NCBI RefSeq assembly: GCF_964204865.1
Contig: NC_135262.1
Location: forward strand, 15,438,001 to 15,502,000
Origin: Styela clava
Taxonomy: Eukaryota > Chordata > Ascidiacea > Stolidobranchia > Styelidae
Reading direction: 5' to 3'
Length of the DNA stretch: 64,000 nt
This document shows, one piece after another, positions 1-64,000 of the stretch. The position numbers and the translations under genes were made by a program. Position 1 is the first letter of the stretch. Every line of letters starts with the position of its first letter. The notes beneath the pieces were generated by a model. It ran no database searches, was not told the origin of the DNA, and worked only from the letters and a program-made list of their open reading frames with translations.

Positions 1-194
1 ATTACCTGGTACATCTGGAAAAGTTTCAAGAAGTTGATACTTGTACACAACACACACCCGAGATTCATCCTAATTATATCCTTAACCGACTCAAAGAGTA
101 TTGCAGATATTTCGTCATTGTTTACAATTTAAACATGTTTTTCGATTATGACTAAACCAAAGAAGTTCGTTTTAGTTCCCCATTTCATCTTCCC

Positions 195-240
195 TATATA
201 TATAGATATACTGGTGCCGAAATTATGAACAGTAAGAATT
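195..240 (+). promoter_or_regulatory. TATA box and possible short first exon (left copy)
   Basis: A TATATATAG run at 195-204 is followed about 20-30 bases later by ATG AAC AGT AAG AAT T (225-240) and a strong GTAAG donor at 241. The mini-exon ends in phase 1, as the main first exon of the downstream four-pass gene does, so it could splice in frame to the exon at 2385 and give an alternative five-residue N-terminus. It could equally be an untranslated leader joined to the acceptor just before 2045. The same exon and donor exist at 28505-28520. There is no transcript evidence. Confidence 0.35.
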
Positions 241-547
241 GTAAGTAGGTCAGTCAACTTTGCATCAGGGTGAAATAGCTGGAACATATAGCATTACTGT
301 CTTAAGTATTTGTATTTTAAAACTGACAAGAACAGGCGTTACGGAGAAATCTATGCTGATTCGTGCCTATATCTATGGAACATCAGATAGGGTAGTACTG
401 TAATATTATAAGTACAACTGGAGTGGAGCAAGATACCGTGCAAGTCCAATGTTGAAAGTACTAACTATAAGCCATTCAATAATTTACAACACTAATTATA
501 AAATTTTTAGTTTAAAATTGAGTGAAATCAAGTTGCTGTATTTCCTG

Positions 548-768
548 GGTATTCCGAAGTATGTGAACCAAGACGGCTGACACCAGAACGTAGTATGTAT
601 ACCAGGTTAAACCATAAAATTATTCCAATTATCTTTATTTTGGTTCTATTACGAGTTCGGAAATATCCGAATGACTCCCGTAGTATTTGTACCTGAAATT
701 ATGGCCTAACCATAACCTGTTACATGTTCCTGTGTCCGCCATATTGGTTCATTTACTTCGGGAGCGCC
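548..768. mobile_element. MITE with GAAGTATGTGAACC inverted ends
   Basis: The left end reads GGTATTCCGAAGTATGTGAA and the right end is its imperfect reverse complement, so the 221-bp element has long terminal inverted repeats and no coding capacity. The right duplication copy lacks it: near 29030 the flanks are joined as GCTGTGTTTCTGTATAA. The element is flanked by ATTTCCTG and GTTTTCTG, an imperfect 8-bp target duplication. It therefore inserted after the segmental duplication. Family members lie at 1836, 7619, 29320, 30406, 37526 and 53505. Confidence 0.75.
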
Positions 769-1835
769 GTTTTCTGCATAAACAAAAATCCGCTCAAAAG
801 TATTCTATAACTGATACGATTAGTAAGATTTGTGTCTATTTGATGATATTTATATCCCCATTTTGTGCCCAGAAATGCATCTTTTCTCAAATCCAAAAGT
901 TGATTTGTTTTAAAATATTATTTACTGATCCACATAAGTAGGTTGACCAGGCACGCGCGATATCGCATCAGCTGTTTTGTACTGCCGCGTTATTCTGGGC
1001 GTAAATGTTCTCGGTACAAAAAAAATATAGATTCAACATATATATATAATCGAATATGATGCTATAAAATATATGTCTAACTAAATATGAAACTATCCAT
1101 CTTCTTATATAATATCTTCTGAAACACAAGCGAATATATATACAGTATTCTCTTTCTTCATAATAATCGATTGCGGTCCTTATTTCCACTTCTTTATTTA
1201 TTGCGCAAGATTATATTACGTTACAACTATGTATCTGAAAGACAAGGCAAGTACTGAGAAAGGCAAACGAGAAACTTAATATTTATCTATAAAACCTATA
1301 AAAGGCACTAAACAATAGAAAGTATACATAAGTATATCACAACCAATTTTGCTTTTCTAAAAATGTATGGTAAATACGATACTGAGCTTGTATTACCTTA
1401 TCCATTATTACACTTATCCATTTCGTAACATTGAAGCCGGGAAGACGTGCTTTCACTTTATCATTGTGTAATTACCGACCTCGTACGTGTATTCTAACCG
1501 TGAACTCATTCAATGATTAAGATGGTTGATTGCGCCAACATGAAATTTCTTAGAACTAGAGCAGTGCTCTTCAACAGGGGTTCCGCAACACATGCAGTGA
1601 GGTTCTGTGAGTTGATAAGGTTCCTTAGGGGTTCCGCATTTTTTTTTTCGTTTTTTTTTAAGGGGAAATCATTTCTTGGTTCAGCATGTTGATGCGTCAT
1701 TATAAATATTTTTAGACCACCGTGTCTCATTCAAACTACAAGTAGGCCAATTCGTTAAATAGGTGGTTTAGTCACAATGCAGAGAAATATTTTCGGTTGT
1801 TGCGTCATTGTTATGCAACTAACAAAAAAAGAACG

Positions 1836-2000
1836 CCATAATTTTATTCAAATTTTCCTTATTTTAGTTCGATTACGAGTTCGAAGACTAGCCAAGTGAC
1901 TCCCGTATTATTTGTACCTGAAATTATGGCCTGACCCTAACCTGGTACACATACTACGTTCCGGTGTCCGCCATCTTGGTTCACATACTTAAGAAGTACC
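1836..2000. mobile_element. 5'-truncated MITE of the GAAGTATG family
   Basis: This matches the right two thirds of the full element at 30406-30640, including the end CATACTTAAGAAGTACC. The left terminal repeat is missing. It ends about 90 bp before the ATG of the four-pass gene in both duplication copies, so the insertion predates the duplication and now forms part of the promoter-proximal DNA. Confidence 0.7.
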
Positions 2001-2090
2001 TACCTATATTTTAATTGCGATTTGTTTATGATTTAGATTTTTAGAAATCCTAAGTTGAATTGAATATTTGTGTATACGTCATTAACTACT

Positions 2091-3679
2091 ATGGGACAAC
2101 TTGGTGTAAATAACAATGATCCAGAATCAGCGAAAATCGAAAGTCAAAAAAATTGGATTCGATTGGACGATGTCAAGCCTGTCTCCGAGGCTGTGTCAAA
2201 CAAATGTAAGTATGATGTTAAATAGCTCTTAAGGTAATTATAAACATTTTATTATTGCGATACTCTTGGTCACCACGGATAAAACAATTTAACAAGAAGT
2301 AGTAGCGCTGTTTGAGTTGTTTTCTTCTTCTGTTTAATCAACATTTTTATGAATCGAAACTATGGAATAATTTGTTAATTTCAGGTGCATTCATATATTT
2401 TGTGCTATGGTTCGGATACTCAGCTTCGGGCATGGTAATTATCATTATTAGAGGTAATTTTAACATTTTCACCTTTATTTATTTGTGGTTATTCAACGGT
2501 ATTAAGTATTTAACGGTCTTCGGCGGATCATAATTTATCGAAATATAATTTCTGCCACGTTTTAACGTACTCTCAATATAGTTATGAATATTTGAATCGT
2601 TAAATGTTACTTTGTAGTTTGTAACACGATCTCCGACAGTTTTAAAACGTTGAATAAGTTGACCTATATAGTCCATATTCTCAAAGCGCAGAAGCGACAA
2701 AAATTCGGCGGAGCAAGTTAAAATATATCACGTAGTCTCTGCTGATAAAGTACCACCCCTGAATTTCTAGAATATCATATTATATACCGAGTTTTGACTA
2801 AAATTCGATCAAGGACAATCATGTATTTATAACTGACTTGCATGAACAAAAAAGTATTGTCATAAGCTAATGGACGAAGAATTGTCAACCGCATTACTAA
2901 TGCCGTTAATGGCCCCCGGTAATGATTGCCGAGAGTGTTACATTGACTCCCCATCGATACCTTGAATTTATTGTTGAAAATATGAGCTCGTGCCAACCAA
3001 TCAATGTGGCTAAAAGGAGGTCAGAGAAATATTTGAGTCAGCAATTTTTGCGTTTAAATTTTCTTCTGGAAGCACCCAAGCATAATGCTGATTCATTATT
3101 TAAAATTCAGAAATGTTGCGGCAGGAGTGCTTTTCGAGCCCCTTCATCGTGACCTGGTGGATCGCACATTTTTTATTTATTACTATTAACACATTCATTG
3201 AACTACGCAGTTTTTTATCCCGCCAGTACAGAGCTTCTTCCGGCGAGATAGCATGGGATATAAACTATTGCGAAATTGTGATGGTCTTTTGGGGACTTTG
3301 TGGTAAGCATCGAATACAAAATATTTTATTGTTTATAAATGGCAATGTCTTAAAATATATCCAAATACCAAATTAAATTTTTATCATTTTTCTGTACAAA
3401 AACAACTTCAGATACTTTGATGGAACAAAAAGATAGGAGTATATTCTGAAACTTTCTTCCAGACGTTACATTAAATCATTTAGGTACGAAATGCATGGAT
3501 GTTTGTATTTGCATTTTTTGATTATCAGATCTCACATTTCAGGTATTGTTGGGTATCTACTAACTCAACCTCATCTCAACACCACCTGCTCTTCTATATC
3601 ATGGATTGGATCTCTAGTGTGGAGCATTATTTCCATCTCTGTCGTCGTGATCAAAATGGCCAAAAAACTATGCTCTTGA
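2091..3679 (+). CDS. Four-pass small membrane protein, member A (4 exons, 170 aa)
   Basis: Exons are 2091-2205, 2385-2453, 3111-3302 and 3543-3679. All three introns are GT-AG and phase 1, and the joined exons make 171 codons including TGA. Residues 1-39 are hydrophilic (starts MGQLGVNNND, probably cytosolic). Exon 2 is one membrane segment (about 40-60, FVLWFGYSASGMVIIII). Exon 3 carries two more (about 72-92 with FIVTWWIAHFLF, and 110-128 with EIVMVFWG) separated by a polar loop. Exon 4 carries the fourth (about 142-160, WIGSLVWSIISISVVV) and a short basic tail ending KKLCS. The exon layout and many positions match the gene at 24954-26009, which supports real coding. I recognise no named family. 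Function is unknown; a tetraspan plasma or organelle membrane protein is inferred from hydropathy alone. An acceptor-like TTTTTAG before 2045 suggests a 5' UTR exon. Confidence 0.85.
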
Positions 3680-4208
3680 AAACTCTTATATTCCGTGGAC
3701 GACGACTGAACGGAAATTGAGACTGAGCAAATTTTATTTTATGAAAAAACAACATTTTTTTCATTTTGTCAATATGTGAATATATAATTTTTTTGCGGTA
3801 AAGGCTTTATGTTATATTTTTTCCACACTTTGTATAAACCTATTTCTAGCCTTTTCTTTTTCAAGTTTATTGTCAACTATATTTTAATCTGCTCATGATG
3901 TTAAAGGTAAGGTCATATTTTGGTGCCACCATGCATCAAGGCGATCACGTTGTAATATTTGTTATATTTAAAACACAATTATATGATGATACCTACAGTG
4001 CTATTATGATGTGTCTTCCACTCCTTACCCATATCTTACTGACATAGCATACTTATGAGCTCCGCTTTTTATTTTTTGAATTTATCTGTATAGTTTACTT
4101 TATTGCTTATATATATTAGTTATTTGACTTTTCTCCGTGAGATGGTGCTTGGTACACTGTTTGTTGTACAATATAATATGTCATGTTACGTTATTTGTAA
4201 ATAAACTG

Positions 4209-5072
4209 TTAAGGTGCGTTTACACTGGATGCGTCGCGTTGCGGCGCACTCCTGGTTGCGCGACACAGGTGTTTACATTGTGCGAGTCATTTTTGTATCG
4301 CTCGATGGCGCCAGGGGCGGTTGCTTAGAAACATAGGCAGTCATATATACAATTAATAATTGAACAACATTAAAGTTCAAACTTACCAAGTTTGAAATCG
4401 AAAGCTAGTTTGAACATCGAAAATTTACAATACTTGGGAATAAAATAGGTTGTGATCTACTTAATAACAAAAAGGACGAAATTGAATAAAAAGACTATTT
4501 CGGACTATGCAAGGACAGGTGCAGAAAGATGTTTATTATAAACCATCGTCAATATTACAATTCATTATGTTGAATATCCACAAAAAAGAGACCATCAAGA
4601 ATACCCAATTGCCATATTCTGATTATTAAATAAAATTAAACCAAGTATTCACATCGCACATAACTAATTTCAAATGTAGTTAGTTGTCCATTTTGGGAAA
4701 TTGTGGATAATTCATTACAATGCACCATCCTGGGTATGCCAATTAGAAATTTCATTTAATGTAGAGAATATTGCTAAGTAAATACCATTGCAATTTGCTT
4801 CAATATGACCAAATCCACTCTAGATTTAACCCCCATAGAAAAGCAAACTAGTCATAGAGTATAATAACGTTGAACAGTCAGGGGAGACTTCAAGTATAAA
4901 CATATGCATCAAAAATAAGTAATATCATTGGGCGTGGAATTTACCCAATAATACTACTGTATAACTTTGTCAGCTATAATTTACAAAAATAATAAATGAA
5001 TGTGAAATAATGTGTCGCTTAATCAGAAGCGCCGCCGCGAACTGAAGAGACGCTTTGTGTGTAAACGGGGTC
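4209..5072. mobile_element. TIR element, GTTTACAC ends (left copy)
   Basis: The left end AAGGTGCGTTTACACTGGAT and the right end TGTGTAAACGGGGTC are inverted and similar, and both are followed inward by a GCGTCGC/GCGGCG-rich stretch (around 4232-4258 and 5028-5052). The interior (about 860 bp) is AT-rich and has no convincing protein. The right copy at 33205-34893 is the same insertion, so it predates the duplication. The superfamily is undetermined; a 3-bp or other target duplication could not be fixed. Confidence 0.6.
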
Positions 5073-5572
5073 ACTTGAAACATTGGGGAGCGATATCGAG
5101 CGCATTCAATGACGTGTAATGCGTGTTACATTTGCGACCAATGTACCATCCAATTTATTGTCGGGTGAATGTCTCATTTTTCTATCACATGAAGCTGTCG
5201 ATGGGTCTTTTATGGCTGCTTATTGCGAAACGACCACACGTATTTCACATTATGGACATTGTGGCGACCGCATCCCTAATGCTTAGTCACACCGCCGAGC
5301 CAAAATTGCACGTCAAAAAAGGGAAAACGAGTCTATGTTCACAACCTTGCTGATCAAACCTCAGATCGTGGGATTACTGCACTTGTTTCCAAACTAGTTT
5401 GTTTATGTTCGTCTGCCAGAGAGAACTCAATGAGCAGAGTGGGAGCAAAACGATGTTTACACTTATGATGATTTCCAACTTCTGGCACGGTTTTCTTGAA
5501 TAAAGAAGATGTCAAATGCTATCGATTATATATATACTTAAATGTTATATTCTATATATATATATATACTAG

Positions 5573-5787
5573 GGGTAATTGTTTTTGCGCATAGGCCTTT
5601 TCTCTCTGGCATTTTCATTACGTAATCGAAGGAAATGATGTAGTTTGGACCGCCTCGAGTTTTCTGACTGTTGAAATGCGTTAGATGATTGTTTATATGT
5701 TTTTTAGAGCGGTACCGAAATTGTAACAAAGTAATCGGATATACTTCAGATAAAATGGATTTTAAACCATTTATGCAAATGTTTTAA
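5573..5787 (+). pseudogene. Decayed copy of the membrane-protein exon at 35382
   Basis: This is the left-copy counterpart of the open exon at 35382-35596. A one-base deletion in the stretch ATTTTCATTACGTAATC (the other copy has ATTCACGTAATC) shifts the frame. A further change turns a TTG codon into TAG (ATGCGTTAGATG). The end TTTATGCAAATGTTTTAA is kept. Nothing else suggests expression. Confidence 0.6.
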
Positions 5788-7113
5788 ACAAAATTTAATC
5801 AATACGGTCGACGAATCCAATCTTTTAGACTTCATATAACGAAATGCATTGAAGTACATGGTTTATTGACCACTTATATTATATTTCTATAACATTTAAA
5901 CTGCAAGATTGTTGTTGATCGTAGGAGCGAAAGCATGCAAAAGACAAAGGAATAAAGGTTGGCATCTTGCGCAAGAAGCAATTCTGTTTTTCCATATTTT
6001 CGATATCACAACATATATAATACTTTGCTTATGCGAACACTGGCCAAGTTATATTTCGATCGCATATTACGTTGCTTAACCTTTCGCCTTTTTTGTATTC
6101 GAAATATATTTATTGACAATACGGAATCGAACTATATGGCGAACGCTACAAAATTAAAACTCGCTGTAGCGCTGCTCTGTCCGTCTATTGATTCTTGCTT
6201 CATCTCACGTGATAGTTGTTGCGGTTACGTGAGAAGATTGCACTTTATGTTTATGCTAAAAACGCAAAAATGTTGGTGACAAAAGCCTGGATTCAAAGTA
6301 ACGTCTCGAATAGGGCTGATGGGTGTTGGGTCTTCCTCGGACGAAGAAATTGCGCAAAGTTGAATCCTTGGCAATTTGGAGTGTGCAAAAATCTCTGACG
6401 CGGTAAGTGTTTGGGATATGCTCGGGTCACACTGATCGATGACCCCACATGATATTCTAACGGACGCCCTTCGAATTGACTACTGGGTTCATGAAGGTCA
6501 AAGTGTTTTAGTGCGAACTCTCCAAAGAACCGCTACTGGACTACGACGGGTATTCTGGTTTCCGGGAAATCATAGCAGCAGGATAGGACGCGTATTCTCT
6601 ACTGGTCGGCTTGCTTCACCTACCGCCCAGAAGCCATTGGTTACATTTACCGATAAACAGGCGGGGCCGGACGCGTGGTTCGCAGCCACCATGATTATAT
6701 TATTTGTACTTTTTGTTTATTTGCCTTCTATATCCAATAATACATGAAAACAATAGCTTTAATTGAAAGACTGCTTCAACTCGTGCTCTGAAATCCAAGC
6801 AGAATGCGCCAATCTTTTGACAATGTTGTAGAAAATTAAAAAAGGGTGAGTATCGTAAAAATATAAATGGACTAAAAAGATCGTACAGTCTTGAAAATAA
6901 ACTATGTATATAACTACGGAGTCAAACTCAATATGGAGGTTATGATTTGGAGCGTAGCGCGCCCAGAAGAATAGCGATTTTTCGTTTTACAACAATGGCA
7001 ATTCGCAAATTCGTGTTAACAGAATATGTAGCCTTGCATTGATATATTTGCTTGTTATTCAGTTTTAATTAAATAAAATTCTCCAGTCTCTAAAATCTTC
7101 ATCCTGAGTCAAA

Positions 7114-7205
7114 ATGAAGAACAAAATATTGAGAGTGTTCCTGATGTTGGCCGTTGCTTCAGTGATGATCCTCGTAACTACACGTAGAAGGCATGGTTGG
7201 CCAAG
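7114..7205 (+). CDS. First exon of a type II / signal-anchored protein (left copy)
   Basis: The ATG opens 30 codons plus two bases before the donor AAG|GTAAGT. The peptide begins MKNKILRVFLMLAVASVMIL, a short basic start and a hydrophobic stretch of about 17 residues, then TTRRRHGWP. A signal peptide or a Golgi-type signal anchor fits. The copy at 36920 keeps the frame while differing by one whole codon and several residue changes, which is what a coding exon would show. The next exon was not found: the candidate at 8813 has the wrong phase to join directly. The enzyme class is unknown; glycosyltransferases and sulfotransferases often start this way, but nothing here proves it. Confidence 0.5.
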
Positions 7206-7618
7206 GTAAGTGTAAATAACAACGATAGCGAGACTTATACGTTTATTGTGAGCGAGCGTGCTACCGTCGCAAATATATCAAAACAATAAATTGCACATAT
7301 TATTAGACGGAATCCAACAAAAATCTGGTCAAAACCGAGATTGGACAGGCAACGATTAGCATGTCTCCATGAGAGATGGAATCGTCTATATTCAAAGTTT
7401 CGTAGTCGGAGTCAAAATTTTGAGATTTTGAGGAGGTCTCGCGGGCCGTAGACGGAGAAAACTCAAAAGTGATCAAAACATCGCGAGTTTACTCACTTTA
7501 AATATATTTAAGAATGAAAGTTTATCATTCTAATCAGTTTTTCAAGGAAACTATATAAAGCCTTCAGTTATTTTAAATTTGCACCCCGAGAAATATCGTG
7601 GTATTTTCGGTATCTTTT

Positions 7619-7834
7619 CGGCGCCGCTCCAGAAGTATGTACAAACTAGGAGGTACCTAATTTTGTTCGCCTACTTTACATCAAGTTGTGTACAGGAACT
7701 GATTACTATGGGCAGGGGTGTATTCACTTGGCTAACATAAAACAGTCCCCGAACTAGCAATTGAAATAAAATAAGGAAAATCGGAATATAATTATGGCCT
7801 AACCCTAGCCTGGTGCATATACTACGGGAGTACC
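7619..7834. mobile_element. MITE, GAAGTATG family (shared by both duplication copies)
   Basis: The left end GGCGCCGCTCCAGAAGTATG and the right end ATACTACGGGAGTACC are inverted matches, with a non-coding interior of about 215 bp. It shares the internal words TATGGCCTAACCCTA and ACATCAAGTTGTGTA with other members. The same insertion is present at 37526-37742, so it is older than the segmental duplication. Confidence 0.65.
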
Positions 7835-8812
7835 ATTTTTCCCTCGTGTTTGGTTTCGTAATGTCGCTTAAAATTATATTCTTTCGTGACAAATATTACT
7901 TGAAAACGCACCAGACACTGTGGTTTAACGTTGTTGTGGGTAAGGAAATGCGTTTCCTCCCAATTTACCTCGGTCACCTTTTTTCTACACTCATTGTATG
8001 ATGAATTGTTATTTTGAAAAAATATATTACTGGTAGCGTGAGCAGGCCTAGTTTTAATGTCTGAAAAAAGGCCGTTTAAGTTGGGACCTCGGACCCATAT
8101 AAAAAAACTGGATCACGCGGCGCTAAATCAGCTCTGCGGTTTGTCACTGCTGTCAGTGTCACATGGCCAACGCTTGAAAATAGAGCAGTGTTTTGACTGA
8201 AATAAAGGCACAAAACGTCTTTTCAAATGAGGAGTTATTTGACGCGAGCTCATCTCATCGGCTTGGTACCGTCTGCACAAGACAACTCATTTTCCTTTTA
8301 TCGATCACAGGACGTCATTCCCATGTAGGCACCGCACCGTATTGACGTTTATAGATACAATAATGAAATTCCATGATTTTAACGAACATCAATCCCGACA
8401 TTGGGATTAGAAAAAGGACTATTCTAAGTTGGAATAGCTATAAAATAAATCGAAATTGTTCTGCTAAGAAATACAAATATCTGCCAATGGTTTAGTAGTG
8501 CACGTTAAAACTGTTCTACAGGCCGCACGGAATGTGTATAAAGTGGGCCGCGGTTTGGACTACTCTGTTCTAAGTAATGTCAACAACAAAAAAACTAAGT
8601 TCACTAAGCGTTCCTCTTAGTCTATTTAAAAAGGCTTGTCAATTCGAGTGTTTGATAAACGGTAACTCGGGTGGTGTCAATGATTCGATCCTACCGGTTG
8701 ATATATGTATCCGCGTCAATACTGCTGAAGCTTGATGTAATAAATATATCTTCAGCTAACATATAAAACTACGTTTCATTTAACTTTTCAAATTCAATAT
8801 TGTTATTTTTAG

Positions 8813-8861
8813 AGTGCAACCCTATTCGTGAATTTCCTGAAAGCTGCGTGGACTTTGTCAA
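8813..8861 (+). other. Candidate internal exon, 49 bp (left copy)
   Basis: The acceptor TATTTTTAG and donor GTAAGTGC bracket 49 bases. Read in the open frame they give two bases, then CNPIREFPESCVDFV, then two bases (phase 1 in, phase 2 out). The exon at 7114 ends in phase 2 and cannot join directly, so a linking exon is missing or this belongs to another gene. The right copy (40305-40357) has four extra bases and loses this frame. Confidence 0.3.
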
Positions 8862-9032
8862 GTAAGTGCAGTCAATTTCATTTTATTTGTTTTTCTTATC
8901 TTGAGGTTAGAGATATGAGCAATTTGGTCCTGAACCAAGCCAATTGCGGATTTATCAATATTAAAGCAGGGATTGAGATTCTAGTCCTTTACCTCCGCAA
9001 ACAAATGTCCCACTCGAAATGTCACTCTAACA

Positions 9033-9417
9033 CAGGGGTTTTCAAACTTTTGGTGGTATGAGGTCGTGATGAGATATTATTGGACTATTATTTACGAAGC
9101 CCCACAAAAAATTTAAAAATAAAAACATGTTTCTTAATTAAAGAATAATGTTCCTGGGTAAATTACTTTATTTAATGACGTATGCGATGGGATGTATTTC
9201 ATGGTCTGTCTTTTAGAAAAAAATACACTTGACAAACACATTAAACAAAGCTGTAAGGCCGTTTTCTATTGGAACCTGAAGATAATGTCATATTCAAATT
9301 GCCGCCTCGTTGCCACATTCCGGCGCTACCGTTGTCAAATTTTATCAATGCAATAATAATTCTTAGCATTCCTTTACCCAGCCCCGGTACTTCGTATGGA
9401 GCACTTTGAAAATAGTA
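9033..9417. mobile_element. hAT-type non-autonomous element (left copy)
   Basis: It starts CAGGGGTTTTCAAACTTTTG, a typical hAT end, and finishes with CACTTTGAAAATAGTAG, a degenerate inverted counterpart. The interior near the right end (CCACATTCCGG...GTTGTCAAATTTTATCAA) is related to the right part of the element at 13949. No intact protein is present. The matching insertion at 40583-40964 shows it predates the duplication. Confidence 0.6.
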
Positions 9418-10588
9418 GTTCTTAACCCTTGCCGAACCCCTACGCTCTTTAACACGCTTCCCGTCGAACACTCTCGTAATAAATGGTTCAACTAGGATCC
9501 CAATGAGAACTTTATATTTGAATACCTAATTTTGTGCAAAGATATATGATTTTATAGTATAACCTTGGATATCGATTCTCTGTGTGTAAATAGATATTGT
9601 TGTGTCACAATGGTGTCGGCGGCAGAACCAGACGTTTGTTGTATAAATTATGCGGGTGAAAAGGCAAAAAACTGATATTGCAAAAATTTCAACTTCGGAG
9701 ATCCGAAGGATACCTCGAAAAATATTGGTAGCTGAAGGTATTCGCTTATCAAACTACAAACTACACCCTATTGCGTTTCTACATTGTTTTGCAGAAATAG
9801 AGATACCGTCATATTGAGATTGTCCAGAATGGATGATGATAATTTTTAGCAAATCTCCGCAATGAAGTTTCAATTTTCCATAATTTATAACTCGGTGGAA
9901 ATCAAATAAGCGTTGATTTTATATTGATATTTGCATACTTTCTGCCTATCTTTGTCTTATCCGTTACACGGAGGCACATTTTATTATTATATACTTGTCC
10001 CACTTTTCTGAGTTCATAGTAAGGAAAATGGTTGAAAAGGGAAAATGATGTGAGGTTTATTCAATTGGAACACGTGAGAAAAAATGGGTATTTTTGAGAC
10101 ACCCCTTTCAGTTTGTTCATGTCTTTTTTTCAGGGACTGCAAGGATGATTTAGCATCACGGACAAGATATATATAATCGGCCATTATAATCAAGAATCTA
10201 ATCATATTGTGGATTGTATTGAATAAATAAAACTCATATATTCACGAGGTATTATTTCTCCAAATAAATTAGAATATGTTGTTGTATTCAACATGAATCT
10301 AGAGTATATATATATATAGTTGCATTAGAATGACAGACACTAGCTGACTAGCACAAAGCGTGGAGTAGTTGAATTGTGTAGAATGGATTTTTCGGATTTT
10401 GTTCAGTTTTATTGAGGTTTCCTTCAATATAATTACCGGAGGGCTTAAAAAGGTCAACGCTAGTTACTTAGCTTTGTCCATAAAACGATCAATTATGTAA
10501 CGAACAACGGAGTGTGCGGTTGTGGTACCCGGTAAAACATTTCCGTTTGCGGGGGTTTCCACATTTATTCCGAGAGAAGAAATACGAT

Positions 10589-10731
10589 AAGATTACTTAA
10601 CCATATGATGAACGTCGGCATTTCGTCCGATCACCAGTTCATGTCGGGTATGAGATTTAACCAAATATTCGTTCCAGATACACTGACTTAACGGTGGATG
10701 AAGCTGTAACCGACCAGTGGTTACGGATAAG
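10589..10731 (-). mobile_element. SINE fragment (body only)
   Basis: On the minus strand it carries the diagnostic body of the SINEs at 52459 and 54172: a CCACTGGTCGGTTAC-like block followed by the CATG...CCGGA/ATATGGTTAAG blocks. The tRNA-like head and the ATCCT tail are missing, and the rest is heavily mutated. Confidence 0.5.
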
Positions 10732-11689
10732 AACCTTGATTGAAATGGAGCAAAATTTTGCCATTGGGGCCGGAGTCGACATTTTCCAGGGTCGTAGTTC
10801 TAGTTTCAGATTTGTTATATTGATAATCAAGGTCAAGAAAGGCCAAAAGTAGTTTTTGTAATTTTACACACATTTAATCACGTTCTAATAAAAAGTACTA
10901 AGTCTAAAAGTCTAAGTAAAAGTACACACTTCAGTGCCTGTCAATTGGGGAATCGCCATAAGTTATCTGGTGGGTTCGATTCGAGATGTTTCCACTTGCC
11001 ATGTACCATTTTTGGTCGTCTCATATAACTTTCATGTTCATTGGATGCTGTATGTGGTTCAGCTGCCAAAGCCATGCTCGTTTATAATCTATATTAAGAG
11101 TGTTCTAAATTTCCGACCTTAGAAATTAAATAAGATATTGAACCTTGGGTGTCGCTGCTCGATAACCAATCCTGGTTCCCCGCGACTTCCCTTCCCCGAT
11201 AAAAAGGTGTTTTCAATTTTGTATTTTGTCAATTTCGTATGTTATTTTTTACTGGATGGAAGAAAATAACTTGAATATCACTACTACCGGTAACTAACTT
11301 CAATATATAATACATATATTACTAAAAGTTTATTATACCCCAACTTTTCGACGCTGTATCGTGATTGAACTAAACTTTCCGGGAACAAATTGATTGTCGT
11401 GCAGACTTAGGCTTGCACGTAATTTACTGATTTACGGAATTACGGAATTATTTGGAGTTACGGAAGGGAAGTTACGAATTACGTAAAGTCGTAATTATTG
11501 CATTGAAACGAGCTTTCTTCAAAGCAGTCAATTTCGTCGATTGCGAAAAATGAAAGCTCAACAAGTAGAAGAAGTTAGAGTTCCGGTATTCGCAGCCGTT
11601 TTTCTCCCTTTTCTCTCTCTTGTTACGTAGGTGAAGGAAGGCATGACGCTTTGCCATTTACTGACCTATAATCAACGGCATGACCAATG

Positions 11690-11952
11690 TAAATTATTAA
11701 CGTACTTAAGGGGGAAGAACTGAGTAGGGCCGTTTGACGCCAACACACCTGGTTTTAACTTCTCCCGTAACTTACCGTAGATAAGGGATAGAATTGCGTT
11801 GAGACCGATTGACGCCAACACACCTGGTTCCAAATTCTCTCCCATCTTATCTAGCATGGCCATGGCCAATGTACATAATAACCGTAGATAGGGGGAAAGA
11901 ATTGTGTTAAGACCGATGGACGCTAACACGCCCGGTTTCAACTTCTTCGGGT
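11690..11952. repeat. Imperfect tandem repeat, 3 units of about 75-105 bp
   Basis: The block GACGCCAACACACCTGGTT recurs at about 11739 and 11811, with a diverged form (GACGCTAACACGCCCGGTTT) at about 11918. Each is preceded by GGGRARGAATTG-like and CCGTAGATA words. On the minus strand all three read PGVLAS, because the unit lengths keep phase. That gives an apparent repetitive 89-codon frame which I regard as a by-product. Confidence 0.65.
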
Positions 11953-13829
11953 GAAATGACTAATGAACGCAGGAGATCAATCTTTCAAACATGGTCTATC
12001 AAACATTTGTATCCATTTTACTTTTATTCATTATTTACTTATTCCAGTTTTCTGTTACTTATGGTATATATGTTCCGTTTTTATTTTATTCTATTTTATA
12101 GTCACGCGTTTAAATAGTGGGAATTCCCCACCAAGTGTGGATTAGCAATGCTTAACCATTCTTTATTGTTAATATCAACACTTGATATATGAACATGGAA
12201 TATCATACTGTTTTTGGCTGTTTTATTTCAGACTTGGGGTATAAACAGGAAAATATCCATAACCTTTCAACACGACGATCTTGTGAAATTTAACGAAGAG
12301 CTTTCGCGACGAATTGGAACCAAATAAGCGAAAAGAGCGATTGATCACTCGCGCCAATATCTCGCCGTGATAATTAATGTCGCGCTAATCAAATAGCAAT
12401 ATGACGACAAAAGAGAGATTGCGTAATGAACCAACGCAACTTCGTCTTAGCGGCATTGGTAAAGCGATGGGGAGACGGCAGAGAAACAGCAAAACGACAG
12501 ATTCCTCGCGGACCGCTAAAAATTTAACTGCTATCATATATAATCAAATATGAGCCAGTGTGTTTATTCTGTGCGAGATCCATTTTCTAATACAAAATCT
12601 TGATGTTCTGTTAACGGTTTTATCGTTATATATCAGTCCGGACTTGGCCTTGCTCATGATGTTTTTCACAATTCCTCTCAATATTTCGGCCATATATGAT
12701 TAACTGTCTTACCAAATAACAAACTTATTTTGATTTATCGTCGACTTGAATACCACCGGCACTCGACCAAACTTGTGTCAATCTTGGCCGATAGGATCGC
12801 CGACTTGAGTTAGCAAATAAATGTCGTGAGTGTAAAATAAATGTCACAAAATGCATTGTTTTGCGATATAACTTTGTATTTTCGGAGAAGGCATATCATA
12901 TAAGTTCGATATTTAAATTATACTCAAATAAATAATATTTGATCTAAATTTATCGCAAATAATGTTATAAACATTCAGTCCGCGAAATGATTAAATGTAA
13001 AATGAAGCATGGTAATCGGAATATCGTCAATAAGTCGACATCAATAATTATTATTATAAAATGCTAACAAGGCAGTAATGTCGGATAATGCAGAAGACGC
13101 TGCAAAAACAAGTCTTCGTCGCGAGGAAATCGCAAGTATAATCAAACGAGAGAATACGCTCGTCGTTGGTTAATAAATTAGAAACCCGTAATTTTTATTC
13201 AGTACTAAGGTGGTTTTAAAAAACTATCGTTTCCATAAATATCCCTATACCAGTGTCGGTAATGATAAAATAAAATTGATCGCATAAAAATGGGACGGTT
13301 AATTTGCGAAGGTGATAAAGGAAAACCAAAGCTAACACAAAAGATAAAAATCAGAATAAAATTAATTTGAATTCACTCCTTGATATTTGTCTTTAACATC
13401 TGCCGACGGCGTGTAGTACTGCCAAGAATATGAAAACCCAACTTCAATGTCCCATTCGGAAAAGAAGTGGATTCAATTGGTTGATATGATAGGTTTAAAT
13501 GCGTGGAAAAATATCGCAATTACGGGGTCATTACGTAATTGATTTTGTCGTAATTACGGAATTGATTTTTGTCAATTACGTGCAAGTCGTGCTATTCGAT
13601 TTAGGGATAATATTTTGATACATAAAAAAAAAATATGGCGGACTAAACGGAAAACGAGTCAATGCTTCATGGGGGAAGGGGTGTGACGCAAAGATTTGTT
13701 TAGCATAGCACATTTGCAACAACATGCACAATGTTTTAAAAAAAATACCCTACATAAGTAAGATTTTTACGGTTTATAAAACGTGAGCAATCGCCCATAA
13801 TTAAAAAAGGGACATGAAACGTTGGGACA

Positions 13830-13905
13830 TGTGGCACAGTGGAAAATCAGCTCTCACACTCGTACTTTATCCGGAATCACGTCTGCGGTTCGATGTTTGA
13901 ATCCG
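13830..13905 (+). repeat. tRNA-like sequence, probably an old SINE head
   Basis: TGTGGCACAGTGGAAAATCAGC resembles a tRNA A-box region, and GGTTCGATGTTTGAATCCGC is a B-box-like block at the right distance. The arms do not fold cleanly by eye, so a functional tRNA is unlikely. Confidence 0.25.
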
Positions 13906-13948
13906 CCCTTAGGTGAGTTACGACCATTGTGAGGTGTATATAACCTAG

Positions 13949-15793
13949 GTCATAGGTTCTCAAAGTGCTCCGTACGGAGCCCCAGGGCTCCGCGAGAGAA
14001 ACCCAGGGGCTCCGCGAGCTATTCGATTACTTTTCAAAATAATGACTATAGTTTTGTAACTTTTCAAAGAAGCAATAACAGCTTTGATGAAATTTGACAA
14101 CAATATAGCCTCGAAATATGGCAAAGAGGCGGAATTAAAAAATGACATTATTTATAAGCTGGAGCGCAGCCAGGATTCTCAAGAAGTGGGGATTTGAATC
14201 GGAAATTTCCGCGCAACATTCATTGCGATTATAAAAAACGGATAACGAGATTTCTGTTGCGTAAAATATTCAATGCATGGCCGATGCGAGCATTTAAAGT
14301 GTCTTGTCGTAATAATTCAATTGTACTCATAGTTACTCAAGTTTCATTCGAGATTACTATTAGGATTACTAAAATGAAAGAATACTATTCTAAAATACAT
14401 AACATAAAACACGTGATAAACTGCCAACTATAAATAAATTGGAGTCGTATTTTTGCGATCTGAAATTTGTCAAACTTGATCTGTTCTTTTGCACTCGAGA
14501 TTACTATTAAGCAAGATATCGCCGTTTAAAAAATCACAAGATCTGGGCAAAATACGATTGAAATTTATTTTAATGCATGCGGCTCTGTCGGTAGTTTTAG
14601 AATAAAAAAAAGGTATATCGCGCACACAATTGACTGTGTTTCGATTTCGCAGTTACTATACGATGAATAACCAAAGAAAACCTAACATTACACCAAATTT
14701 TGTGATTTACAATGCCTATAAAAGCGTAAAGCGTTTTTAATCTGACGTGAGTCTGCTAAAACCAAACTTATAGTGTGATCTTTTATTTTAAGTTTTAATA
14801 TTTTAGAATGCCGTTTTTCAATCAAGAAATTTGAGTTGCGGATTTACCTCTTTATTATTAATTATTATTTTCAGCATTTCGTCGCCGATGACTATATGGT
14901 AACATGTATTTCATATTGAACTCATAATTTCCCACGAGAACAAAAAAGCATTTATTGTCGTCATTGTGGAACAATGCATGTAAATGCCGAAGAAAATTTT
15001 TGATTTAGGGAGAATAAACACCGGCGTAAAGATGTTTAAAAACATGCCATGCTGACGAAAACTATCGGTTATTGTAATAAGATGCAATCGCGCACGTTAT
15101 TAGCGGCCTTTTAAGTCTTCCGAAAATGTCAAAAGGGAAAAGATTTGACCCCTAGTTGGACACATAGTGGACATAACGATCGTTTCAAAATTTTATTGTT
15201 ATTTTTATTATTTGTCTCCATCATTTTTTTTTAAAAAAAATCGCTTTTCTCTTTGACTACTGGACCAATTGCTTTGAAATTTTCAGTGAGTAAAGATTGA
15301 TTTTTTTGCCAGAAGGCTATTACTTTTATTTATTTCTAAATTTCGCATGAAATCTGATATTTCGTTTAAAATTTCGCTGTATTATTTTATCTATGGGAAC
15401 ACTGGCTGTCCGGTTTGATTCTGTAAATTATTTCTACGCGAAACTCGGAACTTTTTGTGGGTACCGGTGGCGTCAAAGGTAAATACTGCTTCGCTCTGGT
15501 TAACGTGTCCATATATTTGAGCACAGCTCTCATGTTTATTAATATGTTTGTCAAGTGTCAAATTTACAGCTTTAGTAAGAGTATATATAATTTATCTTTG
15601 GAATTTTTGATTTATTTATGACTTGCATTAACCCCATTAAAAAAAGGTTTAGCATTTAAATTAAGTTAAGTACTTTTCACTTACTCAGGAATATTTATTG
15701 GAAAGCTCCTATTTTAACATTTCTTTTGGGGCTCCGCGAATAATAGTCAACCTTTTCAGGGGCTCCGCAACACCAAAAGTTTGAGAACCCCTG
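13949..15793. mobile_element. hAT-like element 1 (about 1.85 kb, non-autonomous)
   Basis: The left end is CATAGGTTCTCAAAGTGCTCC and the right end CAAAAGTTTGAGAACCCCTG, whose reverse complement is the classic hAT start CAGGGGTTCTCAAACTTTTG. CCTAGGT occurs just before the left end and just after the right end, an imperfect target duplication. The interior has no intact transposase. Its sequence recurs inverted at 16660-18045, again at 42755-43393 and as a fragment at 59152-59350, so this is a multi-copy family. Confidence 0.65.
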
Positions 15794-15812
15794 AGTCCTA
15801 GGTCATAAGTTC

Positions 15813-16328
15813 TCAAAGTGCTCCGTACGGAGCCCCAGGGCTCCGCGAGAGAAACCCAGGGAATAAAACGAAGGTTTGGTCTTCTTTAGAGCCAGGCAAT
15901 TCCAATTCGGGTAGGCCTTTAAACACTGGAAAAAGAATTTCATTGCAGTGTGGAATTGGTCTAATTGCAGACTCGAGGTTTGGATAAACCAACGATTTCC
16001 TGTTCTTGCTATTGATACCCTTTGTGTTTACTGCACACAGATAGCAGTCATCATAATAATTTTTCGAGACCATTGGAATACTAAAGCGGAGTGACTTTCT
16101 ATCCTTTTTTGTCCACTGTGAAAGATGCTCAATACATTGCTTGCATACAATATGGGGTGCCCATACCTTATCTTGATCACCCAGCATTATATTGAAGTAG
16201 GCAAGATAACCACACTTCACAAATTTACTGATCCCTTTCCTGTTGGATTGCAATGTATATTCTCCGCAAATATAGCAAAATACATTTGGATTGTTTGAAC
16301 AATGTCGCCTAAGAGAAGATGTAGCCAT
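15813..16328 (-). pseudogene. N-terminal fragment of an element-borne Cys-rich protein
   Basis: An open frame of 171 codons starts at a true ATG (16326-16328). It has paired cysteines (FCYICGEYTL, PHIVCKQCIEHL, DDCYLCAVN) and the motif RKSLRFSIPMV. I recall this pattern from uncharacterised proteins predicted in high copy in arthropod and other invertebrate genomes; that is memory, not a search. The last 20 codons (from FPGFLSR) are just the translated transposon end, so the protein is truncated. A zinc-binding role is possible from the Cys pairs. Confidence 0.5.
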
Positions 16329-18089
16329 ACTTTATTTTTGCTCCAAAAATCTGCAACTCAATCAAAACAATGCAGCTTATTTATTTCATGTCTGACTTCT
16401 TTATATAGAAAATTTGACTTTTACAAGGCGTGTGATGTCATAATCGTTTGGCATACATCACAATAAAAACCTACACTTGTAATTATAACGCTAAAACCAA
16501 ATATAGAACTACCCCTAATTTTAAGGTAAAAAAGGTATAAAATAGCTAATATTTCAACAATTTGACCTGATGAGAAAAAACTAGTATGATTTTTGGACGC
16601 GGCACCCCCAAATTAATCTAAATCAGCTTAGAAACCTTGGACACCGAAAAATGTTTTGGCCCGTGCTATTATTCACGGAGCCCCAAAATAAATGTTACTT
16701 TCCGATTAATATTCCTGAGTAAGTTAAACGTACTTTACTCAGTTTAAATACCAAACCCTTTTAATAGGGTTAATACAAGTCATAAATAAATCTAAGTTTC
16801 AAAGATAAATTGTATATACTAATGCTGTAAATTTGACACATGACAAACATATAAATAAATTAGGGGTCGAATCTTTTCCCCTCATTTTTGAAAGACTTAA
16901 GAGGGCCGCTAATAACGTGCGCTGTTGCATTTTGTTACAATCGCCGATTGTTTTCGTCAGCATGGCGTGTTTTTAAACCTCAAACATTTTTACGCCGGTG
17001 TTTATTCTCTCTAAATCAAAAATTCCCTTCGGCATATACATGTGTTGTTCCACAATGACGACGATAATTGCTTTTTCGTTCTCGCGGGGAATTATGAGTT
17101 CATTGTGAAAAACATGTTACCATATTATAATCATCGGCGACGAAATGCTAAAAATAATGGTTAATAAAGAGGTAAATCCGCAATTCAAATTTCTTGATTG
17201 AGTAAATCCGCAATTCAAATTTCTTGAATAAAAATCGGCATTCTAAAATATTATAACTAAAACTTGAAATGGAAGATAACACTATAAGTTTTGTTTCAGC
17301 AGACTCACGTCAGAATAAAAACGCTTTTATAGACAATGTAAATCACAAAATTCGGTGTTATGTTAGGTTTTCTTCGGTTATTTATCGTGGTAATTGCGAA
17401 ATTGAAACACAGTCAAGTCATGATGCGCGCGATGTACCATTTTTCCACTCTGAAACTACCGACGGAGCCGCATGCACTAAAATAAATTTCAATCGTTCGT
17501 ATTTTGCCTAGACCCTGTGATTTTTCAAACGGCGATACCTTGCTTAAAAATAATCTCGAGGCCGAACGAACAAATCAAGTTTAACAAATCCCGAGATCGC
17601 AAAAATACGACTCCAATTTATTTATAGTTGGCAGTTTATCACGCAGTTTATGTTATTTTAGAATGGTATTCTTTCATTTTAATAATCCTAATAGTAATCT
17701 CCAAAGAACGTGAGTAACGATGAGCACAATTAAATTATTACGACAAGACACTTTAAAGTTTAAATGTCATGAATTGAATATTTTGCGCAACAGAAATCCC
17801 GTTATTCATTTTTTTTTTTGAATCGCCAAGAATGTTGCGCGTAAATTTCCGATTCCAAATTTGAACCTCCTCCCTCTTAAGAATCCTCGCTGCGCTCCTG
17901 CTTATAAATAATGTCATTTTATAAGTCCGCCACTTTGCCATATTTCGAGGCTATATTGTTGTCAAATTTTATCAAAGCTGTTATTGCTTCTGGGAACAGT
18001 TTCAAATTAGCCAAGTCAGTATTTTGAAAAGTAATCGAATTCAGATGTCGCTTTTTCTTCTTCTTCACTTCCATAGCAATTTTCTTGTG

Positions 18090-18530
18090 GAGAACTTAAT
18101 GATATGAATAGAGATTTCAACTTTTCTAAAGAATCTCCTGAATTTTAAGCTTCAAAATTCAAGGAAAAAAATCTACTTCTGTCGAGAACTCATAACATTC
18201 TATAGAGAACGCCATATTGAATTCTTGTCATATTTCACTCAGGAAAAAGACATCAGAGGCGCCCAACTACAAAAAGCTTGTTGAAAAACTACTCACAAGT
18301 CTCTGTCAACTTGGGGGCAAATATAAGCATCAAGTTATATATTTTGCACAGCCATCTTGCCCGTTTTCCAGAAAATCTAGGTGATGTGAATTGTGAATGA
18401 TGGGGCAAGGGGAGCCCTTCCATCAAGATATAAGCGGCATGGAAGTTCGCCATCAAGGTCTTTGGGATGCCACCATGTCTGCAGACTACTGTTAGTCCAT
18501 CAAGCGCGATGATGCCAGTCCTCCCATTAT
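18090..18530 (+). pseudogene. Mid and C-terminal remnants of the same protein family
   Basis: Read on the plus strand with frameshifts, the region gives LSKES-like and FKEKNLL words (18120-18170) and later GEPFHQDISGMEVRHQG, LWDATMSADYC and SIKRD (18395-18500). These resemble the later part of the family named for 15813-16328. Several stops break it, including TAG after SADYC. It lies in the opposite orientation to the N-terminal fragment, which the inverted arms around it could explain. Confidence 0.45.
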
Positions 18531-20347
18531 AGAAAATCAGTAAAACGTCAATTTATAGCTGATGACATCTATTAGTTAACATTTATCTATTAGTTACAAC
18601 TTCCAGCTTTAATTGTCAATATTTTGGTGAGATTTCATGAATATGTTCAATAAAATTACAGAAAAATGTTGTTTCTTCAATCTGCCTATCTTTATTGTAG
18701 CTATCGGCATCCTGCAAAGAGCGATATACCATAGAAGAAAAACTAGACCTCATAGAGAAAAAGTAACAGCATTTCTGGAATCAGCGCTCTCAAATTTGCT
18801 AAAAACGTTTAAAACATCTTGGGCACCATGAAAAAAATTTTTTTTGTTAGCCAGTGTAATCAACCTTTTCAAAGGCTCCGCAACGCCAAAAGTTTGAGAG
18901 CCCCTGTTCTATAGTATAGATAAAATAATATAAAAAAAGAACAATGACCTTGCAAAATTCTGTTTAGTACCCATTTTTTTCCTGTTGCCTGATGGAAATA
19001 TCTCAAATCAAAATAAATTAGAGAAGATGGGTTTACTTCAAAATATAATTGTATTGACTGTATGGGTTGATACATGTGTCAGTTGGGCTGGACGAATTAT
19101 TTTCTTGTGGCTCTCTATCATGATCTGAATAATGTTAAAAATATAATTATCACAGCTTAATGGATTTTAAATAAATTCAAAAATTTCAAAATGTTAGACC
19201 TTAATCTTGTTATACATGTTAAAATGACATTGTTTTTAATTTCAGAAAATTTTGAGAATTTTTTTGATAAATTCTGTCAAAACCAATTTTTTGAACAATG
19301 AAATTCCGACTAAATTTGACAGATATAATTGTTTCATAAAAACAGATCAGGACACCTCACAAACAAGTAACCAACGTTCAAAGTTTGTAGCGATTATGGG
19401 AGGGTTGTCATGTGTTGTACGAATGGGTGCGTGAATTCGAGAGATGCGTCGGTACGTCTTGAAATACGTTCCTATGCGGCTCCAATACAATGCATGGATA
19501 ACGTGGGATGGTCGAGTCGCCCCGAAGATGAAATAACAAGAGCTATTCTTCTAAACTACAACGTGTGTGAAATGTGGTTAGAATCAATTTTCAACTGGAT
19601 AAAAATAAACCTCAGCAAGGTATTGAATGTGTTGTTCTAACACATCTGACCGTTTATCAACTTACCAACAATACAACGAGATCAATCACTATCAGCCCTG
19701 AATGGTTCTCTAACAACTCATCACTTCGAAATCAAACTTGGGCAACTTAAATTTTAAGTTTGCTCTCCTGATTCTGTACTCAGTTTATATTTATTCTGCT
19801 TTTCTCAATTAGTTTGTCTTCTGTTATTTTGATTATGGAGTCGAAATAAACTAATATATACTTATAATAATCCTGTTCAACAATACATGAATTGGAAATT
19901 AAACCAAATTTAAATCATATCCCTACTCTTACTGTAATAACGGTAGTTATCAAGCACTATTTGTATACCTGACTACCATTTCAAATGAGACGATGTCTAT
20001 CGGGTAGTCAGGCGTAAAACACAGTCCGTGAGCCACCAGCCAATTCTGTAACTGAATGAGTCAAGCAAAATGCTACAAGCTGACGCGATTACATCTCGCG
20101 TACACTAATAATGAAGGCATAAGGTAATTACCTAAATTCAATTTATAAACGCTCATAATAAATGTTTTGGTTATCCACTCCGGTTACTGCAAGATTAGGA
20201 TCGTTTCATGCATAAATTGAGCATAGGTACAGTTAAATGACTGCGAAATTTTTTTTCATCTTGTCATGCGAATGGAATAAAATTAACAGTCCAATCATAC
20301 AGTCAAGCGTAACATGCTCATGAAAGCATATTGCGGCGATACGGTTT

Positions 20348-20382
20348 GTTAAACCGCAAATATATACTACTACGGTTAAACT
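20348..20382. repeat. 35-bp dispersed motif, copy 1
   Basis: GTTAAACCGCAAATATATAC followed by TACTACGGTTAAACT recurs at 46991-47025 with only two differences (both C/T). It contains inverted GTTTAAC-type halves (GTTAAACCG ... CGGTTAAAC), so it could be an element end or a bound site. Flanks of the two copies do not match. Confidence 0.5.
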
Positions 20383-22018
20383 AACTGCCTTGATTTTTAT
20401 GAAGAAATCCATATATGCTGTAGCTTTTCCAGTTCGTAAAATTCCAAAGCATCTTAGACTAGAAACTGAACATACAGCCACCTTTGATTCAGACTCCGTT
20501 CAATTTATCACAAAACCGTAATCAGGCCGTGACTAACGAGTTTAATAAATATGACTTTGTTTACTTGACGACTACTGTCTGGGAGTGAGTGCTTCTTTAT
20601 GTAACATAAATTATACGATTATTGAATATAAGCACGCTCCGAATCCGTTTCTTGTATAGTTCCATGCTGCCCAACTTCAGGTAAACAACGATGCTGTTTA
20701 TCTTTAGGGTTCAGTTGAGAAATGTTTACGTTTTCACCTAAAAATATTTGCTCCGTTCTATGATAGCAGAAGTAGTATATGACGCAAAAAACGTTTTGAT
20801 TTGACGATGTAGATCACAGCCTTTAGTTTGGTAATTTCCACGTTTCGGTTGTGTAACTTTAGTCGTATTTCCTTACCTATTTGCACGATTAAAGACAACA
20901 AAAGCACGACAGTTCGTGATAGTTAGTTACAGTCATATTGCTGAGCTGATCCTACATGGTGCTTCTGTTAATTAGGTACTGTTACTGAGTATAGTCTGAT
21001 TGTGATGCAAATGCTCAAAGATCCACGGTTTGATTTTCACTCACTTTACCATGAGGTAAATCTTATTGGATCAATCGTTTAAATCTAGAGGTGTAAACTG
21101 TAAAGGATAATAATGATATCTCAATTACCACAGATATTTGTAAAGATTTGTCGACATGTTTAGTGTTCTGCGTAAACAAACGGGTTATAAGTACCACCAA
21201 CTTTTATAAGGCGTGTAGCTTTTACATATTGTTATATCTTCATAAAAACACAAAATTCAATCATCGGAATTTTCACTCAGTTTGAAATATTTGACAAACC
21301 AATGTCACAGTGAGAGATAACGTTATTCAATCATTTATTAATGTGTAAAGTTGGGAGTGCAAAAAATTGCGCAACCTCAATTTTCCTTTTGGTAATTTAC
21401 CACGGTTATTCCCCGGTCCATGGCGTACAAGAAATGCAATATACAAGGATAGAATTAGGTGTATTCAAAGTATTTCATAAAGAAATATTTTGCGTTGATT
21501 TCTTGCTTTTGCCCAATTAGTAAAATAGTATTCGTGTGAGATTAAAATTCCAAGAATATCATATACATTACCCGCGACCATAAAAGTGTAAGACCTACTG
21601 AGAGTATAAAGAATTGTTGTGTAGAATTGCACTTCGGTATACATACCGGATTGACGCGATACTCACAGCAGTTCCTGTCAATACGGCCAGCCACGAGGAA
21701 TTGAATTCCACATAACTGAAGTACATGGGGAAAAAATTTGGCCTGAAAAATATTTTTTCCGTCTGGTAGTTACCCGGATAGTTTTCTGATGGTAGATCAC
21801 ATCAAGCCGAGTTTGGCGACTGAGAATTGTTTTGGAGAGACAGGTTCAGAAGTACAGTCCATTATAATATCCGTGAAACAAGCACGGCGACGCAACTTTT
21901 CATCATTGGAACGCTAATTGGAAGCCAATCATATTTGGTATTCTCTTTTGAATAAGGTCCAGAAGATCCCGATATTATTACTTATCGATCTTGATCGGTA
22001 AGTATGTTGATAGGTATT

Positions 22019-22022
22019 TGTT

Positions 22023-22057
<35 letters not shown>

Positions 22058-22058
22058 T
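22019..22058. repeat. (TGTC)n microsatellite
   Basis: About ten TGTC/TGTT units lie in a row, followed by a non-random flank (ACACTTCCGTATCTTACGCG...). Such tetranucleotide runs often sit at the ends of dispersed elements. Confidence 0.85.
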
Positions 22059-24733
22059 AGACACTTCCGTATCTTACGCGATATCTCACGAAAGCGAAGT
22101 TGAATCTGCTCCAAATTTTGCATGTGCATTCACCATATCTCGGACCAGAAGCCTTTTGGATGTATTATGTCGTATAATTAATGAATTAATTATGAATTAA
22201 TTAGTAATGGGACACGCGGTGTCACTATAGAGTCAGAGAAGAATGAATCGAAACCACAGTTTCTGTTTTGGGGATCCCCTAACTTTCGATCGATAGGTCT
22301 GCGGTCTCCGACCGATATTCTCGTTGAAATATTATGTCGTTTCAATGAGTTTGCGTAACCTTTCATATGAATTAAAGTTCCTCTTTCATATCGAGTGCGA
22401 ACATTTTCTCTGTTGTTGACTCAAGATTACAACTTAGACGTAAGTATGACTTTTACGATTTTTATGTACCAGTACAAATGCACGTAAAGTAAATTAATTT
22501 TTGCATATTCGTGATATTAGCTATTCGATTAATATTGGAGTGTGGTTGCTGTCAAATTAGATATCAAATTTCCGATTTCGAATAATCAGCGCCAGATGAA
22601 TCTGTATTGTTGCGTATTATAAAGACAATGTAGATATAAGCCATAGTTATTGCGTAATAATTATCTGATAAATAGCCAGGAAAACCCAGATCATTATATT
22701 TGAATGCGTTGTCTAGAAATTCTGTCTCCCAGGTTGATATTCACAGAAATGTTTTCTATAAATACCAATGAGAACATTTAAGTTGCACCATTGCTCAGAA
22801 ATTTGTGGATACCAAACATGCAAGTTTGTTTGCCACTGGATATCTTGCTATTGTATTAAAAAACAACTATATTGCACAAGCTAAAATAACGATTGAATTT
22901 CAAGGAAATTTTACGGTGTTAAAATAGTGATGATAAAATATGAACAATTACCGATCATCAATTTTGGGAATAAATCGTCAAATGCAATAGATACTTGGAG
23001 AAATAGCTTCGATTTATTTAGTGAGCAAACAAACTCCGTAGCATGTTCTTGTTCAATTCAAATTAATTCGAATACATACGCGTATCAAGCACTTTTCAGT
23101 TGTATTATGTTATTTAACGCGTGGTGACATAAATATGCCGTAGATAAAATTTGGTTGTTTTGACAAACAGACTAAAACTTCATAACCACAAAATATTTTA
23201 CAAGATGTGGCTTTAGTAGGCAATTCATTCAAAAGCATCGTGTTGTATAATATGCCTGGTATGACATGTAGAAGAACTGCAGTTGGTCAAGCATGAATAT
23301 ATGTTAATTTATATAAATAAGCGCTCTGACCATCGGGGAGAAAAAGCGGAAATGTGTGCAAATAAGAAGTACTTACTACTTGTGTCAAATGTTTGCCGTT
23401 TGAAATACCGTATGACTTGCGTTAAGAATGTAACAAAACGAAAATATAACTTTGTTACTTTCGACTTATGTTTCGATCATAATAAAAAAATCTTGGTGAA
23501 TGTAAGTATGCAGTAGATTGCATTTGAAATAAATCTTAGCGACTATTATACAGTTATAATAGGTATTATCTGCTAGTTAGATAGAAGATATTGGTTGCGA
23601 TGTTAAAAAAGCGTTGCGTGTTGCAACATTCAACCAAAATTTCCTGGGATGTACTTGTCTTGACATTGCGATATTATTTTGAAATGATATCATGTTATGA
23701 AATTCAAAAACTTGCGCAACTTCTTTGTTGCCCAAAAATGTCTCAAGTAACAAAGACAGTAAATGGTTCTGCTTTCAAACTCTGGGATATAAAATCACCC
23801 GGGTGAAACCCAGACTGGGGCATGAATATTTCTTGTGTTGTTTTGTTTAGTAAAATATTATGTGCTATTCTCGCTACGTTCATGATATGATATTCTGCAG
23901 CAATTTTTCAGTTATCAAATATTTGATTGGACATAATTAAGGCAGTTAACATTAATAATTCAATATTTCTATAGGCTCCTTATGTAGTAATTCTTACCAA
24001 CAATGATCCGGTCGCAACGTAAAGCAATGAAACTATAAAAATCTTTACCTAGCGTCTGAATGGTAACGTTAACAATGTATATAACAAACATCGTTTCAAC
24101 ATTTTAACAACTTCATTTTATAAATCAAAAACACGCTCCCACTATATACGGTATATATATATATATATGAGTATTGCAATATAACTGAGCATTATGGGTA
24201 TTTTTCCCATTTCCATTTCCCAAGTTATTCGACTTGGGATAATATAAAATAGCACCGTGAAGTGTCTTCGGTATCCACCAGGTTTTAAAACCCTTAAACC
24301 CGTATTTCAAACAATAACAAGTTTGAATATCTCGCAAAAATATCCCATTCGTACAGTAGAACAATGCGAAAATGTTCTATTTTTTGCTAGTCGCTTTGCA
24401 AAACAATATCATTGCCATTGTTTATTTGGTAAGAGTTCTGCATTCTGGTATTTCATGACGATTGTTCTTATGGCGTAATACGTGTTTAAATTAAAGAAGT
24501 GTCGATTTTTTTTTGTAAATTAATTTTATCTATGCCAATCCTAAGGTGATTTTCATTAAAATATACATAGAACAATTAATCAACGACGCCTATAAATAGG
24601 ATGCACTACGACAGCAGAACTTTTCAAACTGTCTATGTCATCTTCTCGTAGGAACACGCTATATGTACTGAAAGCAACATAGTCATATGGAGCAAGTGGA
24701 CCACGAATGATAATAATTTTGGTATTCTGTGAC

Positions 24734-24743
24734 TATATAAAAG
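24734..24743 (+). promoter_or_regulatory. TATA box of the four-pass gene C
   Basis: TATATAAAAG lies about 210 bp before the ATG at 24954. The expected start site is near 24765. A TTATTTACAG acceptor at 24904-24913 suggests a 5' UTR intron between the two. Confidence 0.6.
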
Positions 24744-24953
24744 TGAGAGGATCTGACAAAGTTCAGTAAAATTTGTGTGCTCAACAGTGTTTTAATCCGC
24801 AACAGTTTTTTGGTTTAAATCAAGGATTTTCAAGGAGATTTAACTTCACGACAGGGATAAAGTTGGAAATCGACATTTTTGTACTTGATTTAATGTTATA
24901 TTTTTATTTACAGATATACTCTTATTAATATTAATATACTCATTGTCGTCAGA

Positions 24954-26009
24954 ATGGTTCAGTGGGATGTCAAAATTACAGAAGTAGAGGAAGGGAAGGA
25001 CGTCACTGAATCTGTTGTATCGGTCGGGGAAGGAAAACGAACGCATTGTAAGTATAAACATATATCATGGGCCATATAGAATATGGAAGTGATTAGAATT
25101 ATATAGGTACTCCAGTACTTTAGTATTCAATTCCTTCTACAATTTACATGCCACATAAATTTCTTAATTGTCATGGCTGTGTTATAATCCTTTATTCTCC
25201 TAAAACAGGAAAAGCAAAACAATTAGCCTAATTGTGTATTTTAGTGGCTGTCGTTTTGATATTGCTTTTATATTATTATATGTTTTGTTTCTATTTACAG
25301 TATGGCAGTATGTTTATACCACGATGTTGATAGCCTACGTTGCTACTTGTGTCACACTAGGTAAGGTATTACATATTTATTAAAATATGTTTAACCAATA
25401 CAACAACAAAAAAATAAACATTGAAATTTTTAGCAGAAAGTTTCAATTTTGATGAAACTAAGATAAAAGTAAAATTCCGAGAGCAAATAATATATTGTTA
25501 TTTATCATTTATGGGAACAACGTAATTGACATGAATACTTCTTCTTTTTCAGGAGCCCTTCGTAATTTAGGCTGTTCCCTCGATGGTTTCTTGGTTGTCT
25601 GGTGGACCGCGGAGGCTGTCTTTCTTTTCGTTGGGACAATCCTTGAGTTCGTACACATTCGTCGCGTTGACGTTTCAGACGTCGACGTCAGGTCTCGCTG
25701 TCCCGTAAACTGTGATTTGTTACTTGTTATCTGGGGAGTCATCGGTAAGACGGCTAGATCTTAGTTACTTCATATTAAAAATGTAACGTAATCCTATTTT
25801 TGGTATTTCTCATGAACGAACTCAAAACAGCGGCTAAATTTTTTAACTTCATTTTTTATATTTCAGGAATCATAGGAAACTATATGGTTCAGCATCAAGT
25901 GGACGTCACAGTTTGCGCAATGTTTCAATGGACTGGGTTATTAATTTGGAGCATCGTCTCTATTGTTGTCGTTGTCGTGGGAAGAATTTCGATCAAAGTT
26001 TGTTACTAA
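24954..26009 (+). CDS. Four-pass small membrane protein, member C (4 exons, 162 aa)
   Basis: Exons are 24954-25047, 25301-25360, 25553-25744 and 25867-26009, with phase-1 GT-AG introns, giving 163 codons including TAA. The N-terminal 31 residues are acidic and polar (MVQWDVKITEVEEGKD). Membrane segments lie at about 36-52 (YTTMLIAYVATCVTL), 64-84 (FLVVWWTAEAVFLFVGTIL), 103-122 (DLLLVIWGVIGIIG) and 138-155 (GLLIWSIVSIVVVVVG). Exon 3 is exactly 192 bases, as in member A. Shared landmarks are the WW pair, the Glu after segment 2, WG in segment 3, a Cys before segment 4, and W.G.L.WSI.SI.VVV. The protein is otherwise well diverged, so selection rather than recent copying preserved the design. It sits between the two duplication copies. 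I know no named family; function unknown. Confidence 0.85.
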
Positions 26010-26033
26010 CTTCAGATGCAGCAATCATTTGCA

Positions 26034-26039
26034 AATAAA
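26034..26039 (+). terminator. AATAAA polyadenylation signal of gene C
   Basis: AATAAA starts 25 bases after the TAA of the four-pass gene C. The 3' UTR would be very short. Confidence 0.65.
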
Positions 26040-26059
26040 ACATTATGACGAAAGACCTT

Positions 26060-28140
26060 TAATAACTGTGAACTCAGCTGTACAGTCGAGACTTTTATTT
26101 TCACTACAACTTCGACTCTTAGTAATTTTTATTTAGCGGATTTCATCTGTATTTATGCAATCTTATATCAATGTTCAAATGAAAGAAGTGTTTTAAACTG
26201 TTTGAAACGGAGACTTATATTCAGAGCAATTAACATAACCTATGGAATGACCCTCCAAAACGGAACCCAAGTCAATTGGAACATATTCTAGAGAGAACAT
26301 TATTGTTGTGCAAAACGTCCTATATTACTGAAATTTTTGAGTACTGTCATACACAAACAGATTTTCAAGTGTTATAATAAATTTTCCCAGAAGTGATTGA
26401 GAAATGTATGGGTTCTGTTTAATAGGGGCACCCTGTATTTCGTGTTTTAATTGATATATATAGTACGTAATTTATGGTATCATGATGATTTCATATACAT
26501 TGATCGTGTTTGTCTTCGTTAACCGTTTCCCATTTCGTTAATGAACTGTTACTCTTGTCTCACGCATTGTTTTTTCGTTTGGCCCGGATAATTAGTGGCT
26601 ACGAAGCAACATAGTAATATACATTAATATTTAGTCATAAAGATCATACTGCCATTAACTATCATTGAAGTTGGCACACTATATTCAATTATTCACTCGA
26701 CTCATTCACATAATTTTATTTGTCAATTTCGCAACGTTTGGTGACGGTATTTTCGTGATGCTTAACATGAATATCAATAATAACTTCCCTTTATCATCTA
26801 GTTAACATACGAACTCGGAAAATGTATATCGTCTTTTCTGATTTTCACTAATACTACAGCACAAGGTATCATCACTTTTCGAACCATTTAAACTAAAGTA
26901 TGTTTTCGTTCTTCATACTTAATACATCTTACTATATAGTCATTCAGGCATTCTACAAAGAGCAACATCCACATCCTTTTTAATGTTATCAGTATTCGTT
27001 TTAAACTTTTTTTGCGCTGTAATTGTTAATTATAAATTTTCACTTAACTTCCATAATTATAATTTTCTTACCCACGACTCTTACACGTTTTAATCAAAGC
27101 CTGAAATATTGTATAAATCACGTCGTGTGTCATATGCATGGGAGCAAATATGAGGAATGGGTGATGTTGTGGTCTCTCGTCTGTCTCAAAAGTCGAGGTT
27201 TTCAGTGGCTTGGCTTTCGATGAGTGTCGGATAGTTGTCGCAGAATAAGAATCGCATTCGTGATTACAAGCTTTGAATGTTGTAATTTCTCTCTTGTAGA
27301 AGTTTGCTTAACGCAAGATCCCGAGCCTTGAAGCGGCGGAGTGTGTACAGGTTTCGACCGAGATGGCTGTTATTCCCAAGGCCATATTGTATTTGATTAT
27401 TTGACGACGATTTGATTAGTTGCTAAAATTTCCACAGTGTGTGGATAAGGTCTGGTTGAAGACCGAAATATTTTTGTGGATAAAAACGTTTGCATTTTAA
27501 TTCCACATTCATTCCTCGGTATATTCTATCGAGTCTGTAAATCACAGATCGTAAATAATCTTTTCAATCTTAATTTATCATTTTCCTGTACACGCGTTAA
27601 TTAACCAATACTTCTGCGATGAGGGTGTCGCGGTCGTGAATCCGCGTTGTTCCTTATTTGCTGGTGACAATTCAACGTTTGAGACGCTTATTTCGTAAGC
27701 TAACAAAATCAGGCTAAATGCCCTTTACTTTTCAGTGAACACAAATTTTTATTTTAAAAATTTTATATCATGAAAGTGCAAACTACGATCATGCTAAAAA
27801 TAAAATTCAAGTCAAACAAATTTAGTAAAATATGAAAAAATATGTAACACGAGATTAAACTTTCAATTTAGCGGTAACCAGCAAACTGATTCTAAGCCCC
27901 TGAATATATGAATAATGAAGATAATGTTATGATTTATGTGGCTATCTAACAGGTAATTGTAATGGCATTTTTCTATCCTAAGATTTCTTACATAGAATAC
28001 AAACATATTTCTATGTAGTGTTTATGCAGAGCCAGTTCATGTATATCTATATAATTAGGCCCAACGCCTTGACCCCTGAGCCACAATATAGTTTGATTAA
28101 AATCCCAACAGTAAACAATCTACAGGCAGGATGGTGAAAT
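26060..28140. other. Intergenic, nothing recognised
   Basis: AT-rich DNA between gene C and the right duplication copy. I found no exon chain, no terminal inverted repeats and no RNA gene. Confidence 0.5.
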
Positions 28141-28504
28141 TATAAAACATGGTACCTCTAAAAAAATTTCAACAAGGTGATACCCCTATACATTTTGCTG
28201 TTTGCCATATAAATCTAAAATGAACAATACACACATGCGGTTCACATTGACTAAGGCTGTTGGACATAATCGAACAAAAATAAGTCACCTTTGCCCGATC
28301 GTGGATTGCAACATTGCGGGCTGCGGCATCTTTATCGAAACAAGAGTATTGCAGACATTCTCCATTTTTAGGATATCAACATGTTTTCAATTTTGAATAC
28401 CACAGCAGTAGTTCGTATATGAGTTCCTCATTCCTCATCCAGTCTTATTATTCAGTCTTGTTGACGATTGGTATCGAGAGTATAGATAGACCGACGCCGA
28501 AATT

Positions 28505-28520
28505 ATGAACAGTAAGAATT
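28505..28520 (+). other. Possible short first exon (right copy)
   Basis: It is identical to 225-240: ATG plus four codons and one base, then GTAAGT. Here the upstream TATA run is changed to GAGAGTATAGATAG, so the promoter may be weaker. Confidence 0.3.
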
Positions 28521-28700
28521 GTAAGTATACGTCAGTCAACTTTGTATCAAGTTGAAATAGCTGGAAAAATCAGCATTACTGTCTTTAGTATTTTAGAACT
28601 GTTATGACGAAATCTGCTGATTCGTGACTATATCTATGGAACATTAGATAGTGTAGTAATATTGTAAGTATACATTGAGCAGAGCAGGATACCATGCAAT

Positions 28701-28929
28701 GGTGACCGTACATTTGAACCCAGGTACATTTGAACCCATACATTTGCACCCGTATATCCGCGGGTTCAATCTATATGCGGGTGCTAAAATCCATGGGTTA
28801 GGGTTAGAAGGGTTCAAATATCCGTGAAAAAAAAAATTTCATAGGTGCAATAATATGCAGGTGCAATTGTCGTGGGTTTAAATTACGGGTTCAAATGTAT
28901 ACATACGTGGGTTCAAATGTAATGGAACC
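28701..28929. mobile_element. 229-bp MITE with a perfect 8-bp target duplication
   Basis: It is flanked by CATGCAAT at 28693-28700 and 28930-28937. The ends GGTGACCGTACATTTGAACC and (reverse complement) GGTTCCATTACATTTGAACC are inverted repeats. The word CATTTGAACCC or its complement recurs inside. The left copy near 436 has the empty site (ACCGTGCAAGTCC), so it inserted after the duplication. It has no coding capacity. Confidence 0.85.
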
Positions 28930-29319
28930 CATGCAATAAGTCCAATGTTGAAAGTACCCAATATAAGACATTTAATAATTTACCACACTAATTATAATAA
29001 TTCTATTTGGACTTGGGTCAAATCAAGTTGCTGTGTTTCTGTATAAACGCAAATTCGTTCAAAAGCATTCGATAACTCAATGATACCGTCTGTAAGATTG
29101 GTGAAGTAATTTCGCAAGAAATCTCTCTGCGCGAACAATTGATTTGATGATATTCATCTCCCCATTCTGTGCCCAGAGATGTGTCTTTTTTTAAATCCAG
29201 AAGTTGATTTTTTACTGATTGACATAAGCAGGTTGGATCAGGCAAGTGCGATGCCGCATCAGCTGTTTTGTAATGTCGCGTTATTCTGCGCGTACATGTT
29301 CTCGGTACAAAAAGAAAAG

Positions 29320-29466
29320 GGCACTCCAGAAGTATGTGTATTAATATGGAGATAACTAATTTCGTTTGCCTGCTTTACATCAAGTTGTGTAAAGGGACTA
29401 ATAAATTCTTAATCGGGATAAAGTTATGGCCTAACCCTGACCTGTTACACATACTCCGGGAGGACC
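29320..29466. mobile_element. 147-bp MITE, GAAGTATG family, perfect 8-bp target duplication
   Basis: AAGAAAAG flanks both sides (29312-29319 and 29467-29474). The ends GGCACTCCAGAAGTATGTG and ACACATACTCCGGGAGGACC are partly inverted. The left copy has the uninterrupted site near 1015-1030. It is an internally deleted relative of the 220-bp elements. It fixes the target-duplication length of this family at eight bases. Confidence 0.8.
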
Positions 29467-29870
29467 AAGAAAAGTATGAATTCAACATATAAAATTTGGT
29501 GGCACAATTTTGATTTCTTATATGCCAAACTAGTGTGCTGCGTCACACAGTTTGGGCACGTCTGATTTAATAAGGTGTCCTGAAAGAATCAAACTATTGG
29601 GTTGACATGAGTATACTCATTAGGCAATGGTGGTAATGATATGGATCTATTCGAAAAACAAATGACTAACGCGCGGTACAATGCTATAAAATATATGCCT
29701 AACCAAATATCAAAATTAACATCTTCAAAATAATATCTTCTGAAACACAAGCGAATTGCGGTCCTCATTTTCACTCTTTTATTTATTGCTTAAGATAACA
29801 TTATGTTGCAACTAAGGTATCTGAAAGGCAAGGCAAGTAATGGGAAAAGCAAACACGAAACTTGATATTT

Positions 29871-30218
29871 ATGGATGAAACAAATAAAAGGCATTGAACA
29901 ATAGAATATTATTCATATAAGTGTATATAAGGTATCATAAGAATATATCTCAACCAGTTTGGTTCTGTAAATATGAATGGTAAATACGATACTGAGCATA
30001 TATATGACTTGTATTACCACTTACCCATTACGTAATATTGAAGTATGGATGAAACAAATAAAAGGCATTGAACAATAGAATATTATTCATATAAGTGTAT
30101 ATAAGGTATCATAAGAATATATCCCAACCAGTTTGGTTCTGTAAATATGAATGGTAAATACGATACTGAGCATATATATGACTTGTATTACCACTTACCC
30201 ATTACGTAATATTGAAGT
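29871..30218. repeat. 174-bp perfect tandem duplication
   Basis: Unit 29871-30044 is repeated at 30045-30218 with one visible difference (ATATCTCAACC versus ATATCCCAACC). The left copy has a single unit (around 1290-1435), so this is a very recent change in the right copy. Confidence 0.9.
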
Positions 30219-30405
30219 CCGGAAGGCGTGCTTTCACTTTATCATCGTGTAAATACCGACCTACGAGTATTCTAACCATGAACTCTTTACGATGATTAAG
30301 ATGGTTGATCGCGCGCCAACATGAAATTTCTTAGAATTAGAGAGAGAGAGAGATAGACAGGTAAACAACGAGGAGAGGAAAAGAGAGATCTGCAATACAT
30401 TATTT

Positions 30406-30640
30406 GGAACTCCCGAAGTATGTGAACCAAGATGGCGGCACCGAAACGTAGTATGTTTACCAGATTAGGGTTAGGCCATAATTTTATTCCAATTTTCCTT
30501 ATTTTAGTTCTATTACGAGTTCGAAGACTAGCCAAGTGACTCCCGTAGTATTTGTACCTGAAATTATGGCCTAACCCTAACCTATTACACATGTTACGTT
30601 CCGGTGTCCGCCATCTAGGTTCACATACTTCAGGAGTACC
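30406..30640. mobile_element. Full-length MITE, GAAGTATG family, upstream of pseudogene B
   Basis: The terminal inverted repeats are about 45-50 bp long: GGAACTCCCGAAGTATGTGA at the left, and TCACATACTTCAGGAGTACC at the right, which is its near reverse complement. This is the best-preserved copy of the family here. It ends 86 bp before the ATG of member B. A clear target duplication was not found. Confidence 0.75.
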
Positions 30641-30726
30641 TATATTTTGATTGCGATTTGTTTATGATTTAGATTTTTAGAAATCCTAAGTTGAATTGAA
30701 TATTTGTGTATACAACATTAACTACT

Positions 30727-32305
30727 ATGGGACAGCTTGGTGTAAATAACAATGATCCAGAATCAGCGAAAATCGAAAGTCAAAAAAATTGGATTCGATT
30801 GGACGATGTCAAGACTGTCTCCAAGGCTGTGTCAAACAAATGTAAGTATGATGTTGAATAGCTGATTGGGTAATTATAACCATTATATTATTGCGGTACG
30901 TTTCGTCACCACAGATTCTTCTGTTTTATCAACATTTTTGTGAATCGAAACTATGAAATAATTTGTTTTTTATTTTCAGGTGCATTCATATATTTTGTGC
31001 TATGGTTCGGATACTCAGCTTCGGGCATGGTAATTATCATTATTAAAGGTAATTTTAACATTTTCATCTTTATTTATTTGTGGTTATTCAACGGTATTAA
31101 GTATTTAACGGTTTTCGGGGGTTCATAATTTATTGAAATAAAATTTCTGCCACTTTTTTAACGTACTCTCCATAAAGTTATGAATATTTGAATCGTTTCT
31201 GAATGGTTAGATGTTACTGTATAGTTTGTAACACGATCTCCGACAGTTTTAAAACGTTGAATAAGTTGACCTATATAGTCTATATTCTCAGAGCGCAGAA
31301 GCGACAAAAATTCGGCGGAGCAAGTTAAGATATATCACGTAGTCTCTGCTGATAAAATACGACCCCTAAATTTCTAGAATATCATATATACCTAGTTTTG
31401 ACTAAAAATCGATCTGCCAACACTTCAGAAATAAGGACAATCATGTATTTGTAACTGACTTACATGAACAAAAAGGTATTGTCATAATCTAATGAACGAA
31501 GAATTGTCAACCTCATTACTAATGCCGTTAATGGCCCTCAGTAATGATTGTCGAGAGTGTTACATTGACTCCCCATCGATACCCTAAATTTATCGTTGAA
31601 AATATGAGCTCGTGCCAACCATGCTCGTCTGGCTAAAAGGAGGTCAAAGAAATATTTGAGTCAGCAATTTTTGCGTTTAAATTTTCTTCTGGAAGTACCC
31701 AAGCATAATGCTGATTCATTATTTAAAATTTAGAAATGTTGCGGCAGGAGGGCTTTTCAGACACCTTCATCGTGACCTGGTGGATCGCACATTTTTTTAT
31801 TAACTACCACTAACACATTCATTGAATTACGCAGTTTTTTTTATCCCACCAGTACAGAGCTTCTTCCGGCGAGATAGCATGGGATATAAACTATTGCGAA
31901 ATTGTGATGGTCATTTGGGGAGTTTGTGGTAAGCATCAAATACAAAATATTTTATTGTTTATGAATGGCAATGTCTTAAAATATATCCAAATACCAAATT
32001 AAATTTTTATCATTTTTTCGTACAAAAACAACTTCAGATACTTTGATAGAACAAGAAGATAGGAGTATAATCTGAAACTTTCTTCCAGACGTTACATTAA
32101 ATCGTTTAGGTACGAAATGCATGATTGTTTGTATTTGCATTATTTGATGATAAGATCTCACATTTCAGGTATTGTTGGGTATCTACTAACTCAACCTCAT
32201 CTCAACACCACCTGCTCTTCTATATCATGGATTGGATCTCTAGTGTGGAGCATTATTTCCATCTCTGTCGTCGTGATCAAAATGGCCAAAAAACTATGCT
32301 CTTGA
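30727..32305 (+). pseudogene. Four-pass membrane protein, member B (disrupted copy of A)
   Basis: Exon equivalents are 30727-30841, 30980-31048, 31734-31928 and 32169-32305, with splice sites kept. Exons 1, 2 and 4 are open and close to member A (exon 2 ends K instead of R; exon 4 matches). Exon 3 has a +1 indel in the run after GCACAT, so the frame reaches TAA at 31811-31813. A second +2 indel in a T run (GCAGTTTTTTTTATCC) restores the frame too late. The predicted product would stop after the second membrane segment. Both indels lie in homopolymers, so an assembly error should be excluded before calling it dead. Confidence 0.75.
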
Positions 32306-32797
32306 AAACTCTTATATTCCGTGGACGACGACTGAACGGAAATTGGGACTGAGCAAATTTTATTTTATGAAAATACAATTTTTTTTTCATTTTGTCGATA
32401 TGTAAATATATAATTTTTTTGCGGTAAAGGCTTTATGTTATATTTTTTCTACACTTTGTATAAACCAATTTCTAGCTTATTCTTTTTCAAGTTTATTGTC
32501 AACTATATTTTAATCTGCTCATGATGTTAAAGATAAGGCTTTATTTTGGTTCCACCATCAAAGTGATCACGTTGTAATATTTGTTATATTTGAAACACAC
32601 TTATGTGATGATACTTACATTGCTATTATGATGTGTCTGTCACTCCTTACCCATCTCTTACTAACATAGAATACTTATGAGCTCCGCTTTTTATTTTATG
32701 AGTTTACCTGTATAGTTTACTTTATTGCTTATATTGGTTATTTGACTTTTCTCCATGAGATGGTGTTATTGGCAGTACGTTTACAATGACTATAAAC

Positions 32798-33155
32798 CAG
32801 GGGCGGGCAAATTACGGCCCGAGGGCCGGATCCGACTCATCGAAGTGTTTTATCCGGCTCACCTGTGTCTGCTGAAATTACGACTATAGTTTTTATGGAT
32901 ATAAATTTCTGTTGAAAATATCAATTAATATAACGAATCGACGGCTAATTCCCACGGGTTATTCAAAACTCACACATTCGAATTATTATTCCGAATGATC
33001 AAAATAACCAAAAGCGAAAACAGATCTCCTCTAACGGATTCATACCTATACAAGCGGTCTGAGGAATCAGCACATGTAGCTTTGGGCCTAATTTAAATGA
33101 GATTTTGGACGAAGGCAGTACGCTACATCAGTTTCATTGATCATTGTGCCACTTA
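32798..33155. mobile_element. hAT-type fragment, right copy only
   Basis: CAGGGGCGGGCAAATTACGG followed by CCCGAGGGCCGGATCCG is the typical end of a widespread hAT group. The left copy lacks the segment: GAGATGGTG joins directly to CTTGGTACACTG near 4145. The other end is not recognisable, and the interior is AT-rich without a protein. Confidence 0.5.
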
Positions 33156-33204
33156 GTACACTGTTTGTTTTACAATAGATGTTATGTTATTTGTGAATAA
33201 ACTG

Positions 33205-34893
33205 TTAAGGTGCGTCGCGTTGCGTTGCGGCCGCGCTCCTGGTCGCGCAGCACTGGTGTTCACATTGTGCGAGTCATTTTTGTATCGCTCGATGGCGCCA
33301 GGGGCGGTTGCTTGAAACATAGGCAGTCATATATACAATTATTCATTGAACAACATTAAAGTTCAAACTTAACAAGTTTGAAATCGAAAGCTAGTTTGAA
33401 CATCGAAAATTTCCAATACGTGGGAGTAAAATGGGCTGTGAACTACTTAATTATAAAAGGACGAAATTGAATAAAAAGACTATTTCAGACTATGCAAGGA
33501 CAGGTGCAGAAAGATATTTATTATAAATCATCGTCAATATTACAATTTATTATGTTGAATATCCACAAAATAGAGACCATCAAGAATACCCAATTGCCAT
33601 ATTCTGATTATTAAATAAAATTAAACCAAGTATTCACATCGCACATAACTAATTTCAAATGTAGTTTGTTGTCCATTTTGAGAAATTGTGGATAATTCGT
33701 TACAATGCACCATCCTGGGTATGCCAATTAGAAATTTCATTTAATGTAGAGTATATTGCTAACTGAATACCATTGCAATTTGGTTCAATATGACCAAATC
33801 CACTCTAGATATAACCCCCATAGGAAAGCAAACTAGTCATAGAGTATATTAACATTGAACAGTCAGAGGAGACTTCAAGTATAAACATAATGTCACGCTA
33901 ATAACCGTAAGCCGGAAAACCGGAATTGCGTAAGTCATTTTTGGCGATTTTGAGTTTTTTATGAAATAGGTATTTATGTGATGCTGCGCACCTGTCTGTT
34001 AACTCAGATTTTATTTTAAGAATTCCGAAACCCATAAAAATGAAGATTTAGTATGACATGCACATTTGTGCAATTGTTTCGTCATAATGAATTATCATTG
34101 TTCCTGCAGGACTATTGTGACGTCACAAAGGCAAAATAACCTCGGTGAAGTATTTTCGAGTTTTTGCATCTCGGATTCTAGCTTAGCGCGTATTAATTTG
34201 AATTTATACTACAGTATAAGGAGGAGTGCACTTGTGATATTCACTGTCCGAGTCCAATACACCTTGGTTGGCTTTCAAATTGGGTGCATTGCTGTTTTAT
34301 TCTTTATATTTAATCTTAGTCTTATTTCGGTGGGTGTACAGAATGTGTTATATTGATGAAATATATATTTTTAAACATAAAAATAATGTAATTGAAACTT
34401 ATTAGCTATTTTGGGGATTAGACATTGTAGATACTGAAAATCACATTCGTTTTTAGAATGTTTAGTTTTCAGGACTGGTGCATATAGTAAAGTTGCAAAA
34501 TTGCGTATGTCCCCAAGTCATAGACACATTTCTGCCTAAGTCACAGTGCGCCATTATGACGTCACTTAACTGCGTCATACAAATTAACTTAAATCCGGCT
34601 ACGATCAAAAAATTGAACCATGGCAAATTATTGACTCTCAATGGCATAACAATATCATTAGGAAGTTTTTTACGTTTTTCTCAAAACTGCTAAAAATGAC
34701 TTACGCAATTCGGTTATTAGCGTGACGATTTGCATCAAAAATAAATAATATCATTGGGCGTGGAATTTACCCAATAATACAATAACTTTATCAGCTATAA
34801 TTTAGAAAAATAATAAATGAATGTGAAATAATGTGTCGCTCAATCAGAAGCGCCGCCGCGCACTGAAGTGACGCGTTGTGTGTAAACGGGGTC
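33205..34893. mobile_element. TIR element, GTTTACAC ends (right copy), carrying a nested insertion
   Basis: Same insertion as 4209-5072, but enlarged by the element at 33892-34726. The left end has lost about 14 bases (GTTTACACTGGATG) relative to the left copy. Confidence 0.6.
33892..34726. mobile_element. 835-bp TIR element nested inside another
   Basis: The ends are GTCACGCTAATAACCG ... GAATTGCGTAAGTCATTTTT and its inverse at the right. The left arm carries an extra 15-base GC block (TAAGCCGGAAAACCG). The left duplication copy near 4900 reads ATAAACATATGCATC without it. There is an open frame of 96 codons inside (34066-34356), but I cannot link it to any transposase. A short AT-rich target duplication is likely but not resolved. 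Confidence 0.7.
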
Positions 34894-35381
34894 ACTTGAA
34901 ACATTGGGGAGCGATATCGAGCGCATTCAATGACGTGCAATGCGTGTTACATTTGCGACCAATGTACCATCCAATTTATTGTCGGGTGTATGTCTCATTT
35001 TTCTATCACATGAAGTCGATGGGTCTTTTATGGCTGCTTATTGCGAAACGACCACACGTATTTCACATTATAGACATTGCGGCGACGGCATCCCTAATGC
35101 TTAACCACACTGCCGAGCCAAAATTGCACGTCAAAAAAGGGAAAACGAGTCTATGTTCACAACCTTGCTGATCAAACCTCAGATCGTGGGATTACTGCAC
35201 TTGTTTCCAAACATGGTTTGTTTATGTTCGTCTGCCAGGGAGAACTCAATGAGCAGAGTGGGAGCAAAACGATGTTTACACTTATGATGATTTCCAACTT
35301 CTGGCACAGTTTTCTTGAATAAAGAAGTTGTCAAATGCTATCGATTATATATATACTTAAATGTTATATTATATATACCAG

Positions 35382-35596
35382 GGGTAATTGTTTTTGCGCA
35401 TTGGCTTTTTCTCTCTGGCATTTTCATTCACGTAATCGAAGGAAATTATGTAGTTTGGACCGCCTCGCGTTTTCTGACTGTTGGAATGCGTTTGATGATT
35501 GTTTATATATTTTTAGAGCGGTACCGAAATTGTAACAAAGTAGTCGGATATACTTCAGATAAAATGGATTTTAAACCATTTATGCAAATGTTTTGA
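35382..35596 (+). CDS. Candidate last exon of a membrane protein (right copy)
   Basis: The acceptor TATATACCAG opens a phase-1 exon that runs 70 codons to TGA. It encodes hydrophobic GVIVFAHWLFLSGIFIHVI, then WTASRFLTVGMRLMIVYIFL, then a polar tail (ERYRNCNKVVGYTSDKMDF...). Two membrane segments and a phase-1 entry recall the four-pass genes nearby, but residues do not align convincingly. The left copy is frameshifted and has a stop, so selection, if any, acts here only. Upstream exons were not identified. Confidence 0.4.
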
Positions 35597-36919
35597 ACAT
35601 AATTTAATCAATACGGTCGACGAATTCAATCTTTCAGACTTATATAACGAAATGCAGAAGTCCCTGGTTTATGGACCACTTATATTATATTTCTATAACA
35701 TTTAAACTGTAAGATTGTTGTTGATTGTAGGAGCGAAAGCAAGCAAAAGACAAAGGAAAGAAGGTTGACATCTTGCGCAAGACGCAATTCTGTTTTTCCA
35801 TATTTTTCGATATCACAATATATATAATACTTTGCTTATGCGAACACTGGCCAAGTTATATTTCGATCGCATATTACGTTGCTTAACGTTTCGCCTTTTT
35901 TGTATTCGAAATATATTTATTGACAATACGGAATCGAACTATATGGCGAACGCTACAAAATTAAAATTCGCGGTAGCGCTATTCTATTCTTTCTTCGTCT
36001 ATTGATTCTTTCTTCATCCAACGTGATAGTTGTTGCGGTTACGTGAGAGGATTGCACTTTATGTTTATGCTGAAAACGCATAAAAGTTGGTGACAAAAGC
36101 CTGGATTCAAAGCAACGTCTCGAATAGGGCCGATGGGTGTTGGGTCTTCTTCGGACGAGGAAATTGCGCAAAGTTGCACCCTTGGCAATTAGGAATGTGG
36201 AAAAATCTCTGAAGCGGTAAGTGTTTGGGATATGCTCGCGTCTCCCTGATCGATTATCCCACATGATATTCTAACGGACGCCCTTCGAATTGACTACTGG
36301 GTTCATGGTGGTCATAGTGTTTTAGTGCGCACTCTCAAAGAACCGCTACTGGACTGCGACGGGTCTGCTGGTTTTCGGGAAATGATAGCAGCAGGATAGG
36401 TCGCGTATTCTCTGCTGGTCGGATTGCTTCACCTACCGCCCTAGAAGCCATTGGTTACATTTACATCTACCGATAAACAGGCGGGGCCGGACGCGTGGTT
36501 CGCAGCCACTATGATTATCTTATTTGTACGCTTTCTATACCCAATAATACACGAAAACAATAGCTTCAATTATAAGACCGCTTCAACTCGTGCTCTGAAA
36601 TCCAAGCAGAATGCGCCAATCTTTTGACAATGTTGTAGAAAATTAAAAAAGGGCGAGTGTCGTAAAAATATACATGGACTAAAAAGATCGTACAGTCTTG
36701 AAAATAAACTATGTATATAACTACGGAGTCAAACTCAATATGGAGGTTATGATTTGGAGCGTAGCGCGCCCAGAAGAATAGCGATTTTTCGTTTTACAAC
36801 CATGGCAATTCGCAAATTCGTGTTAACAGATCTGTAGCCTTGCATTAATATATTTGCTTGTTGTTTAGTTTTAATTAAATAAAATTCTCTAGTCTCTAAA
36901 ATATTTATCCTGAGTCGAA

Positions 36920-37014
36920 ATGAAGAACAAAATACTGAGACTGTTTCGTATGTTGGCCGTTGCTTCAATGCTGGTCCTACACGTAACTACACGTAGAAGG
37001 CATGGTTGGCCAAG
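36920..37014 (+). CDS. First exon of a type II / signal-anchored protein (right copy)
   Basis: Partner of 7114-7205 with one extra codon: MKNKILRLFRMLAVASMLVL, then HVTTRRRHGWP and donor GTAAGT, phase 2. The reading frame is kept despite changes, with an Arg now breaking the hydrophobic start (LFRML). Downstream exons are unknown. In this copy the candidate exon at 40305 is frameshifted by four bases relative to 8813. Confidence 0.45.
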
Positions 37015-37525
37015 GTAAGTGTAAATAACAACGATAGCGTGACTTATACGTTTACTGTGAGCGAGCGTGTTACTGTTGCAAATATATCAAACCTTCATTG
37101 AACAATAAATTGCACATATTATTAGATGGAACCCAACAAAAATCGGGACAAAACCGAGATTGGGCAGGCAACGATTAGCATGTCTCCATGAGAGATGGAA
37201 TCGTCTATATTCAACGTTTCGTAGTCGGAGTCAAAATTTTGAGATTTCAGATTCATGATGATAATCGAAGTCCAAATGTTCTAAGTCAAGGTGGTCCAAG
37301 GTTGGGAGGTTGAAGGGCCGCAAAAAACTTACGAAGAGGAGGTCTCGCGGGCCGTAGACGGCGAAAACTCAAAAGTGATCAAAACATCGTGAGTTTACTC
37401 ACTTTAAATATATTTAAGAATGAAAGTTTATCATTCTAATCAGTTTTTCAAGGAAACTATATAAAGCCTTCAGTTATTTTAAATTTGCACCCCGAGAAAT
37501 ATCGTGGTATTTTCGGTATCTTTTC

Positions 37526-37742
37526 GGCGCCGCTCCAGAAGTATGTGTACAAATATGGAGGTACCTAATTTTGTTCGCCTACTTTACATCAAGTTGTGTA
37601 CAGGAACTGATTACTATGGGCAGGGGTGTATTCACTTGGCTAACACAAGACAGTCTCCGAACTAGCACTTGAACTAAAATAAGGAAAATCGGAATATAAT
37701 TATGGCCTAACCCTAGCCCGGTGCATATACTACTGGAGTACC
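37526..37742. mobile_element. MITE, GAAGTATG family (partner of 7619)
   Basis: Same insertion as 7619-7834, with the ends GGCGCCGCTCCAGAAGTATG and TACTGGAGTACC. Confidence 0.65.
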
Positions 37743-38464
37743 GTCTTTTCTCGTGTTTGGTTTCGTAATGTCGCCTAAAATTATATTCTTTCGTGACAAA
37801 TATTACTTGAAAACGCACCAGACACTGTGGTTTAACGTTGTTGTGGGTAAGGAAATGCGTTTCCTCTCAATTTACTTTGGTCACCTTTTTTCTACACTGA
37901 TTGTATGATGAATTGTTATTTTAAAAAATATATATTACTGGTAGCGTGAGCAGGCCTAGTTTTAATGTCTGAAAAAAAAACAAGGCCGTCTAAGTTGGGA
38001 CCTCGGACCCATATAAAAAACTGGATCATGCGGCGCTAAATCTGCTCGGCGGTTCGTCACTGCTCGCCAGCCAACGCCAGAAAATAGAGCAGTGTTTTGA
38101 CTAAAATAAAGGCACAAAACATCTTTTCAAATGAGAAGTTATTTGACGCGAGCTCACCTCATCGGCTTGGTCCTGTCTGCACAAGACAATTCATTCTCCT
38201 TTTATCGATCACAGGACGTCATTCCCATCGGCACCGCACCGCATTGACGTTTATAGATACAATAATGAAATTCCATGATTTTAACGAACATCAATCCCGA
38301 CATTGGGATTAGGAAAAGGACTATTCCGAGTTGGAATAGCTATAAAATAAATCGAAATTGTTCTGCTAAGAAATACAAATATCTGCCAATGGTTTAGTAT
38401 AGTGCACGTTAAAACTGTTCTACAGGCCGCATGGAACGTTTATAAGGTGGGCCGCGGTCTAGAC

Positions 38465-40044
38465 CAGTGATTCCCAAAGTGGGCGATATCGCCCCCCGGT
38501 GGGCGAAGACGATACAGAGGGGGGCGAAAAAGTCGAAGGGGGCGATAGGGGGGCGATTTCGAGAAACCTATTTTTGTTCGGCGCATCGTGCACTTGATTT
38601 CTGTATTCTGCGTGCTTTCGTGGTTTGAATCACGTGGGCGATTATCACACGCGAAATGATTGCGTATCCAAGTGGTCGGCAAAATAGGGCATGAGTGAAA
38701 TAATCTGGCTAGAACGCTTCACTGAATGGAGCTTTCCCCGACCTCTGACCCCGGAAAATTCTTCCTATACTTTACTATTTTAAAATTTTCGGTGCTTATT
38801 TTAAAAGCGGTTTCGCGAGTTGTGGCCTGTAAAATGGGGTATTTGTTTTAAACTAATATTCTAATTCATACCATTCAACAATCTGTTTTTCAAAAATACC
38901 GGTAAAGAATTATAGCCTAGTCTACCACAGCTATTTCTACACTAATTTAACTAAAACTCTTAGGAAGATCATTGACTTATATTTAAATTTCCGAAAAACA
39001 ACTAAAAACTAACGAATATAATTCAAAAACGCAAAAATGAGGTAATGTAACCACGCCTGAAAATCTGTCTGAGTGAGAAATGTGTCTGGGCGTTTATTTT
39101 TTTTTATCTCGCAAACAATAATTTTCGAAAATGGACATTACAGAGAACAAGCAAAGAACTAGTATTAGTGATGCCCAATTAGAAAATGTTCAAATCTTAG
39201 CGTCGTAAAGCTTTCAAGCGTGATGCAGCAAAAGGCGATGTCACATTTAATGTCATTGTAATAATTTTTTAATAAGACGACTGAGTTGAGTTCACGAATT
39301 GTCGCAGTTTTCGCGCGCTGTTCCGTTTTTAACTTTCAAAAATTATATATATGACCCGCAAAAGACTAGCAAACCTAAATTTTGTCCCGCGAGCGACATA
39401 AAATTTGCCGGCCCCTGGGCCGTAGCCGATAGTCGGTCACGGCTTCTCCCACATCCAAGTGCACGAATCTAAAACAAATGGCCGATTAATTATATGGACT
39501 GGTGATCGGACTGGAGGCCGTGGTAGGATAAGGAATCGGGGATGTATTTTACCGAAGACCGTGATATATCATGTATTTTAGTGCAGGTCATCAGGCTGTA
39601 GGAATGAATGAGATGTACGAAAATTATTATTATGAGTTTGGGAAAATTACCTTTGTTTTCATTATTTTAATGTGAGATGGGGTGAATTTAGGGAGTTGAA
39701 TGCTAAATGCAAGGGTACACCGCGGTTGTTGAGGGGGTAGAACCGTGGATTTTTTCATTTTCGAACTCTTATATGGTGAAAAAGTGGCCGTGCCGTGCTA
39801 CTATTTCTATCAAAACAACGAAATCGCCTTTCCATCAGTAAACGGGGTAATTTTAGATATATATAATAAAAAAAACTCGCTGAAGAACACCAAGCTCATC
39901 CATCTCATTAAAAACACTATAAACTATGATTCGTCTTCTTATTTGGTCTGTAAAATATTTTTATTTCTGACTTTACATTTTTTTTGTAGTGCCGGGGGGC
40001 GATGAAGTTGTATAAACTACTTTAGGGGGGCGATGGTACAAAAG
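38465..40044. mobile_element. hAT-type element, 1.58 kb, with 8-bp target duplication
   Basis: It is flanked by GTCTAGAC (38457-38464) and GTCTAGAT (40045-40052); the left copy has the empty site near 8565 (GTTTGGACTACTCTG). It begins CAGTGATTCCCAAAGTGGGC, and both ends are rich in GGGGGGCGAT words. A degraded SINE body is visible at about 39427-39545. No transposase was recognised, so this is a non-autonomous or deleted copy. Confidence 0.75.
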
Positions 40045-40304
40045 GTCTAGATCACTCTGTTCTAAGTAATGTCAACAAAAAAAAAACTAAGTTCACTAAG
40101 CGTTCCTCATAGTCTATTGAAAAAGGCTTGTCAATTCGAGTGTTTGATAAATGGTAACTCGAGTGGTGTCAATGATTCGACCCTTTTGGTTGAAATATGT
40201 ATCTGCGTCAATACTGTTAAAGCTCGGTGTAATAAATATAACTTCAGCTAAAATATAAAACTACGTTTCATTTAACTTATCAAATTCAATATTGGTATTT
40301 TTAG

Positions 40305-40357
40305 AGTGCAACCCTATCTTTGAATTTCCTAAAAGATGCGTTCTTGGACTTTGTCAA
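40305..40357 (+). other. Counterpart of the candidate exon at 8813
   Basis: It has the same acceptor and donor but carries a 4-bp insertion (GCGTTCTTGGAC versus GCGTGGAC), so the two copies cannot share one downstream frame. Either this copy is broken or the region is not coding. Confidence 0.25.
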
Positions 40358-40582
40358 GTAAGTGCAGTCAATTTCATTTTATTTGTTTTCCTATCTTGAG
40401 GCTAGAGATATGGGAAATTTGGTCCTGAACCAAGTCAATTTACTAATATTAAAGCAGGGATCGAGATCCTAGTCCCTTACCTCAATACTCCAAACCCAGA
40501 TCATAACACGATCGAAGGCATGTTGAAACTTAGTGAAGGCATGGCAGCAAACAAACGTCACGCTCGAAATGTCACTCTAACA

Positions 40583-40964
40583 CGGGGGTTTTCAAACTTT
40601 TGGGGGTATGGCGTCGTGATGAGATATTATTGACTATTATTTACGAAGCCCCACAAAAAATTTAAAAATATATTGTTAATTAGCGATTAATGTTCCTGGG
40701 TATATTACTTTATTTAGTGACGTATGCGATGGGTGCATTTCCTGGTCTTTACTTAGAAAAAATACACTTGACAAACACATTAAACAAGGCTGTAATTTGA
40801 ATATGGCAATTTCTATTGGAACTTGAAGATAATGTCTATTTAAATTGCCGCCTCGTTGCCACATTCCGGCGTTACCGTTGTCAAATTTTATCAATGCATT
40901 AATAATTCCCAGGATTCTTTCACGGAACCCCGGTACTCCGTATGGAGCACTTTGAGAATAGTAG
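40583..40964. mobile_element. hAT-type non-autonomous element (partner of 9033)
   Basis: It begins CGGGGGTTTTCAAACTTTTG and ends CACTTTGAGAATAGTAG, which is closer to the TTCTCAAAG end of element 1 than the left copy is. Confidence 0.6.
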
Positions 40965-41066
40965 TTCTTGACCCTTGCCAAACCTCTACGCTCTTTAACA
41001 CGCTTCCCGTCGAACACTCTCGTATTAAATGGTTGAACTAGAATCTCAATGAGAACTTTATAATTG

Positions 41067-41944
41067 TGTAGCGTACCGGCAGTCTATGAAATAATTATCC
41101 AAGTTCAGAATATATTCCAATATGGTCTGACGTCAAGTTTCCTCTCAATATTCACTTCAATTTATACTATTTTGTTCTATTTATTAATTAACAATCTCAA
41201 CACAACCAAATACTCCCAAAACAAAAACGACAAACATACAATAAAGCGGCAAGTACCAGGCAGCACAATGCAAGAAAACAGAATATACACAATAAAAACA
41301 CTTTGAACAGTACTGATGATAGCTAATTCCCTGACGACAACCAAAAATACAACGCTAAAATAACTGCATGGCATTGTACTGAAACAATAATATCAGTCTA
41401 CTGTCTAGCCTAAAAACATCCAACAAATACCCATCCCGCAGTCACAAAACCACAAACAAACATCTCTTATAACTCACCGGAGACCAGAGGCACTCCCACA
41501 GACACTCATGACCAGAATCCAACCAAAAACCAACCACACTGTACCGGTCAGGGTTGCCAGACTCCAGCGATCAAAAAAGCCAAATCAAGACATTAAAAAA
41601 AAGGCAGAAAAAGCCAACAATTTTACTAAGTACAAATCCCCATGATTTGTCAGATTTTACACACTACACACTAAATATTGTATTTCATATGATTTTAATA
41701 ATAGACACTAGAAGAGACTTGAAAAAGCCATAAAAACGCCAAAAAGCCAAACGGAAATTCTGACGGCAAACTTGGCGTTGAAAAAGCCAATATGGCAACC
41801 CTGCTACCGGTACCAACCACATCACACGCCAACAGGATACCAAAGGACAGATCGACAGTGTCACAGGGCCCTCAGTGTTGAAAATACAAAATATAGCAAT
41901 AATATCACATGACATCATTTAACAGATAAAACAAGGGTTGTCAC
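41067..41944. mobile_element. LTR-like insertion, right copy only
   Basis: It is absent from the left copy, where ...GAGAACTTTATATTTGAATACCTAATTTTG is continuous near 9507-9535. The insert begins TGTAGCG and ends TTGTCA(C), and is bounded by AATTG on both sides (41062-41066 and 41945-41949), as a solo LTR would be. There is no protein or primer-site evidence, so the class is a guess. It contains the MITE at 41549. Confidence 0.45.
41549..41803. mobile_element. 255-bp MITE with CAGGGTTGCCA ends
   Basis: CAGGGTTGCCA at the left and TGGCAACCCTG at the right are perfect inverted repeats. The flanks GTACCGGT and CTACCGGT form an 8-bp target duplication with one mismatch. The interior is rich in AAAAGCCAA words in both orientations. 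This is a hAT-type non-autonomous element nested in the LTR-like insert. Confidence 0.8.
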
Positions 41945-42042
41945 AATTGAAAACCTAATTTTGTGCAAAGTTATAGAATGTAATTTCATAGTGTAACCTT
42001 GGATATCGATTCTCTATGTGTGAATAGCTAGTGTATGCCACA

Positions 42043-42243
42043 ATGGTGTCGGCGACAGAACCAGACGTTTGTTGTATAACTATAAGTTATGCGGGTGAAA
42101 AGCCGGAAAATGATATTGCAAAAATTTCAACTTTATGGATCCGAAGGATACCTCGAAAAGTATTGGTAGCTCAAGTTATTCGATTATCAAACTTCAAACT
42201 AATGTACACTCAATTGCGTTTGTACATTGTTTTGCAGAAATAG
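42043..42243 (+). CDS. Small open frame of 66 codons (uncertain)
   Basis: An ATG (MVSATEPDVCCITISYAGEK) runs to TAG. The left copy (9610 onward) is frameshifted after the first 20 codons by one base, yet its continuation in the other frame still reads IRRIPRKILVAEGIRLSNYK, similar to IRRIPRKVLVAQVIRLSNFK here. This could be an exon remnant or chance. I do not recognise it. Confidence 0.2.
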   Translation: MVSATEPDVCCITISYAGEKPENDIAKISTLWIRRIPRKVLVAQVIRLSNFKLMYTQLRLYIVLQK

Positions 42244-42355
42244 AGATACCGTCATATTGAGATAGTCCAGAATGGATGACGGTAATTATAAGCAAAGCTC
42301 CGCAATGAAATTTCAATTTTCCAAAATTTATCACTCAGTGGAAATGCTTGCTTAG

Positions 42356-43393
42356 AGGGGGGGGAAAGGGGCAACCGCCCCGGGCAGCACATTGTAGGGG
42401 GCAGCAGAACCAAGTTGTAGAGTTTGCGTTATTGCGCATGCTCTTCTAAATGTGTTCTTATTTAATTAAAAGCTAACATTTTGTGTTCTGTGGTGATGGT
42501 TATTCAACAAGGGTTGTTTCCCCGACCCTTGACCCCAGAATTTTTTTTCTATATTTTACAATTGCAACATTTTTTTTTGATGCTCATTTTAATAAAACAA
42601 AAGTTTCTTTCCTACTTGACCTTTATTTGATTCATTCTCGTGTATAACGACATCTATAATCTGTTAATCACCCAACTTATTTTAAAAATTTGGTATGAGG
42701 GGCAGCATTATCAGAAACTCGCCCCGGGCAGCAGACTAGTTTGGCACGCCCCTGACTATAAACCAAACTGGAGTCGTGTTTTTGCGATCTTAGGATTTGT
42801 CAAACTTGATTTGTTCTTTCGCACTCGAGATTATTTTTAAGCAAGATATCGCTTTTAAAAATCACAAGGTCTGGGCAAAATACGAACGATTGAAATTTAT
42901 TTTATTGCATTCGGCTCCGTGGATAGTTTCAGAATAAAAAAAGGTAGCCTACATCGCGCGCACAATTGACTGTGTTTCGATTTCGCAGTTACTACCATGA
43001 ATAACCAAAGAAAACCTAACATAACACCAAATTTTGTGATTACCAATGTTTATAAAAGCGTTTTGAGGTCTGCTGAAACCAAACTTATAGTGTGATCTTC
43101 CATTTTAAGTATTAGTTTTAATATTTTAGAATGCCGCTTTTCAATCAAGAAATTTGAGTTGCGGATTTACCTCTTTATAAATTATTATTTTTAGCATTTC
43201 GTCGCCGATGACCATAATATGTTTTTCACATTAAACACATAATTTCCCACGAGAACAAAAAAGCAATTATTGTCGTCATTGTGGAACAATACATGTATAT
43301 GCCAACGGAAATTTTCGATTTAGCGAGAATAAACACCGGCGTAAAGATGTTTAAGGTTTAAAAACACGCCATGCTGACGAAAACAATCGGCAA
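42356..43393. mobile_element. Composite repeat: GGGGCAACC element plus piece of hAT-like element 1
   Basis: 42356-42758 starts GGGGGGGGAAAGGGGCAACC and ends CGCCCCGGGCAGCAGACTAG then TTTGGCACGCCCCTG, with CCCCGGGCAGCA near both ends, like a short hAT-type element. From about 42759 the sequence follows the interior of element 1 (14425-15075), ending near ATGCTGACGAAAACAATCGG. No protein is present. It begins exactly where the segmental duplication ends. Confidence 0.5.
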
Positions 43394-43400
43394 TAGACCT

Positions 43401-43890
43401 TATTCATTAAAAACCTACCCTACGCGCAAAAAGAAAAGTGATGTAAAAATTTTTTTTTAGCATTAGCTCTTATGGGGAATGTAATCACCAGAGCAGAAAT
43501 TTGCATTTTTTGTTATTTGTCCAGGTATCTTTCATTGTATACGTGAGCAGTTTTGAAGATAGAATATATTTTACATCTTTTTTGATATTTTTATCATGAT
43601 AAACATGGTCAAGATTTTTGATAATCGTTCATTGAAATTTTAATGAGCGCGGTGTTTCCGATGACGTCATTCTCTATAGACCATGAAATTCTGCCAACGC
43701 TTCGTGCTTTGTGGGATATGAGCTCCAACTGCTTGTGATATCAGAATACTGGAATACCGGTACTGGGACCACAACCGGCGTTCAACGAAAGACCTATTTT
43801 GGTTGTTTATTGGATGTTATATATTTCATGAATTCCATGTAACTATGTACATTTCTGGTACACCTTTCAAAATCCAATGGCCTAACTCAG
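43401..43890. other. No recognised feature
   Basis: AT-rich DNA with no open frame, repeat end or RNA gene that I can support. Confidence 0.5.
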
Positions 43891-43900
43891 TTCATATGTT

Positions 43901-44658
43901 AGGGTTACCATATTTTTTTGACTTCAAAGCGGGACGCCTCCAAAGACACGACCCCTTAGCTGTGATCCTGTTACTCTACAGTTTCCGATTTTACTATATA
44001 GGCCTACATTTAAAGCCATCACGGCTCTCTTCATTGACCATATTGTCATCGAGAGTTTATGCGCATATTCTCTGTCTAAATATCGGGTTCAGTTCGAAAA
44101 ATAGAAAGGAATAGACGCTAACGACACAAATGATCGGAATTTAGATTTTTTTATGTACAGCAGAAGGAATAAAGAAAAATTAAATAGTCTGCCGTTTTCA
44201 AGCATTGAGAATTTCCTTATTCGCCCAAGCATGCTTTTCTGTAAATAACACCCTCAAAAAGACGTTGTTCAATAATACATTCACGTGAACGTCCGAACAG
44301 GACCAATTAGAATTGATTTTACATGTGATACGTTTGCTAAGAATGTTAGCGGAAAACAACGAAACAAACAAAATAACGCATTCACTTTTTTTTTACGTCA
44401 AGGATCAGGACGACATGTCTGGAATCCAGCCCAAATGCCTTCAAGGGCAGACAATGTCGACGGAAGTGCTATAGCTCATTTTTATTTTTGAAAATATAAC
44501 GCATTCACCTTCATTAAGTAGGCTAGCGTTGCGCTACGCAGCAACAACAGTAACGAGAACATGTTCTTGTATTACGCTGGATGGCTTAACGCAAAAGCGG
44601 GACTTTTAGCTGACTTGGCGGGACAAGACGCTAAAAAGCGGGACGTATGGTAAGACTA
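43901..44658. mobile_element. 758-bp hAT-type element with perfect 8-bp target duplication
   Basis: CATATGTT lies at 43893-43900 and 44659-44666. The ends AGGGTTACCATA and TATGGTAAGACTA are inverted, and both are followed inward by GCGGGAC words (43930, 44590-44645). The interior lacks a transposase. Confidence 0.8.
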
Positions 44659-44666
44659 CATATGTT

Positions 44667-45370
44667 GACACCATGTACCTATCCCAACATTGGTGATGTT
44701 CAGGGCTGGATTTAGATCACGAGAGACCCCTTCATATTTTTGAGCTCGAAATTTTCTCTGAACAACACCACATTTAATTGCTTAAAATTTAAAAATATTT
44801 TTTTTTCTCACTTCAATCATCACATGTTTGAATACCCGAGCTGACTTCTACTGATTTGTTATTAATTTACAATTTTTTTTTTATAAATTAACTGTGGTAC
44901 TTGCCAAGTGTCCACTAAGTGAAAATCTACAAAAAAAAAGCAGTGGTTTAATAATGGACTACATTTTTAACCGATTCCAAAAATGTTCCGTAACTTAGTC
45001 AACCCTTCTTCCAAGGAGTTTTTGTTAAATTGTTCAAACATCTTAACTGTTAATCTTGATAGCGAGCATGGGGGGCAGGGGGGAGCTGACTGTGATGGTC
45101 GTATCGCTCCCTAGTCTATACCGAATAACTGTGTGTTTTGTATATAATTTTTATTGATACAATGCTTGTATTCTGGTTGACAAAATAAATCTCTCTCTCG
45201 TATTCAGTCATATTCTTTGACCTAGTTAGGAGACCGGTATTGTACCATTATAGGTTGGAGATATTCATCTTTTTTGTATACCGGTACAGTACAACTTATC
45301 CTGCCTATTGGCAGGATGGCCAACATTTCTGTATTGTTCGTAGGCTTATTTCAGTATTTACTAAATAATT
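44667..45370. other. No recognised gene; repeat-like ends
   Basis: CAGGGCTGGATTTAGATCACG at 44700 looks like another DNA-element end, but no partner end was found. A G-rich run (GGGGGGCAGGGGGGAGC) lies at 45070-45086. Confidence 0.4.
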
Positions 45371-45380
45371 TAGTTTTCAC

Positions 45381-45523
45381 CTCTTGCAGCCTTGGTACGG
45401 TACCGGTAGTTTAAATAACACGTCAGCATTACGGACTTTCATACGAACCATCGGAGCGTGACGGCTGCTGCCAGACACTGTTTTTATCTCACTCTTGGGG
45501 GACGCGGCGGTTTCGCTTTTCAT
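45381..45523 (-). CDS. Candidate first exon on the minus strand
   Basis: An ATG at 45521-45523 opens 47 codons plus two bases, ending at the donor AAGAG|GTGAAA. The peptide starts MKSETAASPKSEIKTVSGSS and continues through VRMKVRNADVLFKLPVPY. The stretch is GC-richer than its surroundings and uses third-position G/C often. A TATA box lies about 115 bp upstream at 45633-45641. No downstream exon was found toward lower coordinates, where transposons now lie, so the gene may be interrupted or its introns long. Not recognised. Confidence 0.35.
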
Positions 45524-45632
45524 TCGCGAGTTTGAGCTGTAGCTTGGTTGAGGGCCAATGTTGCACCTGGAGTGTACTGGATCAGGTGGAACTCGTAATA
45601 TCTTTTTCAAAGGTATAAAATACGGTACCGTA

Positions 45633-45641
45633 CTATATATA
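45633..45641 (-). promoter_or_regulatory. TATA box for the minus-strand candidate exon
   Basis: TATATATAG on the minus strand. It is followed by CGGTACCG and a second TATA-like TTTTATACC. A 27-bp near-palindrome (GCTACCAG...CTGGTAGC, 45672-45698) lies just upstream. Confidence 0.35.
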
Positions 45642-45799
45642 CTATGCTGACTATATTAGATAGGATGTCCGGCTACCAGTACTGCAGTACCTGGTAGCAC
45701 TGAAGTCCGGTACCTGCTATACAGTTCTTCAAGTTGTGTCAATGCCACTGCTTACTACCGCGTTAACCCGAAAATAAAACCTTGTCCGAATTATGAAAA

Positions 45800-46740
45800 T
45801 TATTGTAATATAAGCCCTTTAAAATGATAGTCCATACCTAAATTAGAAGAAATTGTAACTTGATGGCAAATTTGTGGAGCGAAATCACAGGCTGAAAGAC
45901 GTCTGTTTGCTGTTGCTGACTTGACTACATAAGGTGAATATAAGTTGTAATCGGAAACCTCACAAAAATACAGTATGACAAACCTTTCAAATATAGCAAT
46001 GGGCCTAAAGACTCCAATCATGAAATAACAAAACATGTTAAACACCGATATGACATTACTGTTTAACATATATAATGTTCGTTGCCGTTTTGATTTTATA
46101 TATTAGAATCTGAACCTATATATTATTTACATTAAAAACATGAACTATGACAATAGACAATACGTTTATTTCGTCGTGCTAGAAATTACAACACAAGTTC
46201 ACAACAGATAAAAAATTATGCATTACAGTAACAGATTTCATTGCAATTGACAAGAAATCGCGAAGGACCAGAAATGGTCATCATAAGTCAGCGACACCTA
46301 GATTTAAGACGAGTCAAAAGTAAAAATTGCAATTAAAGAAAGCAATGGATACAAAGAGAAACTTAGTCATTCAATAAATTACCAACATAACAGGGAGTGA
46401 TATAAATATTCATATACGGTAGCATTTGGGAGAGAGAAAAAAACATAAGGCGTGGAAATTCAGTGATTAATTTTTTTTATCTTCGTTCATTTCGTCATGC
46501 AGGAAATAATACACACATTCAAGGCACAGCTTATACAATACAGAAACGGATTTAGTCGCAATTTAAAAGCAGGTGGCTTTCAACGCAAGAAACAGAAGGG
46601 GTCATCATAAGTCTGCGACACCAACATTTGAAATGAGTCAAAAATTGAAATAATAAAAAAGGTAACGGTAGAGAATATTATTTTCATGTTGTTGCAATAT
46701 ATTTTGAACCTACTTATGTTGGGAATTCTAAATTAGACAA
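45800..46740. repeat. Diverged tandem duplication of about 330-bp spacing
   Basis: The blocks 46155-46330 and 46485-46650 share an ordered series of words: TTTCGTCRTGC, ACAGWAACRGATTT, GGTCATCATAAGTC.GCGACACC and GAGTCAAAA. Neither block contains a convincing open frame. The rest of the interval shows nothing. Confidence 0.5.
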
Positions 46741-46785
46741 AATATTACTGTGTACAAATTTGAATAAATAAATTGTTTCTTTCAG

Positions 46786-46874
46786 TACCGAACGCCGTCG
46801 CGTGAGGACGTGGCTACCTCGAGCCGAAGATATGCATTCGAGAAGTGAATCCCAGACTTAGTGACATCAATAAA
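46786..46874 (+). other. Possible terminal exon with AATAAA
   Basis: A strong acceptor (TTGTTTCTTTCAG) is followed by 20 open codons (YRTPSREDVATSSRRYAFEK) and TGA at 46846-46848, then AATAAA at 46869-46874. The GC-rich, coding-like stretch stands out. No upstream exon was found, so this is weak. Confidence 0.25.
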
Positions 46875-49160
46875 CAAATAACAGAAATGGCAGATTTTTT
46901 AATGATGGACTGGAAATGTGCAAAATGGAAGATTTCGTGATGGACGAAATTATGCTCTGCTCAAATATGGAAAAGACCGGATATACAAATGTTAAACCGT
47001 AAATATATATTACTACGGTTAAACTGCACGAACTGGTATTTAAAAATTCACAATCGATTTTTAAATTGGTGTGTTAACGTTTTAGTAGATTTTACTAGAT
47101 ATATGTTTGAGCATGGAACGGAAACATGCATTCGCACTTCATTCTAGGATTTTTCGGATTGTTTGTTTACATGCCGCATCACACGCACAGCGGATATTGA
47201 AAAGATTGCACGCAACCTGATTACCAAGTGAAACGCCTGAGTAATGACTGCCGTCAATATTCATGTTTATTTGTTTGTGTTTGTGACTCGTTTTCTTTCT
47301 TCTTTGGTAAGTGAACGCGTTTAATACGTTTTAAACCTATTTTATTAGGTTTTGTTCACTTTCCAGATTCTTCGTCTTAATCTTTTGTGTAGATATGTTT
47401 ACTTTGTTTTTGCGAATGAATCGAAATAAAATCTTATCTTTTTTAATGCTGTTGCAACCAAAGCCAGTGTAATAAGACCAAATCCCAGTTTATTGTAAAT
47501 TTGAGACATAACTTTCTTCGAAAATTTAAGTCTACCCTAAATTTCAAATGCCATTCACTTATTAATTTCTTGCATATCACCATTATTGCAATTTATACAA
47601 ATCAACTTAAGTAAAATTTCATTTTTAATAAAAATAAAAATATCATAATTATTGTTGAGTGTTCGAGGGGTGCGAGTTTGACATCCTCTGGTCTACCGTG
47701 CTGAGAATGCATCCAAATGATATCCAGGCTTCAGCCCCGATCATCTATTAAACAAATTCCACATCTAGTAGGGCATTTATGCAGAGTCCCAACAACTTGG
47801 GGGATCATTCCTTTTTCTAATTTTGTATCAATTGTAATCTTCTTATTAAAACATGATTGGTACCTAATCAAGGGTGAAATTTCCTTTCTTGATAGCTGCT
47901 TTCTCCCTCCATATAGTTACATTCTTTTGCAGTTCATTACAATATACAATAAACTTTTATTTCGATTACTCTTACTTTGCAAAGTACGTCATTTCATAGA
48001 TAGCTCTTAGGTATGTAATCCTTTTCTACTGGAAAGTGAAATTGGTTTTGGGAGGTAGAAACTAAAATTTCACCATTTTTTTTTTTTCTTTTTTCTACTT
48101 TAGCCTTTCCAACGTGACAAACCACCATCTGATATTTTTCAGCTTCACTCCACTGTAAAATATTCATAACGTTGGCGAGTGGATGTACCTTCCTAATTTC
48201 GCCATGGGACAGTCTAAAAATATTTGTTTCCCATGGGAAATAATGGATCGGGGTTCAGTGGGACATGCCACTGGGCACAATTCGGCAGTGTTTGATCCAT
48301 TGAGTGCTCAGAGGCCTAGAGATGCGCAATGAGCATATATATGCTCATTGAGATGCGTTATCTTTTGTGTAATATTTTGGTATCTTTCGCCCCATGGCCC
48401 AATATGAAATATATTCGAGAATCAAAAGTATTTCTAAATTCAGATTTGACAAAGGAAATAATTCAATTTGTTTACGGAAATTTATGGAAAAATATCTGAA
48501 ATATTTTGGATGGACATTGATTTAAAAAATATTGAATCTTAAAATTTGTAGTCTCCCTGTTCTTTATATGATAATGCTTATTTTTAAGGGAATAATACGT
48601 TGAATTTAACAGAATGACCCATTGTGCCCCAGGTTCTGTCCGAATGTGCCCACAAGTGGGGTACAGTGGGACACTTGACAAGCGTTTTTTAAAGCATTTT
48701 GGTGGTAAGATGTGTGTCGCAAGGGAATTTCCTAGCCGCTGAATAAAAACTACATTTACGCTCTCTGCAATAATCCTGCAAAGTGAAATGATTGTGCAGA
48801 ATAAATGGCTCAAATTATGCAAAAGTAAAAAAAATATCTCAACCTTCCCCACTTTCCCCAACCTGCTGTGCAAGTTGGAGAAAGTGCACTGGGTAAAAGT
48901 TGACTTGTTTGCATATCCGAATATAGGTATTATTGAATGTTCATATTAAAATGGGTTTGTCAAGTTTGCGTTGCTAATATGACGAATATTGTCAACAAAA
49001 TTTAATCGGTAATCGTAACTATATGTAATACCAGTAATAATACGTCGAGCGGTTTTATAATATTGTGTTTTAGACTCCGCTTTTCTGCATTTTTGCAGTC
49101 TTGTGGACTTCTGCTTTTTGTGTTTGGGATTAACGCACAGGACGGTACCGGTACCTCTTC
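46875..49160. other. No recognised gene
   Basis: It contains the second copy of the 35-bp motif (46991-47025), a stretch at 47317-47360 resembling the 3' part of the hAT element near 57771 (ACGTTTTAAACCT...AGGTTTTGT), the palindrome at 48320-48357, and CAGTGGGACA words near 48259 and 48661 that may be element ends. A minus-strand open frame of 133 codons at 48472-48873 looks non-coding in composition. Confidence 0.5.
48320..48357. repeat. Perfect 24-bp palindrome flanked by direct repeats
   Basis: CAATGAGCATAT/ATATGCTCATTG (48327-48350) is perfectly self-complementary. It lies between two AGATGCG repeats (48320-48326 and 48351-48357), and TGAGTGCTCA lies just before (48301-48310). Confidence 0.9.
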
Positions 49161-49169
49161 GACGTTGGA

Positions 49170-52100
49170 ATGTCCTCCACGGTTTTTAGAATTCTTGTTA
49201 CACGGAGAATACCGAGAGAAGCCATCGATATTCTTGCTACCAAGTAGGTATTTTACATGTTTTAGTGTATTGCTAAATTCGTAGCCTCGGCATAGTTAAC
49301 AAACAGCTTCTTGCAGTCATCTTTTCAGTTTTTTTGATGGCTGATATTTAATTCAATTATCCTAACAGTGTAGACATATACGGTCGGACGATATCTAGAC
49401 TTCTTTGCTATCAGAAGTCAGTCTTAACGTTTTTTTAGCTTGACTAATATTGTGCTTATTCAGATGCAATATTGATGTCTGGGACAGTGATGAATGCATC
49501 CCTAACCAAACATTGCATAAACGAATAGAAGGAATTGATGGATTATTTTGTCTTCTTACTGATAAAATTGGCAGTGCAACACTTGATGCTGCAGGTAACA
49601 TAGAAGATGATTTGTCCAAGAAATATTGTTGTTTAATTGAGATTTGGTGGGATATATTAAAGTCAGCCAGAAAAGCGCCAAAGGGCTAAAGGGAAGTTTG
49701 CACTTGTTAATTTCAATTTGTTAGAAATTTTTTCTTTTATTTTTTTGTAATTGCATACACATAGTTAAGAAATTTTTGTTTTCTTGTTTTTATTAAAATA
49801 AGGTGCTATTAAATTCACTTTCAATGGCTGAATATTTTAATCTATTAAAATTTTATGTGTAATTAGTCTTCAAGGAGTTGATATGGGATGATAATTCACA
49901 ATGGTTTTTGATATGGTTTTATAGAGCTTAACTTTTTTCATCAAAATTTTTATCATCAGGTCCATCATTGAAAGTAGTAAGCACTATGTCTGTTGGTGTT
50001 GATCACATAGATTTACGTGAATGTGCCAGAAGAAATATAAATATTGGATATACTCCAGATGTTTTAACAGCGGCAACGGTAAAATAGAAATTTTGAGACT
50101 TGCTGCAATATGAAGATCTCTCATTCTTTCGTATGTCAAAAATTGAATTATTTTAATGAATGCTTTTTAATTTTGTCATAGGCAGAATTTACTTTAGCAT
50201 TATTGCTTGCAACATCTCGTAGAATTGTTGAAGCAACACGAGAAGCGCAGAGGTCAGTATATGTGAGCATACTGAAACCTTAATTGAATTTGTCTATTCT
50301 TGCGGAATATAGAGGATTTTTACTTTTTTTTGCATTAAAGTATCGTTGGGAATTAAGGTTACTTGGTACACTGCCAATAGTGTATGAAATCAAATTTGAA
50401 TTATAGGTTTTTTGCTTTCTCAATTATTTGTACTTATACATCCTCCTCCTACAGGATGTATATGAAAATCTTATACCATGGTGAGCGTGAGCACTGTCTG
50501 TATATACTCAAAAACATAATCTAGACAGCTTGTGGGGATTGATTTCTGTAAAATTATAAAATCAATAGTGCTAACGGTGCACTAAGGTCATTCCTGTATT
50601 GAAATATACTAAGTTAAAAGCTTGCCTCACAATAAATACTTATTAGCCAACTTTATTCACTTGTCTCTTTTCCATATTTAGTGGAGGCTGGGGAACTTGG
50701 AAGCCTACATGGTTATGTGGTCCATCTTTATTGGGAGGTACTGTCGGTATAGTTGGTTTGGGTAGAATTGGAATCGCAACGCTGGAGAGACTCAGACCTT
50801 TTGGACCAAAAAAGTTTCTGTATAATAATACTAAACGAAGGTCAATAGAAGAGGAAAACGAACTTTCAGTCGAATATGGTAACTAGGGTTTTATTGTACA
50901 AAAATTGCCTACAAATTTTTTTTTACGCTCATATTCTGTCCACTGGTTAACAACACTGAACTTTGGCCTACTCAAGTTCTTCTCCAAACTTAGAGATTTA
51001 CATCCTGGATATCTGGCACCGGTAGCCATCGTTTAGTGTATGTGGAAAATTGCTTTCCTGGTCCCAGTAAATGTTTATTTGTTTCTTCGATGGATGACAC
51101 AATTATTGTTTGATAAAATTTTAACACAGCTACTCTAGATGACCTTTTGAAAAGAAGTGACTTTGTGCTCTGCTTATGTGCTTTGACTCCAGAATCAACA
51201 AATCTATTTAACAGAGAAGCTTTTAATAAAATGAAAAGGACTGCGATCTTTATAAATACAGCCAGGTAAACATGTTTTTTTGTGATTTTATTCCAGTACA
51301 CTATAAAAGTGAGAGTTTTGAACTGATTGTATTGTGAATCTGTGATGGGAGCAAAAGGTGATGAAATTTTATAGGCCCAAGGTATTTAACAATGGATCAC
51401 AAGCACTTCCTGAAACTCTAAAGCTCTTAATATTAAAATACTTCTTTATTTTATAATCAAGCCCATGCATTTGAAGCGAATAACTGGCTAATATATTCCA
51501 TATTCGATATGGACTGGTATCCGGAAGAAAGGCAATGGTTCGCCATATGATTAAGCTGTTTTATTGACATTACCCTCTGGGATAAATATGAAAATCCTAA
51601 TAAAAATCCTGCACTTGAATTTGTAAGCTGTTATTGTAAAGCTGACAGGCTCTGTATTACTATATTCAAACCTATTCAATCTTTTTTTAATAAATTCACT
51701 TTGTCTATTTTGAAACTCATTTATTCCTCTTTACTATGTATATTTTAAAACTGTAACCCCATTATTTGCATGTATAGCTAACCCTCCATGTACCATGGAT
51801 TCTTTACATGATTCCATGCACAACATATCAATAGATTCTGATGTTATGTTATAATTGGTTGGTTGTGTGGTGCATCATTCTGAGTGTCAGGAATACATTC
51901 GCACTGCGCCTCTGATTACCTTGTGTGGGTTAGCACTTCGCAGGTTTGAATCCTGGGATTATTATGTGTGAAAGGTTTGCTGGACTCAGCCGCCGTATGG
52001 TGGTTCACATAACCAATTGCTGGTCGGTTATAACTTCCTCCGCCATCAAGTCCATGCATATGAAACAAATGACTGGCTGACTAATCCCATATTTGATATG

Positions 52101-53384
52101 GACTGGTAACCGGATGAGATGCCGAGATTCGCCATAAGTTAATTGTTCACTTTACAATCCGAGTTATTCCATATGTGATTTAAGCCTATATTTGCGCTGT
52201 TATTTCATTACATTTTGCTTCCCATGTTCATACAGGGGTGGTATTGTTGATCAAGATGCTTTGTATGAAGCCTTGTCGTCCAATAAAATCGCAGCTGCTG
52301 GAATTGATGTAACAAATCCGGAACCTCTACCTGTTGATAATGCACTTTTTAAATTAAACAACTGTGGTATGTTATGAATTAATTGTTGAAACCGTTTTAG
52401 ATTGCTATATTGTTTTGAGTTCTAGGCTGGCTTCAACCGATCTGCCTATGGTTAATACTAGGATAGGATAGGATTTACATATTTATCCCGGGGGAGAGGA
52501 AAGCCGATACGATGGCTTATCCATATGGCGAACCACGGCCTCTCGTCCGGTTACCATTCCAAGTCAGGTATGGGATAAGTTATATTGTTTGTTTTCGGAA
52601 GCATGGACTTGGTGGTGGAGGAAGTCGTAACCGACCAGCGGTTACGTGAACCACCCAACGACGGCGATGAGTCCGGCAATCCTCTCGCACATAACCATCC
52701 CTGCATGGGATTCGAACCCACGCAGAGTAATTAGAGGTGCGGTGGCGAGCGAACACCTAACACTTAGCCCGTTGAGCCACACCGCCGCGCCAAACTATAT
52801 TAACTTTGGCTTTCATTTTAGGACAGATATAGAAACAATTTTTTTTTTCTTCATGTGTGAGTCAGTTATGTTACATTTAATATGATTTTTGGGCGGCATT
52901 TCTTACTGTGCCATACACACTCACCCTCGAATGCGGAAATAGATCTCGCCAGTCGCCATCGCGATGATTGTATATTTCGTTGGTGAATGGGAAGCATTTC
53001 GTTGTTTTATCATTATTATTTCTTCAAAAGTATTCCGTTTAATGTAAATGGAGGCAAACTTAGAAGTTCAAACGCAAACAACACGATCCGCCTCGTACAC
53101 GCTAGAACTCTATAACCGTATTGTTTTGTTTGCGTTGGAAATTTCAAGTTTACCATTACTGAATTAGTAAAAAAATAGCGAAATAATAAAATGACTGGAT
53201 ACTTCAGTACCATAAAAAAATCCTTTGCTGTTCTCTGACCTACTGTTTTATTTCTACAGTGATAACGCCGCATATTGCAAGTGCCTCGTTGCAAACCCGA
53301 ACGAAAATGGCTACTCTAGCTGCCGAGAATTTGTTATGTGGGTTGGAAGGTATAGAAATGCCTGCAAAATATTCCATCTCCTGA
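49170..53384 (+). CDS. GRHPR: Glyoxylate reductase/hydroxypyruvate reductase (8 exons, 327 aa)
   Basis: Exons are 49170-49243, 49464-49594, 49960-50078, 50182-50252, 50682-50878, 51130-51265, 52236-52366 and 53260-53384. All junctions keep frame, giving 328 codons with TGA, essentially the length of animal GRHPR. The enzyme uses NAD(P)H to reduce glyoxylate to glycolate and hydroxypyruvate to D-glycerate, removing glyoxylate before it becomes oxalate. Visible hallmarks are ILVTRRIP at the N-terminus, [22 protein letters not shown], the cofactor loop GLGRIG (157-162), and the catalytic set R243 (TARGG), E272 (NPEPLP) and H291 (PHIASA). Exon 8 reads through a donor-like GAAGGTATAG to end EMPAKYSIS, matching the family C-terminus. 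Introns 6 and 7 hold SINEs. TTTTATAA at 49053 may be the TATA; acceptor-like TTTTAG and TTTGCAG upstream of the ATG hint at a leader intron or trans-splice site. Confidence 0.95.
51460..51615 (+). mobile_element. SINE 3' fragment in GRHPR intron 6
   Basis: It holds the block AAGCCCATGCATTTGAA, then ATATGGACTGGTATCCGGA, GCCATATGATTAAG, and the tail AAAATCCTAATAAAAATCCT. This is the body and tail of the family at 54172, without the tRNA head. Confidence 0.65.
51886..52145 (+). mobile_element. Diverged SINE in GRHPR intron 6
   Basis: It has a tRNA-like head remnant with the B box CAGGTTTGAATCCTGGG (51939-51955), followed by TGGTTCACATAACC, TGCTGGTCGGTTATAAC and TTGATATGGACTGGTAACCGG. Same family as 54172 but older. 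Confidence 0.7.
52459..52793 (-). mobile_element. tRNA-derived SINE in GRHPR intron 7
   Basis: On the minus strand it begins GGCGCGGCGGTGTGGCTCAA, a tRNA-like A box, has the B box GGTTCGAATCCC (52707-52719), then a 200-bp body with GCTGGTCGGTTACGAC, and ends in a short ATCCT repeat tail. It is near full length. Confidence 0.85.
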
Positions 53385-54171
53385 TATTTTATCGATTTAA
53401 TTATTTTAATTATACGATCAATCCTCTTGGCTCTGTTTCTCGTTGATATATATATAAAGGCGGTAGGAACATTTTGTTCTAAAGTTTGTTTTGTCGTTGG
53501 ACTGCAAAAGTTCTATTACGAGTTCGGAGACTGTCTGTGTTACCCAAGTAAATATATCTCCTTCTCATAGGCTTCAGTATCTTTACACAATTTGATGTAA
53601 ACTAGGCGAACAAAATTTGTTACCTTCATATTGGTACACACACTTCTGGACCGCCGCCGCATCAACCATCTGATATTTATAATAGGCAGTTAAAGGCGTT
53701 ATGCGACCTAGATGCTCACACGAGATATAAAAAATAAAACAATCAAAAGAAGAGAATTTTTAGAGCACTACTTCTCAAACATTCGGAATCCGTGATACCT
53801 TTCCAGAGACTCTAGCATGTAGCTCCCAACTCTAGTACAAAAATACATAGTTTTGCTTTTACCGGATTCCCACTCTGATATTTTAATCTCCACGCAAGAG
53901 CGGGAGAGGATAACGGCAAGAATATGTCGTATCTAGAAATACTTATTGAAATGAATCCCGTGTGAGCGCGTCATTGCAGTCGTTTGGAATAGTCTTGTCA
54001 CCACACTTTTTCATTGCTTTGTAGTGATTTGAAGTAGCTGAAAAATAGCAATAGACTATCTAATTAAGCTAGAAAATGTTGTGTCCTATTACGGGCTGAG
54101 AAAAACATCGATACTCCCGACTATAAGTTGTAATTTTTAACTTTAATATCAAAATTTATAAGGAAAACTTT
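53385..54171. other. Short gap between GRHPR and a SINE
   Basis: It holds a fragment of the GAAGTATG MITE family (53505-53655: TTCTATTACGAGTTCGGAG at the left, CACACTTCTGGACCGCCGCC at the right). Otherwise nothing. No AATAAA was found close to the GRHPR stop. Confidence 0.5.
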
Positions 54172-54490
54172 TGGCGCGGCAGTGTGGCTCATGCTAAGCG
54201 TTAAAAGAATACGCTCGCCACCGCACCTCTAATTACTTTGCATGGGTTCGCATCCCATGCGGGGATGGTTATGTGCGAGAGGAGAGAGCCGTCGTAGGGT
54301 GAACCACTTAACCGCTGGTCGGTTACGGCTTCCTCCACAATCAAGTCCATGCTTCCGAAAACAAGTAACTACATAATCCCATACCCGACATGGAATGGTA
54401 ACCGGACGAGAGGCCGTACTCCGCCATATGGTTAAGCCGTCTTATCGGTTTTCCTCTCCCCCGCGGTAAATATGTAAAATCCTATCCTAT
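54172..54490 (+). mobile_element. tRNA-derived SINE, near full length
   Basis: The head GGCGCGGCAGTGTGGCTCAT is followed by the B-box-like GGGTTCGCATCCCA (54244-54256), a body with CCGCTGGTCGGTTACGGC and CATGGAATGGTAACCGGACG, and the tail AAAATCCTATCCTAT. It aligns end to end with the minus-strand copy at 52459-52793. Confidence 0.85.
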
Positions 54491-54729
54491 AAGCATTATG
54501 ATATTAAAGACATGTACCTTTTTGACATGGACCGTTCCCTCAAAAACCATATCCTAAACGAAGCTGGAACTGTGGAACAGGTACCGTAACCTTCCAATAT
54601 CAGGTTACCCGTACCGTCCTGGCTGTCCCGGATTCTGTGACTATGATGATCACGTGCCTATTTCCAACGTGGATCGAAATACCAAATGACTCAAGTCACA
54701 GATTTAAAATCAAGTCTTTTACAATACCG

Positions 54730-57700
54730 CAGTTGCGGCGCGTCAATAGGGCCAACCGGGGCAATGCCCCGGTTGTTTTTTCGGTATAATAAAAAATATT
54801 CGAAAAATACCTCAATATCGGTTGCACAGACTGTCTACACTAGCCATATTCTCCCGACATGGTTCATTTTTCGCTCGCAAAGCCTTCGCCGAACGTCGAC
54901 GGGGCGACGCCGATTTTGCCCCGGTTGCTCATTGTATATCGTATTCACTCTTTTATCTTCCACTCGCCGCGTTTGTCTCGTTTGTTTTCTGTTTCTTTTA
55001 CTAAATCATCGGGGCCGATCAGGGCTAGCCCCGAAATTATGACGACACAATGCCGACGTTTCTTACAACAACGTGTTGACATATTCACGCATTCCTTCTC
55101 GTTCGTTGGTTGCTTGAAGAGTTGATAGTTTCCTCGCCTTCGTTTTTGTCGCTTGTTTCGCTATTTGAATCAGTTAGAGACCTTTAGTACATTTGCTTTC
55201 GATTTTCCACATTCCTTTTGAGCTCCTCACTTCCTTCCGGCTTCGCATTTCTTAGCCTTAGACCTCATAATGAATAAGGTTGATGCACTACTTCGCACTC
55301 CGTTTTCGCAGCTGCCGCTGGAACAAAAATTAGAGGTACAGCGTCTAGGGCCTTATCAACCAAAAAATTGTTCACTGGAACAATCCCATGACGGAGGAAA
55401 GCGTCTGTAACGTAATACGTATGTCTTACGTTGGTTACTAATGCGTATACGTTAGTTCTCTCGTTCTGTTGTATGACGCTCTGACGTTGTGCGTTTGTAC
55501 AGTATCGTCTCGTATTTTCATTTCGTTACTTTATTCATTATATTCATTCCGTATATATTGCTTCACTTGCACTGCACATGTATCTTACATCTTACATTCT
55601 TATGAACACTTGTAATACACTAGTGCACCGTTGTAGCGGTGTTGATATTTCTGACTGATTTATATGTATATTGGGACAACAGAATAGCCGAGTATTTCGC
55701 CTGTATTCCAAAGACAGTTCAATAGTCGTTAGCGAGGAAGACGGTCTTTTTCTACACTGTCAATCGCCGTCGCCTTTAACCCTCGCTACGTTACACGTCG
55801 GCGTACGTTCTGCGCAGAAACTTGGTATAAAAAACACGAATGGTTGTGTTACAGCGAGGACAAAAATGCACTTTTTTGTTTTTATTGCCTACTTTTTGCT
55901 ACCGCCCGTGACTCCCGTTGGTGTAAATTCGGTTTTAGAGATATTAAACATCTTTCCGAGCGTGCCAGGGATCATCAATCTTCTATGGAGCATCTGGACA
56001 ATGCAGTAAAATACCGAACATTCGGAAATGTTAATATTGCAGCACAGTTGGATGAAGGACGCGCGGTTTCTATTCGTCGGCACAACTAAAACGTCGAGAA
56101 AAACCGCCATGTTCTCGGTCGATTGATAGATGTTTTGAAGTTCATTGGTTGTCACGAGCTGTCCCTCCGTGGGCACGATGAACGGGCTGGCTCTTCTAAT
56201 AGAGGGGTATTTTTGGATATGGTAGAATACACCGCATCCCTAGATGCAGTATTGAGAGATCATCTTGATGCCGCAACTGTTTCGAAAGGGACATCTAAGG
56301 ATATCCAAAATGATTTGCTCGACTCAATGTATAAAATTTATTTGCAACATCTGGCTCTGGAAATTGAGAATTGCCAGTTCCTTTCGATTCAGTCTGACGA
56401 GACAACTGACATCACGTGCGTTTCCAAACTGTCTGTGATTTTTCGGTTTGTGAAAGATGGTAAACCTACCGAGAGATTTCACAGCTTTGTACCAATCGTT
56501 GATCGCACGGCTTGCGGGATATCGGCTGTACTGAAAGAAGTGCCTTACAACGCGAAGTCAAAATTGATAGCTCAAACTTATGACGGCGCGGCAGTCATGA
56601 GTGGGTCGAAACATGGTGTTCAAGTTTATATAAAAGAAGATTTTCCTCATGCGCATTTTTTACATTGTTATGCACACCAATTTAACCTCGTTATTAAAAA
56701 TATGTATCTTGATACCCCTCTCGTCCGTATATTTTTTGCAAATGTTTCGGGGTTTTCTTCATTTTTTTCCGTTTCGCCGAAGCGCTCTGACCTCCTTCGC
56801 CAGATATGTAGCCGCCGTCTCCCAGCTTGTGCACCAACACGTTGGAACTTCCAATCACGCGTGGTGCAGGGCGTGTCCGAAATTAGGTCTAAGCTCATTG
56901 AGTGTTTCAATGGCATTCAGAGCTCTCCGGTTTGGGACGAACGCTCTGTGAGGGAGGCGGCAGGTCTAAAGCGTCTGCTAGAAGATGGTGAGTTTTCATT
57001 TTTTCTCGCTTTTTTCTCCACAATATTCTATCACGTGGATGTATTATACGGCGCATTGCAGTCAAGGCTAATGGATGGAGCGTCTGTGCAGTCGTGTATT
57101 TCAGACTTCTGCGATGCTGTATCTCGTATCCGGGAAACAATAAAACACGACGACACATGGAGTGCTTCTTTACGCCGCGGGCAAACAACGCAGCGTTTGA
57201 TTTTGTCTGCAAAGGAATGCTGTGACATTCTGGTGAATCAAATAGGCGATCGTCTGCGCACTGAACACCTTGCCGCGTTCTCTTTGATGAAACCCAAAAA
57301 TTTTTCAAAATTTGCACGTCAATTTCCCATCTATTTGTTGGCTACTGTCTCCAAATTTTACCCCATGATAAACGTGGGTAAATTGGAAAATGAATTGCGA
57401 ATTGGGTTCCTCATAGATAACACTCTAGTAACTACCTTTGCGGCGTCTGCAAAATTTCTGGACATCATTTTGACGACGCCTATTTCTTCCGCCGACGCAG
57501 AGCGAACATTCAGCACGCTGAAGCGTATTAAAACGTGTCTCAGAAACACAATGAAGCAAGATAGATTAAATTCCTTGGCTGTTTTATCCATTCACAGAGA
57601 CGTTATTTCTGGGATGCATGACTTTAATCAGCGCGTTATTGAGCATTTTGCTTCCAAAAAACCGCGGCGTGTTGCATATATGTTCAAGCAGTAGAAGTCT

Positions 57701-58108
57701 AGCAGCATATATATCTATGAGTGAGCGACGCATGTTCTTATCTTTGCATTAACTTTCCTTTCTCCATAATAACGTTTTAAACCTTATTTTAGGTTTTGTC
57801 TGCTTTCCCGAAGTTTCTGTTAATATGTCATTGTATTTATCTGGGTAAATATTGCCTTTCCTTTTGAAAGAGGTTTCAAAATAAACTATGTCTATATTTA
57901 TTAATCGCTTGACTTGGACCGGTTTTAAAGACACTTTCTTATCGTTAAAAATTGTCGCTTTTGCCGATTGGTTGTTACAAATGGAATGGTTTTTATACTC
58001 ATAAAATGATGGGAGAACTTACAGCGCTCATCCTGTCCCCGTAGATGAGGGTGACTTGGTCCCGCAGTAGCTTGCCCCGGTTGTCAAAATGACCACGCAC
58101 CGCCACTG
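54730..58108 (+). mobile_element. Complete hAT transposon, 3379 bp, perfect target duplication
   Basis: CAATACCG flanks both ends (54722-54729 and 58109-58116). The ends CAGTTGCGGCGCGT and (reverse complement) CAGTGGCGGTGCGT are inverted repeats starting CAG, as in hAT elements. The subterminal word GCCCCGGTTG occurs at 54766, 54918 and 58074 and inverted at 54753. It carries one transposase gene in plus orientation. The perfect target duplication and nearly open gene mark a recent insertion. Confidence 0.93.
55270..57694 (+). pseudogene. hAT transposase, TTF zinc finger / DUF4371 type, one in-frame stop
   Basis: The first exon 55270-55406 (MNKVDALLRTPFSQLPLEQK...) appears to splice (GT at 55407, AAG before 55741) to one long exon reaching 57694, about 696 codons. 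A TTF-type zinc finger is visible around codons 65-110 (ETWYKKHEWLCYSEDKNALF, then CFYCLLF). Then come FRGHDE-like LRGHDERAGSSNRG, SDETTD with the first catalytic Asp, YDGAAVMSG with the second, the HCYAH motif, and the C-terminal dimer region SSADAERTFSTLKRIK with the catalytic Glu. A TAA at 56087-56089 (codon 162) interrupts the frame between finger and core, the only visible lesion; the frame continues unchanged after it. Proteins of this kind include domesticated ZMYM/ZNF862-like genes, but here it sits inside an intact transposon. Confidence 0.88.
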
Positions 58109-58116
58109 CAATACCG

Positions 58117-59840
58117 GTAGCCTATCTTCCGCTTCCGTGCTCGTTGGCCAAGATGATGATGATCGGGTATATTCTATCGTGGTACTATATATAAGTAATG
58201 TTTCATTATTTGACGTCACCGCGCAAAACGTCAAAATGAAAAACATTTCTTATACGGCTACAGCCTACAGATATTTTTGAGATAAATAAAATTAATAGCC
58301 TTTAGCGACAGCAGCGATCCAATGAAAACTTCGAAGCAATTAGTTCAGTATCAATGAGAAAAGCGATATTTTTACAACCAGATGACGGAGGGGAAAAATA
58401 AGATGGATTTGAATCGCATCGGCACAGTAAGGCGTGACGACACTGTCTATGCTGAACACCTGAAATAAGCGAAATCAAAATTTTTAGACTCCGAATCCGC
58501 CCTGATCCGAAATCAAAATTTGAACTCAGAATCAGTCTCCAAACAAGGAAAACCATGACATCTGTTGACAAATCCATTTTTTCGACATGTTTAATGTTCA
58601 CTACAGCAGCAACACCAAAAACGTGCTGCGCTGATGTATTTTATGTTTATCACATCCACATCTGAACACTTCTAACATGTTTCCCAAACTCACATTTAAA
58701 CATAACTGAAACTAAAACTACATGGGGACTATGTCATGTAGTGTTGACCACAACCGCATCTAAACTTTGCAAAGTCTGCGGTATTGCGTACATCTGCTTA
58801 CATCCATCATTATGTCCAATAAAACATCGAAATTACATTGTGTGGTCAAGTGGCACCTATATATAATATATTATCAGGTTTTCTGCCAGCCACATCAAAA
58901 CACTGAGAAAACGAAGTAGCACCGCATTCAAACATTGCAGAAACTATGTGGCATTCATGCATTATAGTCAGGGATCACATGAGAGATTAGAAATTAGTTA
59001 TAGTCCTTATTTTAGGACTAAAGTTTCATTCGAATTTTTTTTATTTGGAGTGATTGATGCCACACAGTATGATTGAAAAATGCATTCATCCGATTCTTGA
59101 AAACTATGAAAAAAAGGCAACCAACCAAAAATTAAAATCATAAAAAACTATTTCGGCGGATAACGAGTTTTCTGTCGCGTGAGATATTCAATACACGGCC
59201 GATGCGAGCATCTAAAATGTCTTATAATTCAACCGTAAATATATAATTTAACGATGATGATTTTTGCGATTCTCAAATTTGAGTTGTTCTTTCAGCACTG
59301 AAGATTATTTTTAATTAAGATATCGCCATTACAAAAATCCCAAGGTCGGCTTTAAAATCTCAATAAGTGCAAATGCGCAATCCATGACCGATTCATGACA
59401 CAAACAGATATATATATATATGTATATGAGTTAATCGCTACAACCCAAACACTGGTAAAAATTACAAAACAACCAGTTCAGGATTGTCTAGTCAGGAATA
59501 CACGAATCGCCCAATCATCTTATCGGTTCATCTTATCCTAACGAGACACGATTGTCGTATGTTTTAATATTTATGTACGGATAATTGAAGTCCGTCCTAT
59601 GCACAGTACTTCTATCTGTTATTCTAAAATCTAAACAGTCATTTCAAAGAGATATCGAATATTATAGATTTAGTTGAGACTCCTGGCAACCGAGAATATT
59701 CCCACTTCTGATCCGATCATGTTCGTTGAAAACCCCGCCGGAGTCTTGTTTCTTGGGAGTTCTGAATTTCGGGGCCTAGTTCACTTAACGCCGTCGAGTC
59801 CTTCTAGTTGGCTTGGCATAACCATTTTCGGATATCTCAT
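58117..59840. other. Intergenic with an element-1 fragment
   Basis: 59152-59350 matches the interior of hAT-like element 1 (TAACGAGTTTTCTGTCGCGT, GCCGATGCGAGCAT, TTTTTGCGAT, AAGATATCGCC). An (AT)n run sits at 59408-59424. No exon was recognised. Confidence 0.5.
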
Positions 59841-60144
59841 TTCTAACCCCCACCTGACTACGTCATCCAAAAATTACGTCACTACAACGTCACAGTGACG
59901 AAATAAGGCCCGATAAAGTATGCGGATTGTCGTCTGAAACGCGCAGACGATCACCCGAAATCAAGCAAGCTGTTTCTGTGGTTTTCTCGTCGTAACGGTC
60001 CCCGTAGGAGAGAGATCGCTGGCGTTAGCGAGTTCGTTATCGTCGGCGGAGATGCCATTTCGGGCGGTCGCAGCTTTTCTTTGGCAAGCTCCATGACGGG
60101 TTGTGACGTAATTTTCGTATGACGTAGTCAGGTGGGGTTAGGAA
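59841..60144. mobile_element. 304-bp MITE with 45-bp inverted ends
   Basis: The left end is TTCTAACCCCCACCTGACTA followed by CGTCATCCAAAAATTACGTCAC. The right end is the reverse complement with few changes. Both arms carry TGACGTA and GTGACGT words. The interior is GC-richer than its flanks and has no open gene. The target duplication is not clear. Confidence 0.8.
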
Positions 60145-60875
60145 TACTATATGCAAAGATGTCTTCGCCACGCCGACTAGAAGTACCTACGCCTACGGCA
60201 TTTAGTGAACATGCGCCGAATTTTGTTTGCTCAACACTATACAGTACTGAACACTAGATTTGCTGGGACCATGCGTGACAGAGGCGGTCAAGCGTAGCGC
60301 AATGAAAAAATGCCTTTTTTATTTAAAATAAAACTAATTATGAGTAAAATAAAATAATAAAAGTAATAGTCTTGTAGCTAGAGGCTTCAATCGCCTTCAA
60401 TTGTTAAAATTTGACGTCGATTGGTTTGTTATGCGGAAAAAGTTGATTTGTTTCCCGACAACGAAAAAACAAACAACAACTATTTTGTGAAACGATCCAT
60501 TTGTAAACTTTATGTCTAATCAACAGCATAGCAAAATTAAGACGTATGAAAACAGTCTTCTTCTTGTGGTAGATTAAGCAGCCTACACTTCATCTTCACT
60601 TCATTTCATCCGCTGATTAGTTTCTATCACTCCATTTTTCATTGTTTAGAAACGCTGGCCGTATCCTCATACTTGATGATTTCAATGCATACCAAAGTCC
60701 CGTCCATGGTCCCCAGATCATTCCATTATCAAAACCGTACAGTGTATTAGCGGCTCTGAAGCGTAATTTATGAAGAGAACAATTAGATACGCAATAATAT
60801 TATTTTTGAAAGTTGCAATCACCTACTTTGATAGTTGCTATTTAAACCGACTTCTTGTATTGCTTTTTATAAGAA
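60145..60875. other. No recognised feature
   Basis: Short region between a MITE and the 3' end of the fibrinogen-domain gene; only AT-rich DNA is seen. Confidence 0.5.
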
Positions 60876-60879
60876 TAAT

Positions 60880-60885
60880 TTTATT
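60880..60885 (-). terminator. AATAAA signal for the fibrinogen-domain gene
   Basis: AATAAA on the minus strand, about 110 bases after the stop codon at 60993-60995. Confidence 0.5.
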
Positions 60886-60992
60886 ATTTATAGTAATCCT
60901 AACGATGTAAAAATATAGCAATACTGTGAACTCCCTATGTCGTCCTTTACTCACAGCTAAGGTTCATATAGTTGTATTTAGATCGAATATGC

Positions 60993-63083
60993 TTACTTAT
61001 AAAATCCATTTCGGTACACACGACCATTGAGATTGACTGCCGAGCATCTGTTGAACCACCAACCACCTCCATCCTGACTTGCACAATTGTCTAAAGTAAA
61101 TGAAAATAGCATAAGCTAAGTGGTTGTTACCAAGATCAAACTTGCCAAATATGCAACTAGCTTTATTTTACATACACTGATAGCGATCATTATCTCTGTC
61201 AAAAGTGCTAAATTTCATTCCATCATGTTTCGTAGACGATTCGTCATCTGGGTGACCAAAGTTATGACCCTTAAAAGCATCACCGATTCTCATATCTGGA
61301 TCTTCCGCTGCTTCGTAACCACTGATTCGTAATTGATAATCCATTTCCTCCGGTTCAACATGAAATGATGAGTAGGAGGCATATCTAAAGTTATTTTGTT
61401 TATTAACTTTCCTTACGAGTATACCAGATGCGCACCTGGCTGCTTACCCTTCGTTATCACTCCAGTCCATGACGTCAGCTCTCAAGTGGTAGTTTCTTAA
61501 TGACGTCATCACGTGCAGCGCTTCATTTCCAATCCAAAAATTACTTTTTCCATCACAGGATACGTCACCGAATCCATGTTTATACGACAACCAACTTCGG
61601 TTAAAATCAAAATCATCATTGATGTGACTGTGAATGTATGTCCAACCACCACCGTCAGTCTGCAAATACATATTATTATGATGTTGCTGAACTTTACTGG
61701 ATAAACAATTTTAATATATGTTTCGCCTTTTTCCTAATCTAGATGATTAGTAGCTCATTGTTTACATTAAAAACATTGACAATCAATTAAAGGGAACTCA
61801 ACCTCCTGATCACAATAGGCTGGAAAGGGTGTAAAGTTTCTACTTGGTTGGATGAAATATATTCCGCTTCTTCGTCCTCCTTTGTCGAATACGTCTGAAC
61901 AATCTGATAGAAGTAATTGACACTGTTGCAATAATAGAATAGCTGATAACATAATTTTATGACATTTTGTATGAATGTAGGCTACGCTAGACCAGAAACC
62001 AGACACATATTCTAAGTAAGTAGTTATTATCCATAGGGGGTGCAAAAGGTCTGGTACCTTCCCCGATGATATCACTCGGACATTTCATTACTTCTTCCTC
62101 CGAGCAGACACCGCGTAGTCGTTTTAATTTTTCCCTGATAATCTGTATTTTTCGCTGGTTTTCATCTTTTCTGCGAATCAGAGCGAATAACTTGTCTTGA
62201 TTTGCTTTCGCCTCGGTAATAAGCTGCTCTGCTTGTTCTTGAATTTCGAGAAAACGTCGACTTCCGTCTTCAAGTTGATCTTAAATGGAAATAAGTTCAA
62301 GTTATATTTTAAAGATCCCTATTCTGGTGGTGTCCCATTATTTGCTTTCCAAAATTTTACACTCATAAGATTTTTTTGATAATGTGTATAATTGTGTCAA
62401 TAAGTATAACAAGTTTATTTAACATGAAGTATATCTCACAATCTCGAACCAAATATTAGGAAAGCCGGATCACGATCACCGGTCACGATCTACCAATATA
62501 CTGTGATATTTGGCTCGCAAAATGATTTCACGTAACTTATTCGCGCATAACTGTATTTTATTTATCGTTTTTGGACACGAAATGGACCAACGGGTCGTTT
62601 ATTTTTTATTTTAATGTAAGTGTGAAACCTACCCAAATATCTCTCTTTGTCTTCCGTTTGCACGTATTGTTTGTCATCACTACGTTGGTGAGAAAGCGCG
62701 AGCAATCGCTTCACTCTTTCGGAAATTTCCTCAAGTTCTACATTAAGTTGTCCTTGAGATATTTCTAACCTGCCTGCAATTTCACAAGAATTTTCCACCG
62801 ATTTTCTTACCTACAGAAATATTTTTTTTCAAATGTGGTATCGGAAATTGAAAATGATGAATTTAAAATCACATAGTCACTATCACATGCAAGGTTCAAG
62901 ACATCAATATTTTCGATAGCATAAATCCCAGACTTGCTCTAGGTAGCCCAGCAATTAGTTTATCGTGATTTGGCGTAGCAGATTAATATTCTATATACAA
63001 ATTATATATTTTGCAGAAATTAACAAACTTACCGTTTCTCCAAAAACTAACAAAACGACGATCAAACATCTTTTTAAAGGCAT
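60993..63083 (-). CDS. Secreted coiled-coil / fibrinogen-domain protein (7 exons, 356 aa)
   Basis: Exons on the minus strand are 63083-63033, 62810-62633, 62279-62058, 61903-61803, 61659-61448, 61384-61176 and 61090-60993. All junctions keep frame, giving 357 codons with TAA. Residues 1-17 are a signal peptide ([17 protein letters not shown]). About 20-145 are heptad-rich and charged ([28 protein letters not shown]), a coiled coil for oligomerisation. About 151-356 form a fibrinogen C-terminal domain: [21 protein letters not shown] across an exon border, the calcium-site motif [19 protein letters not shown] and [11 protein letters not shown]. This is the ficolin/angiopoietin/FREP plan, typically extracellular pattern recognition or matrix proteins. 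There is no collagen stretch, so it is not a classic ficolin. A TATA box lies about 40 bases upstream. The exact orthologue is unknown. Confidence 0.93.
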
Positions 63084-63124
63084 ATTATTGATGATGATTT
63101 TACCATAATTCTTCTAAAAACTGA

Positions 63125-63132
63125 CTATATAT
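63125..63132 (-). promoter_or_regulatory. TATA box of the fibrinogen-domain gene
   Basis: ATATATAG on the minus strand, about 42 bases before the ATG. The predicted start site would leave a leader of only some 15 bases. Confidence 0.55.
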
Positions 63133-63133
63133 G

Positions 63134-64000
63134 ATACAACGTACGGTTTCCTCTCTAGTGTCTCGCTTTCCTTATAATATATTTACAAAAGTAAATAAAC
63201 TCAATGCCCCCATACGTGATCAACAACATTTGTAAGAAGAAGACTTAAAGGTAACGGCACGACTATAGCCTCATTGTATATGATTCACTTACTCCCAGTT
63301 ATGTGCGAGGGCGGGCTTGTTTGAAATCTGTTCTGCGGGGGGTTAAAAGCTTGCAAATATTTATTGCTCACAAAGGTCGTTATCTGAGGAATCTGAAGTA
63401 TCTTGTTTCGTATGTTTGCCTTCAAACAGTTTCCAGTTTTTCAATTATTCTATATTTATAAATTTGATATCGACATAAGACAGATATTGCTGTTTACATT
63501 ATACAATCAAAATTCAGCAATTCACCTAGTGTTTTGTGGTAATCTAACCAAGTAGTCACTTTGCAGGCTATATATGAGTGTGTGACCGTGTTCGATGTAG
63601 AAGCCGCAAGGGTTAGGGCGCAGTCAATGCTGACATCATTCAATACCAAGCAGCTTATTACATAGGCTCACCATATTTCCCAAGCATTTGATTTAGGCAT
63701 TTTGATGATTTAACGACAACACAGTTGGGTGATAATGATAAATTAACGTATGGTTCATACTTGCTTAAACTGGGACTGTCAAGGCTAAGCTAAACCGAGA
63801 CATATGGTAAGCCTACATATCCTAGACTTGACTTTTCGCCATGTCCTACAGCATTGCAACCTCTTGTACAGTTTGAATCAAATACATCCGCAAATAAACG
63901 TCTATTCATTAGACACACTGAAGATAATTTGCGTATGTCCTATCGACGAGGCATTATAAATCATGTTTACTGTCTTATTATTTTTGAGCAACATTGATTT
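63134..64000. other. Upstream region, nothing recognised
   Basis: DNA upstream of the fibrinogen-domain gene. No further exon, element end or RNA gene is supported before the window edge. Confidence 0.5.

Follow-up and report, generated by a model that had tools for sequence, protein, structure and literature searches.

Small four-pass membrane proteins in a Styela clava locus

Does the group of small membrane-protein genes found in a 64,000-nucleotide stretch of the Styela clava genome (NC_135262.1, positions 15,438,001 to 15,502,000 of the forward strand; hereafter the window, with positions counted from its first letter) represent a new family or a diverged branch of a known one? The first-pass annotation described three loci with a common four-exon plan and all introns in phase 1, considered them a real, selected family, and could not place it. 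Comparison of the gene structures, protein sequences, and duplication pattern leads us to the following reconstruction: genes A and C of the window and a further copy, D, located before it, very probably form a strongly diverged, tandem-duplicated branch descended from a gene of the TMEM272-like type, with locus B as a disrupted copy.

Gene structures in the window

Gene A, on the plus strand, consists of four exons: (i) exon 1 (2091-2205, 115 nt) encodes a polar N-terminal tail without a PPxY motif and ends in a phase-1 donor, (ii) exon 2 (2385-2453, 69 nt, phase 1-1) encodes the first membrane segment (TM1), (iii) exon 3 (3111-3302, 192 nt, phase 1-1) encodes loop 1 with Cys68, TM2, the inner loop, and the first half of TM3, and (iv) exon 4 (3543-3679, 137 nt) encodes the second half of TM3, loop 2, TM4, and the stop codon. 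All three introns have GT-AG boundaries and are in phase 1. Exon 3 ends within the codon of Gly126, four residues after W122, and loop 2 contains an NTT site and Cys141. The 170-residue product is identical to the NCBI protein of LOC120332914 (P0001; 100% identity over 100% of the length).

Gene C, also on the plus strand, has the same organization, with a polar N-terminal tail lacking PPxY in exon 1 (24954-25047, 94 nt), TM1 in exon 2 (25301-25360, 60 nt), loop 1 with Cys59, TM2, the inner loop, and the first half of TM3 in exon 3 (25553-25744, 192 nt), and the rest of TM3, loop 2 with Cys132, TM4, and the stop codon in exon 4 (25867-26009, 143 nt). Its three introns are all in phase 1, and the product has 162 residues. 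Cys59 lies seven residues past the glycine split by the second intron, and exon 3 ends within the codon of Gly116, four residues after W112. A protein of the C/D type is also present at NCBI.

The four membrane segments proposed in the first-pass annotation correspond to four hydropathy peaks in each of the A and C products. Its description of the two proteins as strongly diverged also agrees with our alignment, where they are about 30% identical and retain the WW pair, the WG of the third segment, the cysteine before the fourth segment, and the W.G.L.WSI.SI.VVV core; the 192-base third exon is kept in A, C, and D.

The third locus, B (30727..32305, plus strand), is a disrupted copy of A. Its exon-like pieces (30727-30841, 30980-31048, 31734-31928, and 32169-32305) retain the splice sites; the third, however, is 195 nt long instead of 192, which puts it out of frame and introduces in-frame stops, and the loop-1 cysteine is gone. 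The NCBI model of this locus, LOC120332800 (P0003, 147 residues), departs from the family frame past exon 2 and was excluded from the family profiles. In the in-frame parts that could be compared, raw counts gave two synonymous and nine non-synonymous changes between A and B. Since the frame of B is broken and its loop-1 cysteine lost, only A and C are intact members within the window, with B as a disrupted one, and the plan that had been attributed to three loci holds for A, C, and the outside copy D.

Duplication and selection

Copy D is located 2.3-3.3 kb upstream of the window start, and its exons of 94, 60, 192, and 143 nt repeat the plan of C. The four copies are explained by duplication of a two-gene unit, D-A, into a second unit, C-B. 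The part of the first unit within the window spans 554..9902 (plus strand), with matching pieces beginning about 9 kb before the window; the second occupies 18909..42345 (plus strand), about 28 kb from the first. Pieces of the second unit are 78-94% identical to the first, and the longest covers 7.1 kb at 93%.

One could regard the intact loci as non-functional remnants of this duplication with open frames preserved by chance, and the disruption of B, one copy in four, would agree with this. This explanation appears highly improbable, since the comparison of C and D gave dN/dS of 0.23 (13 synonymous and 11 non-synonymous differences; Fisher P = 0.0006), frames and splice sites are intact in A, C, and D, and NCBI proteins exist for A and for the C/D type. 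Purifying selection acts on the C/D pair. The claim of a real, selected family is thus borne out by the plan in A, C, and D, with selection demonstrated for C and D only, and does not extend to B. The dN/dS comparison of A and C, also proposed earlier, was run; synonymous sites are saturated, so that dN is 0.69 and dS is not estimable.

Two other kinds of genomic matches were considered. A weak tblastn hit with some likeness to the TM3/TM4 junction (59809-59865) was rejected as a further member, as the surrounding plus-strand frames examined contain no convincing family exons. The two weakest genome matches of gene A (E 1.67 and 4.36) were taken as chance.

Database and fold searches

Among 24,736 Pfam models, no family was matched by A or C at E <= 10, with filters that drop most matches above about 0.1; it is therefore understandable that the family was initially left unplaced. 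A sequence search of PDB with C alone returned nothing. No relatives outside Styela clava were found among the matches (3 of 254 candidates, and 1 of 10 in a second search; E <= 10).

Another reading would place the genes in one of the better-known four-pass families: CD20/MS4A, tetraspanin, claudin, MARVEL, connexin, or pannexin. The bundles of connexins, pannexins, and the IgE receptor (MS4A type) resemble the family structure model in their general helix arrangement; in a fold search with this model, the matches to such bundles were not above those of designed proteins. The connexin, pannexin, and IgE-receptor families gave no Pfam match from A or C. CD20/MS4A, tetraspanin, claudin, and MARVEL are each represented by a Pfam model, and none of these profiles was matched by A or C. 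The genes almost certainly do not belong to any of these families.

The name "transmembrane protein 272-like" is carried by many NCBI records, and TMEM272 occurs across many animal groups (120 listed of 508 hits). A structure model from a two-sequence alignment was poor (pLDDT 55); aligning the family jointly with TMEM272-like proteins, 38 out of the 120 listed, raised pLDDT to 69 and gave four long helices in the membrane-segment region. As this joint alignment presupposes the TMEM272 relationship, this gain was not counted as evidence.

Gene plan shared with the Styela TMEM272-like gene

A single TMEM272-like gene was detected in Styela (C18:8996695-8998996; three matches from four candidates, E <= 10). 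Its comparison with A, C, and D, which covers this one TMEM272-like gene structure, revealed several common features (a slash marks the intron): (i) a phase-1 intron precedes TM1 in all these genes, (ii) the TM1 exon is exactly 60 nt long with phases 1-1 in the TMEM272-like gene, C, and D, (iii) the next intron, in phase 1, splits a glycine seven residues before the loop-1 cysteine (G/AINLNNC in the TMEM272-like gene, G/ALRNLGC in C and D), and (iv) the following phase-1 intron splits the TM3 glycine of a W-x3-G motif (WFFAG/NVW in the TMEM272-like gene, WGVIG/IIG in C, and WGLCG/IVG in A). The third exon is shorter in A, C, and D (192 nt) than in the TMEM272-like gene (222 nt). Gene A departs from the plan in its 69-nt TM1 exon, in a glutamate as the split codon, and in the spacing of six residues between this codon and the loop-1 cysteine, compared with seven in C, D, and the TMEM272-like gene. 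Thus, C and D fit the plan exactly, whereas A fits in the phases and the TM3 glycine only. The phase-1 introns before the loop-1 cysteine and in the TM3 glycine had been set as a test before the Styela gene was seen; this test specified neither the distance to the cysteine nor the length of the TM1 exon.

The same framework is seen at the residue level. TMEM272-like proteins, likewise A and C, have four membrane segments, a cysteine in loop 1, and a second one in loop 2, immediately before TM4. The two cysteines are invariant in 24 of 24 TMEM272-like proteins, as is the glycine seven residues before the first of them, which C and D share and A lacks. In a MAFFT alignment of 40 sequences, exactly three columns are invariant: the loop-1 cysteine, the TM3 glycine, and the loop-2 cysteine. 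The W-x3-G motif in TM3 reads WGLCG in A, WGVIG in C, and WFFAG in the Styela TMEM272-like protein; anywhere in the protein, not limited to TM3, it occurs in 117 of the 120 TMEM272-like proteins listed among the 508 hits.

Other characteristic residues are missing from the A/C/D branch. The TM1 proline, the W and Y of GNVWIY, and the Y of YC, each present in 24 of 24 TMEM272-like proteins, are absent, and more generally the signatures IPIYL, GNVWIY, and YC..LY.FAFW are not found. We therefore describe A, C, and D as a diverged TMEM272-related lineage and not as canonical members.

Sequence register and profile comparisons

When the full proteins and the Styela TMEM272-like protein were aligned by MAFFT, TM3 and TM4 were misplaced; for this reason, an intron-anchored comparison was used. 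All shuffles described below keep local composition only, and full shuffles were made in addition for the intron-anchored comparison. The ungapped, intron-anchored alignment of TM1-TM2 scored +27 for C and +24 for D, with local-shuffle P of 0.0006 and 0.001, respectively; for D, each of the other 16 offsets (-8 to +8) scored -16 or less. With the cysteine left unscored and the 120 listed TMEM272-like proteins as targets, offset 0 was the best in 105 cases for D and in 96 for A, and in a 30-protein subset the result was equalled by 0 of 200 locally shuffled D queries and 1 of 200 A queries. The TM1 half of A alone gives no support, as offset -1 was the best more often (34/120) than offset 0 (17/120), which is expected from the one-residue shorter spacing in this protein. 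Similarity is weak in TM3 (local-shuffle P 0.1) and not evident in TM4 (P 0.76 for D and 0.13 for A).

In pairwise blastp comparisons with the Styela TMEM272-like protein, run with composition correction off, E was 3e-5 for D, 2e-4 for C, and 4e-6 for P0002; for A, E was 0.33. The best local matches of C and D have 16-20% identity over about 90 residues. Whole-length HMMER comparison with TMEM272-like proteins peaked at 18.0 bits; reversed targets gave up to 16.0, and a score of 19.0 was obtained with one of 60 shuffled profiles. The median over 120 targets was 3.4 bits, against 1.3 for reversed targets, and exceeded the medians of all 60 shuffles. In the opposite direction, the TMEM272 profile scored 2.5 bits for A and negatively for C and D. 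The hhalign score of 23.8, obtained with 24 of the 120 TMEM272-like proteins after removal of mostly-gap columns, was reached by 12 of 150 shuffles in 5-column blocks and 3 of 150 in 10-column blocks. Since the whole-length HMMER and hhalign alignments have the right register and scores not clearly above the controls, they were not used as proof.

These data bear on the main alternative, in which the four-pass proteins form an orphan family restricted to Styela and unrelated to TMEM272, the likeness in plan being accidental or due to a phase-1 tendency of introns between the segments of short four-pass genes. It would account for the lack of matches outside Styela clava, the whole-length scores not clearly above the controls, and the lack of clear similarity in TM4, and the plan comparison covers only the TMEM272-like gene and the family itself. 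At the same time, C and D agree with the Styela TMEM272-like gene simultaneously in the TM1 exon, two introns, three phases, W-x3-G, and cysteine spacing, and shuffled queries almost never reproduce the register. We consider the orphan explanation quite unlikely, and descent from a TMEM272-like gene remains the preferred reading. The family that appeared unplaceable is thus most likely placeable, by its TM1 exon, two introns, loop cysteines, W-x3-G, and register. The conserved gene plan is the right clue to this placement, and the apparent orphan family becomes a case where gene structure suggests kinship missed by profile searches.

Proposed role of the diverged branch

PPxY motifs dock WW-domain proteins, such as the NEDD4-type ubiquitin ligases. 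They are present in 114 of the 120 listed TMEM272-like proteins (of 508 hits), with two or more in 98; none occurs in P0001, P0002, C, or D. Among the papers listed in literature searches, titles and abstract openings pointed to no functional study of TMEM272.

According to the proposed scheme, the A/C/D branch very probably inherited its gene plan: a tail exon, a TM1 exon with a length of 60 nt in C and D, an exon running from loop 1 through TM2 to the middle of TM3, and a last exon for the remainder, with all three introns in phase 1. Both protein ends probably lie in the cytosol, and the single cysteines of loop 1 and loop 2 may form one disulfide pinning the four-helix bundle. In canonical TMEM272-like proteins, the PPxY motifs of the N-terminal tail would recruit WW-domain proteins, for example NEDD4-type ligases, whereas the A/C/D branch would have retained the membrane bundle and lost the docking tail. 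We tentatively suggest, as the leading candidate role, that such a branch serves as a scaffold or partner protein in the membrane, independent of WW-domain recruitment. A more specific and rather doubtful possibility is that a TMEM272-like gene of the styelid lineage lost its PPxY tail after duplication and gave rise to a separate, diverged and selected branch, the products of which pair with the remaining TMEM272-like protein and block or tune its recruitment of WW-domain ligases.

The NDFIP proteins, PPxY-containing membrane adaptors of NEDD4 ligases, offer an analogy to canonical TMEM272 only, being small multi-pass proteins with PPxY in a cytosolic tail; the A/C/D family, lacking PPxY, is unlike them. 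Genes A, C, and D would thus represent a natural TMEM272 variant with the bundle and without the PPxY tail, and comparing the two types could show what each half of the protein contributes.

Gene structure and duplication

The window (G000:C17:15438001-15502000) represents 64 kb within a 20.3-Mb contig and contains two intact four-exon genes, A (2091-3679) and C (24954-26009), with exons of 115, 69, 192, and 137 nt and of 94, 60, 192, and 143 nt, respectively; every intron has GT-AG ends and lies in phase 1. The protein of A is identical, letter for letter, to the NCBI protein of LOC120332914 (Styela clava, taxid 7725) and shares approximately 30% identity with the protein of C. By hydropathy, each protein has four membrane segments (TM1-TM4), and the resulting layout places one cysteine in each of two short outer loops (loop 1 between TM1 and TM2, loop 2 between TM3 and TM4). 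Of the two, A alone carries an N-glycosylation motif (NTT).

The first-pass annotation described three loci sharing a four-exon, phase-1 plan and encoding four-pass proteins; this holds for A and C but not for locus B (30727-32305). B shares its splice sites and an identical exon 4 with A, but exon 3, at 195 nt, is frame-shifted and runs into stops; the loop-1 cysteine is gone, and the NCBI model (LOC120332800, 147 aa) leaves the family sequence after exon 2. Compared codon by codon, A and B show 4 synonymous and 12 non-synonymous differences, and in the comparable in-frame parts 2 synonymous and 9 non-synonymous changes, too few for testing. B does not count as a third intact member, and its disruption may be either real or a sequencing error in single-base runs. 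Shortly before B, at 29870-30218, a 174-base unit occurs in two head-to-tail copies that are 99% alike.

A genome search with P0002, the NCBI protein of the C type (LOC120332992), gave ten matches at E <= 0.001, confined to four places on the same contig. One of these places is a further gene, D, located just upstream of the window (-3332 to -2266 in window coordinates), with phase-1 introns and exons of 94, 60, 192, and 143 nt. Self-comparison revealed a second version of the unit [D,A] (-9022 to 9902), namely [C,B] (18909 to 42345); the matching pieces are 78-94% identical, and the longest spans 7.1 kb at 93%. With the A protein, 12 of 14 genomic matches up to E 10 fell in loci A, B, C, and D, and the remaining two had E values of 1.67 and 4.36. 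C and D differ at 13 of 111 synonymous and 11 of 375 non-synonymous sites (dN/dS 0.23, Fisher P 0.0006), and the C/D type is therefore under purifying selection; between A and C, synonymous sites are saturated. P0002 is 92% identical to C and letter-for-letter equal to neither C nor D, and may represent an allele or derive from a different assembly. Its first 19 residues resemble the in-frame sequence directly upstream of the methionine in C and D, and thus the NCBI start may lie too far upstream.

Search for relatives

Pfam models gave no match at E <= 10 for A or C, nor did PDB sequences at E <= 10 with C as query. Among approximately 5.8 billion protein sequences, a profile of A and C retained 3 of 254 candidates at E <= 10, and residues 52-162 of D retained 1 of 10, in both cases from Styela clava only; both searches depend on shared five-residue words and can miss distant relatives. 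TMEM272 was considered because of the common plan of a short N-terminal tail, a single loop-1 cysteine, W-x3-G in TM3, and a single cysteine right before TM4. At E <= 1e-5, a TMEM272 query matched 508 proteins. Many carry the name 'transmembrane protein 272-like', and the sources of the 508 include molluscs, hemichordates, amphioxus, cnidarians, and arthropods; the 120 listed matches served as the comparison set. Three TMEM272-like proteins reached no Pfam family at cut-off, which may explain the silence of Pfam on A and C. A MAFFT alignment of 38 of the 120 together with P0001 (the NCBI protein of A) and P0002 has three invariant columns, namely the loop-1 cysteine, the TM3 glycine, and the loop-2 cysteine. 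Whole-length profile scores against TMEM272-like proteins were not clearly higher than those of controls.

Intron positions and anchored comparison

Intron 2 of A, C, and D precedes the loop-1 cysteine by a few codons, and intron 3 falls in phase 1 inside the codon of the invariant TM3 glycine. The test set beforehand was that, were the families related, a TMEM272-like gene of this genome should carry phase-1 introns inside that glycine codon and ahead of the loop-1 cysteine, exact spacing being unstated. The genome search detected a single TMEM272-like gene, L030, on another contig (C18:8996695-8998996; 4 candidates, 3 of them matches at E <= 10); as located, the gene lacks its first coding exon. 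An N-tail exon of 156 nt carrying PPTY and PPPSY is followed by a TM1 exon of 60 nt, an exon of 222 nt for loop 1, TM2, the inner loop, and half of TM3, and a last exon of 176 nt for the rest. All three compared junctions are in phase 1, and the TM1 exon is exactly as long as those of C and D. The intron after it splits a glycine seven residues before the cysteine (G/AINLNNC in L030, G/ALRNLGC in C and D, the slash marking the intron), and glycine at this position is invariant in 24 TMEM272-like proteins. The next intron splits the glycine four residues after the TM3 tryptophan (WFFAG/NVW in L030, WGVIG/IIG in C). A matches L030 in phases and in the TM3 glycine, but with nine extra TM1 bases and one residue less before the cysteine.

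Ungapped BLOSUM62 alignment to the L030 protein, starting at the intron before TM1 and ending in TM2, scored +27 for C and +24 for D (local-shuffle P 0.0006 and 0.001, respectively), and every other offset of D from -8 to +8 scored -16 or less. When sequences were instead anchored on the loop-1 cysteine, itself unscored, at offsets from -9 to +9, offset 0 was the best against 105 of the 120 listed proteins for D and 96 for A, counts that are not independent trials since these proteins are mutually related; shuffled queries served as the control. On a subset of every fourth protein (30), offset 0 was the best against 26 for D and 24 for A, counts equalled by 0 and 1 of 200 locally shuffled versions, respectively. 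Taken by halves, offset 0 was the best for D in 64/120 (TM1) and 82/120 (TM2), and for A in 87/120 (TM2) and just 17/120 (TM1), where -1 was the best in 34/120. Pairwise blastp against the L030 protein, with composition correction off, gave E values of 3e-5 for D, 2e-4 for C, 4e-6 for P0002, and 0.33 for A. TM3 added little support (P 0.1), and TM4 was not clearly similar (P 0.76 for D, 0.13 for A).

The genes had been thought not placeable in any family; the intron positions and the anchored comparison point instead to a TMEM272-like gene, from which the diverged, tandem-duplicated A/C/D lineage most likely descended. The lineage lacks the TM1 proline, the W and Y of GNVWIY, and the Y of YC, as well as PPxY, present in 114 of the 120 listed TMEM272-like proteins, and for these reasons we do not call it a canonical TMEM272 member. 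It would add a new, diverged branch to a family that is known but little studied, and is a clear example of kinship indicated by intron positions and missed by profile searches.

Proposed function

The conserved part would be a four-helix membrane bundle with one cysteine in each outer loop, the pair probably forming one disulfide. As a rule, PPxY motifs are bound by the WW domains of NEDD4-type ligases. TMEM272-like proteins add such motifs to the bundle, whereas the A/C/D lineage has a short polar tail instead of the PPxY tail, and its product would act as a partner in the membrane, uncoupled from the recruitment of WW domains, a tentative mechanism that we would sooner doubt than favor. No functional study of TMEM272 was recognizable in the portions of the literature returned by our search.

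Other features of the window

A 171-aa Cys-rich frame at 15813-16328 (minus strand) has only sub-threshold Pfam matches, mostly to zinc-finger types. The stretches 14021-15157 and 16858-18040, and also 42755-43391, are inverted and dispersed copies of approximately 83-85% identity, likely several insertions of a mobile element. An exon-like frame at 61770-62075 (minus strand) matches the start of the fibrinogen C-terminal domain (24.7 vs the Pfam cut-off of 22 bits) and is probably a piece of a minus-strand fibrinogen-related gene. The 523-aa open frame at 56123-57694 (plus strand), with DUF4371 and a hAT-family dimerisation domain above Pfam cut-offs, is by its predicted domains a hAT-type transposase-like gene.
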